64,000 nucleotides of DNA, from the NCBI GenBank assembly GCA_946902875.1, contig OX336340.1, forward strand, positions 8,453,739 to 8,517,738. Direction: 5' to 3'. The notes under the pieces were generated by a model. That model saw only the letters and a program-made list of their open reading frames with translations. It did no database searches and was not told the DNA's origin. This DNA comes from Nematopogon swammerdamellus. Its lineage: Eukaryota > Arthropoda > Insecta > Lepidoptera > Adelidae. The first letter of the stretch is position 1; each line of letters opens with the position of its first letter. A program made the position numbers and the translations under genes. Of the stretch, positions 1 to 64,000 are shown piece by piece.

Positions 1-2100
1 GTACGTACAGCCGCTTTATGTAGATAGATAGGAAGGTCATATTCTTTATTGCTTTCCAATATTGACCTATGGAAGGCGTATGGGAATCTCTAATACACAT
101 CCACAAGGGTATCAACAAAACATACAAGAATACTACAATACTTATGAATACAATCGAGGTAGAAAAACAAACAAACTACCTAGACGCCAAATACTCGTAC
201 ATGATCGTACGTGATATTTATATACCGACTTTCTTTAGGAATCTGTGATTGTAATTTTTAATAATAATTATTATTTTTTAGTGTAATGTACTTAGGTATT
301 TTTAACTCGTGAAATCCAGGTTAAACTACGACTAATTCATCTTTCCAAAATTGTGATTGAATGTTCTCACTGTCTACCCCATTGGGAAGCAGGCGTGACG
401 TTATGTCAAGATGAATGCGTCTTAATTTTTTATTTTTTTTTACAATCTTTTAACGAGTATAGGTTGTACCTATTACATAATATGGAACAAACTCAGCAAC
501 ACACATTCATCTTCATTGAATCTTACGCATGAAGACATTTTAGGCTCCACAGAGCTATGCTCGAGAGATCTTACAAGCAGCTCTCTCAGCTGTTCGGCCA
601 TCCGACATCGATCTGTCGCAAGTATCCTACACACTCATGAACGATTCGTAGCTAGCGTTTAGTAGTTACCTGTCCATGAACAGTACTCATAGCTAAGTAA
701 TATTTCTCATAATACATAGTTACGAAATATACGAAAGGGAACGTTATAGGATCATTGTGTGTCCGTCTGTCATGCTTTATTTTCTCAGAATCTACTGGAC
801 GAAAAAAGTTGAAATCCGGTACTGGTAATACAGTTTGATGACCCAATCACGGACGTAAATGAAGGAATTTATATTTTGGGGGTCAATTCTGAGGGACCAA
901 TTAGAAAGTTAAAAGTAAAGTGCATCATGTGACGTAAAATGAAAGGACTCGTTACTTATAAGAAACCCAATTTTTTTATAATTTTAAAATGCATAGTTTA
1001 AATGCATTAAAGAAAATATACGAAAAATCGAGCATTCTCAGAGTTTTCATAAACAAATCTACACAATCCGCGGAATATCAAGACGAATCCCAACGTGTCT
1101 CCTATTCTGAAATCTGTTAAGTAGTTTAGGAACAAACCAACATACTTACGTACATACATACGCTGCTAAAATAATAAACCCTTCTTTCGGCCTTAGGCAT
1201 AGTCGGGTAATAAAGGGTCATTGTCAGACTACATAATTTCTTCATAAATTCGAAAAAGTCACAACTAGGTTTCGCACCTCAACCATCCATCGAGCTCAAC
1301 CATGAGATGTATCCAACAGTTGAAATCACGTACCAAACCACGAAAGCTCTCAAAGTTTGCCATTAGACGAAGCGAGCTTCCTAGAAGACTTAAGTCAATT
1401 AATCCAGTCACATCTAGCTAGCATCTCAACTTAGTAACTGTAATTTAGGTTTTAATGCATAATTCAATAGGAAACGCTGTGCGTGTAACTTAAGTGCTTA
1501 CATCACATAATTATGTAGGTGCACACGTTACATTTGACGGTGGATTAATTGTTAGTTTCAAAGTATCATTTAATCCTCGATTCTAATTGAATTAATGGCA
1601 CAATTCATCAAGAGTTGTGTAGAGAAAATATTAACCAAAGACATTGAGATTTTGGTTTGAATAAAAATATGCTATGATGCCTGCCATGATGTTGACTACA
1701 ATATCATCTAAATAAATAATATATGTACACATAATAATACGTAGGGCTTAGACGATTAATCAAAATCTGAAGATATACATTACCTACGTCTTTAGGCCAG
1801 GAATGTAATTTTTTTACTAGTCAAAATTTTGATTAGCATAAATAGAAGCTCAATAAAAAACATGATCAAGCTAAATATAACGTAGTGAGTACATAGATAA
1901 TGAAAGCATTAAACATTAGAAGCTGTGGGTTTTTATCTACGTTTTTATGGTGAAAACTTTGAAATTAAAATCATAAACATTTTATGAGCTCTATAACGGT
2001 GTTTCGATTAAGATTCCTTAATCTATTCTATTTTATAAAATGGTAGATTGAAAACCCGAATTCTTCCTGTAGGAATTAAAATCTAACACGCGTTGTATTG
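1..2100. other. AT-rich sequence without recognised gene
   Basis: Both strands hold only short, composition-driven reading frames. The stretch around 1020-1200 (a sentence-like run ending in acatacttacgtacatacatacg, then ttctttcggccttaggcatagtcggg) resembles the degenerate tail of a common lepidopteran transposable element, but no ends are definable. Nothing else is supported. Confidence 0.5.
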
Positions 2101-2108
2101 AAACTTTC

Positions 2109-2390
2109 TTACGCAAATAGCGTGTCGAACACGCTCTGTGTGTGTGTGTGAGGACGTGTTGACGGAGAGGGAGCGCTTACGAAAAGCCTTTTATCATTCT
2201 GTAAAGTCGCTTGAAAGGAAAACCACTCCAAAGAGACGACGCCGCGCCGCCGCTGCCGCCGCCCGCGCCGCCTCCGCCGCGGTACGTCGGAAAATTGCGT
2301 CGTAGCGGCGCAAGGCATTTCTACAAATGTGTCTTCTTTGTGATTTGTTAGTGTGCGTTTCTTGCGTTTGTACATAATCGGGCAAATCAT
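2109..2390 (-). other. GC-rich block with CCG-type trinucleotide run, doubtful small ORF
   Basis: A sharp GC island (about 2235-2315) sits in very AT-rich DNA and is dominated by GCC/CGC trinucleotides. On the minus strand it is spanned by a 93-codon open frame starting at ATG (2388-2390), whose middle becomes poly-arginine only because of the triplet run. It could be a promoter-proximal exon or CpG-rich 5' region of a minus-strand gene, since the exon at 3722-4256 lies on the same strand. No splice sites were convincing, and the frame may be chance. A short TG repeat (2139-2150) lies at its end. Confidence 0.25.
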
Positions 2391-3184
2391 TTGTTATATT
2401 TCGGGTTTAAGTGAACATTTTTAATTTATTTTCAACTTCACTGCATAGTGAATTTCGAGAAGCAAATCTTTTGGAATATTTTGACATCGGCGCACAAAGA
2501 AATGTATTTGAAATTTCATTAAATTTAGTATTTTAAAACATTAGCTGTCAGCATTGCATGCACTGTATACATAATGAGCGCTTTAAACTCACATAAATCC
2601 CCTACAAATTCAGGATTATATTTGGGATTTCTTTTTCACGTGTAATTAAATAAATCGAGCCCCAATTAGTTTAAATATGCAAGGACAATGTTCCCATAAT
2701 ATTAATACGCGTTAATTTAGTGGACGAGGAAACTCCATTTGAACCATTTATTTATACCAAGTGAAATTGCTAGTGGCAGTATGTGGCTATAGAAGTTTTT
2801 CATACATTTCAGTTTATATACCATGAACCGCAAACATGAATAAGAATAACATGCAACTAGCAAATTGCTATTCACTATAGCTGATATTTATAGTCTAGTC
2901 AGGTGGCAGGTAGCTACTAGGATGTAAAAAGTTACTTGAATTTACCTACCATACTTAGTAGAATGTTTACAAACAACGAAACAAACCTGAATCATACGTA
3001 ATGTACAGTAGGCAGATAAGTGTAAGTAAACGGCCGGATGAGAGACCCTATTTCCCATAGCTCAGCTCAGGGAATCCTATTTTGGGAAACAGGGATCATT
3101 TGAAAGTACTCTATTATGTATAAAAAACAAAAATTGGCTTACTTTCTTTCTTAAAAAAAATTTACTTTAAAAGAAGGAAATATA
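2391..3184. other. AT-rich spacer, nothing recognised
   Basis: No protein-like frame, RNA gene or bounded repeat is visible. Confidence 0.5.
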
Positions 3185-3635
3185 CAGGGTGTTGTAACGG
3201 CCAGTACATTAATTTTACCAGCGCAATCCTCATGTTTTTCCGAGACAAAAAAGTTAACAAAGTTTTTCTATAACGTGTCTAGTTTTCGAGATATGAATTT
3301 TTGAAATTTATGTTTTCGTCAAGTGTAATTGACGCGCGCGGGGGGAGCGTGCTGGCGCGGAAATGGTCGGGGTCAAAAAACTCACGCCGCGCCTCCGCCG
3401 CGCATCTCCTCGCTCCGGCCACTCGTCCTCGCTCGCTCACTCACCGCGCGCCTTTCATTCCCACGTTCGTGCGGGACATTAGATCCTTTTTACACTAAAT
3501 TAATCATTTAGTTTGTATGAAAACTGTAACTTTTTATTTACAAGGAATTCCGAAAAAAGTTAGCAGTCTTTTTTGTTACTATTGATCCCAATAATCATTT
3601 CCTAAATTTAATGTACTGGCCGTTACAACACCCTG
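3185..3635. mobile_element. Short TIR transposable element (MITE-like)
   Basis: The two ends are near-perfect ~30-bp terminal inverted repeats: CAGGGTGTTGTAACGGCCAG starts at 3185 and its reverse complement ends at 3635, with one extra base in the right copy. The element is flanked by TATA on both sides (3181-3184 and 3636-3639), consistent with a 4-bp TATA or a TA target duplication. The 450-bp interior contains a GC-rich core (3333-3475), and its small open frames look like GC-bias artefacts. No transposase is encoded, so it is non-autonomous. It lies in the putative intron just downstream of the minus-strand exon at 3722-4256. The superfamily is not certain. Confidence 0.8.
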
Positions 3636-3721
3636 TATAGCAAACTAATCAGCAGTGTTTTGTTGCTTTATTATAAGTAATTGTAAAATAAATAAATAAA
3701 ATAGAATATTAAAGGACTCAC

Positions 3722-4256
3722 GGAGGTGTGTTCCGGGATGTGGTCCCTGCTCGGAGCAGGCTCTGCGTCCGCGTCCTCCCACCAGGATGTCCCTGCGCAC
3801 GCGCTCCACGTCCACCGCCATGCGCTCCGCCGCGCTCGCCGCTCGCTCACTAGAACATCCCGCTCGCTCAGTAGCACTCGCCGCGAGCTCCGCAGAGCTC
3901 GGCACACGCTCGTTAGGACTCACCGCGCGCGAGCCAGGGCTCACCGCACGTCCGCTGGCGCCTGTCGTGCGGTCGCCGGGACTTATAGACCGTCCGCTAG
4001 CGCTCATCACGCGATCTCCAGGGCTCACTGCACGTTCGTTCGGGCTCGCTATGCGTTCGCTAGGGCTCGCTATGCGTTCGCTAGGGCTCGCTCTGCGCTC
4101 GATTGGGTTCGCTATGCGTTCGCTAGGGCTCACGCCGGCGCCCGCCAGATGTTCGACAGAACTCGTGACGGAACTTTCAGTGTAATCACTGCTGCAGCCG
4201 GCTTCGGAAGGACCTCCGCCCTCCTCCCGCCCTTCTTCTAGTACGCAAGACGACAT
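3722..4256 (-). CDS. Candidate coding exon: Ser/Pro/Arg-rich heptad-repeat protein (partial gene)
   Basis: The minus-strand frame opens at ATG 4254-4256 and runs 178 codons to CACCTCC|GTGAGT, a consensus splice donor whose GT is at 3720-3721. Beyond it the frame degenerates into AT-rich sequence, so the exon probably ends at 3722. The first ~40 residues are acidic and Ser/Gly-rich (an EEGREEGGG stretch). Then come about 16 consecutive 7-residue units of the type S-P-S-E-R-I-A, becoming divergent (SPGDRVM, SASGRSI, SAAERMA) towards the C-terminal side. The tail ends MAVDVERVRRDILVGGRG... before the donor. A TTTCAG acceptor-like site upstream (exon start ~4275) could make this an internal exon. 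No family is recognised. Long open frames on the opposite strand are shadows of the 21-bp periodicity. It could also be a degenerate minisatellite that is open by chance, but the donor and flanking non-repeat coding-like ends favour a real exon. Confidence 0.5.
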
Positions 4257-4280
4257 CACTATGTTAGAACTTTCACTGAA

Positions 4281-6150
4281 ATGAATTTACTTTCACCTAT
4301 TTTTATTCGCCTTGGTTATACTGACCAGTAAGTATGTGTTGATGTGTCTAAATTCAGTTATAGGTACTTAACACTGTTTATGTGTTAACTTGATTCGCTA
4401 TTCATGGCTCACAAGTATGTATATTTGTGCACTCTTCCTCATTAACACAAATTGAATAAATACCGTGTTTCTCACTTCAGGTTCAATTTAGTATTTAGTA
4501 AATGTTTAGTTATTTACAATATTCAGTACATAAGTCACTATCATTTTCTATTCACATTTGATTATGTTTACAACGAATAGCACCACTAAACGCATAATAT
4601 TATTTCTCACTTGGTATAATGCCATCTCAAATGGCATAAATGTAAATTAACGTATGTGATGGGTGGTGTCCAACATGACTTAGATAAACATTTTATATGT
4701 ATATTATGATTTTACACTGTATATGTTATTTAAAATCACGATTTATTTTGTTACCGTCTGCGATAGCCCCGGCGTCCTCCGGTGTCTGTTTAGCTCTATT
4801 TAGTGCTACAAAATAGAGTTGTACGTGCACAACACAGACGTCTAATTCACACCTTCCACGTCACGTGTTGTCGTCTCATATAACGTGCCTCTACCGGTTC
4901 ACTTGTCATATTGAATGTGTAAAGTTCTCGAGTATCAATAGATGTGTCGGATTTTATAGTCTGGTGGAGTTGACAGCTCAACAGTGTTGAATCTGTGAAC
5001 AAAAAAACATTATATTAGATATCTGGTTTTAGAACACCAAATTTTTTCTGACAAAAGAAAGTTTTTTTTAACAAAAATTAATTTGTTCCATACGATCTAA
5101 ATATCTAAAACGTATCTACAAATTATATATTAAGTAACGCATATTTCTGCATTGAACAAAGTTAACATACTGTAATAAATAGCTTTCTCCGATAATATCT
5201 CAATAAGTCCGACGATACCAAAAGTACGTCTATTTCATCTCCGATAAGATTTTGCTAAAAAATACTTAGATGTAACTTTCGACGGTAGAATATTATATAA
5301 TAAATATTGGTATATAAATTCTTCGGGCACATAGCTAAGGCTTTGTCGAGCAGAAGTCACAACCACAAACAAAATAAGCGATAAAGTGAATTCGGCCAAT
5401 AGCAAAAGCAGAAAAGTTATTCCATCATCTAACAATTTTGTTCAACGTAGCGTGAGAAATTTAGCCAGGTGATTCACGAGCGACCGACCTAATAATGGTT
5501 GAAAGTTTAGAAACCACTCTGTTTTACGACTTTCAAGTCTTTAGGGCGCTCATGAACCAGAATAAGAATTAATTTATTGGGAAAGTATGAATGAAACTGT
5601 GGTTGTGTTTTATTCAAATTTTATTATATTTATATATGAGTCGCAAAATTTGCCCGAACGGAAGGAGGGGAATATGTTCAAACATGGTTGTTTAAGCTTT
5701 TTTCATGTATAAAAAAAATTATGTATCGTTTATGAGATTGAGTCTTACATGTCATACATACACATGATGTGTGTATTAATCGATTCGAAAATGATTGATT
5801 CCACCTGCTCCTGACTACACTGCGATGTACAAGTATTCGGTGAGACTCCGTTCATTTTCGCGCAAGTTGCGAATGTTCCGTGAATTCGAGGAAAATAAAT
5901 TAATTTCACGGAAACAAAGTTTCAGGCTTCACGGCCGCTGAAACTTTTCAGTGTGCCTAATTTGTGTTAACAATTTCTAACTGCTATTACAGGCTGTACA
6001 AATTTGGTCTTTGGGCGATGATAGAGAGTAGGTAATTAGAAAGAGATTAAAAGATTTCAACTCATTTCCAATTTCTGAACTCGCCAACACGATGTATCTA
6101 CTAACTTCAACTGTGCATAGTTTGTTTAGGTAGATAGGTGCGTGCGAAAT
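4281..6150. other. AT-rich spacer without recognised gene
   Basis: Only short frames are visible. A 66-codon minus-strand frame at 5235-5435 is AT-driven with no supporting features. Nothing else is bounded. Confidence 0.5.
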
Positions 6151-6184
6151 TACCGTAAGAAAAGCTCGAGCTTTTCTTACGGTA
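6151..6184. repeat. Perfect 34-bp palindrome
   Basis: The sequence reads TACCGTAAGAAAAGCTC and then its exact reverse complement, centred on a CTCGAG hexamer, with no mismatch and no loop. It could form a cruciform or hairpin, or be a recent fold-back junction. No larger element boundary is visible. Confidence 0.9.
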
Positions 6185-6484
6185 TTACATTGCTTTTGCT
6201 CATGTATTGCTTATGTACAAGGTTAACTGCAATAAATAGCATTCTTCAATAATGCTTCGGCAGTACAATTAGAACCCTTTTTGCACCTCAAAATAGTGTA
6301 ATAAAACTTAACTATGTCTTAATTATTTTGTGATGGATGAATGTATAAAAAAAAATATTAATGGAAGGAAAAATATCATGCGAGATACTGTCGAAGACAG
6401 AATTAGTTAAGAAAATATTTCCCTAAGGTAATTTCAATTACATAATTAATCTACTGAAAAATAGTACGACTAAAAATTTAAAAA

Positions 6485-6600
6485 TAGATAGGTAGATAGA
6501 GAGAAATACTTTATTGCTCCAAAAAAACATTTTACATAAACAAACAATAAGTAATTTACATGAGGGGCAAAGGCGGACTTAGGCCGTATTTTAGAGCCAG
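6485..6600 (-). mobile_element. LINE 3'-UTR remnant, minus strand
   Basis: The string tagatagagagaaatacttt...ATTGCTCC followed by GGCAAAGGCGGACTTAGG is the reverse complement of a lepidopteran non-LTR 3' UTR (polyadenylation region AATAAAGTATTTCTCTC on the minus strand). A diverged relative is at 12405-12560, sharing the GCAAAGGCGGACTTA core. No coding part remains. Confidence 0.5.
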
Positions 6601-6660
6601 TTTACTATAGACGACACCACTAAAGGGAAGTACTGACATTACTTATATATTTATTTTTCA

Positions 6661-6940
6661 CTAGCTTTTGCCCGCAGCTTCGCTCGCGTGAAATTCGTAA
6701 TTAAAAATAAGAAAGTAAGCAAGTAAGTAAGAAAGAAGGCCAAGCTGTGTTCAGGTAAACAAAAGACGCGCGGAACAATTCGGTTTGTATGAGAGCCACA
6801 TCTTAGCGGAACCGGAACTGCGAAATTTTATTTAGCCTATCCTGTGTCCCATATAGCCAAATGTGCTTGTTCTAAATTTCATCGAATTCGGATGATCGAT
6901 TTAAAAGTTATGAAGGAACATACATACATACATATAGAAA
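6661..6940 (-). mobile_element. Helitron-like remnant, minus strand
   Basis: On the minus strand the sequence ends ...CACGCGAGCGAAGCTGCGGGC...AGCTAG followed by T (CTAG at 6661-6664, host A at 6660 on the plus strand). This matches the CTRR|T 3' terminus and preceding G/C-rich motif of the two better copies at 8983-10715 and 16020-17942. The other end is vague near the acatacatacatatag stretch (~6920-6938). Confidence 0.45.
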
Positions 6941-7675
6941 AGATTTCTAAAATAGTCAATTTAGTTTTAGTATCATACATAGAGTCTAAAAAGACAATAT
7001 CTCATAAAACAAAGTTACTTACTCCATTACCATCCCTTACACATTTATTATTAGTATTGATTGATATAAAAATTACAGCGAAAGCCAAATCGGCGTAGGT
7101 ACATAGGATAGAAAAAAAGATGGCACCTAGTAACGAAAGAAACTAGATGATGTAATGCGCTGACATCACGGGTGTAGAATGTGTGTAAAACCAAAGAGAA
7201 AGAGAGAGAACTCTAGGTGAGAAAGAAATGACAAGGCCACTCGCCACACGGTCAGGAAAAGGAATATAACTTTATAGCATAACTTTGCCAATATGATCAA
7301 TAGACATAAGTTGATGTAGGTTCGGTGAAACAGGCCTGCTCAAAGTAAATGAAAGGAGCTGGAGTGAGTGACACACGCCTCGGTTTCGGGAGTAGGTTAT
7401 TGAAGGAGGTAATCCGTCCCGGCAGCCTTCGGTAATTTGGTAGCCTTCAATTCGATAGTCTTGGTATTCGTGGGTGAACCTACGGTGTATGTAGATGCTG
7501 ATTATCTTGAGGTACAGGAAAGTAGTGAAGGAGTGAGGTGCAGTAATAAAATGATTCGAAAAGGAGAAAAAAGATGTGGAAGGACGCGGGTTAAATTTAA
7601 TAAAAAAAAATACATTATTGAAAGTATTTACATGCAGCACAGGGGAATTTACTACAAAGAGACATCCGTTTGAAA

Positions 7676-7830
7676 GTTAATGGTCCTTCAAGAGGGGCGT
7701 GAATGGGCACCTGTCAGGCCGGCATGGTATTCGTAACGACCGCATACCTATGATGAAATGTCCATGGGCGTCGTTAGAAACCTTATGGGAAACATATCGC
7801 TTTCAATAAAAAAAAATCTGGGGTATTACC
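7676..7830 (+). mobile_element. LINE 3' end (family A), 5'-truncated
   Basis: This is a diverged copy of the last ~30 codons and 3' UTR seen at 15150-15290. Shared landmarks are TTCAAGAG-GGCGTG, GCACCTGTCAG, GGCATGGTATTCGTAA and the terminal CGTCGTTAG stop context. The AATAAAAAAAA end is at ~7805-7816. A third copy lies inverted at 35910-36310. Frameshifts make this copy non-coding. Confidence 0.7.
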
Positions 7831-7896
7831 ATTCGTTTATTTCTCTGGGAATTTCCGTATCAACGATGTCAGGATCCTTAGTTCAGGACTATATAA

Positions 7897-8280
7897 GTTG
7901 TTTCGTTATTCATGTCAAAAATTTCGGGAGGGTTACATACACACTCAAATAAATACGTTACGCAAAAAAAAATGTTTTTAGCATTACTTTTCGAGATATT
8001 TAACAAAACATGTTTGCTACCCAAACATTAACCTGTGTGTAACAGTAGGTAACTTGCATTGTACGGGGTCAATGACCGTACTATGTTCAAACGCAGAACA
8101 GCTGTTTGTTGTAAGTAAGTCCCAAGGTCACTATGATTGGTTTTTACAGCTACTTATTTGATTTTATTTTAGTTAGTTAGGAGAAAAAATGATCCTATAA
8201 ACAAATTTTTTTTTGCGAAAAGTGTTTGTTTGGGTGCGTATGTAACCCTCCCGAAGTTAATGACATGACTAACGAAACAC
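7897..8280. mobile_element. Fold-back element with ~76-bp inverted repeats
   Basis: The left arm (7897-7972; core TTTCGGGAGGGTTACATAC) is the inverted copy of the right arm (8204-8280; core GTATGTAACCCTCCCGAA). A 231-bp AT-rich spacer without coding potential separates them. Similarity is about 80 percent by eye. A target duplication could not be fixed. Confidence 0.7.
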
Positions 8281-8538
8281 CGAATACTGATCACTATGCT
8301 TAAATTTTTCCTGAATTTTCTCGGCAATGATTACATACACTGTTAGCAAACGATCTATATTTAGGTGAGTAGGTCTCATCATTGACTTTATAAAACTTGT
8401 GCTTCCTTTACTTCAGTAGGTCTAACCTAAAACTCAGTTTAAAATAATTATTAGATTATTTTATGAAAAAACAAAAAGTTATAAGACATCTAAAATTAAT
8501 TAATAAAAATTAACAAATGGAATCCGTAATCCATACAT

Positions 8539-8880
8539 CCATACATATAATAAAATCGTAGAGGTATGAAAGTCTGTACATTGAATGTATTTGGAAAAAA
8601 ACTAACCAGGGTGGCTTAAAATGAGATACTGAACATGTTAGAACAGTTTTTAAAATTTTTGTTTGTTTGTTTGTTTGTTTGTTTGTTTGTTTGTCTGTAC
8701 GCGCATCACGCAAAAACCACTGAACGGAATTAGACGAAACTTTGTATAGTGGCAGTTTATATGCCGGGTTAACATAATACGTAAAAAAAAATAACAAAAA
8801 ATAAAAAAAAATAACAATTATAAACATTATTGCGCGTTTAAAATCACGTAGTCCAAAGTACATAATTATATCTTGAGAAC
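8539..8880 (+). mobile_element. Helitron-like 5' region, partial, with microsatellite
   Basis: ATACATATAATAAAATCG and the later block GCATCACGCAAAAACCACTG...CGAAACTTTGTATAGTG match the 5' parts of the elements at 8983 and 16020. A (GTTT)8 microsatellite at 8661-8693 sits inside it. No 3' terminus was found, so it is truncated or rearranged. Confidence 0.55.
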
Positions 8881-8982
8881 TGGCAGCAAATACAATTTGA
8901 ATAAAATATTCATTCGAAATTTAAAAATAAGTAGATACAACGAAAATGACAGTTCTTCTTTTTTATAACTTGAACACAATAG

Positions 8983-10715
8983 TTTATACATATAATAAAA
9001 TCGTAAATGCAAAAATGTCTATTTCTAAGCGCATCTCGCAAAAACCACTGAACGGAATTTGACGAAACTTTTTATAGTGACAGTGTATATCCCGGATGAA
9101 CATAATAATTAAAAAATATAATAAAAATCACGTAATCCAAAGTAAAGGTAAAAAACAATTTTAAATGCCATGTTGACAACGGAGAACTGTCATCTCGACG
9201 TGAGCTGGCCGGTGACAAATTGTTTGTTAAATAAAAATAATAATTGAAAGTCGAAGTTATGTCGCTGTCATTGGTGCAATAAAATGTATATATCTGTTGC
9301 CCGCGGCTTCGCTCGCGTGAAATTCGTATTTAAAAAAAGAAAGTAAGTAACTAAAGGCGGGCGGTAAGTAACTAACTAAGCACGAACCGAAGGCGGATCT
9401 GCGCTCACGTAAACGATATTCTTTCTCGATGAAAGTAACTAAGGCCGAGGCGGAAGGCGGAGCTGAGTTCAGGAAGAAGAAAAACATTCTTGAAGAAAGT
9501 AAGTAACTAAGGGCGAGGCCGAAGGCCGAGCTCTATTCTGGAAGACCATAAACCTTCTCGAAGAAAGTAATTAACTATGGGCGAGGCCGCAGGCCGAGCT
9601 GCGTTCAGGAAGAAGCTAAACCATCTTGAAAAAAGTAAGTAACTAAGGCGAGGCCGAAGGCCGAGCTACGTTCGGATAATTGAAAAACCATCTCGAAGAA
9701 AGCAAGTAACTAAGGGCGAGGCCGAAGGCCGAGCTGCGTTCAGGAAGAAGCTAAACCATCTCGAATAAAGTTAATTAATATTAAGATTGAGTTAATTTAA
9801 TTTAAATTTTATTATAAAGTCCACGCTTCTAACGGAAAATATACCGTGCATCCTACAACCTTGCGGTTATTCCCGGCTGGATGGCAAGAGGCCCGATGCT
9901 ATCACCTTAGTGCCATGGACTAAGGGTAGTTCTTTGATGTGAGACGCCACTTTTGTTCTCACATTGGCTCCAAGTCACGTTAGGACATCTTCAAGAGCGG
10001 CTGGCGCGGCCGAGGCTGGGGCGGAGAGCCTCAAACGCAGCAAATATAGAAATATAATTCAAGATTTCGAATTGGTTGCGTTTGCGGTTGAAACCCTCGG
10101 TCCGTGGAGCAGTGAAGCCAAAAGAGGCTTGAGCTGGTTGACGCAACTGGTGTCCCGCCATCAAGGGCTTATGTACTTCATTCAAAGGGTAAGCCTTGCC
10201 ATCCGGCGGGGTAATGCCGCAAGTGCTCTAAGAACATTTGAAAATGCCCGTTTTGATAGTTATTTTAATGTTTGTTAGGTAGGTTTAATTCTTTAGTTAT
10301 TAATATTACTTTTTTATTTTTATGAAAAAACGATTGAGTAAACGATATTATATTCTATCGAAGAAAGGAAGTCTTTAAGGGCGAGGCCCGAAGGCGGAAG
10401 AAGGTTTTTGGTTTACCTGAACGCAGCTCGGCCTTCGGCCTCGCACTTAGTTCCTTCCTTTCTTCCAGAAGTTTTATCGTCTTCCTGAACGCAGCTCGGC
10501 CTTCGGCCTCGCCCTTACTTACTTCCTTTATTTGAGAAAGGTTTATCGTTTACCTGAAAGCAGCTCGGCCTTCGGCCTCGCCCTTAGTTAGTTACTTTCT
10601 TTAAGAAGGTTTATCGATTACCTGAACACAGCTCGGCCTTCGGCCTCGCCCTTAGTTACTTACATTCTTCTTTGGAATACGAATTTCACGCGAGCGGAGC
10701 CGCGGGCTCAGCTAG
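8983..10715 (+). mobile_element. Non-autonomous Helitron-like element, copy 1, with inverted arrays and captured LINE fragment
   Basis: The 5' end reads TTTATACATATAATAAAATC and the 3' end GCGGGCTCAGCTAG followed by T (CTAG 10712-10715). The order is: a 5' module with AAAACCACTGAACGG (8983-9295); a left array of ~65-bp units carrying GAGGCCGAAGGCCGAGCTGC (about 9340-9765); a LINE polymerase C-terminal fragment (about 9880-10276); and a right array of the same units in inverted orientation (10375-10665). The arms would pair as a giant stem. No Rep or helicase is encoded. The copy at 16020-17942 has the same order. Helitron assignment rests on the TC/CTRR-type termini and lepidopteran family resemblance. 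Confidence 0.7.
9883..10278 (+). pseudogene. Non-LTR retrotransposon polymerase C-terminal fragment (dead), inside Helitron copy 1
   Basis: The frame reads ...DATFVLTLAPSHV (9943-9981) to AFAVETLGPWSS and then RGNAASALRTF, ending at TAG 10276-10278. These are the conserved landmarks of a C-terminal module commonly seen on invertebrate non-LTR polymerases (WDATCVDTLAPSH ... AVETLGxW ... RGNAASxLGT). The tryptophan codon before DAT is TGA here (9940-9942), so the frame is broken. Related fragments are at 17094-17462, 21354-21584 and 38615-38910. The clade is uncertain. Confidence 0.75.
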
Positions 10716-10719
10716 TTAT

Positions 10720-11390
10720 TAATATAACAAGAAATACCTTCTCCATTCTTTCCTTTGTACCTACACCAGCGCCCTCTCGCTGAGTGTACCCATCACCCTA
10801 TTGCAGATACGTTCCCGCCATTAGTTTTAGATGAGACCGTTGTCTAAAATTAACGTTAGTTTTAGGAGATTGTTGAGGTCATCGAAACGGATAGTAATAA
10901 ATACTCATGGAAATAAAGAAAAAATTTAAACCATCTGAGCGATGCAGTAGTGCACTCAGACTCCTGCCGGCATGTCATTAGCTCTAAAGGGCTCTCAGAC
11001 ATCCTCAAAGTGGGGTTATGGTACTCACAACTATGTGACTTTAACTAGAAAGCACTTGCTTTCGACATTATGTTAGCTATGCTGAAACTTCGTAGGCTGA
11101 AGCGGCTGAAAGTTTGAAACTGTTCAATATGATTTACTACGTCACTTGAGGCTATATCAACTGATTACACCACAACCTCTCGGAACTTGGTGCCATCCCA
11201 GGGCTTAACTTTCTTTGTACTGGCTGCACTGGTTCGAAAACAAACAGCCAAACATATAAGTTTCTGACTACTTCCCCCTTCCTTAAAACAAAACATATTG
11301 AATTGAAATAATTAGGATTTACAGTACACATAATCCCATCCGTGTAGCAATTCGTGACAGACTCATCAAAGTTGAAATAAAAAAAAACTT
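10720..11390. other. Spacer without recognised gene
   Basis: Unique-looking sequence. The short open frame at 11152-11418 on the minus strand has no supporting features. Confidence 0.45.
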
Positions 11391-11394
11391 GCTT

Positions 11395-11590
11395 AAAAAA
11401 ACATTGAACCGACTTCAAATCCTAAAAAGTATTAAATAATATTTTGATCTTGAGTAGAAGTTGAGGCGGTACAAAAGCACAAAAGGGTCCATCTATAAAT
11501 TTTCAGGTGTGCTTTTGTACCGCCTTCTAATCAAGACCAAAATATTACTTAATACTTTTTAGGGTTTGAAATCGGTTCAATGTTTTTTTT
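11395..11590. mobile_element. Fold-back MITE-like element
   Basis: The left arm (11395-11484) and right arm (11507-11590) are inverted copies. Matching blocks are AACATTGAACCGACTTCAAA against GGTTTGAAATCGGTTCAATG, and GGCGGTACAAAAGCAC against GTGCTTTTGTACCGCC. The loop is ~22 bp. Flanking AAGTCGGTTGAAAAA (11875-11889) suggests relatives nearby. It has no coding capacity. Confidence 0.8.
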
Positions 11591-12404
11591 TTTCAAACAG
11601 TTCTTTTATTTAACTCTTTTTAGTAATATCACATAATATTAAAATCGGTTGACGGGAAGTGGGTGATTGAAAAATTCCTTAGTGTGGAAGTGTTCATCCC
11701 ATAATTTCCCACTCTTAGGGGTAGTTTCTTTCATAAATTTATGAAAAGACCATCCCTGAGATATAACCTATTCATGAAAAAAAAGAATCATTAAAATCGA
11801 TTGAGAATTGGCGGACAAATCGAGTAACATACCTACACACAAAAATACAGACGAATTGAGAACCTTTTTTTGGAAGTCGGTTGAAAAAAATACTGCTGTA
11901 CATCGACTTTCTCCCCTTGTTAATTCAAGGAAATAATACTCATTGTATTTCATAGTTTTATTTTAGGACACAAGGTCTAAATTTTTTTATAAAACAATCA
12001 GAACCTAAATAAACTGAGCAGCCTATTGAATTTAAATTGACTGTTTTCGCAGAAAAATAATAATACAAAGTAGATGAAAATGTACTTTGTTGTAGCCAGT
12101 AGAGCGCGATCGCGTAATTACATTTCATGGAATGAAACTTTGCCCGAAGGCTACTGATACCCAATCAATATCTTAGCGCTGGCTTACTCCCACACGTTAC
12201 TTATTATTGCTCTATTTAGATATTTTCAGGCTTGTGGATACAAAACATATCGCGAATGTACACGAGCTGTTATTGAAGTGGTGGAATATTATTAACAAAA
12301 TATGCAATAATTAATTCAGCATTGAGAAGATGCAAGCAAAAACTTATTCTTCTTTAAAATGTTCGATAATTATCCCACACACAGGAAAAAATCTCATTAT
12401 CATT

Positions 12405-12560
12405 TTATTTAGAGAGAGGAAACTTTATTCAGTGCACATTCGCGCAATTAAATTATCTAATTTGATTGCTGCTCCAAGAAACATTTAACAGAAATAAGCA
12501 CATTGGAACATTTACGAGGTGCAAAGGCGGACTTACAAAGATTTCTTCCAGTCAACCTCT
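12405..12560 (-). mobile_element. LINE 3'-UTR remnant, minus strand
   Basis: The minus-strand reading ends in a polyadenylation-like AATAAAGTTTCCTCTCTC and contains a GTAAGTCCGCCTTTGCACCTC block, as in the remnant at 6485-6600. The adjacent CTGGAAGAAATC is typical of this lepidopteran 3' UTR. No ORF is left. Confidence 0.5.
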
Positions 12561-12657
12561 CGATGCTTCAGAGTCTTAATATAGTTAAGTGTGAGAATCG
12601 AAGATACATAGAATAATTAATCATAAGAATATTTATTAATAATTCATTTAAGCAGCT

Positions 12658-13000
12658 CAGCGGGTGGCCGAGTGGCCTGGGTGTCGGCTTCTCTTGCGAG
12701 AGGTCCGAAGTTCGAATTCGGTCGGCGTGTATATGAGTGTATTTAATTTTACATAACCAATGAGTTTTTTCTGACGGAAAAAATTACGTGTATACCTTCA
12801 CTTGTATCGATGTTCACTTGCTGCTTCACCGTTCGGAACCGGTGTAAAACTGTAGGTCCCTTCCTATCATATCATTACCAAACCGACAAAGGGACAAGCC
12901 CACCACCAATAAGGCGGTAGGCTCAAATTGTAGCCTGGATGTAAGATAGCTGCATAGCAGCCTTGTCCGTGTTCTCCTCCAGTCCAGAGTCTACCATGGA
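12658..13000 (+). mobile_element. tRNA-derived SINE (family S1), copy 1
   Basis: The head GGGTGGCCGAGTGGCCTGGG (A-box GGCCGAGTGG) is followed 40 bp later by GAAGTTCGAATTCGG (B-box). The spacing and long variable-arm-like stretch resemble a Ser/Leu-type tRNA. The body continues through GTGTAAAACTGTAGGTCCC (12841) and GGCTCAAATTGTAGCCTGG. A diverged copy is at 23175-23450. The 3' boundary is unclear. Further downstream (13007-13165) an ATGGTTGGTATTTGG string recurs in inverted form at 13145-13160, so a second small rearranged repeat follows. Confidence 0.7.
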
Positions 13001-13289
13001 TATTCATATTATGGTTGGTATTTGGCTTACCATGGTTGAAATTCGCGGTCACTGTGGCCGAGACGTTTCGGACTGGCGCGTGCAGTCCATCATCAGGGCG
13101 AGTGCCTGGCTGCGGTCGGGCCCGCGGTTAACAGAAATACCAAGCCAAATACCAACCATAGTCCAGTATAGCCAGCAATCCAAAAGGAAGTCTCCGCTAT
13201 GGCACCTACCTTCTGAGGTGGAGGGGGGGGAGATGATATTGGTTAGTTCGAGCATGTGCTCTGGTACCCCTGCCTGACTCCGCCACTCA

Positions 13290-13780
13290 TAATCCGGTAT
13301 CCGGTAACCGTAATCCGGTTACATTAAAAAATAAAAGCTATACTTCTAAAAGCCATAATAACACATATTCTGTGAAAATTTCAACCTATCACGGTTCAAA
13401 TGTTACACCCCTGTAAATGTAGGACAGATGAACATGCGGAAAGAGGGATGGCGCAGGCTTAGTAAGAGGCTTCCGTACGGATACGGAAACCTAAACAGAA
13501 AACTAAAATAAAACTACAAAATATCACGCGCTGAAAGTAGATGATTATGGAAAACGAAGACGAAAATTTATACCCATAGTCATTGGCCGCGCTGGAGTAG
13601 TGGCCAAACATTTGTCCAACAATTGGAAGCAGAAGTAAGAATTGAAATTATCCAGAAGCAAGGTGCCATATTGTAAGTATACACATTTATGACAGAACAC
13701 CTTCAAGAACTAGGCTCCCACAGTATAAGAAGATCGCCAATCTATTCCCTCTCCTCGGGGCTTCCTGGATGGGAGCAGGA
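13290..13780. other. Spacer without recognised gene
   Basis: No convincing frame or repeat boundary is visible. It contains two palindrome-like CCGG-rich words at 13295-13320. Confidence 0.4.
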
Positions 13781-13782
13781 TA

Positions 13783-13998
13783 AAAAAGTTAAATTACAAA
13801 TTAAAAAAATCCCGACCAAAATAATTTCCGTTTACATAAAGGAATCGGGGGACCGCTAAGTAAATTCCCGCGCAGCTCTGAGTTTTATATTTTTTAATTT
13901 TTTACTTAGCGGTCCCCCGACTCCTTTAAGTTAGTAAATGGAAATTATTTTTTACTTTTTAAGGGTCGGGGTTTTCTTAAGTTTGTAATTTGACTTTA
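13783..13998. mobile_element. Fold-back element followed by a transposon-like tail
   Basis: The arms 13783-13862 and 13903-13998 are inverted copies, with cores GGGGGACCGCTAAGTAAA and TTACTTAGCGGTCCCCCGA. The next ~260 bp (to 14260) ends CCCCTCTTTTTTCGTCGGGGGTTAAAA after a short CA-rich run. This tail is familiar from lepidopteran MITEs or LINE remnants. No protein is encoded. Confidence 0.7.
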
Positions 13999-14410
13999 AT
14001 TTCAAGCTTTTAAAAAATCGCATTCAAATCGTTCCACTTTTGAAGATACCTAATTTTTTTTTTTATTACTTAATTACTTGATTACTTGATTACAAACAAA
14101 GCTAACAACCATCCCGCTTAAACCATCTTCTAATAAAAAAAAACCGCATCCAAATTTGATCCATCCGTTTGGGAGCTAGCAGCTACGATACCACAGCACC
14201 CATACACACATACACACACACGTTAACACCCCTCTTTTTTCGTCGGGGGTTAAAAACCGGCACTGTTATGCCGAAATGTCCACAATAGATTAATAGATAA
14301 TACGTTTAGAACAGAAAGTACGTCCGTTGATTTATTTTATCCTCATTTCAGAAGTTGTATAAGATTTAATGTAGTAAAACACTACTGCAACATTGTCGTA
14401 TTGAGATCTG

Positions 14411-14595
14411 CAGGGCTATCACGAGATTCGCTACGCCCCGGCTACGCCGAGGTGTAGCGTGCGTAGAGAACGTAAGCCGCTGCGCGGAAGCGAGTTCGCA
14501 AATCTATCGCATTCGCTTCCGCGCAGACGCTTACGCTCTCTACGCACGCTACACCTCGGCGTAGCCGGCGCGTAGCGAAACTCGTAATAGCCCTA
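14411..14595. mobile_element. GC-rich fold-back element
   Basis: Two ~87-bp arms (14411-14498 and 14507-14595) are inverted copies. Paired blocks include GGTGTAGCGTGCGTAGAG with CTCTACGCACGCTACACC, and GCGCGGAAGCGA with TCGCTTCCGCGC. The loop is about 9 bp. CTG occurs just outside each end (14408-14410 and 14596-14598) and may be a 3-bp target duplication. Base composition is strikingly GC-rich compared with its surroundings. Confidence 0.8.
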
Positions 14596-14959
14596 CTGAG
14601 CATTAAACCGGCCGCATCCAGCGTCCCAGCCTCCAGTCACGTTCCGTCGCTGCGTCCGGAACTAGAGTAGCTACCTACACAGTATGTTGTGTACAATGGG
14701 GAAATACTTGGACGGCAACGAGCGAGCTCGTGGCAGGTTATTGCACGACGCGACGCACGTGCAGGTTACGACATTCCGTGCTTTATTGAGTGGGTGGTTG
14801 CTTGGTTATTACCACGTAATTACCAGCAACCAGAAAAATATGTCCTTGTTGCTTCTTTTGGGTGAGATGAACCTCCCGTGGGCGACGAGATGTACAAGTT
14901 CAGAGAATGTATGTTTGTGTTAAACGGGTCTTCAAAATACTGACTTATGCTTCCAGCCA

Positions 14960-15300
14960 ACCTTATATGTTCCAATTTGTGTACACGTCCCCTTTCCACT
15001 TCCGTACAATGCGCAATGGGCAGGGATTGCATCGCTACCCGCAGGACTTACCGCGGATGCGTACAAATCGATTCTACAGATCTTTCCTCCACGCAACTGG
15101 TAAAAGCTGGAACGCTCTACCCACATATTTCCCCCCATATACGTTCTCAGGTCTTTCAAGAGAGGCGTACCTAAATAAGCACCTGTCAGCCCGACACGGC
15201 ATTCGTAAACCACGCGTGCGACCGAATGTACATGTGCGTCGTTAGACACCTTATGGTTGGCTTAGCGCCACATGTCGCACTTTCTATAAAAAAAAACTTG
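14960..15300 (+). pseudogene. LINE polymerase C-terminus and 3' UTR (family A), 5'-truncated
   Basis: The frame ending at TAG 15243-15245 contains RMRTNRFYRSFLHATGKSWN followed by ALPTYFPP and SREAYLNKHL. This is the hallmark C-terminal region of Jockey/CR1-type reverse transcriptases (general form FxPRTxxLWNxLP...F...LxxxL). The 3' UTR ends at TTTCTATAAAAAAAA (15280-15296). The upstream frame degenerates before ~14960. Homologous tails are at 7676-7830 (plus) and 35910-36180 (minus). It is a dead-on-arrival copy with no catalytic domain. Confidence 0.8.
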
Positions 15301-16019
15301 TTTCTGGATCTAAATAAGTTCCGATGTTTACTTTGCTTACTTCCGAAATCATAAAATCATTTCAAATTTCAAAAAATTCAAAATTTATTTATTACCAAAA
15401 TATACATTTATTATCCAGCCGAAATTTTTCAGAAGGTAGGTAACAACAATTTTCTTATAATTAATTAGAACAAAAATAGTGGTTAGTAGTGTTAGTACCT
15501 AATATTATATTTACATGACATAGTGGGTCGTATTTTTTCCTGGAGCCCTGCTTCCCAAGCTAGGGTTCCCTGTGTTATGTTCCCTGTGTTCACCATTTTA
15601 AATGATTTTTTAATAAAATTATAATGGTTTCATCCAATTTTTATATTCAGAAACTTGATATTGAAGCAGGAATGAAAGAAGTGTAAATGGAAGGTTGCGC
15701 ACGCACGCATTAATTATTTAATAATAAGGTAACGTCCTAATTTGGATTCGTAGAATATGGTGGATACGTTAATTAATTTTAATAACGGAATATCGTTTTA
15801 CGGAAGTATAGGTCCTAAAACTGTTATGTCCGACAGAGTCTGGGGATACAAAGGGGTAATGCGGTATCCGTCCTCTGAACCATCCCGAGGACGAGGTCCC
15901 TAGAGGAAATGTATAATTTATAAGTTCAACTCTGTCAACCATCGCACCGGCGGCAGAGTGCTCCTTACCATGGGCCAAACGTTTGGCCCGAGACGTCGAG
16001 CTACATAGCGCGGAGATGA
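15300..16019. other. Spacer without recognised gene
   Basis: AT-rich. A short minus-strand frame at 15769-15978 has slightly richer composition but no recognisable motif. Confidence 0.4.
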
Positions 16020-17942
16020 TCTATACATATAATAAAATCGTTAAATTAATAATCTCTCTTTGTCTGTACGCGCATCACGCAAAAACCACTGAACGGAATT
16101 TGACGAAACTTTGTATAGTGACAGTGTATATCCCGGATTAACATAATAAACAAAAAAATATAATAAAAATTAAAATTATTATAAAATTTAAATGTCAAGT
16201 TGACAACGGAGAACTGACATCTCGACGTGAGCTGGCCGGTGACAAAATGTTTGATAAATAAAAAAAAAAATTGAAGTCGAACTTATGTCGCTGTCATAGG
16301 TGCAATTTATATTTCTGTTGCCCGCGGCTCCGCTCGCGTGAAATTCGTATTTAAAAAAAAGAAAGTAAACGATATTCTTTCTCGATGAAAGTAACTAAGG
16401 GCGAGGCGGAAGTCGCAGCTGTGTTTAGGAAGAACAAAAACATTCTTTCTTGAATGAAGTAAGTAACTATGGGCAGGCCGCAGGCCGAGCTGCGTTCAGG
16501 AAGAAGCTAAACCATCTTGAAGAAAGTAAGTAACTAAGGCGAGGCCGAAGGCCGAGCTACATTCTGATAAATAATAAACCATATCGAAGAAAGCAAGTAA
16601 CTAAGGGCGAGGACAAAGGCCGAGCTGCGTTCAGGAAGAAGCTAAAAAAAGGCCGAGCTACATTCTGATAAATAATAAACCATCTCGAAGAAAGCAAGTA
16701 AATAAGGGCGAGGCCGAAGGCCGAGCTGCGTTCGGGAAGAAGATAAACCATCTCGAAGAAAGCAAGTAACTAAGGGCTAGGCCGAAGGCCGAGCTGCGTT
16801 CAGGAAGAAGGTAAACCTTCTTGAAGAAAGTAAGTATCTAAGGCGAGGCCGAAGGCCGAGCTACGTTCTGATAAATGATAAACCATCTCGAAGAAAGCAA
16901 GTAACTAAGGGCGAGGCCGAAGGCTGAGCTGCGTTCAGGATGAAGCTAAACCATCTCGAATAAAGTAGGTAACTAAGCGATATTAAGATTGAGTTAAATT
17001 AATTTAAATTTTATTACAAAGTCCACGCTTCTGACGGCAAACATACCGTGCATCCTAAAACCTTGCGGTTATTCCCGGCTGGATGGCAAGAGGCCCGATG
17101 GTATCACCTTAGTTCCATTGGCTAAGGCTAGGTCTTTGATGTGGGACGCCATTTGTGTTCTCACATTGGCTCCAAGTCACGTTCGGGCATCTTCAAGAGC
17201 GGCCGGCGCGGCCGAGGCCTGGATGGACAGCCTCAAACGCAATAAATATTATAGAGATATAATTCAAGATTTCGAATTTGTTGCGTTTGCGGTTGAAACC
17301 CTCGGTCCTTGGAGCAGTCATTGAAGCTAAAAGCTTCTTGAAGAGGCTTGGGCCTCTGCTGGTGGACGCAACTGGTGTCCCGCAATCAAGGGCCTACTTC
17401 ATTCAAACGGTAAGCTTTGCCATCCAGCGGGGTAATGCCGCAAGTGTTCTAGGAACATTTTAAAACGCCCCTTTTATGATAGTTATTGTAATGTTTGTTA
17501 GGTAGGTTTTAATTATTTAGTTATTAATATTACTTTTTTATATTTTATTAAATAAATAGATGGAGTAAATGATATTACATGCTATCGAAGAAAGGAAGTC
17601 ATTTCGGGCGAGGCCCGAAGGCAGAAGAGGGTTTTTGGTTTACCTGAACGCAGTTCGGCCTTCGGCCTCGCCCTTCGTTACTTACGTTCTTCATGAAGGT
17701 TTATCGTCTTCCTGAACGCAGCTCGGCCTTCGGCCTCGCCCTTAGTTACTTACTTTCTTCGTGAAGGTTTATTGCCTTCCAGAATGCAGCTGGGCCTTCT
17801 GCCTCGCCGTTAGTTGCTTATTTTATTTGAGAAGATTTATCGTTTACCTGAACGCAGCTCGGCCTTCGGCCTCGCCCTTAGTTACTTAGATTCTTCTTTG
17901 AAATATGAATTTCACGCGAGCGAAGCCGCGGGCAACAGCTAG
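16020..17942 (+). mobile_element. Non-autonomous Helitron-like element, copy 2
   Basis: The 5' terminus TCTATACATATAATAAAATC is preceded by A (16019), and the 3' terminus GCCGCGGGCAACAGCTAG is followed by T (17943). This is exactly the A|TC...CTRR|T pattern of Helitrons. The interior repeats copy 1: an AAAACCACTGAACGG module, a left array with about eight GAGGCCGAAGGCCGAGC units (16390-16975), a LINE polymerase fragment (17094-17462), and an inverted right array (17590-17900). It has no Rep/helicase. Better termini than copy 1 make this the reference copy. An internal duplication is visible around 16610-16690. Confidence 0.75.
17094..17462 (+). pseudogene. LINE polymerase C-terminal fragment, frameshifted, inside Helitron copy 2
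   Basis: It begins PDGITLVP, continues RSLMWDAICVLTLAPSHV and AFAVETLGPWSS, then hits TGA (17323-17325). The reading continues in another frame as SRAYFIQ...AIQRGNAASVLGTF, ending TAA 17461-17463. One frameshift and one stop separate it from an intact module. Same family as 9883-10278, with the tryptophan retained here. Confidence 0.75.
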
Positions 17943-18047
17943 TGGTAAATAAAGCAGTAAAATGTTTAATATTATGTAATTATAAGTTATGTAACTAATT
18001 ATAAGTTATGTTATGTAACTGCAAGTGCAGCGCAACACCGATTACGA

Positions 18048-18215
18048 TTGTTGTATGGGAAGACCACCCACCCGGAGGGACTACCTACGACATAAAGAAC
18101 CATCGTGTCGGCAGTGGCAGTGGTTCCCTACCGCTGAAGGCTGTGAGGCCTGGAGGAAAATTTGAGAGGCGTATGTCCAGCAGTGAACGTTTTACACGCT
18201 GACTGACTGACTTAC
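18048..18215 (+). pseudogene. LINE (family B) polymerase extreme C-terminus and tail
   Basis: In a broken frame the sequence reads GRPP...(R)W...AEGCEAWRKI-EAYVQQ, with the diagnostic GAGGCGTATGTCCAGCAGTG DNA word (18165-18184) and a GACTGACTGACTTACTGAC tail. This is the widespread lepidopteran RT C-terminal pattern (GRPP-RW-DD...W...LGEAYVQQW). The minus-strand homologue at 31645-31915 is longer. Confidence 0.75.
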
Positions 18216-18540
18216 TGACATGCAATGTTTATATGTGCTTGGTTTGGATTAATGTTTTCATTCCTGCTATACTACTCCATTTATTACTATTTCTTCGTCA
18301 ATGTCAATGATCACAATAATCCACTGATTGATGTTAATATATTGTATAGATAGTGTATTGTGTACTGAAACTGTAAAATACATTTGCAAGTCTTAACTTC
18401 GTTAGCCAGTAAGTCGGTCTCGGACATTAAAGTTAATTTGCAGAAACTAACTCTTTTATTCATTTCTCTCCTCGGTGTTCCTTAACAGCTGCTAACTTTT
18501 ACGAGCTCTAATAAAAACTAGTGTATTTCAAAATACATTT

Positions 18541-18571
18541 TAGTTTGTCGACTTTGTCGACTTTGTCGACT
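18541..18571. repeat. Short 9-bp tandem repeat (TTTGTCGAC x3)
   Basis: TTTGTCGAC is repeated three times, then breaks off. No wider context. Confidence 0.85.
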
Positions 18572-18734
18572 TGCCTATATCCTCTATTGTAAGTAGCAAC
18601 CTTGAACGGAAGTGTAAAGGAAGATGTAATGCTGAATTGGTTGCTTTTCATCCTGTTTTTGCTACATTTGATAAAATGTGTAGGAGGAAATACATATATT
18701 ACCTATTTTATTTCTTTGTTTATTTTCTATCTTT

Positions 18735-19600
18735 CTTTCTTTTTAGGATTTCGTGCCTCAGAAGAGGAAAAACGGAACCCTTAAAAATATCACTTCGTTG
18801 TCCGTCTGCCTGTCTGTCTGTCTGTTATCATCCTTTTTCTCAGGAACGGATAGAGTTATCAAGTTGAAATTAATAACAAATATATTTAAGTATCAAATTG
18901 ACGATGGCACTATACACCAGATATAGGTAATTTAAATAGGCAGAGTGGTCAGATTCTTCAGTATTCGTGTTTATGCTGTAAATATGAATGCTCTTGTGAG
19001 CGGTAGTATGGGTTAATTATTTATAAGTTACTATAATATAATACTTATAAGGTACTAACAAAACATTGTGACTTGCGAAGTCTGTTTGTCAGTTCTTCTT
19101 CGCATTGAATTTAGAACTGGCGGAATTTTCGACATGTCCAAGCGTAGGTTACCTACCTGTGGATGAAATTATACAATAAACAATACATATTCACGGTCCT
19201 TAGACGTGTAAAAAATTCAAGTCAACGCAATCAAAAGATACGGCCATTTATGTCAGATTTTGATACTTGCAAACTCACTCAAATAAAATCAAAAGCAATA
19301 GGTTACTTCCCGTTGACCTAGAATCATGAAATTTAGCAAGAAGCAAGGTCTCACAGCACAAATAAAGGAAAACTTCTAAAATCATTCATATCACATAAAC
19401 AAATTATTTTTGTATATTTTAACGACAAGAATGTCTGACAGTCAAGCCGTTGCTGTAGTTTTTATTTAGGCGTTTCATGTTTTTCGAAAACACAATAATT
19501 TTGGTAAATACATAACACAAATATATTGTGTAGTGGTACGGAACCCTCGGTGCGCGAGTCCGACTCGCACTTGGCGGCTTTTTATTTCGTTCTTTCTTCC
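18735..19600 (+). mobile_element. Dispersed lepidopteran repeat ending in GGTGCGCGAGTCCGACTCGC
   Basis: It starts with CGGAACCCTTAAAAATATCAC plus a TCTGTCTGTCTG run and carries CCGTTGACCTAGAATCATGA internally. It ends TGGTACGGAACCCTCGGTGC then GCGAGTCCGACTCGCACTTGG (19530-19575). This order is a well-known long dispersed repeat of Lepidoptera of uncertain class, perhaps LINE 3' sequence. A second fragment of the end is at 31053-31105, and a diverged piece of the start is at 37890-38040. Confidence 0.6.
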
Positions 19601-19667
19601 GCAGCACTCGTACACTTTTGTCGCACGCATGTACACGTTTCTCCTGTTTATCTATATAAACTACAAG

Positions 19668-19893
19668 CTGTGCCCGCGGCTCCGCCCGCTCTCATATTTC
19701 ACTTCACTGCTAACCTCATAAGCCATTTAGCGTGATAGTAAGTAGCCTATAGTTGATGGGAAGAATTAAGCTATCCGTACAATTTTGTTTTATTAAAATC
19801 GGTTTAGTGGTTCTCGAGTTATAAGCGGACAGACAGACACTCAGACACTCAGACACTCAGACAGAAAGCAGACGTTGGATTTTATTATAGGTA
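19668..19893 (-). mobile_element. Helitron/SINE-like remnant
   Basis: The plus strand opens ACAAGCTGTGCCCGCGGCTC and closes TTGGATTTTATTATAGG. This is the reverse orientation of the family with a GCCGCGGGC-containing end. A CAGACACTCAGACACTCAGA run (19834-19862) is a local microsatellite. Confidence 0.45.
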
Positions 19894-20021
19894 AGGAAAG
19901 GAAGGATAATAAAAATGCAAATACAAATTCAGTGCCATGGTATCAATTCGAAAATGAGTAGTACCACCGCACGGGTGCAGCTGCGCACAGCGCACGGCGC
20001 ATAGTGTGCGTGTACGTGGTA

Positions 20022-20345
20022 GGTTTTTTTTTTATAAACTGACACGGTTGGCTACATCACCTACAACAACCGTGATGTCAGCCCCTAACACCGGGTGAAC
20101 TTGGTGCCACGTGTCAGTGCTTCCCTTCGGTCGTGCCGGCTACACTGAACTGGACGGAAAACACAAACTATTTACATAGCCGTTTCGACCGACCTATCAT
20201 TCAGTGTGGTGGTAGTAACCCGGGCGGGTTAAACCCTACCACCTAGTAATATAAGAAGGGAGTCATATCCCTTAGTCGCCTTTTACGACATACACGGGAA
20301 GAGATGCAGTGGGGCTATTCTTTTAAAGTACTGGCCCCACACGGT
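20022..20345 (-). mobile_element. SINE family S2, full-length-like copy (minus)
   Basis: The minus-strand order is GCCCCACTGCATCTCTTCCC, TGTCGTAAAAGGCGACTAAG, GGTGGTAGGGTTTAACCCGC, GGTCGGTCGAAACGGCTATG, AAGGGAAGCACTGACAC, GGTGATGTAGCCAACCGTGT and a poly-A tail (plus-strand T run 20025-20033). No Pol III head is visible in this copy. Other copies are at 23640-24120, 24160-24335, 26030-26310, 27000-27115 and 33735-33975. Confidence 0.75.
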
Positions 20346-20674
20346 ATGTATAAAATAACATTTCTAGCTGACACCGTCCTCTGTCACCGTTTACAATACA
20401 ATGTAAGAAAATGTAAACAGTACAAAGCGGAGGTTCCGCGCTCCAATTCATCCTGCAAGATCTTGGCTCCCGCTCGCTAACAACTCAGTAATAAACGTCA
20501 CACAGCACCGCTTTCCTTTTGCAGTGAGTTGCATTACAGAAACACTGCCAGTGGCAATACGTTTAATCTGTATATTATTTCACGTTATGCATTTTCTACC
20601 TTTTCACATACAGCTTTGACTAATTTGACTATTTAATCTTGTATCATAACTAATAAAGTAAAAAAAAATATCGA

Positions 20675-20740
20675 CGCTCCGACCGATCGACCGACCACGC
20701 GCCGTCGCGCGTCGTCGATTCTATGTTCGATAATAAGTCG
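20675..20740. repeat. Short dispersed CG-rich repeat, member 1
   Basis: GACCGATCGACCGACC...CGTCGCGCGTCGTCG...TATGTTC recurs at 27325-27370 as CGACCGACGCGGACGCGTGA...CGACGTCGTCGGTACTATGTTC. The class is unknown. Confidence 0.4.
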
Positions 20741-20794
20741 AGAACTACTCAATAAATTCACGTCGTACTTTCACAAATGCGTTCCGTCCGACAC

Positions 20795-21018
20795 ATCCCA
20801 CGTCCCTAACACACGTCCCTATCCCACGTCCCTAACCATGTACCTATCCCACGTCCATATCGCACGTCATTATCCCACTTCCCTATTCAACGTCCCTATC
20901 CCACGTCCATATACCACGTCATTTTCCCGCGTCCCTATTCCACGTCCAAGTCCCACGTCATTATCCCACGTCCCTATCCCATGTCCATATCCCATGTCAT
21001 TATCCCAAGTCCCTATTG
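20795..21018. repeat. 13-bp minisatellite (CACGTCCCTATCC-type), about 17 units
   Basis: Consecutive 13-mers vary in a partly regular cycle: CACGTCCCTATCC, CACGTCCATATCC, CACGTCATTATCC. This suggests a 39-bp higher-order unit. Because 39 is divisible by 3, one frame reads as a 13-residue peptide repeat. That frame (20838-21068) is therefore a by-product and not evidence of a protein. Confidence 0.85.
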
Positions 21019-21353
21019 TCATGATATACATACAATCAATATGTATATATGAGAATTCGAAAAATTAACTAAACAATAAGAAACCGTAAACAGGCAACTC
21101 TTCCCATCTGAAAATGCAAATGTCCCCCATTCTGTTCTAGCTTGGCCTTAGGTTTGCTAAAGCGGCGGCCGGTATCAGTGTTAGTTAATGCACTTACAGT
21201 GGAATTTTTCTTACGCTTCTATTGCACAGCCGCGATTACAGCAATGAATTCACGTTATGTAAGTTTGTAGTCAAATTGTTCAAAAGTATAGAACCGCTAT
21301 TGTCATAAATTAAAGACAAGTAAAAACCAATACAATACAATACTATTAAGCAG

Positions 21354-21645
21354 CACTACGAGTTCGTTGCCTTTGCCGTGGAGACTCTTGGGGTGTGGAG
21401 TCCGGACGCTAAAGACCTCGTGAAGCAGCTAGGTCAGCTGCTTATTGAAGCGTCCGGGGACCGTCGTGCCAAAGCGTTCCTCACACAAAACATCAGCCTC
21501 GCCATCCAGCGCGGGAACGCGGCGGCTGTCCTCGGGACAATGAATGATGTCCCGAGGATGCAGGAATATTTTTATTTAATTTAAGTTGTTACATTTCTGT
21601 TTAATTTAATTTTTCTTTTTGTCTAATAAAGATTTTCAACACCGG
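21354..21645 (+). pseudogene. LINE polymerase C-terminal fragment and 3' UTR
   Basis: The uninterrupted frame from ~21354 reads HYEFVAFAVETLGVWSPDAK and later AFLTQNISLAIQRGNAAAVL, stopping at TAA 21582-21584. AATAAAG (21625-21631) follows as a polyadenylation signal, so this is the 3' end of a 5'-truncated insertion. The same motif set as at 9883-10278, 17094-17462 and 38615-38910 shows the family was abundant here. No RT catalytic core is present. Confidence 0.75.
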
Positions 21646-22354
21646 AGTAAAAACCTACTTCTTCCACAACAATAATTTTCGCAACATGTTTATTGGTATA
21701 TTACGTAAAATTATTGCCGTAAATAATCAAATAAAATAAACCTAAACCTGAACTCATAACTAGAAAAAGGCTTCCAGTTCAGCCGAGGCAGCCATGGTCC
21801 CAAGGACGCTTATAGCCTTCCCATTTCTGAATTTCCAGGTTTATGCGTATATTTTTTATATTACTTTAAACATGTTCAAAATTCCAATTTTTTACTATAA
21901 AAATAAATTGGCAATTCGGTCGAATCTACATATTATGTAGATAGTAATATTGGATTTTAAATAGTTTTTTATTAGACTTTCATAATTTATTATAAGGATT
22001 AAAGAAGGTTCATTCTGCTAATGTACTTTCCTTTACTGTTATAATGACAGAACTGATCATGTTGATCATATAGGTGAAGAGTTCATGAACAATCGTGAAG
22101 ATATCGTGAAAGAGCGTCTCATAAGAGAATAAAGTAATATTCCGTTAATTTATCGCTCGGTCGTTGGATATAATGAATCATAAAAGCTATCGTAACCATC
22201 GAAATGCCTTTCTATAAGTAGGTACCTACATAAGATAGTTTGACGATCTATTTATTAGATCAAACTGTATTTCAAACTCACGATAGTCGATTCTGCGGTA
22301 ATCCTGCTCATTAAAAAAAACTATCGAGCATTTTATGTAAGTACATACATAATA
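21645..22354. other. AT-rich spacer without recognised gene
   Basis: No supported feature. Confidence 0.45.
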
Positions 22355-22490
22355 TACCACACGCTGTATCCCGACAATCGGGGTAAGCACAGTAATCGGT
22401 GTTGTGCTACAAGAACTAAATTACAGTACAACACCGACCAACACTTTTCTCAAAGTATTCGGACAAGATAACTATCAAGCAGCTATTTAA
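22355..22490. repeat. Dispersed repeat, member 1 of a pair with 32082-32210
   Basis: CATACCACACGCTGTATC here matches CATACCACACGCTGCATC there. Further shared words are TTGTGCTAC/GCAAG, ACAACACCGACCA/ACAACACTGACCA and TTCGGACAAGATA. Direct orientation, class unknown. Confidence 0.6.
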
Positions 22491-22742
22491 TACAAAACGT
22501 TCGAACTTTTAAATATAAAACTACTTTTTTTATTACTGTGAACCAATTTGTTCAAGAACTCAGAGGTATATCCTCTCACTCTGACACAACGAGAGTACGC
22601 ATGTTTACATAAGTTCTGCTTTGAAATATAGCCGGATTCAATAAAATGGCGCTTGGAGAGCCATTATTGAAGCAATGCGAATATCGATATAGTTATTAAG
22701 CGTTCATACATTCGGTGAAATTTCAAATAATGTATATTTTCT

Positions 22743-23070
22743 ACTTATGACTAGCATTTCTCGCGGCTTCACTTCGTGTGACTTTTTACTCACAGCTCAG
22801 GACGTAGCGTTATGTTATGACTTATAGCCTAAAACCACCTTGAGAAGTGACACAATGTAACAGTGAAAACCATATGTCATCCGTACATCGACTCGAAAAC
22901 AACGAACGAACAACAAATGACATAACTCGAAACCCACTTTGGTTTCGAGTTATAAGGATATTCATAATGTTGACGTACGTTACACGGCCGCGCCGTCGCG
23001 CCGCCCCGGTCGCCCGTATAAACTTCGCATTATTTATTGGGATTGAGATTGAAATTCATAGCTACGAGTA
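22743..23070 (-). mobile_element. Dispersed element remnant (pair with 39040-39270)
   Basis: ACTAGC...CTCGCGGCTTCACTTCGTGT, CTCACAGCTCAG, GTAGCGTTATG, TTATAGCCTAAAA and the closing AACTTCGCATTATTTATTGGGAT are shared, diverged, with 39040-39270. The start resembles an inverted Helitron-type end. A CGGCCGCGCCGTCGCGCCGCC CG-rich stretch (22985-23005) lies inside. Confidence 0.5.
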
Positions 23071-23174
23071 GTAATTTCTAAGAGCATGACAACGACGGTC
23101 CAACTTAGTTAAAAAGCCTCAAAAGTGCAAACAAGCGTAGGGAAGGCAAAAATCTACTAAACTAAACACTTAAA

Positions 23175-23450
23175 AAAGTGGAAAGCTAGGTCTGAGGTTC
23201 GAATCCGACCGAAACGTACACCAATGAATTTTGATTTTTTGTTTTTTAAATAAACGTGCAATAAGTACAAAACCTTCACCGCACCGTTGGGAAGCGGTGT
23301 AAAACTGTATGTCACTCACCTTACTCCTTACTAGGATGTAAGCTCAAATTGTAGCCGACTGGTTAAAATGTAATGTAAAATGACCGTATTGCAGCCTCTG
23401 CTGTGTTCTTCTCTAGTCCTGTATAGCCAGTAGCCAGCAATCCCATCGAA
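23175..23450 (+). mobile_element. tRNA-derived SINE (family S1), copy 2
   Basis: B-box GAGGTTCGAATCCGACC (23191-23207) is followed by the body landmarks GCGGTGTAAAACTGTATGTC, GTAAGCTCAAATTGTAGCC and GTTCTTCTCTAGTCC, in the same order as at 12658-13000. The A-box region is decayed. Confidence 0.65.
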
Positions 23451-23639
23451 AATCCCGTCGAAAAATTCTGATTATGTAACATGTATGTCCGTGCGTATTA
23501 AACATGCTATGTATCGTAAGTCACTTGGTAATCTAGAATTTAGCATGGGGGCAGCTAACGTTCAGGCTTAGTGAAAAGACTTGATTTGTTGCTCAGAAAT
23601 CGCGGCCGAAATCGCTCATAAATAGAAGTCGCAACCATC

Positions 23640-24120
23640 GCGGCACGAATGTACCGTGTGGGGTCGGTACTTAAAAAGAATAGCCCCACTGCATCTCTCC
23701 CCGTCGCATGTCGTAAAAGTCGACTAAGGGATAAGAAAATTCGTCAGCCTCGGTAGCTCAGTGGCGCGGTTGGTTAGTCAACTGTTATTAAGCAACGCTG
23801 AGCGCGGTCAGTTCTTGGATGGGTGACCGCTCGACCGTTGGAGGCTGACCGTGGTTCGGATTTCACGTTAAACTGTAGGTCCCTTTCCTTCTTACCTTAC
23901 TAGGTGGTAGGGTTTATCCCGCCCGGGTTGGTACCACCGCACTGAACGAAACGTCGGTCGAAACGGCTATGTAAATAGTTCGTGTTTTCCGTCCAGTTTA
24001 GTGTAGCCGACATGAAATGAAGGGAAGCACTGACATGGCACCTAGTTCACCCTGTGTTATGGGCTGACATCACGGATGTTGTAGGTGATGTAGCCAACCG
24101 TGTCAGGTTCCATAAAAAAA
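23640..24120 (+). mobile_element. SINE family S2 copy carrying a tRNA/5S-like head segment
   Basis: The body order is as in the minus copy at 20022-20345: GCCCCACTGCATCTCTCCCC, CGACTAAGGGATA, GGTGGTAGGGTTTATCCCGC, CGTCGGTCGAAACGGCTATG, GGTGATGTAGCCAACCGTGT and poly-A. About 145 bp with Pol III promoter-like character is present between AAGGGATA and the TTACTAGGTGGTAGGG part. That segment is absent from the 20022-20345 copy. Confidence 0.75.
23748..23860 (+). repeat. 5S rRNA-like SINE head fused to a tRNA-like 5' half
   Basis: CGGTAGCTCAGTGG...TTGGTTAG (23751-23776) is a tRNA-type A-box and D-loop. It runs into ATTAAGCAACGCTGAGCGCG (23787-23806) and GTTCTTGGATGGGTGACCGC (23811-23830). These align column by column with the internal control region of insect 5S rRNA (ATTAAGCAGCGTCGGGCGCG ... 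ATGGGGGACCGC). This is a SINE component and not a 5S gene: the 5' third of 5S is missing and the 3' part diverges. Confidence 0.75.
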
Positions 24121-24159
24121 AAATAAAAAAAAGTCGCGGGGAAAAGACTATTCATTGTT

Positions 24160-24335
24160 GTTTTATGATACCAGGCACGGTTGACGTAACAGCATCGCAC
24201 CCGTGATGTCATCCCGCCACACGCCGGTGAACTAGGTGCCATGACAATATTTCCCTTTGGTCGTTTCGAGCACACTAAACTGGGCGAAAAACACAAACTG
24301 TTTTCACAGCCGCTTCGACCGACCTTAGTTCAGTA
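24160..24335 (-). mobile_element. SINE family S2 fragment, inverted relative to its neighbour
   Basis: The plus strand reads CAGGCACGGTTGACGTAACA, GTGATGTCATCCCGCC, TTCCCTTTGGTCG, AACTGGGCGAAAAACACAAACTG and CGCTTCGACCGACC. This is a diverged reverse complement of the copy ending only ~40 bp upstream, so the two SINEs are tail-to-tail. Confidence 0.7.
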
Positions 24336-24339
24336 GGTC

Positions 24340-25190
24340 CTATCAAATGTAATATACTTTTATGAGCTTCCTGGACGATGTGAGCAAATTTTCCAAGTAG
24401 TTCACTAAGTTCCGAGCACCTATTCTATTCAATCCAGTTGTGCTCTTTTGTGTGTGTGTGATGGTGTGTTTATGCAGAGACAGCCGACGTGGAATTAAAA
24501 TAGTACAATCGGATATTCAATATTTTGTTAAGAATTTTTCGAGCAGATGGCGGCAGCGAACGGGGAACAACGAGCTACGAGTATATTTTATGAAAATGAA
24601 CGTTAACGTTTCATATACGCGTTCGATAAAGGGCGAAAAGGTAACACGTGATTTACAGGTGCCCCGCCAACCGTGTCGTGCCCGCACAATATAACCTATA
24701 AAAATTGCTTTCCTTTCCTAAGATTTTCACGTCCCGTCGGCATTTCGTTTGAGGTAGCACTCCAGTAATTGTTATGCCTCCCGCCCGAAGACTGAAATAG
24801 AAATAAAAGTAAATTATTGTGTTCGCTGTGCAAATGGGTAAAGCGGTTTGTGAGGCGAGCATTGCTCTCATGTAAGATATTGTATTATTTCTACTTATAT
24901 ATTTATGCTATGTCTGTTTCCTAGTGGCTATCAACACTGATTGGTGCGACACGACAATTTCTAAGAAACTTGTAACAGGTTATTGCGAAAGTTATTTGGT
25001 GCCTCAACTTGTACTTCTAACTATTATAGCCTGTGCCCGCGCTAGACGTTCCACGGGATAGATGCATAAAATATATCCTCAGTATTGCTGGTCCCAGCTA
25101 GAGTAAATAGCTTAATGGTTTACATAAGAGTTAAACAAAAATATTTATGATTTCGCAGAACTTTGATACCTTTAAGCACTAAAGAATATT
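24340..25190. other. Spacer without recognised gene
   Basis: No supported coding frame. A GCCTGTGCCCGCGC word at 25028-25041 may be an eroded Helitron-type end. Confidence 0.4.
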
Positions 25191-25191
25191 T

Positions 25192-25342
25192 GTAGAGTCC
25201 GTCTCACGAAAGAAGTCCCGCAGACGCGGCGCTACGGTCATACACTTCGTCTCAAGTCGAAGTGCCGCGGCAATAAGTGGAAGTAAGACGGACTCTACAC
25301 TTCCACTTATTGCCGCGGGACTTCTTTCGTGAGACGGAATCT
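25192..25342. mobile_element. Complex fold-back element with interleaved inverted repeats
   Basis: Three pairings are visible. GTCCGTCTCACGAAAGAAGT (25198-25217) pairs with its complement near 25319-25338. GTAGAGTCCGTCT (25192-25204) pairs with AGACGGACTCTAC (25286-25298). CCGCGGCAATAAGTGGAAGT (25265-25284) pairs with ACTTCCACTTATTGCCGCGG (25299-25318). The first segment thus has two possible partners. Confidence 0.8.
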
Positions 25343-26029
25343 AACTTACAAATTCAGTAGAAATGTGCTTTTTGTAACTTTTGAAATGAAATGTCCTTTG
25401 TATTTTATAAAATATGTCTTGTCGTACTACATTCCAGAAAATATGGAGAACTTACGAGAAAAAAAGAAAGATATAGAGAGAAAGAGAGAAATAGAAAAAT
25501 ACCGGTTATATAGATAGACGTAAGAGCGGATAGGTTTCCGCTCGCCACCAAAACAAACAATAGGAGGTCATTTGTCTTTTTCGAACGATTTCCCTAATAC
25601 AGGTTCGATTCAGTCCATTTATTCGTAAATCTATCTGTCTATAATAATTGTAAAAGTATGTTGAAGGTACGGATACTTAAAGAAAGTAGGATGTATTTAT
25701 ATGTATATTAGCGATAGGTGAGGAAAATGAAAAACATTTATTTTAATTTCTTCCTAAGCAGAAGTACATCAAAATACGACAGAAAAAAAATCCAGTGACC
25801 TTTCATCAGCGTGAAGTGACATAGATCGCGCACTCTTGAGTTTGCCGAATGATACAGGGTAGGTGTGTTGTAGCACGCGCGCACTCCAGCACTGCCGATG
25901 AAAACCGGGTATGAGTATAGCGCGCAGGCAGCTTCCCCCCACCCTGCTGCCACCGGCAAGTTTAGAGTGCGCGATCTCCACCAATCCAGATGGAGAAGAT
26001 ATCTACAGTTTACTTTCCTTTACTTACTT

Positions 26030-26310
26030 TGTCAGCATCGATCGCCGTGATCTAAAGCACACCTGATGCGTGACCGTCGACGGCAGAAGCTGATCATAGT
26101 TCAGGCTCCACGTAAAACTGTATGTAGGTTTCATCTCTCCTTACTAGGTGTTTAATCCACCCTGCTTGGCTATGTAAATAGTTCATGTTTTCCGTCCTGC
26201 TCAGTGTGCACGGCACGACCAAAGGAAAGCACTGTATCGCACCTAGTTCATCGTCAATTATGGGCTGATATCACGGATGTTGTAGGTGATCTGGTCAACC
26301 ATTTCAGTTT
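26030..26310 (+). mobile_element. SINE family S2 copy with degenerate 5S-like head
   Basis: GATCTAAAGCACACCTGATG...CGTGACCGTCGACGG (26050-26085) is a decayed form of the 5S-like head at 23787-23833. The shared GTAAAACTGTATGT word follows, then CTTACTAGGTG, GGCTATGTAAATAGTTC, AGGAAAGCACTG and GTTGTAGGTGAT. The poly-A tail is short. Confidence 0.6.
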
Positions 26311-26999
26311 CCATTAAAACAAATTTTACGCATGTAATACGAACTATGGAGCGACTGGTAGGTACATGGTAATACTGACTTACCAAACTCGGAAGTTGAA
26401 TTAACATGGTGCATGAGTTCGAACCCACTGCTTCTAACAAACCAGACAACAAAACATTTAGCGCAAGGCCACGAGCAGCTATAAGACCAGCTAGAGCCAT
26501 ATCAGTACTTGTACAGCCATTGTTATCGTACACTAACTTTACTTGGCTCGTTGCCAGAATTCAGAATATTAAAGTACGTGCACCTATGTTGCGCGGTCAA
26601 CCGAATAATGAGGTATTGTACTCAATACACATAGACCAAAAATGATGGGAAGTTTAGTTAAGGAATAAATTATTTTCAGCACACGAAATAGTCGAGTATA
26701 AAAACCTACATTCCTGCCTTCCTAATAGTATTCTAATATGTGTGTATGTGTGGGTTTTTTTAGTAGCATGTTGATAAATACCTCTGTAGTAGCAGTTTGT
26801 AGCTGAATTGGTTGTGTGTTCGATGCTAAAGACTCCGGCAAAGCCAATTTCACCCCCGATCCAGTCCCGCTTGAAGGCTTACTAATGTCTTAAGGGAAAG
26901 ATCATTTATGCACAATTTGAACAACATAATTTTTTCCGTAGCACGGAAAAATTGCAACGCAACACGAGAACCATATAATTTTGTATCGACTAGGAAGAG

Positions 27000-27115
27000 G
27001 TTTTTTTTTATGGAAACTGACACGGTTGGCTAAATCACCTAAAACATCCGTGATGTCAGCCCATAACACCGGGTGAACTTGGTGCCACGTCAGTGCTTCC
27101 CTTGGGTCGTGCCAT
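27000..27115 (-). mobile_element. SINE family S2, 3' fragment (minus)
   Basis: A T-run followed by ACTGACACGGTTGGCTAAATCACC, TCCGTGATGTCAGCCCATAA and CCGGGTGAACTTGGTGCCAC. Truncated after GGTCGTGCC. Confidence 0.75.
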
Positions 27116-27324
27116 AAAAAAAAAGAATATCGAAAATCCCAACCCCGCTGCAGAGTTTGGTAAATACGGACTGCGGGAGGTGGGACGTAAGCTATTGTTT
27201 TTAATATTTTGTCGAAGTAAAAAATTTAAGAGTGAATTTTTTTTTATAAATAAATCAATAAAATATATCAAAATATGTATGTAGATCTTAACAAATAAAG
27301 TGGAGAACCTCTAACGGCACGCCC

Positions 27325-27370
27325 ATCGACCGACGCGGACGCGTGACGCGACGTCGTCGGTACTATGTTC
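27325..27370. repeat. Short dispersed CG-rich repeat, member 2
   Basis: Direct-orientation relative of 20675-20740, sharing GACCGAC, CGACGTCGTCG/CGCGTCGTCG and TATGTTC. Confidence 0.4.
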
Positions 27371-28840
27371 ACCTTCGAGAGTAAATCAATTCTCATGGAG
27401 TTTTCACTGACCGCATCGGACTCGGATGATAACTTGCTTTGTCGAGCGATGGCAACACGATGCGAGTGCTATATCCGCAAGGATGGTGCGCTCGGGAGGC
27501 GGTGGGTTTGAAGGTTGACCTTTTCGGTAGCAATAGACGTCTGGGTGTTATAGCCTCGCGGCTGGTGCATCTGGACGTCTATAAAATAAGCTAAGCTCCT
27601 TCAAAGCAATAAATGAAGAATACGACCTTTTGTGGCACATCTGAGCATGGTTGTAGGATATTTTGCCGCGAAGCGAAGCCGCGGGTACGGCTACTTGGTA
27701 GATAATAATGTTGAAACCACCTATTTAAGTACATGATACTATGTAGGTAGCGTAAATATGCGAGCCGTGAAATTATGCATAGTTGCGACATAATCTTAAG
27801 AAATAAGTATGGAAATTTGCTTTGCTATATAAGAAGGCAAATATGCTTACCTACAAAGTATATAGTACATAAGTACAAGTCTGAAAAATGTATTGCTCTA
27901 TGCCTATAACGTTTTCAGCTGTATTTTGTGTACATTAAAATAAGAAGAAGAGAGATATAGGGCTAACGCCCAGTAGAGTATTCTGCGAGAGTTCGACTTA
28001 CCTTCGAATTTACCACGGAGTCAGGAGTCTGTCTACAAATCTAGTGTTTATATTTTATTTTATTTGGAAAAACCTACAGTTCTATAACTAATATTTTACT
28101 ATTAACATATAAACTACAGCCAATAATAGGTTCCACATTATATAGATTTTAACAAATTAGCAACGATGTGGGTGCGTGTAGGTGTACTTGGAGGGTGAGT
28201 GTAAAAGAGTGTGCTATTAACTTTACTTGTTCGCTTAAGTTCCAAGCCATAAAATAAAATAAAAGTTTAATCAAAATTTTACTGTACTGCCAATTATTTT
28301 TTGTATATTTTGTAATGTTATATTTCAGAGATATTATGTAATTAAAACACAAAATTAAATTAATTAACAGAAAATATACTTACAAATTAATTTCCTGTTC
28401 TAAATAATATATAATATTCTCTAGTAATAAAATATGAACAGGCCAACTTGATAATTGGACTGTTCATACTTTAATGATTGACCAGTAATAGTATATTTTA
28501 CTTGCAGAGACAAAAAACTTACCTCTAGACGGTAACTTCAAATATTAGTCTGTACCTAAGGACGCCTATCGTTTTAATATTAGAAAAGGTGGACGCCTGT
28601 CGGTCCTGTGAGCGATGAACCAACACACATTCAGACGCTGGAAAAACGTCGCAAAACTACTCAATATTGCATGCAATCTCGAGAGATGTATCTAGCGTCA
28701 GGTTTCTCTGTCTCAGCTATCAGCTGACAAGTGACAAGTCATCCTGAAGTCTGAACAGACATTGTGGCTTGTCGGTTGCGAAAGATACTAAGTATTCTCT
28801 ATTATATCTCTTATATATCTATTATACATATATATCTCTC
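27371..28840. other. AT-rich spacer without recognised gene
   Basis: GCCGCGAAGCGAAGCCGCGGG at 27664-27684 is an isolated Helitron-3'-end-like word in plus orientation. Otherwise nothing supported. Confidence 0.4.
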
Positions 28841-28849
28841 TATTTGACC

Positions 28850-29000
28850 GGATTTTTCCTAGTCCTTTTTATCTTGGACTCCTATTATTCGAGATAATCG
28901 CCATGCAAAGGTCAGTTTCCGATGTCGGACATGGTTTTTGGTGACCTTTTCCTAACGCATAAAACCTCGATTATCTCGAAAAATAAGAGTACTAGAAAAA
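28850..29000. mobile_element. Imperfect fold-back repeat
   Basis: CTATTATTCGAGATAATCG (about 28883-28901) and CGATTATCTCGAAAAATAAG (about 28968-28987) are inverted copies. Outer TTTTTCCTAGT and TACTAGAAAAA blocks extend the stem. Possibly a MITE. Confidence 0.55.
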
Positions 29001-29210
29001 AATATACTGAACTTTTTTTAAGCCTATTAAATGGGGAATCCCGTGGTGGGAAACAAATTCGGTCCAACCGGATCATAAATTAAATGAATAAATACCCGTA
29101 TTGTATTTATTAATGCATCGGTGGAATCAGGATTATCCTTGCTTTGTTCTATTGCCACATATACGAATATAATAAATAATAAGTACGTTGGCATTTTTAT
29201 GGAACCAACA

Positions 29211-29248
29211 GTGATGTAGCCAAGCATTGTAATGCTTGGCTACATCAC
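29211..29248. repeat. Near-perfect 18-bp hairpin
   Basis: GTGATGTAGCCAAGCATT, loop GT, then its exact complement. The GTGATGTAGCCAA word is also the 3' part of SINE family S2, so the hairpin may be two abutting SINE ends. Confidence 0.9.
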
Positions 29249-29249
29249 C

Positions 29250-30080
29250 GGCCAAACCGCAAACGTGTACTACATTCCGGTATATTAGAGTAGCTATATA
29301 TAAATAAATCCCATTAAGTAAGCTAAACTTGTACTATATATAATTGGTTTCTCGGAAACGGCTATACACATTTGGATGAAATTTTGTATTGAAAACAAAT
29401 TTTTTTCATCTTTATCGAGATAGTTGTATACGCCTAGCGAAGCTCGGTCGCCCAGATACTGTATGTATTAACGTGCACAGCATAACCCTGTAGAAAAGAG
29501 CCTGCCAACAAACAGCTAAACAAACTGCTGAGCAGTTTACTCGTGGCTATATTTTTTGTATATGTATTGAACGTGTTTTCTTTTAATAAATAATAAAAAA
29601 AAAATCTACCACGCAATGTCTGCATATTCCACAGTGCGTACGTACTTGTATATTTTGAAAGGTCATACAAAACATTTACATTTATAAATGTTTCAATTTT
29701 GTGCTACTTACAATATTATGTATATTCCTAATCTACGAGTACTTTGAAGCTGTTTTGGAAGTAGGTATCTACGTATAATTATGTATACATTTTAGACAGA
29801 AGAGATAGTACACATACCCACTAAATAATTAACAGTAAGGTTATAAAATTTTATTAAGCAAAAAGCGTTGCTTCGCGAAAGCAATTAGTTTACGTTACGG
29901 GTGCGAATTAAAGAAATTTATGTGGGTGATGCGGCAATAACCCACACGCGCGGTTTGCCGTTTTGGCGACGTGGCCATTCAAACCCTTACTTGGAAACCA
30001 CTTTAAGGCGAACATTTTTTATAGGTACTAATTATCCCCAAACTTACATTACACCAAATTATAGGTTAACTATTCGTACA
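29250..30080. other. AT-rich spacer without recognised gene
   Basis: No supported feature. Confidence 0.45.
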
Positions 30081-30084
30081 GTCT

Positions 30085-30260
30085 CAGCATGTCGTGGCCA
30101 AGCGATAAAAGCCTGACCACGTCAGCGAAGGGCAGTGGGTTCGAATCTGTGGGCTTGCATCACTTTACTTATCATTCCGAGTTGGTTTATGAAGTTTAAA
30201 TGTAGATGGTTCTACAGGCGTATTTCCACTTTCAGAACCGACTGTGAAATATCAATATTA
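30085..30260 (+). mobile_element. tRNA-derived SINE (family S3)
   Basis: A-box-like GTGGCCAAGCGAT (30095-30107) and B-box GGGTTCGAATCTG (30138-30150) are spaced as in tRNA-derived promoters. An unrelated body with GGTTCTACAGGCGTATTTCC follows. Cloverleaf pairing is incomplete, so a functional tRNA is unlikely. Confidence 0.55.
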
Positions 30261-30489
30261 TGTGTTTGTTACGCACAATAAATTGTCTCTTAATTGATTT
30301 CAGTAATTAAACACAATCAAGTTAGAACAAAGTTCCAAGACTAAGAAGCCTTATCAACTTCCAAAATACGAATACAAAGTACGGGAATACATTTTATTTT
30401 CTACGAGTCGTTTCAATATTCCACGTTTAGCTAGATAGACCGTTCCCTGTGAAGCTCGTAAAACTCCATTGTTCTGTCGTTGTTTTGGT

Positions 30490-30605
30490 AGCCGGGAGTG
30501 GATGGATGAGAAGAGCGGAAGACCGCGTGTGGTCGCGTGCCTTGGGAGAGGCCTATGTCCAGCAGTGGACCGATACAGGCTGATGATGGTGGTGATGGTG
30601 ATGTT
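30490..30605 (+). mobile_element. LINE (family B-like) 3' terminus with GATGGTGATG tail
   Basis: GGAGAGGCCTATGTCCAGCA then GTGGACCGATACAGGCTGATG followed by a TGGTGGTGATGGTGATG microsatellite tail. This is the common lepidopteran LINE ending. Only the last ~35 codons are present and they are out of frame. Confidence 0.7.
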
Positions 30606-31052
30606 TTGGCGTCATAGAAAATATTGTTTTATGTCAATGGTTGGCGTGATCGCGGAAATCTCCTTTAATTTCCGAGGGTATCGACTGCAGATTCCTTATT
30701 ATAATTATTTTCTATAATTTTTATTTTCAAGTTCTAACTATGACATTATTGTAGGTACATCGGCGTTGCTAAAATATTGCTACACCCGAAAGTATAAAAT
30801 AATTAATGTTCCGTAATCATGTAAGAATATGTGTTATTAAGGCAGATATCCTAACAAATAATAACAAAAATAATAGTAAATAATAAAGTGGGTTCCCATA
30901 CAAGTATCATAATTATCAGAAGAGCGCCATCTCCCGAATTATCCAAACATTTTAACAAGTAAAGTATGAACTGTCACCGATAATGGCGTGAAAATACCTG
31001 CGAGTGCGACTCTATATTGAAATATCTAATAACAAAAACCGACCATTTACGT

Positions 31053-31105
31053 GATGGTACGAAAACCTCGGTGCGCGAGTCCGACTCGCACTTGGCCGCA
31101 TTTTT
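31053..31105 (+). repeat. Fragment of the GGTGCGCGAGTCCGACTCGC repeat
   Basis: Near-identical to 19530-19580 (TACGAAAACCTCGGTGCGCG, then AGTCCGACTCGCACTTGGCC). It is the end of the long dispersed element at 18735-19600. Confidence 0.7.
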
Positions 31106-31644
31106 ATTCCACGCACAGCATATTCATACTAGTATCCTTGGTTCGCCCCCGCTTTCTTCGCGCCCGGAGAGACCAAAAATAGATTCCTCTTTTGTAGCGG
31201 ACTCCGGTTCATTGAATCCTGCCCTGCTGCTGAACTTCAAATACTGTTCTACCTCCACAGCTGTTTATCGAATATCGGTTTGGTCTTACCGAAGTATCAG
31301 TCCGTCCGTACTCACTTATTAATGCGTTTGGAATATGTCTGAGGCATAGAAATGAATAACCAGAAGAGGCATTAACCAGTGGAGGACGTGAAAGGAAATT
31401 ACTGTAAATTTGAAAATGTTAATATTATGTCACACGCGTTTCTTCACATATCTGTGGGGTAAATTAAGTGCATGCCGACCAAATGTTGGTAACACGGTTA
31501 CATATAGTTTCTGCGTATCTATTTCTTATTGGTCTAAGGAAAATTTAGGTCATATTTTATTTACTTTGGAGATGTTTTATTTGCCGATGAAACGATAAGC
31601 CTAAATGTCAATACGAGGTCGACCCGAACAACTCTTTAAGACTG

Positions 31645-31915
31645 GTCAGTCAGTCAGCGTGTAAGCGTCCACTACTGGACATACGCCTCTCCAATTTTCC
31701 TCCAGTCCTACCGGTCTTCAGCGGTACGGAACCACTGCTTTCCGCCGACGTACTTGATGTCGTCGTCACCTGGCGGGTGGTCTTCCAACACTCCATTTTC
31801 CTGTCCACGGCCACCAGTGTAGGACACGGTTACTCCAACGGTCGTCATCTCTTCGGCGGACGTGCCCAGCCCACTGCCACTTGAGCTTAGCCACCCAAGA
31901 CTGGCGGTAGACAAG
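31645..31915 (-). pseudogene. LINE (family B) reverse-transcriptase C-terminus
   Basis: Minus-strand frames spell SWVAKLKWQWAGHVRRRDD, RWSNRVLHWWPWTGK, SVGRPPARW, then after a frameshift DIKYVGGKQWFRTAEDR and WRKIGEAYVQQ. This is the classic C-terminal signature of lepidopteran endonuclease/RT elements (KWxWAGHxxR ... GRPPxRWxDD). The tail GTCAGTCAGTCAG lies at the lower-coordinate end, as in the plus-strand copy at 18048-18215. At least one frameshift and one stop, so it is dead. Catalytic RT motifs are not present. Confidence 0.85.
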
Positions 31916-32081
31916 AAAAAGAATCTTGCAGCTCAACTTATAGAGCCCTTTGCCCGGGGATTGTACTAGTGTGTTTATATTCGAACATTTATGAAGCATC
32001 CAGTGCATACATAACAGTGGGATAATAAAAGGACTAGATTATGATTTAAATAAGCCACGACAAATTGTGCAATTTCCATCC

Positions 32082-32210
32082 ATCCATACCACACGCTGCA
32101 TCTCGACAAACGAAGTAAACATTAATCAGTATTGTGCTGCAAGGACTCTGGTAAATTGTAGCACAACACTGACCACCACGTTTAGCAAAGTTTTCGGACA
32201 AGATAGCAAG
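32082..32210. repeat. Dispersed repeat, member 2 of pair with 22355-22490
   Basis: See the partner at 22355-22490; same orientation and block order, about 75 percent similar by eye. Confidence 0.6.
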
Positions 32211-32485
32211 AAGCAGCAAGTAAGGCATGAAGACCCACCTGCTGCATGACTCGGTGGAAGGACCTTGCCAAGATGAGGGTCGGCTAACCGGTCGCCCTTT
32301 AGCACGGCATCTTGTCTTTATGCCTTAGTCGGTTTTTTTTTGTAATGAAAAATTTCAAAAATTCGTTTTATGACATGCACGGGGAGAGATCCTCTGCAAC
32401 AAGGCTCAAGATGCGTGCAGTGTCCAGCAGGGCTGCCTTCTGGATCTGGCCCTTGACCCAACTACTCAGCGAGAGCCTCTCAATC

Positions 32486-32524
32486 AATCCTAATTCTAAT
32501 AGTCTTATTATTAGAATTAGGATT
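32486..32524. repeat. 15-bp-arm hairpin
   Basis: AATCCTAATTCTAAT and its complement are separated by 9 nt. The preceding 32400-32480 reads GCTGCCTTCTGGATCTGGCC and may be degraded LINE coding sequence. Confidence 0.7.
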
Positions 32525-32544
32525 TTTTACAATTTTAGACTTTG

Positions 32545-33300
32545 ACTTTATTCTGTTATTGAATTACTATTCTGAAAATTATGTAATTTCATTTGTTTTT
32601 GTTTTATGTTATTTAAATTGTGTTATCAAACTTGATCACCGACGTTGTGTTATCTTAGTGTACCTGGTTTAGTTGATTGACGATGGCTTATTTATTGCTT
32701 GGACCATAACATAGAACTATAAAGATTAAAGTACCTTATTGTATTGTATGTTGACGAACCTAAGTGTAACCTTCTTTCCTAAAGATAATACATTAAATTG
32801 AATTGAGATGCAGTGGTGTGCCAATTGTGCAATTTATTTTCTCAAATCTCAGATCTCTTTCGACCATACTGCTCATCTCCTGTGATATTACAAAAATTTC
32901 AATAATTGCAAACATCACAGATCATATTGCTTGAAACCCTATTTACATCGGTTGAGTATTTTTCGAGTAAATCACATAAATGCATACCGAAGTTACGAGT
33001 TTTCTCCGACTGCGCTCATTTCCGAACCCGCTGCTCAGCTCATATAATAACGGCGTGATGCTATATAGCCTATAAATGTGTGAAACCTCCGGTCGAATTA
33101 GTTCAGTAGTTTTACGTGATAGTAGTTTTTACACACAAACGGACAAAAGACGAAACTTTCAAAAATGATCTCAATTCATTATATGAATTATCCTTCATCC
33201 CCCAATACAATTTTTGTTGCAAAATCTAACATGTCAATTTCACAATTTTTATACTCGTATGTATTGATTTAAGCCTGCGTACTAGCCTACTGGTAGTCCT
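32545..33300. other. AT-rich spacer with eroded repeat tail
   Basis: GAATTAGTTCAGTAGTTTTACG (33098-33119) is the kind of word found in lepidopteran element tails (ccgttcagtagttt). Nothing bounded. Confidence 0.35.
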
Positions 33301-33312
33301 AATCTTGGCGGC

Positions 33313-33591
33313 CTAAGCACACAAAGCAAAGTTTATCCTTATGTTTGATGTTTCTCCTTTCGCGTATAGTATATGTACGATGCGAATACATACTTGTCGA
33401 TAGTCATTGAGCCTCTCAATCATTGACTTTATCGCCATATCAAGCGAGGGCACATAACCCTTTCCTGTGGCACTCCTGAATAATAAGGTGATCTGTGAGA
33501 ATATTTTATTACGATATTCTGCAGCCGTTCCGAACAGGCGACTCGTAAAAACGTTTATTTGTGCCCACACCGGCAGTGGCGTCAGAGGCAT
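33313..33591 (-). CDS. Unassigned 92-codon ORF (possible exon or relic)
   Basis: An ATG-initiated minus-strand frame with balanced amino-acid use (AQINVFTSRLFGTAAEYRNK, then a stretch ending SMIERLNDYRQVCIRIVHIL) and little AT bias. No signal peptide, domain or motif is recognised. No clear splice sites were identified. It could be a degraded exon or a chance frame. Listed only because its composition is more protein-like than neighbouring frames. Confidence 0.2.
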   Translation of the reverse strand: MPLTPLPVWAQINVFTSRLFGTAAEYRNKIFSQITLLFRSATGKGYVPSLDMAIKSMIERLNDYRQVCIRIVHILYAKGETSNIRINFALCA

Positions 33592-33734
33592 AGATCAGAG
33601 ACGGATGCCTTTGCTAAGGAAAACAGATTCAGAGGGCTTAATCTACTAAGAAATCACCAACAGAATGGCTGGTTGTTTCTGAATAGTTTCCGATCGAAAA
33701 ATACAAATCAGCAGCAAAATATTTCTATAAACTT

Positions 33735-33975
33735 CCCTCCTTACCTTACTAGGTGGTAGGGTTCATCCCGCCCGGGTTGGTACCACCACACTGAATGAAA
33801 CGTCGGTCGAAATGGCTATGTAAATAGTTAGTGTTTTCCGCCCAGTTCAGTGTAGCCGACATGAAATGAAGGGAAGCTCTAACATGGCATCTAGTTCACC
33901 CGGTGTTATGGGCTGACATCACGGATGTTGTAGGTGATGTAGCCAATCGTGTCAGTTTCCATAAAAAAAAAACAC
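33735..33975 (+). mobile_element. SINE family S2, 5'-truncated (plus)
   Basis: CTTACTAGGTGGTAGGGTTC, CGTCGGTCGAAATGGCTATG, GCCGACATGAAATGAAGGGA, GTTGTAGGTGATGTAGCC and a poly-A tail at 33962-33970. Closest to the copy at 23640-24120, sharing the ATGAAATGAAGGGAAGC variant. Confidence 0.8.
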
Positions 33976-33979
33976 TTAA

Positions 33980-35540
33980 TTCATTTCAATGAAAACTAGG
34001 ATGAATAGGTTTTCCCTCTGACGCAACAGTTTAGTTGGATTATTCTTCATATTTTCACCAGTACCTAATAAAAATTGAGATAAACAAATAACATTGTATA
34101 ATTAACGAGACAAACTGTTATGCGGGGGTGAAATTGGCTGTGCCTGAGTCTCCGGCCTAGAGCTCAGTCAACCAATCTGTCTATCTTACAAAATAAAAAA
34201 TAGAAACTCAATTCAGATGAATTAGTCTTGAAAGAGAGCATATTGCTACGGTCCTGCCAACTGCCAATGCCCAGCCTGTATGCAGCGAGCCCTCTTCAAG
34301 TATTCACGAACAGCGCACAAGTGACTGATGGCTTCGGAAATACTAAGTTCACCTAGATAGGTCGGTTGAGCGAGTTTCCTGCAACTTTGACTTATTTCAT
34401 AATTTGCCTTTTGAGACTGACTCAACTCGACGTGACTAGCAACTAGCCACGTTTTATGAAGACGAAAAATATTACATACTCTGTACGAAAACAAAATCAG
34501 TAAGTTTGAACGATTTTATTCTAATTTCTTTGATGTGAAGATTGAATATAATGACTTACACGCTTTATAATGAGTTTTCTCGCGCATTTTCTTTATTTGT
34601 TCCCCAAATAATACCTAAGAAAAATACAGTGTGGCAAAATGATCCGTTCGCGCCGGTGGTGGTGGTGGCGGAAGGTCTAGTTTCGTCAACAAAGCATTTT
34701 GTGCCGAGTGGCGTGATGCGCGTGCGCATACATTAGGTCCAGTTTAGATAGCAGAGAACTAAGTGCCTTGAAAGAGTAAAACCTACATATTATAATTTGT
34801 ATTTCTTATCTATTGCACTTTGTTGTTTATTGTATAATTTCATCCATAGGTAGGTAACCTACGCTTGGACATGTCGAAAATTCGGCCAGTTCTAAATTCA
34901 ATGCACTTAAATGCTTATTACTAGATGTTGGCTTAAATTATACTGTTGATCCAAATATTTAAATCTTGACATCTGAATACAAGGAAAGATATTTTAATTG
35001 GTACCTACGTTTAGGAAAGAATGCTTTCACGACCTGCTCCAAATGCGTTTAAAGTTAAGTACGGCAACGAAACGGACGCACGCCAGAGAGAATGTGTACA
35101 ATAATTCCATGCATAGACTGTGCCAATTTCCTCTTGGAAAGTCCCTCTCAGTTACAAAAGAAATATTTCTCTTCACAGTTACTTACTAAAGACGCGACGA
35201 AATACACGAGAAATAGTCTAACGGTATCGTTAACTTTGTTAATACGAGCTCTCAGCTACGCTCGCCTCGTAACTTGTAACAGTCCGCTTTAAAAGTGGAA
35301 ATATATCTCCGTGGAACCGTACCTTATAAACTTATGCATACTTCGCCTCCTTTTTAGTTTAGACTCGCAATAAACGAATGTATGTGACGAGGTTCTAAAG
35401 ATTGTCTGCTCTGTTAGAGCCGACTGAACGCAGACAATTCAAGTAAAAACAATTTAAACTTTCTGCCTTATGAATCTTCCGTTTGGAGGAGTTTGGGGAT
35501 CCACTTACACACGGCGGGTACTATCTATACCACAGCCTAG
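33980..35540. other. Spacer without recognised gene
   Basis: A GGGGGTGAAATTGGCTGTGC block (34125-34145) recurs inverted at 26848-26868. A GGTGGTGGTGGTGG triplet run lies at 34655-34667. The minus-strand frame 34246-34494 has no recognisable motif. Confidence 0.4.
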
Positions 35541-35545
35541 ATGTC

Positions 35546-35827
35546 CTATATGACAGCCTGAATGTCGTTCCACTGATCGACACACCGATACACCAAGCAA
35601 AATTGTAAAGAAAATTGTTGTTGAAAATTTTCTAATTTGGCCAGTCCATTGGTGATCGCCCCCAGTACGATCTTGAGGAGCACGTCTGAAAACTCTTGAG
35701 CGTGAGTTTTGCCACCAAGTTTAGCCCGCATATTTTGCGTGAAGCGCGATTTCAGTACTCCCGGCCATAGTACAGACCATTTGAGGCAGGCGTTCACCTC
35801 AACTGTCCAGGTGCCCCGAGTCACCAC
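35546..35827 (-). CDS. Unassigned 93-codon ORF (possible exon or relic)
   Basis: An open minus-strand frame with protein-like composition: TWTVEVNACLKWSVLWPGVL early, then KTHAQEFSDVLLKIVLGAIT and an ENFQQQFSLQF stretch. The first in-frame start is uncertain, since an upstream GTG/ATG choice is ambiguous. No domain is recognised and no splice sites are convincing. Could be a host exon, a processed pseudogene piece, or chance. Confidence 0.25.
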   Translation of the reverse strand: MVTRGTWTVEVNACLKWSVLWPGVLKSRFTQNMRAKLGGKTHAQEFSDVLLKIVLGAITNGLAKLENFQQQFSLQFCLVYRCVDQWNDIQAVI

Positions 35828-35909
35828 CGGCGACGTCTGGCGACTGCATCACCGCAAAAGAGAACTTTCGGAAAGGTGATCGTTTGACCGTACAGCCAAG
35901 TCTTTAGTA

Positions 35910-36310
35910 TTTTATTTTTATTGAAAGCGCGATGTATGGTGCCGAAGTACCCATAAGGTGTCTAACGGCGCCCATGGACATTCGGTCGTATGCGAGGGTT
36001 GCGAATGCAATGCCCGCCCGACAGGTGCCCATTCATTCCCTCTTGAAGGACTCAAGACTGTACCTGGGGGGAAATATTCCTATATCCCCCCCCCCCCCCC
36101 CCTTCCGCAGGAGAGCGTTCCAGAGTTTACCAGTAATGTAGAGGAAAGATCTACAGAATCGATTGGTACGCATCCGCGGTAAGTCCAGTGTGTAGGGGTT
36201 CTCGATCGCAGGACACTTCGGGGTCACCCACTAGTCGCACGGCTCGACGCTGGATCGAGTCAGAAGTGGTACCGGACCTAGCCCAGAACACGGCCTTCAG
36301 CACGAGCACG
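35910..36310 (-). pseudogene. LINE polymerase C-terminus (family A), minus strand
   Basis: The minus-strand frame from ~36290 reads VFWARSGTTSDSIQRRAVRL followed by VGDPE. After a frameshift come RMRTNRFCRSFLYITGKLWN and ALL, then a 17-C homopolymer (36086-36102 on plus), and then the common C-terminal and 3' UTR words. It ends CTTTCAATAAAAATAAAAT (35905-35925, plus-strand complement). QRRAVRLVGDP is a typical thumb-region motif of Jockey/CR1-type RTs. The copy is broken by the homopolymer and a frameshift. Confidence 0.8.
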
Positions 36311-36889
36311 CAAAGTCAAGCTACCGGTCGCGGTGCGTGCTCCCCCCACCAAACCGGACCCGCTCCGTGCTGGCCGTGTTTCCGGACCGGCACCGTGTTT
36401 CGTGTTTGTTGCTAGCACGGCTCGGCACGGCGGGGTCCGCTAGGATTTCATTATGCCACTAAATTATGCTATGCTTTTTTGTCCGGCTGTAATTATTTGT
36501 GTTAGATCATACATAACGACCGTAAAATAAAGAATGAATAACACGTGAGCAAAATTTTCTATTTGTGCACTGTGTGGAATAAGATACCTTTGGATAACCT
36601 TTGGATAACCTTTGGTGGGGAGAATGCATAAAATAATCCTGTTTTCATTTATTTCGTCAATTGAATTTTATTTGTTCTACCTGCTTGCATAAATACGTCG
36701 CTCTGTCGCCGGACACAAACCGGACCTTTCCGTGTCGGCCCGTGCTCGTGCTAGCCCGGCAAAGTCCGGTAGCACGGTCGCCTAGAGCGCGGTCCACCGG
36801 ACTCGAGTCCAACACGCTTTGTGCGTGTCGTATTTCGTGCCCAATATCGACACGGTTACCACCTCTGGATCGAGTCCAGAGGCCGAAGC

Positions 36890-37040
36890 TGGTATTTGGC
36901 AGAGCCATCCCACATATGCGAGCAGTGCGCCAAGCAGGACCTGATCTGCGATTTATGCAAAAGCGGCTTTTGGTCCGGCGTGAAGTACCGTCGCACCTTA
37001 TTGAGTACGCCCAGTTTGCTTGGCCTTCCCCTCCATATGG
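36890..37040 (-). pseudogene. LINE RT thumb-region fragment, minus strand
   Basis: The minus-strand frame spells KLGVLNKVRRYFTPDQKPLL, SQIRSCLAHCSHMWDGSAKY and QLRPLDSIQRW, followed by TAA. This is the region just after the RT catalytic core in Jockey/CR1-type elements (KLGxL..ARxYFTP...Y.AQVRPxxEYCSHLWxGAxxxxLxxLDxVQRR). Its end overlaps in homology with the start of the fragment at 35910-36310, so these are two separate copies rather than one contiguous element. Long open frames on the plus strand here are shadows. Confidence 0.85.
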
Positions 37041-37309
37041 CGATATATGTATGTCGTTCTTGTTCTTCGTGTGCATTTATGTTATCTGTTTTTTTATTTT
37101 TTATAAAATGTTTTTTTTTTGCTTTTCAGGCTCGGACGGTGTAATCACATACTCGACCTGAGTCTATTTTATCCTTTTGCAAAATTAATATCAAGCCTGC
37201 TGGTTTTAGTGTACCTCTGAAATATACTAACTTAATACTGTACCAAAGGTTTTAGTGCTGATTTACTATTTCTCGGCCAATTTTCGAGATGTTCTTTTAT
37301 ACATTATGT

Positions 37310-38080
37310 TATTCCTGGATTCACTATACAAGGTTTCGTGAAAATCCGTTCAGTGATTTTTCCATAATGCCCGTACAGATATACAAACAAATATTTTGAA
37401 AAAACTTTTTTGTTCTATCGAGTGAAGGTTAGTTTGCAGTCTTAGCTTTAATTCTCGTCTATTAAAATTATTATTTTCATGTGCAATTGTGTATTTATGA
37501 ATTACCATTTTGAATTGAGTTTTGTTTACATGACCTTAACTTTTAGATTTTAATTACATGTTTACACGTATCTTTTGCACGTATCGTCGTAGCCAGAGGG
37601 GAGAGTCACACTTAAAACTCTCTAGGTATGTATTGCGTACACTAAATGGTAGCTAAACTTGTTTGGATAACTAAACACTAACATAACATTTAGGCTCAAA
37701 GTGTTCTTAGATTCAGGCTTCGTCTTTAACTTTCAGCTTGACTGCCACAGTCTTACGCCCTTCTACGCTTCGTCTTAGACCCTTTGTGCCCTAAATTATC
37801 TTCACAGAGCATATTGCGAATTAATTTCAATTTCACATTCAAATTTTTTCTAAAAAAAAACATTTAAAGAACCAGAGAAAACTTTAATTTTTTTAGGGTT
37901 CCGTAACTAGCGACCCTTATAAAATCGGTCGGGTGTCTGTCCGTTCGTCCATCCGTCTGTAACAGTCTGTAAGTCCTAAACGGCTTGAGCGATTTTCTAA
38001 AACTTGGAATGTTTATAGATTTCTGGTATGCAACAAAATTTAAGGAATAAGCAAAGTCAGGGGTCCTCAACAATAATTTA
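37310..38080. other. Spacer with eroded repeat words
   Basis: GGTTTCGTGAAAATCCGTTCAGTGATTT (split in two halves at 37331-37359) and GGGTTCCGTAACTAGCGACCC (37900-37920) with CGTCCATCCGTCTGTAACAG are familiar lepidopteran element-tail words. No borders or ORFs. Confidence 0.4.
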
Positions 38081-38605
38081 AGAGGAGCTGCAAAAGTCTA
38101 GTCGAAAATAAAATATTTATTTAATAGGTCGAGTTGTACATAGTAGAATTAAATTTTTTTTGGAAAAATGTTTGACTGTATAAAAAGGTATAGATGGAAA
38201 TATAAAAATAAATTAAATAGTTCGACTATACTATAGTACAATACGTAAAGACGTAAATGCTAAAGGCGTAGATGTAGTGGTTACGGCACAGCAACTGTTT
38301 TGAAGTTGTTTTGAAAAAGAAAAACCACATTCTTCAGAGCTAGTCACGGGCGCGCGGCGCGGTGTGCGAGGAGCGACGCGGGGAAACACGGGCGTAGAAA
38401 TGGCTACGGAACCCTCTAAGTGTGAACAACATTCGCACTTCATAGACTTTTTTATAATTTTCGTAACTTAGCCTTGCATAATGTTTATGTCTGTAAATTG
38501 TTCAATAGGGATAAAAAACTATAGTTCAATGAATACATATTATAAATTATAAAATATTTGTTCATTTATTTACTTCATACTGTTTAATCTTATATTTGAC
38601 AAATT
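38081..38605. other. Spacer without recognised gene
   Basis: A GGGCGCGCGGCGCGGTGTGCG GC patch (38348-38368) sits in AT-rich sequence. Nothing coding is supported. Confidence 0.4.
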
Positions 38606-38611
38606 ATAATT

Positions 38612-38910
38612 ACTTTAACCAAAATTATTAAATGTATTAATGTCTTCCACCTCTGCAAACTCCCCCACCATACCCAAAACACTATCCGCATTGCCCCTGT
38701 GAATACCCAGACCTATTCGCTGGAGAAAGAAGAATTTGGCGCGGCGACGCAACGGCCCCTCGGCGGCGGCGGCGGCGCGGTCGCCCAACTTTTCGATCAA
38801 CAACTTGCCGAGCTGATCAGAAAAGCATTTTGCGTCGGGAGACCACACGCCAAGAGTTTCCACGGCGAAGGCTAAAAACTCAAAGGAGCTACACGAGCTA
38901 GAATATTTTT
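38612..38910 (-). pseudogene. LINE polymerase C-terminal fragment, minus strand
   Basis: The minus-strand frame reads SSFEFLAFAVETLGVWSPDA and later RIGLGIHRGNADSVLGMV, stopping near 38615. The spacing between the motifs is enlarged by a GCC-type triplet expansion that adds a run of alanines (DRAAAAAEGPLRRRAK). Same family as the copy at 21354-21584. Confidence 0.75.
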
Positions 38911-39039
38911 CAAAGCCGGCTAAGCTAAATATAAAAATATAAAAAAAAAATTATAAATAAATTTATCCTTAATTTATGATAGCAACAATGACGTACAAGT
39001 TTTTGGACGAATTTCACAAATCTATTTTATTTTATTTAA

Positions 39040-39270
39040 AACTAACTTTTGACCGAGGCTTCGCTTCGAGTAACTTTTTGCTCACAGCTCAGCCCGCCGA
39101 TGAAGTAGCGTTATGATTTATAGCCTAAAATTATCGAAGAATTATAGAAGTGATGAATGTAACTGTTTGTGATTAAGTGATTCTCAAGTTATAAGAATAT
39201 TCATATATGACGTACTTTACATGACCGCCGGTCAACCGTAGAAACTTCGCTTTATTTATTAGGATAGTAG
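39040..39270 (-). mobile_element. Dispersed element remnant (pair with 22743-23070)
   Basis: GAGGCTTCGCTTCGAGTAAC, TTTTTGCTCACAGCTCAG, TTATAGCCTAAAATTATCG and CTTCGCTTTATTTATTAGGA share order with the other copy. The ends are eroded. Confidence 0.5.
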
Positions 39271-39274
39271 AAAC

Positions 39275-40456
39275 ATAGATAGATAGTACTACATAAAATT
39301 GTAGTATCTCTCAGAGCAGCGATCGGAGGCCGTCTGCGTGACGCGATTTCTTACTCTGTGTAGTATGTAGTCATGATACTGTAATTGTACAGAATGTATG
39401 TTCTATTATTCAATTTTAAAAAAGGAAAAAAAAATTCACTCTTCCTAAAATTTGTATGCAAATTGCAAAGATAGAATTTCCTGAAACATCTCAAGTAAAG
39501 TAAATATCAGTAATTTGTTATCCTCCTGTATATACAAAGCATTAGTTTATTTCTAGCCGAAAAAAATGTAATAGAGTTTTAGAGATCCATAATTTGTGTA
39601 ACATTTGTGATACTTTAATGAATGATACTAGATGTAAACGAAGATTAAAGAGGTCCTCAATTCACATCAATGTTTCATTCTGGTTCACAATGCTGACTAC
39701 TCAATCACTGAATTATGTATTGCGCTGAGCCCAGGTAGTCTGTTTGTATAGGCGATCGATCTATAAATAACATGCTAATTTTTTTCTTCAATGAGACTGA
39801 ATTTTAATGGCTGTGGAGGATTTGGACGGGGGATGGCTCATAATATTTATGGAGGACAATTTCAGTCAGTTCACACCTAAACATGCACCATACCCGATTA
39901 TTTTGTTATACTGGTATAGCCAGTTGCTCGCTCGGTATTTTCAGATTATAACCTGACATGATTGGCTAGACTTGCGAAACGTATGAGCTCAGCATTACAC
40001 GATGCACTCTTCAAACTAGTTCATTTACTGTGTAAGTTAGTAGAAAGTTTAATTACCACCTATGTATGTGTTTAATTAATTGCTGACCGAATCTTCAGTA
40101 ACCATAAAGACAATGTATATAGACCTGTATTTGTAGATTTATTTTATTTTATTAGTATATAGATAATTATTTATTTATAATTAATTTTGAAAATAGTTCA
40201 CTTTTTAATAATTATTCTTCATTAGTAAAAAAAATATCCTAGAGATATATTTTCTAGCTATGGATTCACGGGCATTATTGTATCTTACAGGATACCTAAT
40301 TTCAAATGCGGAAGTTATTATAATCGGAACGGCCCAGATATTCAAATGGTAGGTAATTATGTTTTGACCTAAATAAAACCATTATTTTAAGAACTGCCCG
40401 ATTAATGTAGGATCGATAGACTAGTTACTTTCCGTTTCATTGTTACAAGATTATGA
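39275..40456. other. AT-rich unique sequence flanking the LTR element
   Basis: No repeat boundary or coding frame. It serves as the left flank for testing an empty site of the large element. Confidence 0.5.
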
Positions 40457-40460
40457 GTTT
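40457..40460. repeat. Target-site duplication GTTT (left)
   Basis: GTTT immediately precedes the TGTGATGG start of the left LTR and recurs at 63742-63745, immediately after the right LTR. Four bp is usual for Ty3/Gypsy-like integrases. In a T-rich context the match is modest evidence alone. Confidence 0.7.
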
Positions 40461-40719
40461 TGTGATGGAATCACACAAGGTAAAAAGATAAATATATAGC
40501 CAATAGTAATACAAAGCTAAATTATAGAACATTAAAACGTTTCATTAACAAAATAATTTATATTACAATTTAACTAATCACCTAATAAATTCAATCGTGA
40601 CTGCACACTCCACTAAGAAATAAAATGGCGCGAACGGCCATTACAATACGACGCGCAATTAGACAAACAAGAAATATAATAACATCAGTTGGTTCGCATA
40701 TAAAACACTATAGAGCGCC

Positions 40720-40925
40720 GAGGCGGGGAAGGTAGCATGAGGTAATCCTGACACGCGGTGAGAGGGGAACAAGACATGGGCGCGTACGAAACGGCGGAGA
40801 GGTGAGGTAAGAAGGCGCGCGTCTTGCGGGCGCGGGGTCAGAGATCGCGGTATCATCACGCCGTTTGAGCGCGGCATGAGGTAGCGAGTCAAGGAGCGCG
40901 AGTAGTGATTATTTCGCTGCGAGTT
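40720..40925. repeat. GC-rich block of U3, first copy
   Basis: It contains GAGGTAAGAAGGCGCGCG, CTTGCGGGCGCGGGGTCAGA and TATCATCACGCCGTTTGAGC. Related GC-rich sequence is at 41779-41935 in the same LTR, and a clear relative lies in the interior at 47625-47720. Confidence 0.65.
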
Positions 40926-40952
40926 GTTAGTATGAAAGAATGAATTATTGTC

Positions 40953-41550
40953 AAGACACGATCGTGACACGCTCATACTGCGGGGCCACCGTACGTTTTG
41001 TTCCTATGTGTCAGAAACGTGACAAGCTCATACTAATAATTTATTTTTATTTCCATACTAAATTTGTGTCAGGACACGAATGTGACACGGCCATACTACG
41101 AGGCCGCCGTTCGATTTGTTCCTGCATGACACAACCGTGTCCAGCACATACTAATTAATCTAATTTTATCTCCATACTAAAATAGTATCAGGACACGAAT
41201 GTGACACGGCCATACTACGAGGCCACCGTTCGATTTGTTCGAGCGTGTCACAACCGTGTCCAGCCCATACTAAAAATTAAATTCTATCTCCATACGAAAT
41301 TTCGCTCTGTGACACGAACGTGTCACGGCCATACTACGAGGCAACCGAGCGTTTTGTTCCTGCGTGTCAAGAACGTGTCACGGCCATACTAAGAGGGCGC
41401 CGTTCGATTTGTTCCTGCGTGTCCGATTCGTGTCGAGTCCATACTAATGATTCAATTTAATCTCCATACTAAATTCGTGTCAGGACACGAATGTGACACG
41501 GCCATACTATGAGGTCGCTGGTCTATTTGTTCCTGCGTGTCTGGAATCTG
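40953..41550. repeat. U3 dyad-rich tandem array
   Basis: About seven diverged units contain GTGACACGGCCATACTACGA, CCGTTCGATTTGTTCCTGCG, TGTCA and CCATACTAA. Several junctions are palindromic, the best being GTGACACGAACGTGTCAC (41309-41326), a perfect 8-bp-arm dyad with AA at the centre. Two to three more units occur at 42405-42675 just upstream of the promoter. Such repeated dyads resemble clustered binding sites for a dimeric protein, but no factor can be named. Confidence 0.75.
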
Positions 41551-42404
41551 GACATGACGGAGTTTATGGGAATTTGAAGTTTCGTGATCTCTGTGAAGAT
41601 ATCGCACAGGGTCTAAAATTATTTTAATAATTATTTATTAATGATTCAAACTAATACACTAAACATTTTATAAAGGGAAGAGTATATAAACAAAGTACCA
41701 GTTATTAAACAAAAACATAAAATAAAACAAAACAACGTTTCATTGAGTATGACGCCAACATTCAAATAAATATCCGTTGGAGCGTGCGCGCGGGGCGGAG
41801 AGAGGTATGAGGTAAACAAGACAAGGGGTGAGGTATTACCGAGCTGCGGGCGCGCGTGGGCCGCGGGGCGAGGCGGAGCGACCTGAGGTAATTTGTCAAG
41901 CGGTGCGGGAGGGGTTTTCGTTAAGCGGTGTTAGTATGAAGGAATGGTTTCGTGTCCTGACATGAATAAAACACGACGATGGTAAGGAGATTTCGATTGG
42001 TTTCTGCGTGTCCAGGTTCCGTACATGAATAGTATTATCAAACACGGAAGATGGTATCACGCATGTACAGGAATTAATATATAGACAATAAGAAAACTAA
42101 CAACTTGGAACGTTAGCATTTTAAATGAAAATACTCGAAGAATATAGACGATATTAAACAAAAATATATAAATAAAACACTCCGTTATGGCGCTAAAAGT
42201 CGATTTATTAATAGAGCACATGTAATAACATCAATTAATTTATATAACAAAAGCAACAGTTCTCTGCATGCGGAGATGCACAATGGGTGCGGGGAAGTGG
42301 TGTTAAAACCCCCGAAGTAGAGGTAAATCGCATCGCTGACGAGCGAAACAGCTTTAGGTACCATGTGGAAGGTACGAAGAGGGTTTGTTTTCCCTCCAAA
42401 ATCG

Positions 42405-42675
42405 AATTTATATCGTGTCACAAACGTGTCCAGTTCATACTAAAAACATAAAATTATCCTCCATACAAAATTACGAGTCCGGACAGAAACGTGACACGGC
42501 CATACTACGAGGCAGCCGATCGATTTGTTCCTGCGTGACACAAACGTGTCCAGCCCATACTAAAAATCGAAATTCAATCTCCATACAAAATCGCGCTCCG
42601 TGACACGAACGTGTCATGGCCATACTAGGAGGCCACCGTTCGATTTGTTCCTGCGTGTCAGGATTGTGACACGAG
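42405..42675. repeat. Promoter-proximal U3 dyad array
   Basis: Same units as at 40953-41550 (GAAACGTGACACGGCCATAC, GATTTGTTCCTGCG, CACGAACGTGTCATGG), ending 8 bp before the TATA box. Confidence 0.75.
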
Positions 42676-42682
42676 GAAAGAT

Positions 42683-42748
42683 TATAAAAGGAGAGGGAGG
42701 GGAGCGTGGGGAGTTCAGTCTGTTTTGGGAGTCGAAGGAGACGGTCGT
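42683..42748 (+). promoter_or_regulatory. LTR core promoter: TATA box, arthropod initiator, DPE-like word
   Basis: TATAAAAG begins at 42683. TCAGTC at 42715-42720 fits the arthropod initiator with A+1 at 42717, 34 nt downstream of the first T of the TATA box. GGTCGT at 42743-42748 matches the DPE consensus but sits one base early (+27). A purine-rich GGAGAGGGAGGGGAGCG lies between TATA and Inr. It defines the probable U3/R boundary. The 3' LTR carries the same promoter at 61048-61113. Confidence 0.75.
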
Positions 42749-42766
42749 GCGTATTTAGCGAGAGCC

Positions 42767-42781
42767 CAGGTACGAAAGTTA
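42767..42781 (+). promoter_or_regulatory. Candidate splice donor in the R leader
   Basis: CAG|GTACGA lies 53 nt after the inferred start. The 16-mer CCAGGTACGAAAGTTA recurs exactly at 45607-45622, downstream of the primer-binding site. Confidence 0.4.
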
Positions 42782-42784
42782 GTA

Positions 42785-42903
42785 CGGCTTCGCTCGCGTG
42801 AGTTTTCGAATAAGTTCGGGAAAGAAGTATCGCTCGGCTTCGCTCGCGTGTATTTTCGATTGGGTTTTCCTAGTGAATAATTTCACTCGGCTTCGCTCGC
42901 GTG
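42785..42903 (+). repeat. Triplicate CGGCTTCGCTCGCGTG motif
   Basis: The exact 16-mer occurs at 42785-42800, 42835-42850 and 42888-42903 (spacings 50 and 53), each followed by a TTTTCGA/TTTTTGA block. It is the same word as the reverse complement of the Helitron 3' ends elsewhere in the window (e.g. 17909-17926). Confidence 0.9.
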
Positions 42904-42980
42904 TATTTTTGATTGGGTTTTCTTAGTAAATGAATTTGGTAAAAAACCCCGGTGATTGAAATTAGTTTAATTTCGTGAAT

Positions 42981-43920
42981 ATTAGTGTGGGAATTTCTGT
43001 AAAGCTTTCGGAGTTGCAAATGAAGGTTGAGCTGGATTTTGTAATTTTGGGGGTGATATAGGGGTTTTCAACTAGTTTTACGGAAAATATTTTGGATGTT
43101 CTTTTTGAGCCTTTTGAGTTCTGGATGAAGGTCGAGCTGGATTCTGGAATCTTGACTGGTGATGGAAGGACTTCCAAAGAACTTTTACAATGACACTATG
43201 TCCGAACTGGCCTACCATGAGGACTGGTACATTGGGAAGGTTTTCTTAGTTCATAAATGATTTTGTAAAAACCGGTGAATAAAGTTTGTTTGTTTCGTAA
43301 ATTTTAGTGTGGGAATTTCTGTAAAGCTTTCGGAGTTGCAAATGAAGGTTGAGCTGGATTTTGTAATTTTGGGGGTGATATAGGGGTTTTCAACTAGTTT
43401 TACGGAAAATATTTTGGATGTTCTTTTTGAGCCTTTTGAGTTCTGGATGAAGGTCGAGCTGGATTCTGGAATCTTGACTGGTGATGGAAGGACTTCCAAA
43501 GAACTTTTACAATGACACTATGTCCGAACTGGCCTACCATGAGGACAGGTACATTGGGAAGGTTTTATTTTATATTAAAATATAATGGACTGTGACCTGA
43601 TCATAAATTTCACGTACATAAAGGAAGTCAGTGAATAGAGTTTGTTTGATTCGTGAATTTTAGTGTGGGAATTTCTGTAAAGCTTTCGGAGTTGCAAATG
43701 AAGGTTGAGCTGGATTTTGTAATTTTGGGGGTGATATAGGAATTTTCAACTAGGTTGCGAATTATATTTTGGATGTTCTTTTTGAGCCTTTTGAGTTCTG
43801 GATGAAGGTTGAGCTGGATTCTGGAATCTTGACTGGTGATGGAAGGATTTCCAAAGAACTTTTACAATGACACTATGTCCGAACTGGCCTGCCATGAGGA
43901 CTAGTACATTGGGAAGGTAT
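42981..43920 (+). repeat. Three ~264-bp tandem-type repeats in R
   Basis: Cores 42981-43244, 43302-43565 and 43657-43920 are nearly identical, with period 322 then 356 because linkers differ. Landmarks are GTGTGGGAATTTCTGTAAAG, GATGAAGGTCGAGCTGGATT and CACTATGTCCGAACTGGCCT. Each core has an internal half-repeat (GATGAAGG...GAGCTGGATT twice). Short minus-strand frames recur in each unit (82, 71 codons) only because the DNA is repeated. Confidence 0.9.
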
Positions 43921-44653
43921 TTTAAAATATAGAGAAGATTAAAAGAAACAAAACCCGATCTTTAAATTCGTAAATCATACGTATATAAGAGTGTTTGAAC
44001 CACGCGTAATTATTAAAAAATATGTCGAATTTAAATATGTAAAATCAGTGGTTTTACCGTATTTTGATATAAAAGTATATTTTTATTAAGTGTTAACTTC
44101 GCGATTAGATTCAGTGGCGGGTGTTGTGGTTTCGTTTGAATTTATTGTTTTACGCTATTCTATTTGTAATGGTGTTTTATTTAAGGTGATTTTAGTGAAT
44201 CGTGTCAGACCGGTTAGGATAGTGGAATTCAAAGGTAAATTTTGTAATATATATGCATATGCAACATACTGGCTAGTTACGTTTTAGGACGTAGGGAGAT
44301 TGCGTAAATCAGGTTTAAATATACCTGTATAGGTTATGTAGATTATGACCAGCACACCATTTTAATAAACCCTTAAGAAAATATTCCTAATTGATTTCGG
44401 TGAAAGGTGGACCCCTGACCGCATCATTTGGAATAAAACAATTTCTGTAGGTATATCAATAGATAGCCACAGAAATATAAACCATAACATATACACTATA
44501 CACGCACAATTAAAAGCATACACTTATGCCTTTAGGGAGGACAAAAGAATATCTTTTGAACTCCAACATAACACTACGAGATTAAATTGGTAAATCTGTC
44601 TGAAGATGTATATTTTGTACAGATCAGAAAACGGGGACTCCTAGGGACAAATA

Positions 44654-44792
44654 ATAAATTTGTAGCTTAAGTACAAATTTATCTGCGTTGGGAGTCACGG
44701 GGACTGGCGATGGATAAATATCGTATGGACCGAGGGTCCATACGAATTTAGTGGGGCCAGTTCCACAAACCCCTTCAAAAGGGGTCAATAAA
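44654..44792 (+). terminator. Three consecutive hairpins ending at AATAAA (candidate R 3' end)
   Basis: Stems: ATAAATTTGTA / TACAAATTTAT (44654-44682), TCGTATGGACC / GGTCCATACGA with a 3-nt loop (44721-44745), and CCCCTT / AAGGGG (44770-44784). AATAAA follows at 44787-44792 with a GT-rich GTTTGTATTGTTG downstream element. This is a strong candidate for the polyadenylation region. The same set is in the 3' LTR at 63019-63157. Confidence 0.65.
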
Positions 44793-45116
44793 AGTTTGTA
44801 TTGTTGAAGTTCTAAAATTTAGAAGAAAATATAAAATAATAGATTTCATCTATTGAACAGCACAACAAAATTAAGCTATCAAGTAATACATTGATCATAA
44901 TTTAATAATAACAATAACACAAACATCAGAACACTTTCATTTTGAATTTTGGCGGGTCTCACAAGCTCGCAAGCGAGGTACGTGAGCGCGCTGTCGAAGC
45001 GTGCACATAGAACACAGAGGGAAACCAGAAGGGTTTAATGACTATAGATGAATGAGCAATTAGTTTGGTAAGTGCTTTAATGTTGATATTAGAATTTACT
45101 AGAATAGATTTAGGAA

Positions 45117-45341
45117 ATGAGAGTTAGTACTCTGAGTTATTACGGTACACAACGGCTTCCTGAAAAGGAAGTAATAATTGGGTCCATTTTACAGGAATTA
45201 TGTGTACGAATTAGCGACACTGTTTCTGACAAACCTAGAGATCACTTGAAAGTTATACGCTGGCCATATTTCGATTCTTTATATTCTAGTTGTTCTAGAG
45301 CTAAAGAGTTGATTTTTGATAATTCTGCCTTTAATATCTAA
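45117..45341 (+). CDS. Small ORF in U5 (74 codons), truncated in the 3' LTR
   Basis: An ATG frame ending TAA 45339-45341 with protein-like composition (QRLPEKEVIIGSILQELCVR and later DHLKVIRWPYFDSLYSSCS). It is upstream of the primer-binding site, so in genomic RNA it would be leader sequence. In the 3' LTR one T-to-A change (45310 versus 63675) turns Leu into a stop. No family is recognised. May be a uORF or chance. Confidence 0.3.
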   Translation: MRVSTLSYYGTQRLPEKEVIIGSILQELCVRISDTVSDKPRDHLKVIRWPYFDSLYSSCSRAKELIFDNSAFNI

Positions 45342-45377
45342 GGAAAAACAATAGGTATAGGGGAGAGGTTATTACAG

Positions 45378-45391
45378 TGGTGCCGTGACTC
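45378..45391 (+). promoter_or_regulatory. Primer-binding site (tRNA-His type)
   Basis: TGGTGCCGTGACTC starts 1 nt after the LTR ...TTACA|G. It is the complement of GAGTCACGGCACCA, the 3' end of animal tRNA-His (acceptor GTCACGGCA plus CCA). The match is 14 of 14, and complementarity then stops. Strong support for LTR polarity. Confidence 0.8.
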
Positions 45392-45497
45392 AGTGATGAA
45401 GAAAGAAAGAGGGGTTTAAAAAAGGAAAAAAAAAAAATAATACAATTTAAGGAGAAATTAATTTTTTTTTACCACGTCCAGTTTTGTGGTCACGGCG

Positions 45498-45640
45498 CAG
45501 GTTATTACAGTAGTGCGCGTGACCAGCATATAAAAAAAAATTATGTAAAAATAAGTTCTTTTTTTAGTTATAGTAGTGTTATCATAAATCCATGGAATTC
45601 TAAGGTCCAGGTACGAAAGTTATCGCGGGTGTGCCCGTGA
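45498..45640 (+). repeat. Duplicated LTR-end/PBS-like sequence and leader 16-mer
   Basis: AGGTTATTACAGTAGTGCGC, then GTGACCAGCAT (45498-45529) repeats the true LTR/PBS junction at 45367-45391 with changes. It resembles the fly-type tRNA-His complement TGGTGCCGTGACCAGG. A third PBS-like GTGCCCGTGACCA is at 45631-45643, next to the 16-mer CCAGGTACGAAAGTTA (45607-45622). A partial duplication of the leader is the simplest explanation. Confidence 0.6.
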
Positions 45641-45643
45641 CCA

Positions 45644-46030
45644 TGGTTTAGGAAAGTTTAAAATGTGTAGATATATATATATAAACGTTTTGTAATGGTC
45701 TGACACGAGAAATCTTATTATTTTGTGCCAAAACGTAATTTGCGAGCGAATTGTATGGTTACGATTCGTAATGTAAGTCTAGGCGTGCCCAGTCTACTGC
45801 CAGTAAACATCGGAGCAGTTTCCAGCAGATGACATCTAACTATGGTTTGGTCCATAGCAACAATGTGAGTTATTCCATTATCCGGCGAGATACAAAATAA
45901 GTGTTTCTTTTCAGAGGGAAAATGTTGTACGTAATTGTGAAATGAATTACATGACCTACGCAATTACATCGTCATAAGTATGTTATTATCCATTTATTAT
46001 AAAAAGAAATTTTAATGTCACTTGCATAAT
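45644..46030. other. Internal region, nothing recognised
   Basis: An AT-rich stretch (TATATATATATAAACG at 45671-45686) and a minus-strand 81-codon frame (45718-45963) without motif. Confidence 0.4.
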
Positions 46031-46032
46031 GA

Positions 46033-46191
46033 TTATTTGTTCTATGGAAAAGTGGAACTGGAGAATTATTGATTGATGAGCGCTTGGCCAAGGCCACAGA
46101 ATACTTGCGGGCGCAGGGCTACCAAATTTTTGAAAGACTAGTGTGGACTGGTTTTAAAGATGAAGCATGTTTGGGTGCATTGTGTGTTTAG
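46033..46191 (+). pseudogene. Short protein-like remnant of unknown family
   Basis: Between a TGA (46030-46032) and a TAG (46189-46191) the frame reads LWKSGTGELLIDERLAKATE, then LRAQGYQIFERLVWTG and FKDEACLGALCV, with very protein-like composition and no ATG. In another frame just after, HCVFREIRAKGFGKFN (within 46160-46555) may continue it after a frameshift. It could be a relic of a coding region lost by this element. No domain is recognised. Confidence 0.35.
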
Positions 46192-47590
46192 AGAAATTCG
46201 TGCTAAAGGGTTTGGGAAGTTTAATCTGACTTATTTAATTATATTGTTCAAAAAAAAAAAAAAAGGGGAAATAGGAAATAATAATAATATGTGGTGCACG
46301 GAGTCGTATTATACAGATGTTGTTTATGTATGTGTCACATTATGCATTGAATTGTTTTGGAATAAAACAAACAGATACCAAAGTCCCTGTAGAGCAGCGC
46401 CGGTTGCTCTATTTGCCTGGTTTGTCGGAGGGGGAAGCGTGTGTTGTGTGTATGTATGTATGATTTCTATTACTTTGTTATTATGTGGAAATTACAATCA
46501 CGAAATTTGGAGTAAGAAGGTGGAATATTTTTGGCAACCCTACACAAGTTTGTAAATTTCGTGTTGATTAGGCCCATGAGGAGAGAACCATGGTCAAGAA
46601 AGATTGATTTATGGGTGCACGTGTTGTACTGTTTGTGTTTGATCATTAGTTTCGTTGGGCGTAAGTGTACGAATGACTCTTATCTCTTTCCCACTAGTAT
46701 AAAGTGTATGCAATGCAAGTAAGAGTTAGAACGAGACAGTAGACTAGAGCGCTATTTTAGACTTGCTCTTCTAGTGGGGTATGAATGAGAGAGAGGGAGA
46801 TACGACTTATATACGAGACTAACAAAAGTTAGAGAATTTAGCCACGTGATCGGTGCAGGTGTTCGGTTTAGACAAAAAAAATGGAGAAGCGCGTGGTTTA
46901 GCTCAGATTGCTAATGCATTGATGCTTGTCTGGTTTGTGTACATTGGTAAAAGAGTGGAATGAATATTGGTATATATATAATTGTCAGAGGAAATGAAAT
47001 AGCAGTGCTGAGAAAGAAAAAAAAAATTTTTTTTTTCATGTTTAGGTAAACGAAATGAATAGTGAATGATGAGTAGGTAAATGTATGTTAGATTTTACTG
47101 TTAATTTTTTGGGTAATTTGTGTATTTTTAAATGTGTGCTTAATAAACTGTGCGAGTATCATACCACAGTGGATGTTTGTATATGAAATGGTTTTACTTG
47201 ATTGAGAATAAATCAATACATATTGATTTATTACTTCGTGACTTTATGTGTTGCTGTGCGATAAGACGACGGACTAGCCACCTCTCGTTTTGTCATGACT
47301 TACTCGAATGTTGTACAGACGGATGCGTTTTGTACTGTCGTGCGTAGTTACTGGAAAAAGTGTCGCAACTGTACTTGCGACGTGCTACACCTCAGTGGTG
47401 AGTAGCTGTGACAACGTGTCTTTCGTTTTGTTGAAGATAAAGATTACATATTTATCTAGTATGAATGTTTGTGTACGGTTTGACTGGATGGATTGTCAAC
47501 GCACGTTGACTAGACCGTTTTGATCATTTTGTGACGCTGGGACATACGCTCATTGGACGGATTGTTGTTATCTTAACATGATTCAAGTAT
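46192..47590. other. Internal region without recognised gene
   Basis: AT/GT-rich. Contains AGCGCCGGTTGCTCTATTTG (46397-46416), related to GGCACCGGTTGCTCTGCTTG at 52050-52069. Also contains an inverted CTCTTTCCCACTAGT/CTAGTGGGGTATGA pair (46684-46698 and 46772-46786), and homopolymer A (46250-46263) and T runs. Open frames have no motifs. Confidence 0.4.
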
Positions 47591-47591
47591 A

Positions 47592-47815
47592 CTATGCGGA
47601 GACTCTGTTGAATTGATGACCGAGCAGGGCGTAGCTCGCGCGCGCGTCCTGCGGGCGCGGAGACAGAGTTCGCAACACCATCACGCCGTTGGAGGTGCGG
47701 CGTGGTTGGCGAAGTAATTGAGGAATGGGAAGGCCATTAGCGATGTTAACAGTAGTACGGTTCTTCTGTTGTGTCAAGTATCTCGTCGGGAAAACAATGC
47801 GCAGAAAATACAATT
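47592..47815 (+). repeat. LTR-derived segment inside the interior
   Basis: CGCGCGCGTCCTGCGGGCGC, GGAGACAGAGTTCGC and ACACCATCACGCCGTTGGAG parallel the U3 GC block at 40815-40880 (CGCGCGTCTTGCGGGCGCGG ... TATCATCACGCCGTTTGAG). It is diverged, so older than the insertion itself. Confidence 0.65.
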
Positions 47816-48350
47816 TATTTTGTCATGCACTAAGTCTTGAGATGTGTATGGGTTGAGTGATCGGCGTTGTGCCTCGGTTAATATAGTATTAAGCGGCATA
47901 GCATAGAATATTACAAGTTGTAGGATGCAGGTTGGTGCACAAAAAGCGAATGAGGAAATCGTTTTGCGGAGCCTACGCTGTCTGCTTGTATGTCTGCCTG
48001 TTCTACTAAAGTTGAAATTTGTTTCAGGGTAAATGTAGAGTTCTGTAGAATGGTTGTGTCTGTCCGTTCTACTAGAATTGACAGTTAATTCGGAAGGAAT
48101 GAGGAGTTCTGTAATAAGCGTATGTAGATTTTGTTTCTGTCAGTACTCCTGGAGTGCAATTGAGGGTTTTATTGTTGTGCTGTGTCATTGTAAAGCATTG
48201 GGATGCTATGAGTTCGTTTTACGTCCGGTTCTATAGTGCCACTTAAACATTAATAATATGAACATGCCGGCTACAGCGTCAGAAACTTGCAGTTTCATAA
48301 GAACAAATGAGAGGCCGGACGGTTACAATTTGGAATTGTCGCCAGGCGAG

Positions 48351-48710
48351 GCGAATTTGTTGGGGCGCATCGGGAGATTTTTTTACTGATGAATTAAAAA
48401 ACTTTTATCAAGTAATATGTTAAGAAGAGAGTATAGTTCTACGATAATATATAGGAGTGATTGTGAGTGAGGCGGAACTTTGCGGATGACGAATCGCGCT
48501 TTGTAGGGAAAGAAAAAAAAAAAACGAACTTGCGATGTTTTGCTTCTTGCGAATTTGTTGGGGCGCATCGGGAGATTTTTTTACTGAAGAATTAAAATTT
48601 TATCAAGTAATATGTTGTGAAGAGAGAGTAGTTTTATGCTAGTAGAAAGGGGTGACTGTGCGTGAGGCGAAACTCTGCGGATGGCGAGTGACGGACTGGC
48701 CACTTCTCAC
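48351..48710 (+). repeat. ~198-bp tandem duplication
   Basis: GCGAATTTGTTGGGGCGCAT, CGGGAGATTTTTTTACTGA, ATCAAGTAATATGTT and GTGAGGCG-AACT-TGCGGATG recur at 48549 onward. The second copy ends with GACGGACTGGCCACTTCTC, also seen at 47270-47288 (GACGGACTAGCCACCTCTC). Confidence 0.8.
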
Positions 48711-51700
48711 TTTGGCACGGTTATACTGTTAGGTAGTGCGGGAAAAGGACCCTGTATCTTGTTGCAATGTGAAGGTTGACTTGCCTGGATGCAGCATGTT
48801 GGTATGTGTGGGAGATAGGTTTTATGGATGCCATGTCGGAGTGTTGGTTATCTGTGGAATTGAATATACGTTAGTGTGGTCAGCAGTATAACGCTGTTTA
48901 TTTCACTGCTTGAGATGTGGGTTGGAATAAAATATATATATCAGTTTGTGATTGTATGTATTTGTCAAGCAGTAATGTATATAATTGGCTGTAGAGCAGA
49001 AGTTTGATATTAGATGTAACGTTTCAGCTAATTAGAACATTATAATTGTGCCAATTAATATAGATAATGGAAGGGACTACAGTTTTACAACGATTCAGAA
49101 AGATGAAGTTAAAAGTGTTTGTTGAAAATCAAGCAAGAAGGCTATTAAGCGCCTAGTCCGAGGCGACACGCAATAGAATTACTAGTTGATGGTTTGTTGC
49201 GGTGTGTTGTCGAAGGCGTATTTCACTATCAAACAGTGTAGATCCATTTTATCAACTTAGTTATGAATTGGAAATGTTGGATGGTATGTATTTGAGGAAG
49301 TATGTTTGAGCTAATGTAGGTATATGGATTCCGTGTTAACTGAAGTCATATATTTTGTGTATGGGAACGAAGCATAAATATTTGTCTAGTTGTATGAGTT
49401 TGTTCATTTTATAAAAGCGAGTACATGGATATATTAGTATTTATGTATTCTTACAACGTGATTGGGAGTTAGAAGATAAGATAGTCGTATCTTGTCTCAC
49501 TAACATTATTGGGGAAATTGAATGGATGTGATGACGGTCTAATAGAAAACGTATGCATTAACTTTTCTATGTAGAAATTCAATTCTGAAGATGTGTATTA
49601 TTGGATTCCATTAATTATCTTATGTCAACGTATTGACTGGAAGTGGAGGTTTTCCTATATTAAGTATCCTGTCTGCGGATGTCGGAGCAAGACACTGTTG
49701 TCCAGAAAAAATTTTTTGCCTGACGTACTCAGCCCATTGCCACTGGAGGTGGACAGTAGATGTTGCCTGTTTTATGGGTCGGTTGTATGTGAGCTGTTTG
49801 CTTGTGAAAATTACGTGAATGAAGGGGTGGGTCTAAGAGTTGCCGGAAATAATACATTGGTGCCACCATTTTGAATAGAGGATTGATGCGGCTGTATGGT
49901 TGATTCGAGTTTGGTTCAGTTCAGTGTGGCCAGCATTAACGGGGTAGGTAGGCATTCGTGTGAAACCTGTTCCGCCAAATTATTAGAGCAAATAGCTTAG
50001 ATATTATAAGTAGATTATTAATTTAATTTAAATACGATTTAGATTTTGAAAAGAATGAAGTGAGGTCGTATATTGGCCGGTCATTCATTATATTCACACA
50101 AGATGCAAAACCGTGGCGGCATTTCAGTTCTAGGCTTTCTGAGAATCAATATGCGATTGGATAATCATTTAAATGTGGATGTTATAGAAAAGCTTTATAG
50201 AAAATCCATACTCCAAACTGATCTTCTTATGTGGAAATCTGTAAAATGATAAAACTAGTATGAAATGCCGGGATATTTAATTCCACATTTTATCTTGAAA
50301 ATCATTTAAAAATGGATAATTCCATATAAATGGTAACGTTGCTGTGGTTGTGTATTAACTGACTCAGGGCGCCCGGTTCAAAAATATTTGAAGGAATATG
50401 GATCTTATCGCGAACAATAAGAACCATTGCTAGTGTTTGTTTTGCTTTCACAGCGTAAGGGGACCAGACTTGCGTACTAAAACAAATAAGTACCAACCTT
50501 ACGGAGTGAATTTCGGAGTAAATCCGAAAAGGAGAAAAAAAAAAAGGGGAAAGAAAATAAGTCGAATGGAGAAAGATTTGGTAGGGTACTCAAATACTCA
50601 AGAACCCGGGAAAATGGGAAAAGAAGGAAAAAGGAAAAAAAATTTAAAATTAGGAAATAAACATACCCACAGTTCACAATGTTCACATCATAGTGACATC
50701 TGAAAGGAAGTGGTTAAGAGGCAGGGAGGGAGTGAGGGGTTATGAAAAATGCTTAATGATTTTGCAGAAGCAAATTATACTTATACAATACTAGTATTAT
50801 GTTTGGAAGTGAGTTTTGCGAAACATGGAGTATTCTATTTACTTGCCATCTATTGGTGTATTAGTGAAGTTTTGACATTACAACGTAGAAAATTTTGTTG
50901 GGCATTGTTATACATAGAGAGATAGGTGTCGCTGGAACAAAATAATTATATTTAAAATTCAAATTAAACTTTTCCTCCCTTTTACAAAAGTAAACATCAG
51001 GGCCCCTGCCGTGCTGGTTTCGCTCGCACGACGAGTTCGGGTTGCGTTCGACTCGATCGATCGCACGAAGCAAATTATTTTGGTACCGGCGTACGGGTGA
51101 GTGCGCATGCGAATGTTGTACAGGTGACGAAATTATCGAGCGAGTGTCGATCCACCAATCTTGCCACTATTAAATTTTACTAAATGTATTATGCTACCTA
51201 GAATGCAAAGCGCTCATTTTGTCAGGTATCAAACGGTCAATATAGTATGTATACTATTTGTCAGAATCTTTATGTTAATTAAAAGAGGAAAAAGAGTATT
51301 GACTAAATTGAAAACGCGTATAAATTGAACACCTCGATATTTAAGAGTAGCTATTTAGTATTGGTAAAAATTACATCGTGGTAACACACGTGATGTTGGT
51401 TGTCGGTCGGTCAGCCAGTTGTGTGAGTGATGATGACAATCATTTTGAATCTCTTCCCCTCAACCCTCCGCCTTTCCTCCAGCCATATTACCTAGCCACA
51501 AAAATACCCCGATAACGGTACTAACGAGGTGAGACCGCGGTGAAGTGCGGAGGAAAGCGCATTTATTCGAGGAGAGGAGGTGCCTAGCCTATAATGCCTA
51601 TATAGAAATTCCGACGGGTAATACATAGCTGTAGATACCTAACTATCTAAAAATAAATAACTCCTGTATGTACCTATCTATTATTATCATACTTGGTTAT

Positions 51701-52840
51701 ACACTATAGCTCCACTACCGGTCACCTATAATTTAGTTACATAGGTAGGTACATACTTAGATAGGCACTGTCAAATTGATATGAGTCGTGTACTTAGAAC
51801 ACAAGACTTTATTTAGCATTAACAACGGTACCGTGCATGTGAGCCGGTCGGTATTAATGATAGTGGCCCCGCTGCGTTTCTCCCCGTGCGTGTAGAGGAG
51901 GAGGAGGCTGGGGTGCGGGGAACATGATGCCGTGCTGAGGGGCGGCGGGCTGGCCCCTGTCGCATTGTCGTGGTCCTTCCGCCGAGTCGTGCGGAGGGGT
52001 GGGTCTTCGTGCTTGCTTGCTGCTTGAAGTGGTTGGGTGTGTGTGGCGCGGCACCGGTTGCTCTGCTTGCCCCGGTTGTCGGGTTGATGGTCGGAATGTG
52101 GCGTGTGGTATGTGTGGTATGTGTGGTGTGTTGTGTGTGTGTGTGTGTGCCTAGGTACAGACTTTATTCTTATTTTATTTTAGTGATAGGTACATAAGTA
52201 CCTACTTGTATTTTATCTATAATATTTGAGTGAATACTTAATGAATGAAGGAATGAACAACTTGTAGATAGAATAATACATGTTTAAATACCTCTACACT
52301 AGATTCAAAGAAGGGAATCAATAATTTGGCATGTGATCAACCTTGAGACTTTCTAAACTGTCGCAGGGGATGATCAAAATCAATCAAGTGTTTGAGTGAG
52401 CGTATACGTCAAGATGACTCGAAGTCCGAGTTCACATTTCGTGCAACTTTGCCAATGACTGTCAAAATGTGGTGGAAAGACGTTCGAGTTCGAGTAGACC
52501 ACGAGACCGTTTCGTGCACTCACTCACTTGTACATTTGACAGATACGACGGTGCCATTTATACCTACTCGTTCACTTTGCTCGAGCTCGTCGATCGAGTG
52601 GAATTACCACGGTCGGGCTGCTGAGTGTATAGCCTATTAATTGATAATGTTAAAAGTATGAGAGTTACATTAATCCGAATTAGTTTAAATTTATATTATT
52701 TATTTAAGGTTTACCATAACTAAAGATCTTGAACTTGCTCATTGATGAGTATTTTGAAAGGTAAAGTGACAGCGTAAAGTTTCGGCACGAATGTGTTTAT
52801 ATATTTTGTAGGGGGTCTTATATAAATACCTTGGTTCGTA
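48711..52840. other. Internal region without recognised gene
   Basis: About 4 kb of mostly GT-rich plus strand. A 93-codon ATG frame at 49593-49874 (ending VAGNNTLVPPF) has mixed composition but no motif. A (GT)n run with GTATGTGTGG variants lies at 52108-52149. GATAGTGGCCCCGCTGCGTT (51859-51878) weakly resembles the start of SINE family S2. Purine-rich 50500-50650 gives low-complexity Lys-rich frames. Nothing else is supported. Confidence 0.4.
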
Positions 52841-52895
52841 TTAGTCGGCAGCGGCCTGTGTCAGACTGCTGCTGGACGTGGGCATTTCCAGGGGT
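52841..52895 (-). repeat. Possible nested LINE-tail relic
   Basis: The minus strand reads GGAAATGCCCACGTCCAGCA, then GCAGTCTGACACAGGCCGCTG, similar to the LINE ending at 30545-30585. Short and diverged. Confidence 0.35.
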
Positions 52896-54600
52896 TTCCC
52901 ACCTCGCTCGGTGTTTCACTTTAATTTTATTCTGCTCTTGCCTACCTATGGGGTTATAGGTGCACTTAACTGAAGGAGGAGCGTTCCATTTTATGCTTAG
53001 GCGTGGTCGACGATCGGGCGTCTGTCTGCTACAGAGTATCGGATAAACGACGAATGTGCTCGGACACTGCATATGATTGCGCAACATTTGTTGGAATGAA
53101 ATTATGGATATTTATTTATATCTGTATGTGTAAGATTGTTTGGATAACTTTTGTTGTAATTGGGCGTTGCCAATGGACGAGCATACTAGAGAAGTAATGG
53201 GTATGCATTCTGAGTGAACGGTTCCGGACGAATGAATGTGTGAGGGGATGATCAGTGCCTGAAACTTTTGAAGTTCGTTACTTCCAGGAATTCATAACGG
53301 AAAGTGTGAATTGGTAAAAGTTTGAATCGAGGTTAAATGATAATTTCTCACAGAATAGTTTGTGAAGTGGAATTGTAAGGGGTATTACGGGGTTTGAGTG
53401 ATTTAGGGGATTAGGCATTGGATGGGTACTTGCTGAAAAAAAAAAAAAAAACGGAGGTAGATTTTAAAAAAAAAAAAAAAGAGGGAAATTTTAAGAGTTA
53501 GTTGTGCAATTAGACCGGTTAATTGCATCGGTTGCGGAGTCCGTGGTGTTGTCCGTAGCATAGTATGGATGTGGTGCCACGTTGGTGCTATTCTTTGGTC
53601 GATTATTAATTTTAAATTTTCCAAATTCCAATAGAACTTAGACTAGGTAAGCATTCGTTGCATGATAAACTTGGGTTTAAGTCTGAAGAGGAGACTCAGA
53701 TGCATGCTGTTATCCAAATTTACAGAATGAATTTCAGATGCGGATGTGTTTATTCTTGAAAGCAAATTCAAGAACCAGTTCAACAATTGAACGAGGAATA
53801 TAATCACAAGTTGTGACAATTGAATAATAATATATGTTGCATGACGTTTTGAAATAAGTAATATTAAGTATATGTGAATATACGAATAATGGTTAGTATA
53901 AAATTGCGTTTTGGCACAAAATATTATAAAATCACTTTAATATGATAATTTAAAAGAATTAAACCACCCCGCTACTGTAGCTTTATTGATTAACTTTAAG
54001 AAGTTAGACTGTTTGTTTGGGGATCGATATTGTCTCGGATTTGGAAAAAAAAAAAAATGAGAAGCATCGATTTCTAAGCAATGCTTGGCGTTCTTTGTCT
54101 ATGCTATAAGTAGAATATTTGCTTGCAGCAAAGCGAAATAAGAGAAAGAGGAATTCCTGAAAATAGGTCGTGATAATTAAGAAATGAAATCCTAGTAAAA
54201 TAAAAAAAGAATAAATAATAATAATATTTCCAAAACGAAAAAAAAAATTTTTGCTATAAAATTAAAGTAAAATTGTTAAAATTGATAAAATAAGTTACTA
54301 AACACTAACAAAACTTAATCAATTCATATAATACAAACAACATTTTAAGTTAATCACATTGAAAAAGAGAAAACAGGGATTCCCAAGTTTCTTTAAAGAA
54401 ACTACATATAGGAAATTCTATTCAAAAAAATTCTAAGTTAAAATAAAGACAACACAAGCATTATTCTACACTTAAAAATTTATAATGGCATAGACAAATA
54501 ATATTATTATATGCTAAATTACTATTTTGTTCTGAAACCAAATAATTAGAAATTAATTATAAATTAAAAAATTTGCAGATTTAAGAAGAATTCACACATA
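52896..54600. other. Internal region, increasingly A-rich, no recognised gene
   Basis: Contains A14-A15 runs (53436-53450, 53466-53480), then AT-rich sequence with many stops up to the coding-like ORF. Confidence 0.4.
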
Positions 54601-54661
54601 TACAAGACATTATACAACATTCAGACATAAATTTACAAATAGTACTACATGGACCACACAC

Positions 54662-54931
54662 ATGGAACACGAGCAGCAAAGAAGGGCAAAGAAGGAGGTT
54701 TTGAGAAGATCAGAAAAGAGACATGATGAATCAGAAGGAAATAGAGTCAAAAAGGAAAGAATTAATGCAGTTCCAAGAAGAAGAAGAGAAAGAGGAACAA
54801 TTACTAAAAACAAAAGTCTACAGACTGGACATAACAAAAAGAATGTTAACAATAATGGAAGAAGAACACCAAGAAACAATAGGAACAGCGGAGGAACAGG
54901 AGCCAAAAGTAGGGAGCAGACTTCAACATGA
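54662..54931 (+). CDS. Overlapping basic ORF, 89 aa
   Basis: ATG 54662 to TGA 54929-54931. The first 20 residues look coiled-coil-like, whereas the remainder (RRRRERGTITKNKSLQTGHN, GRRTPRNNRNSGG) is Arg/Asn-rich. That part may be an out-of-frame reading of the purine-rich 168-aa gene. It overlaps 54723-55229 by 209 nt. Either the true N-terminus followed by a frameshift, or chance. Confidence 0.25.
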   Translation: MEHEQQRRAKKEVLRRSEKRHDESEGNRVKKERINAVPRRRRERGTITKNKSLQTGHNKKNVNNNGRRTPRNNRNSGGTGAKSREQTST

Positions 54932-55229
54932 TTTACACAGAAGACAGAAACGGTTGGAGAAAGACATAACGCTTCACAAAAAAAAATCAAATATCAGGAA
55001 AGTCAGGAGAGAGAAACTAATATCAGAATATGAAGGACAACTTCAACAAATCACACAGTTTGTGACGACGGAAATGAATTGGTTGTCCAAACAGAAGAGC
55101 AAGAAACAAGAATCAGACGGGCCTGAGAGAGAAGGATCCATCATCAATCCACAGTCAGATTTGATTCCGGTTATAGAAGACTACATAGACCAGAATTTTA
55201 ACCATATAATTAACACATTGGAGTTTTAA
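54723..55229 (+). CDS. Candidate element-encoded coiled-coil protein, 168 aa
   Basis: The longest protein-like frame of the interior runs from ATG 54723 to TAA 55227-55229. Residues 1-30 are Lys/Glu-rich (EEEEKEEQLL), 30-55 fit alternating heptad patterning, and 60-110 are basic (HRRQKRLEKDITLHKKKSNI, RKVRREKL). The last ~30 residues are uncharged or acidic (PQSDLIPVIEDYIDQNFNHI) and end LEF. No CCHC knuckle, DTG, YxDD or DDE motif is seen. In-frame codons extend upstream to 54705. An overlapping +1-related frame (54662-54931) begins with similarly coiled-coil-like residues (MEHEQQRRAKKEVLRRSEKR), so the original N-terminus may lie there with a frameshift between. A Gag-like structural or RNA-binding role is a guess only. 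The hydrophobic antisense frame (54610-54990) is a shadow. Confidence 0.5.
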   Translation: MMNQKEIESKRKELMQFQEEEEKEEQLLKTKVYRLDITKRMLTIMEEEHQETIGTAEEQEPKVGSRLQHDLHRRQKRLEKDITLHKKKSNIRKVRREKLISEYEGQLQQITQFVTTEMNWLSKQKSKKQESDGPEREGSIINPQSDLIPVIEDYIDQNFNHIINTLEF

Positions 55230-55280
55230 AAGAAAAAAAAACTAAATCTAAACAGATTTCATTAGTAAAGATTTTATTTT

Positions 55281-55648
55281 GTTTTCCATTCATACAGGGG
55301 GTTTTCTATTCATACAGGGTGTTTTCTATTCATACAGGGTGTTTTCCGTTCATACTGGGTGTCCATTCATACAGGGGGTTTTCCATTCATACAGGGGGTT
55401 TTCTATTCATACAGGGTGTTTTCCGTTCATACTGGGTGTCCATTCATACAGGGGGTTTTCCATTCATACAGGGGGTTTTCTATTCATACAGGGTGTTTTC
55501 CGTTCATACTGGTGTCCATTCATACAGGGGGTTTTCTATTCATACAGGGTGTTTTCTATTCATACAGGATGTTTTCCATACATACAGGGTGTTTTCCGTT
55601 CATACTGGGTGTCATCCATTCATACAGGGTGTTTACCTTTCATACAGG
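55281..55648 (+). repeat. 20-bp minisatellite (GTTTTCTATTCATACAGGGT), about 18 units
   Basis: Units vary at few sites (CTATT/CCATT/CCGTT, CAGGGT/CAGGGG/CTGGGT), and several are shortened to 16-19 bp. The unit has no stop in any frame and 20 is not a multiple of 3. All three plus frames are therefore open for 110-129 codons (FSIHTGG-type peptide), which is a by-product. Confidence 0.95.
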
Positions 55649-56035
55649 TTTTGGGTTAATTCACGTGCGTCCCAGCGTGAATTCCTTATAAAAAGGGGGG
55701 TCACTTAACATTCTCTGTTAGGGTTTTAGGTTAATTCACGAGCGTCCCAGCGTGAATTCCTTATAAAAAAGGGGGGTCACTTAACGTTCTCTGTTAGGGT
55801 TTTAGGTTAATTCACGTGCGTCCCAGCGTGAATTCCTTATAAAAAAGGGGGGTCACTTAACGTTCTCTGTTAGGGTTTTAGGTTAATTCACGTGCGTCCC
55901 AGCGTGAATTCCTTATAAAAAGGGGGGTCACTTAACATTCTCTGTTAGGGTTTTAGGTTAATTCTTGTGCGTCCCAGCTAGAATTCCTTTATTATAATAT
56001 GAGGACATTAACATGTTCGATAGGGTTTAAAATTA
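55649..56035 (+). repeat. 75-76-bp tandem array with a TATA-like box in each unit
   Basis: Four good units and one decayed unit. Each has TTAATTCACGTGCGTCCCAG, GCGTGAATTCC (AATTCACG...CGTGAATT arms with a CACGTG E-box), CTTATAAAAAGGGGGGTCAC and CATTCTCTGTTAGGG. TATAAAA starts at 55687, 55762, 55838 and 55914. The regular spacing of a dyad upstream of a TATA-like word is promoter-like, but no initiator is evident. Confidence 0.85.
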
Positions 56036-56109
56036 AATCTCGCTAGTTCTGGCGTGATGCATCTGTGATAAAAATTACAATAAAGAACACAAGTACACAT
56101 TGTTAATAT

Positions 56110-56430
56110 AAGTTTAATTTTAAGGAGATTGATTTTTGTTGTATTTTATGTAATTTAACAGTTTGTAAACAGGTTTAATTTCATAGAAGAAGATTAATAA
56201 AATAAATTTTGTTGCATTTTATGTAATTTAACAGGTTGTAAACAGGTTTAATTTTATAGAAGAAAGTTAATAAAACGATTTTTGTTGCATTTCATGTAAT
56301 TCAACAGGTTGTAACAGGTTTAATTTTATTTAAGAAGATTGAAAATATGATTTTGATACATTTTATGTAATTTAACAGTATGTAAACATGTTTAATTTTA
56401 TAGAAGAAGACTAATAAAATGATTTAATAA
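56110..56430 (+). repeat. ~74-bp tandem array with AATAAA motifs, about 4.5 units
   Basis: Units contain ATTTTATGTAATTTAACAGG, TTGTAAACAGGTTTAATTTT, ATAGAAGAAGATTAATAAAA. AATAAAA occurs in three successive units (56196, 56268 and 56412 regions). Decayed A/T homopolymers follow to 56720. Confidence 0.85.
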
Positions 56431-56680
56431 TAAAAAAAAAAAAAAAAATTTTTTTTCTTTAAAAAAAAAAAAAAAAGAAAACAATCCTTCTAAGCATTTA
56501 CAAACAGGTTAGTAAATATTTATAAAAAAAAAAAAAAAAAAAATTTTTTGTAAAATATATAAAATATTGACATTTTGTGTTATTTTACAGGTTACAAGAA
56601 AACCTACAAAGGAAAAGGATTGTGATAAAATAGGAACCAGAGAAAATTTATCTAATGGAATAACTTTGTAAAATAAAGTA

Positions 56681-56711
<31 letters not shown>

Positions 56712-57090
56712 TAATTTTATTAAGCGCCTTGTCAAAATTGATTATGTGAAACAACCTACTGTTACGCATAATCGTTACACTATACAAAACCTTCTTCAAT
56801 TTCTATTATCACGTTATCTGTCGGTGACTTTTATCATGTTAAGGATACTTTGTCGGTAGCGAGCGTATTGAATTGTTGATAGACGTAGTTGTGGGTTACA
56901 TTCTCATAAATACTGTAAATAAACCACTAGAGTAGTGCTCATTAAATTATTGTTAAAATAAATAGATTCATACGGGTTAGAAAATTAAAATTAAATTTCA
57001 CAGAGTAAGTAAAGTCATGCGGGCGAAGAAAAAAAAATAATAAATAAATATATTAATTAATTCTAAAATAAAAAGAAAAAAAAAATAATG
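56431..57090. other. Homopolymer-rich internal segment
   Basis: A/T runs of 14-23 at about 56433-56457, 56462-56476, 56524-56541 and 56686-56709. Nothing coding. Confidence 0.6.
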
Positions 57091-57094
57091 AACT

Positions 57095-57245
57095 ACTTGC
57101 ATAGCCTAAGCCGGTGATGGTAAGGTGTGTTATGTGTTCTTCACGGACCAGTTCTGTCCTGCCGAACTGCTTACATAGCCTAAGCCAGGAGTGGTAAGGC
57201 GTGTATTGCATTGTAAACAGTGATGTACTGTATCGGTCCTTACGA
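57095..57245 (+). repeat. ~150-bp repeat, copy 1
   Basis: GCATAGCCTAAGCCGGTGAT, GGTAAGGTGTGTTATGTGTT, CACGGACCAGTTCTGTCCTG and then a second ACATAGCCTAAGCC...GGTAAGGCGTGTATTGC half. A near-identical copy is at 58108-58260, and a further half is at 58468-58490. After it an (AAT)n run (57246-57266) and an ATTCTCG...CGAGAAT hairpin (57267-57296) occur. Confidence 0.85.
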
Positions 57246-57369
57246 TAAATAATAATAATAATAATAATTCTCGTCTCCCGTCGCCGGCGAGAATACCGTC
57301 TTTTGTTTATGTCTGTTTGTATAAATTTTATATAGGTAATTTATTTTATAAATATATAAAATTAATATA

Positions 57370-57372
57370 AAT

Positions 57373-57410
<38 letters not shown>
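57370..57410. repeat. Long A-homopolymer
   Basis: An uninterrupted A run of over 30 bases ending at CGGGAAATAA. Possibly a trace of an inserted retroposon tail. Confidence 0.8.
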
Positions 57411-57411
<1 letters not shown>

Positions 57412-58107
57412 GGGAAATAAATATGACAAAATAAATAAATAAAATGCTGTACAGTGAGGAGAGTTAGACTAAATTACTTCTAAATAAGAAGTAACAAAAA
57501 TTTAAAATAGACTTGTTGACTTGAGTGGATGGTTTTGGATGTTTGTGTAAAATACGCGAGTAAACCTGCGGGTATTGTAGTGTCTGTACTCTGTAGTGAA
57601 ATTTCCTTCTAATGAGAGCAGCGCTCTAACCTGAAGGGACCTTTACAAGGAATCAGGATACTTTGGCTTCGTTTGGTTTTCCCATACATTGCTTCGAAAA
57701 TAATGTTAAATTAAATTCAGTGTGAAGAACACACAATTTGGGACTTAGAAAAGGTGAGGTGAAAATGCCTTAAGTGCAGAACTTTACATTTTACTGAGTC
57801 TGACTCACGCTGGGGAGGGATTATGACATCGTCTACTAAAGGCGTTCCGAACACAAAAAAATGGAGCGTTGGAAGTTCAGGATGACATTTTCTGGTCTAT
57901 TTACAGTGAATGAGTGTAGTATTTGGTTTGAAATCATTAACCGGAGAAATGTTGGAGGAGTTAAAGTAGAATCGTTTACAAGCATACCGAGTCCGTCTAT
58001 TCGTCAATAGGTGAGTTAGGATCCAAAATGATGCATGAGTCGATTTCGAAGTCTTTTGAAAATATGTATCCCGACTACTCTGCCTTTAATGGAAGCTTGT
58101 TGTGCTA
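57411..58107. other. Internal spacer
   Basis: No ORF or bounded repeat is supported. Confidence 0.45.
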
Positions 58108-58260
58108 GGATACATGCATAGCCTAAGCCGGAGGTGGTAAGGTGTGTTATGTGTTCTTCACGGACCAGTTCTGTCCTGCCGAACTGCTTGCATAGCCTAA
58201 GCCGGAGGTGGTAAGGTGTGTATTGCACTGTAAGCGGTGATGTTCTGTTTCGGCCCATAC
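58108..58260 (+). repeat. ~150-bp repeat, copy 2
   Basis: Same layout as 57095-57245, with GCCGGAGGTGGTAAGGTGTG in both halves. Confidence 0.85.
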
Positions 58261-58824
58261 GGTAAAGGATGAGACTAGAGGTTCCTGCACTGTTGGGAAA
58301 TCTGTTAGAGGCAGAATATAGGGATCTAAGGCTTTGAGGTGATAACTTTTGCCTAAATTCCTAGATTTATTAATAATAAACTAAATCAATTACACTAAAA
58401 TATTTGTTTAATGTAGTATTGGCACGAGCTGCAAATGGAAGATAAGGGAAAGAGTGCAAACATGGTCTAAGCCGGAGGTGGTAAGGTTGTGGTATGCATT
58501 CTAAAAATCTTTTCTCTTTAAGCTAAGGGAGATAAATCCTAAGCTGGAGGGTAAGAACTTCCTAAAGCACGTGGACAGATGGTGTTGAAAAAAAAAAAAC
58601 ACACAAATTAAAAATTATAGAAGAAGGGGGTCTCTGGAAGGGAACTTGAACCCTAACAGTGATAAATAATTATATATACAAACTTCTTGGAAGGGAACAA
58701 TAAAACCCTAACAAAGAAGAAGTAATTTTCAAGATCATAATGTATATAGCTTCTTAACGAGATCAAGCGTCACGGAATGAGGTTCCGTTGACTTTGCTTC
58801 GTTACGAACCTCTATGCGGGCGAC
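58261..58824. other. Region before the 3' LTR, no canonical polypurine tract
   Basis: The base run next to the LTR (CTCTATGCGGGCGAC) is not polypurine. The nearest good purine tract, GAAGAAGGGGG (58620-58630), is ~195 nt upstream. A duplicated TGGAAGGGAAC...AACCCTAACA pair (58634-58660, 58689-58711) lies here. Confidence 0.6.
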
Positions 58825-61800
58825 TGTGATGGAATCACACAAGGTAAAAAAGATAAATATATAGCCAATAGTAATACAAAGCTAAATTATAGAACATTAA
58901 AACGTTTCATTAACAAAATAATTTATATTACAATTTAACTAATCACCTAATAAATTCAATCGTGACTGCACACTCCACTAAGAAATAAAATGGCGCGAAC
59001 GGCCATTACAATACGACGCGCAATTAGACAAACAAGAAATATAATAACATCAGTTGGTTCGCATATAAAACACTATAGAGCGCCGAGGCGGGGAAGGTAG
59101 CATGAGGTAATCCTGACACGCGGTGAGAGGGGAACAAGACATGGGCGCGTACGAAACGGCGGAGAGGTGAGGTAAGAAGGCGCGCGTCTTGCGGGCGCGG
59201 GGTCAGAGATCGCGGTATCATCACGCCGTTTGAGCGCGGCATGAGGTAGCGAGTCAAGGAGCGCGAGTAGTGATTATTTCGCTGCGAGTTGTTAGTATGA
59301 AAGAATGAATTATTGTCAAGACACGATCGTGACACGCTCATACTGCGGGGCCACCGTACGTTTTGTTCCTATGTGTCAGAAACGTGACAAGCTCATACTA
59401 ATAATTTATTTTTATTTCCATACTAAATTTGTGTCAGGACACGAATGTGACACGGCCATACTACGAGGCCGCCGTTCGATTTGTTCCTGCATGACACAAC
59501 CGTGTCCAGCACATACTAATTAATCTAATTTTATCTCCATACTAAAATAGTATCAGGACACGAATGTGACACGGCCATACTACGAGGCCACCGTTCGATT
59601 TGTTCGAGCGTGTCACAACCGTGTCCAGCCCATACTAAAAATTAAATTCTATCTCCATACGAAATTTCGCTCTGTGACACGAACGTGTCACGGCCATACT
59701 ACGAGGCAACCGAGCGTTTTGTTCCTGCGTGTCAAGAACGTGTCACGGCCATACTAAGAGGGCGCCGTTCGATTTGTTCCTGCGTGTCCGATTCGTGTCG
59801 AGTCCATACTAATGATTCAATTTAATCTCCATACTAAATTCGTGTCAGGACACGAATGTGACACGGCCATACTATGAGGTCGCTGGTCTATTTGTTCCTG
59901 CGTGTCTGGAATCTGGACATGACGGAGTTTATGGGAATTTGAAGTTTCGTGATCTCTGTGAAGATATCGCACAGGGTCTAAAATTATTTTAATAATTATT
60001 TATTAATGATTCAAACTAATACACTAAACATTTTATAAAGGGAAGAGTATATAAACAAAGTACCAGTTATTAAACAAAAACATAAAATAAAACAAAACAA
60101 CGTTTCATTGAGTATGACGCCAACATTCAAATAAATATCCGTTGGAGCGTGCGCGCGGGGCGGAGAGAGGTATGAGGTAAACAAGACAAGGGGTGAGGTA
60201 TTACCGAGCTGCGGGCGCGCGTGGGCCGCGGGGCGAGGCGGAGCGACCTGAGGTAATTTGTCAAGCGGTGCGGGAGGGGTTTTCGTTAAGCGGTGTTAGT
60301 ATGAAGGAATGGTTTCGTGTCCTGACATGAATAAAACACGACGATGGTAAGGAGATTTCGATTGGTTTCTGCGTGTCCAGGTTCCGTACATGAATAGTAT
60401 TATCAAACACGGAAGATGGTATCACGCATGTACAGGAATTAATATATAGACAATAAGAAAACTAACAACTTGGAACGTTAGCATTTTAAATGAAAATACT
60501 CGAAGAATATAGACGATATTAAACAAAAATATATAAATAAAACACTCCGTTATGGCGCTAAAAGTCGATTTATTAATAGAGCACATGTAATAACATCAAT
60601 TAATTTATATAACAAAAGCAACAGTTCTCTGCATGCGGAGATGCACAATGGGTGCGGGGAAGTGGTGTTAAAACCCCCGAAGTAGAGGTAAATCGCATCG
60701 CTGACGAGCGAAACAGCTTTAGGTACCATGTGGAAGGTACGAAGAGGGTTTGTTTTCCCTCCAAAATCGAATTTATATCGTGTCACAAACGTGTCCAGTT
60801 CATACTAAAAACATAAAATTATCCTCCATACAAAATTACGAGTCCGGACAGAAACGTGACACGGCCATACTACGAGGCAGCCGATCGATTTGTTCCTGCG
60901 TGACACAAACGTGTCCAGCCCATACTAAAAATCGAAATTCAATCTCCATACAAAATCGCGCTCCGTGACACGAACGTGTCATGGCCATACTAGGAGGCCA
61001 CCGTTCGATTTGTTCCTGCGTGTCAGGATTGTGACACGAGGAAAGATTATAAAAGGAGAGGGAGGGGAGCGTGGGGAGTTCAGTCTGTTTTGGGAGTCGA
61101 AGGAGACGGTCGTGCGTATTTAGCGAGAGCCCAGGTACGAAAGTTAGTACGGCTTCGCTCGCGTGAGTTTTCGAATAAGTTCGGGAAAGAAGTATCGCTC
61201 GGCTTCGCTCGCGTGTATTTTCGATTGGGTTTTCCTAGTGAATAATTTCACTCGGCTTCGCTCGCGTGTATTTTTGATTGGGTTTTCTTAGTAAATGAAT
61301 TTGGTAAAAAACCCCGGTGATTGAAATTAGTTTAATTTCGTGAATATTAGTGTGGGAATTTCTGTAAAGCTTTCGGAGTTGCAAATGAAGGTTGAGCTGG
61401 ATTTTGTAATTTTGGGGGTGATATAGGGGTTTTCAACTAGTTTTACGGAAAATATTTTGGATGTTCTTTTTGAGCCTTTTGAGTTCTGGATGAAGGTCGA
61501 GCTGGATTCTGGAATCTTGACTGGTGATGGAAGGACTTCCAAAGAACTTTTACAATGACACTATGTCCGAACTGGCCTACCATGAGGACTGGTACATTGG
61601 GAAGGTTTTCTTAGTTCATAAATGATTTTGTAAAAACCGGTGAATAAAGTTTGTTTGTTTCGTAAATTTTAGTGTGGGAATTTCTGTAAAGCTTTCGGAG
61701 TTGCAAATGAAGGTTGAGCTGGATTTTGTAATTTTGGGGGTGATATAGGGGTTTTCAACTAGTTTTACGGAAAATATTTTGGATGTTCTTTTTGAGCCTT

Positions 61801-63741
61801 TTGAGTTCTGGATGAAGGTCGAGCTGGATTCTGGAATCTTGACTGGTGATGGAAGGACTTCCAAAGAACTTTTACAATGACACTATGTCCGAACTGGCCT
61901 ACCATGAGGACAGGTACATTGGGAAGGTTTTATTTTATATTAAAATATAATGGACTGTGACCTGATCATAAATTTCACGTACATAAAGGAAGTCAGTGAA
62001 TAGAGTTTGTTTGATTCGTGAATTTTAGTGTGGGAATTTCTGTAAAGCTTTCGGAGTTGCAAATGAAGGTTGAGCTGGATTTTGTAATTTTGGGGGTGAT
62101 ATAGGAATTTTCAACTAGGTTGCGAATTATATTTTGGATGTTCTTTTTGAGCCTTTTGAGTTCTGGATGAAGGTTGAGCTGGATTCTGGAATCTTGACTG
62201 GTGATGGAAGGATTTCCAAAGAACTTTTACAATGACACTATGTCCGAACTGGCCTGCCATGAGGACTAGTACATTGGGAAGGTATTTTAAAATATAGAGA
62301 AGATTAAAAGAAACAAAACCCGATCTTTAAATTCGTAAATCATACGTATATAAGAGTGTTTGAACCACGCGTAATTATTAAAAAATATGTCGAATTTAAA
62401 TATGTAAAATCAGTGGTTTTACCGTATTTTGATATAAAAGTATATTTTTATTAAGTGTTAACTTCGCGATTAGATTCAGTGGCGGGTGTTGTGGTTTCGT
62501 TTGAATTTATTGTTTTACGCTATTCTATTTGTAATGGTGTTTTATTTAAGGTGATTTTAGTGAATCGTGTCAGACCGGTTAGGATAGTGGAATTCAAAGG
62601 TAAATTTTGTAATATATATGCATATGCAACATACTGGCTAGTTACGTTTTAGGACGTAGGGAGATTGCGTAAATCAGGTTTAAATATACCTGTATAGGTT
62701 ATGTAGATTATGACCAGCACACCATTTTAATAAACCCTTAAGAAAATATTCCTAATTGATTTCGGTGAAAGGTGGACCCCTGACCGCATCATTTGGAATA
62801 AAACAATTTCTGTAGGTATATCAATAGATAGCCACAGAAATATAAACCATAACATATACACTATACACGCACAATTAAAAGCATACACTTATGCCTTTAG
62901 GGAGGACAAAAGAATATCTTTTGAACTCCAACATAACACTACGAGATTAAATTGGTAAATCTGTCTGAAGATGTATATTTTGTACAGATCAGAAAACGGG
63001 GACTCCTAGGGACAAATAATAAATTTGTAGCTTAAGTACAAATTTATCTGCGTTGGGAGTCACGGGGACTGGCGATGGATAAATATCGTATGGACCGAGG
63101 GTCCATACGAATTTAGTGGGGCCAGTTCCACAAACCCCTTCAAAAGGGGTCAATAAAAGTTTGTATTGTTGAAGTTCTAAAATTTAGAAGAAAATATAAA
63201 ATAATAGATTTCATCTATTGAACAGCACAACAAAATTAAGCTATCAAGTAATACATTGATCATAATTTAATAATAACAATAACACAAACATCAGAACACT
63301 TTCATTTTGAATTTTGGCGGGTCTCACAAGCTCGCAAGCGAGGTACGTGAGCGCGCTGTCGAAGCGTGCACATAGAACACAGAGGGAAACCAGAAGGGTT
63401 TAATGACTATAGATGAATGAGCAATTAGTTTGGTAAGTGCTTTAATGTTGATATTAGAATTTACTAGAATAGATTTAGGAAATGAGAGTTAGTACTCTGA
63501 GTTATTACGGTACACAACGGCTTCCTGAAAAGGAAGTAATAATTGGGTCCATTTTACAGGAATTATGTGTACGAATTAGCGACACTGTTTCTGACAAACC
63601 TAGAGATCACTTGAAAGTTATACGCTGGCCATATTTCGATTCTTTATATTCTAGTTGTTCTAGAGCTAAAGAGTAGATTTTTGATAATTCTGCCTTTAAT
63701 ATCTAAGGAAAAACAATAGGTATAGGGGAGAGGTTATTACA
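58825..63741 (+). repeat. 3' LTR, 4917 bp
   Basis: Same sequence as 40461-45376 with an offset of 18,364/18,365. The two differences noticed are an extra A in an A-run near the start (58849-58855 region) and A for T at 63675. Carries the promoter at 61048-61113, hairpins and AATAAA at 63019-63157, and the triple CGGCTTCGCTCGCGTG at 61150-61268. The U5 ORF ends at TAG 63674-63676. Confidence 0.9.
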
Positions 63742-63745
63742 GTTT
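63742..63745. repeat. Target-site duplication GTTT (right)
   Basis: Matches 40457-40460. Confidence 0.7.
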
Positions 63746-64000
63746 TTGTGATTTTTGTTTGATGAAAATAGACATACCTACAGCTTCGAAAAAACATAAT
63801 GCAATGAAAGTGATTTATAATTTTTTTTTCGTTCACAGCGTTATTATAATTTTTACATGTGCTTGTTTTTTAAAAGCGGAGGCGTGCGGGGTATATCAGC
63901 AACTCTTATTAACCGCGCTTCACGCGCTTGCCTAATATTAGAAACTCAATTACGATTCAACTAAAAATAAGCCTGGCATCACACCTAGTCTCGAAATGAA
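63746..64000. other. Right flank of the element
   Basis: AT-rich unique sequence, no feature recognised. Confidence 0.5.

What the first reader, a model, noticed from the sequence alone, without database searches (positions are those of the whole stretch)
40461..63741. A 23-kb LTR element with 4.9-kb LTRs and no visible gag-pol
Seen: terminal direct repeats of 4916/4917 bp, TG...CA ends, a 4-bp TSD, a tRNA-His PBS, and a 13.4-kb interior with no RT, integrase or protease motif. Known: large non-coding LTR elements (LARDs) and giant LTR elements (Ogre, Burro) exist in plants and planarians, and insect LTRs are usually a few hundred bp to ~2 kb. Inference: this is a giant, probably trans-mobilised lepidopteran family that may be undescribed.
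Basis: partly seen in the sequence, partly recalled or inferred. Interest (0 to 1): 0.9.

Follow-up and report, generated by a model that had tools for sequence, protein, structure and literature searches.

The report
Gutted copy of giant moth retrotransposon
This is a real 23-kb jumping element that has lost its own enzyme genes, but roughly 28-kb relatives that still have those genes sit elsewhere in the same insect genome and most likely move it, so it is a parasitic offshoot of an unusually large but recognisable retrotransposon family.

Summary
In detail: two LTRs (40461-45376, 58825-63741; 99.96% identical), TG..CA ends, GTTT target duplications, no pol inside. In the same 699-Mb genome, three of seven fetched relatives are 28-29 kb long and carry a 5.06-kb segment missing from the window copy, encoding gag (317 aa), a G-patch-PR-RT-RH-IN Ty3/gypsy pol (1193 aa) and a 142-aa orphan ORF. 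The window copy lost it in one deletion, keeping about 17 gag codons and a 174-aa orphan ORF. The same joint occurs at three more loci with their own target duplications, so the deleted form has inserted repeatedly. All 11 elements checked have perfect 4-bp duplications; LTR pairs of 8 elements differ by 0-1 substitutions. At least 40 places hold an RT of 99% or more identity. Most likely: a young giant Ty3/gypsy family, probably of a lepidopteran, with internally deleted derivatives mobilised in trans. Oddities: no polypurine tract at the 3' LTR, tandem primer-site units, a 9-kb leader, two orphan ORFs.

The parts
40457..40460 (+). target-site duplication GTTT (left)
40461..45376 (+). 5' LTR, 4916 bp, TGTGATGG...TTATTACA, with internal tandem repeats (119-, 120-, 53- and 322-bp units)
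45378..45389 (+). primer-binding site, 12-nt match to tRNA-His 3' end
   Evidence: tRNA-His site printed in PMC3253121 (passages)
45502..45527 (+). second LTR-tail unit (TTATTACA) followed by the imperfect primer site that is the first site in 9 of 25 copies read
45528..54642 (+). about 9.1-kb leader without recognised coding domain; 99% identical to full-length copy E4
54643..54699 (+). remnant of gag: first 19 residues of the gag frame (ATG at 54649)
54696..54699 (+). deletion joint with 4-nt microhomology AGGT; about 5.06 kb (gag body, pol, ORF3; L019:4409-9468) is missing here
54705..55229 (+). ORF4, 174 aa, rich in charged residues, no homologue found; retained
55281..56425 (+). tandem-repeat arrays (20/77-, 76- and 73-bp units), alignments to other copies break here
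58768..58822 (+). possible hairpin just before the 3' LTR, where a polypurine tract is expected but not seen; last 120 nt identical in 8 of 8 copies
   Evidence: fold not significant: z -1.48, 15 of 200 shuffles as good
58825..63741 (+). 3' LTR, 4917 bp
63742..63745 (+). target-site duplication GTTT (right)

Best explanation
The window holds a young non-autonomous internal-deletion derivative of a giant Ty3/gypsy LTR retrotransposon (full length about 28 kb, LTRs 4.9 kb). Shown: its LTRs, leader and 3' region are shared with full-length copies; gag, pol and ORF3 are missing through one 5.06-kb deletion relative to them; the same deletion joint sits at four loci with four different target duplications. 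Inferred: the deletion arose during reverse transcription (template switch at a 4-nt repeat) or in a genomic source copy; transcripts of the deleted copy are packaged by Gag and copied and integrated by the Pol of full-length siblings, which recognise the shared primer site, leader and LTR ends.
For: A segment of 5060 bp (E4) or 5073 bp (E3) at the window's 54696-54699 joint is present in E2, E3 and E4, 3 of 7 relatives fetched. In E4 it encodes open gag and pol frames; E2 has frames of 317 and 1193 aa (the latter runs to the stretch's end). Pfam: G-patch, RVP, RVT_1, RNaseH, H2C2, rve; best solved relative Ty3. Unbroken joint in 4 of 40 rows (136 candidates, 40 scored); the three others have TSDs GGGG, CACT, CTAA. 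All 11 elements checked have perfect 4-bp TSDs. Of 19 LTR pairs, the 5 spaced 23.0 kb or more each contain an RT place, and none of the 14 shorter ones (window included) does. 0-1 substitutions between the LTRs of each of 8 elements. An exact 18-nt tRNA-His-type site stands in 3 of 25 copies read, in two different leader contexts, as copying from the tRNA primer predicts.
Against: No transcript, protein or transposition data; trans-mobilisation is inferred. The three sibling copies were read only in 701-bp stretches at both ends and the primer site, plus the 601-bp joint match. They are not a simple clonal series: their primer regions differ from the window's and from each other, and the C7:8535304 sibling is 93-95% identical to the window at the LTR tail and leader but 99% at the LTR start, which suggests recombination. 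One search scored 40 of 78 candidates, so absence of RT from the short pairs is not proven. One fetched full-length copy, E3, has pol broken in two frames. No polypurine tract was found next to the 3' LTR, so plus-strand priming is unexplained. The 18-nt insect tRNA-His end is recalled, not read from this genome.
Confidence: 0.92

Rival explanations
1. A LARD-like family that never carried gag-pol and is mobilised by an unrelated LTR element.
For: The window copy alone shows no gag-pol domain.
Against: Siblings with the same LTRs, leader and 3' region carry gag-pol exactly at the joint; 19 residues of the gag frame remain in the window.
Confidence: 0.02
2. The deletion happened in the genome after insertion, locally, and the other same-joint loci reflect gene conversion rather than movement of the deleted form.
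For: Four other fetched copies have different internal deletions, some with short homology at the joints (E6 12 nt, E10 26 nt), which DNA repair could also produce; the C7:8535304 sibling looks mosaic.
Against: Four loci with the same joint and different TSDs. Gene conversion of a 5-kb gap three times is less simple.
Confidence: 0.05
3. Assembly artefact or false duplication.
For: Near-identical 4.9-kb repeats are a classic source of misassembly.
Against: 19 LTR pairs on 12 contigs in the capped list; 11 of 11 elements checked have perfect TSDs with differing sequences.
Confidence: 0.01

Closest known systems
Ogre giant Ty3/gypsy elements of plants
   Same: 16-25 kb total, LTRs 1.9-6.5 kb, one or two extra ORFs of unknown function (PMC6431247, passages read).
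   Different: Animal host; here both accessory ORFs lie after pol and about 9 kb of the interior is leader without recognised coding domain. Sequence relation to Ogre was not tested.
Burro elements of planarians
   Same: Giant gypsy-like animal elements over 30 kb (PMC6431247, passages).
   Different: Burro has a polyprotein of nearly 5,000 aa with extra domains; here gag and pol are 317 and 1193 aa and the bulk is LTR and non-coding interior.
LARDs (large retrotransposon derivatives)
   Same: Non-autonomous, LTR-flanked, over 4 kb (PMC6696364, passages), relocated in trans (PMC6431247, passages).
   Different: An identifiable deletion of a sibling with gag-pol rather than a separate, conserved non-coding family; keeps one ORF.
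Non-autonomous LTR elements of Culex quinquefasciatus with tandem repeats
   Same: Insect LTR elements with tandem repeats and no coding capacity; the same paper reports one element with an atypical primer-site region (PMC3286476, passages).
   Different: There no master copy was found; here gag-pol siblings are identified. The Culex table rows that I saw have LTRs of 208-337 bp.
G-patch-bearing Ty3/gypsy-type pols of Lepidoptera (e.g. Plutella xylostella P0036)
   Same: 42% identity along nearly the whole pol, G-patch before protease.
   Different: Full element structure of those relatives was not available; LTR length unknown.

Membership tests
LTR retrotransposon | Terminal direct repeats, TG..CA, short fixed TSD | tested here: met
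   11 of 11 elements with 4-bp TSD
LTR retrotransposon | tRNA-complementary primer site next to 5' LTR | tested here: met
   12 nt in the window; that 12-nt match is the first site in 11 of 25 copies and an exact 18-nt site (tRNA recalled) in 3 of them (L032, L048, L049); 9 of 25 have GTAGTGCGCGTGACCAGC and 5 have other imperfect forms
LTR retrotransposon | Polypurine tract immediately before 3' LTR | tested here: not met
   last 120 nt identical in 8 of 8 copies, no purine run at the LTR boundary; nearest run of 9 or more starts at 58713
Ty3/gypsy | PR-RT-RH-IN order in pol | tested here: met
   on the full-length relative E4; best PDB relative is Ty3. Not present in the window copy itself
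Ty3/gypsy | placement in an RT phylogeny | not tested
   no tree was built
Endogenous retrovirus / errantivirus | env gene | tested here: inconclusive
   ORF3 and ORF4 have no Pfam match above cut-off and no homologue; no env-like domain among the window's 60 interior ORFs at that sensitivity
LARD | large non-autonomous LTR element without coding capacity | tested here: not met
   Large and apparently non-autonomous, but a deletion form of a family with gag-pol, and it keeps ORF4; that ORF4 is translated is not shown

The most novel reading that the evidence does not exclude
A giant animal Ty3/gypsy family that starts plus-strand DNA without a conventional polypurine tract (a stretch able to fold into a hairpin lies there instead), carries two lineage-specific orphan genes, and whose primer-site units and internal deletions turn over by template switching, so that parasitic short forms are common (14 of the 19 LTR pairs in the capped list are shorter than full length).
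Probability: 0.2. Interest if true: 0.65.

Novelty: new variant of a known kind. Interest (0 to 1): 0.5.

Why it matters
It shows a giant gag-pol LTR family in an insect together with its own deletion parasites, caught within a very young burst. Non-coding LTR elements reported from Culex lacked an identified master copy (PMC3286476, passages); here the pairing, the joint and repeated insertions of the deleted form can all be read. It also gives a defined case for asking how an element without an evident polypurine tract, and with a 9-kb leader, copies itself.

Tried and rejected
A coding-free LARD family: rejected by siblings with gag-pol. Assembly artefact: rejected. A self-priming mechanism for the imperfect site GTAGTGCGCGTGACCAGC: no complementary stretch of 9 nt or more inside the window's element, and exact 18-nt sites in three other copies point to tRNA-His. 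ORF4 and ORF3 as known proteins: no homologue at E<=1 (105 and 9 candidates), weak Pfam rows only. ORF3 and ORF4 as paralogues: no support. Rfam and ARAGORN on the window: nothing. PHROGs on gag, ORF3 and ORF4: nothing. Gag by sequence: only E 0.014 to Retrotrans_gag and 0.29-0.35 to Arc capsid chains, below an unrelated chain at 0.044. A special fold of the extended primer region: not significant (z -1.09). Not completed because the genome-search machine stayed busy: conservation of ORF4 in diverged copies, the host's tRNA-His gene, copy number of the 3' region. No structure prediction and no tree were run.
Full report
What is there. The interior is 13.4 kb. None of 60 stop-to-stop frames of 58 aa or more matches a Pfam family at E<=0.01.

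Relatives in the same genome. The window lies in G000 (699 Mb, 39 contigs; C8:8453739-8517738). A 1-kb LTR probe gave 743 candidates, of which 40 were scored. The 40 best rows match the full kilobase at 100% (rounded); 38 of them form 19 LTR pairs (window included), two are unpaired in the list; 42 further rows are partial matches. Pair spacing runs from 9.6 to 24.2 kb. Three (E2, E3, E4) contain a segment at window positions 54696-54699 that the window lacks: 5060 bp in E4, 5073 bp in E3, 99.7% identical to each other. The other four (E1, E5, E6, E10) have different internal deletions that also remove it.

The missing segment is gag-pol. In E4 (C12:14482479-14510405, 27.9 kb) it holds nearly all of a 317-aa gag frame, an overlapping 1193-aa pol frame and a 142-aa ORF3; a 174-aa ORF4, which the window keeps, follows. 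Pol matches G-patch, retroviral protease, RVT_1, RNase H, H2C2 zinc binding and rve above their cut-offs; its best solved relative is Ty3. Gag reaches only E 0.014 to Retrotrans_gag, below the cut-off. E2 has frames of the same two lengths, its pol running to the end of the fetched stretch; E3 has pol split in two frames. Of 235 database pols found, 120 were listed; the first 51 are 41-53% identical. Named rows among them are Parnassius mnemosyne, Heliothis virescens, Helicoverpa armigera and Plutella xylostella; named beetle, aphid, bug and pseudoscorpion rows score lower. That is the only evidence here for a lepidopteran host. At least 40 places (78 candidates, 40 scored) hold an RT kilobase of 99% or more identity: 20 share the maximum score and 11 share one lower score, a likely second subfamily.

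The window copy is a deletion derivative that has moved. The joint has a 4-nt microhomology (AGGT) and leaves the first 19 residues of the gag frame. A 601-bp probe across the joint (136 candidates, 40 scored) gave 40 rows: 4 match without a break (the window, C24:13731533, C7:18358887, C7:8535304), 30 match only the 3' part and 6 only the 5' part; some of the last two kinds are the two halves of one copy. The three other unbroken copies have TSDs GGGG, CACT and CTAA. So the deleted form has most likely been inserted at least four times. Against a simple clonal series: primer regions differ among the four, and the C7:8535304 copy is 93-95% identical to the window at the LTR tail and leader but 99% at the LTR start, so recombination between copies is likely. 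Among the 19 pairs, the 5 with full-length spacing (23.0 kb or more) each enclose an RT place, and the 14 shorter ones enclose none, within the limit that 40 of 78 RT candidates were scored.

Age. In eight elements the two LTRs differ by 0-1 substitutions (plus a few gaps, up to 7 nt) over 4.5-4.9 kb. With a recalled lepidopteran rate of about 3e-9 per site and generation, one substitution per pair is some 35,000 generations, so insertions are recent.

Primer site. I read this place in 25 copies: the window, seven, three siblings and 14 picked because they resemble the window's primer region. Taking the first site after the LTR, 11 have the 12-nt tRNA-His match, 9 (all seven, L029, L043) have GTAGTGCGCGTGACCAGC, and 5 have other imperfect forms (L035, L042, L044, L046, L047). 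The sample is therefore not random. The window has an extra 133-bp unit that begins with the better tRNA-His match and ends at a second LTR tail, followed by the imperfect site; L038-L041 have a similar unit of 121-127 bp, L043 has two units of another kind and L042 three. In L032, L048 and L049 (3 of 25) the site is exactly TGGTGCCGTGACCAGGAT, in two different contexts. I read this as renewal of the primer site by copying the tRNA itself, the expected product of LTR reverse transcription; the insect tRNA end is recalled, and its first 12 nt agree with the tRNA-His site printed in PMC3253121 (passages).

What is odd. No purine run abuts the 3' LTR: the last 120 nt are identical in 8 of 8 copies and end ...CTCTATGCGGGCGAC; in so young a family that identity is not by itself evidence of constraint. 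The region can fold into a hairpin, but not significantly better than shuffles (z -1.48, 15 of 200). ORF3 and ORF4 have no homologue in a database of 5.8 billion proteins at the sensitivity of the search. About 9 kb of leader without recognised domains precede gag.

How it most likely works. Shown: shared LTRs, shared leader, gag-pol in siblings, the deleted form at four loci with four TSDs. Inferred: LTR-driven transcripts of the deleted copy are packaged with those of full-length siblings, primed by tRNA-His, reverse transcribed and integrated by sibling Pol; deletions and primer-site tandems arise by template switching.

Comparison with the known. It is a Ty3/gypsy LTR retrotransposon by pol content and order, through its siblings; no tree was built. 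It resembles Ogre in having long LTRs and extra ORFs and exceeds Ogre's 16-25 kb; it differs from Burro, which has an enormous polyprotein (PMC6431247, passages). It works like a LARD but is not a separate coding-free family. G-patch domains in plant Gypsy elements and type D retroviruses are in print (PMC9289625, passages; PMC1224870, passages). Non-coding insect LTR elements without known master copies were reported in Culex (PMC3286476, passages); here gag-pol siblings are present. In the listings of searches of open-access full texts I saw no description of this family; Repbase, Dfam and subscription papers were not searched.

Noticed in passing
window 45369-45527; L038-L043: Tandem units of LTR tail plus primer site: two in the window, L038-L041 and L043, three in L042, suggesting aberrant strand transfer during reverse transcription.
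   Followed up: partly
window 58705-58824: No polypurine tract at the 3' LTR boundary; 120 nt identical in 8 of 8 copies, with a possible but not significant hairpin.
   Followed up: partly
L013:8428-9554: A 1127-bp insertion in copy E2 with terminal inverted repeats (CAGTGTTGCC) and an apparent 8-bp duplication, probably a hAT-like non-autonomous DNA transposon (label recalled).
   Followed up: partly
G000 pol places: Two near-identical pol groups: 20 places at the maximum score and 11 sharing one lower score.
   Followed up: no
window 9433-9771, 10398-10669, 16389-16977, 17643-17896: Arrays of a 68-bp unit (AAGTAACTAAGGGCGAGGCCGAAGG...), in opposite orientations, upstream of the element.
   Followed up: no
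window 23650-24132: A repeat that also lies inside copy E1 (L009:1868-2347) and next to the C24 sibling (L030, first 342 bases in element orientation), probably another mobile element.
   Followed up: no
window 3645-4286 (-): A 213-aa frame with repeated SPSERI-like motifs and no Pfam match.
   Followed up: no
G000:C8:8329966 and window: Another copy of the family lies about 164 kb upstream of the window's element on the same strand.
   Followed up: no
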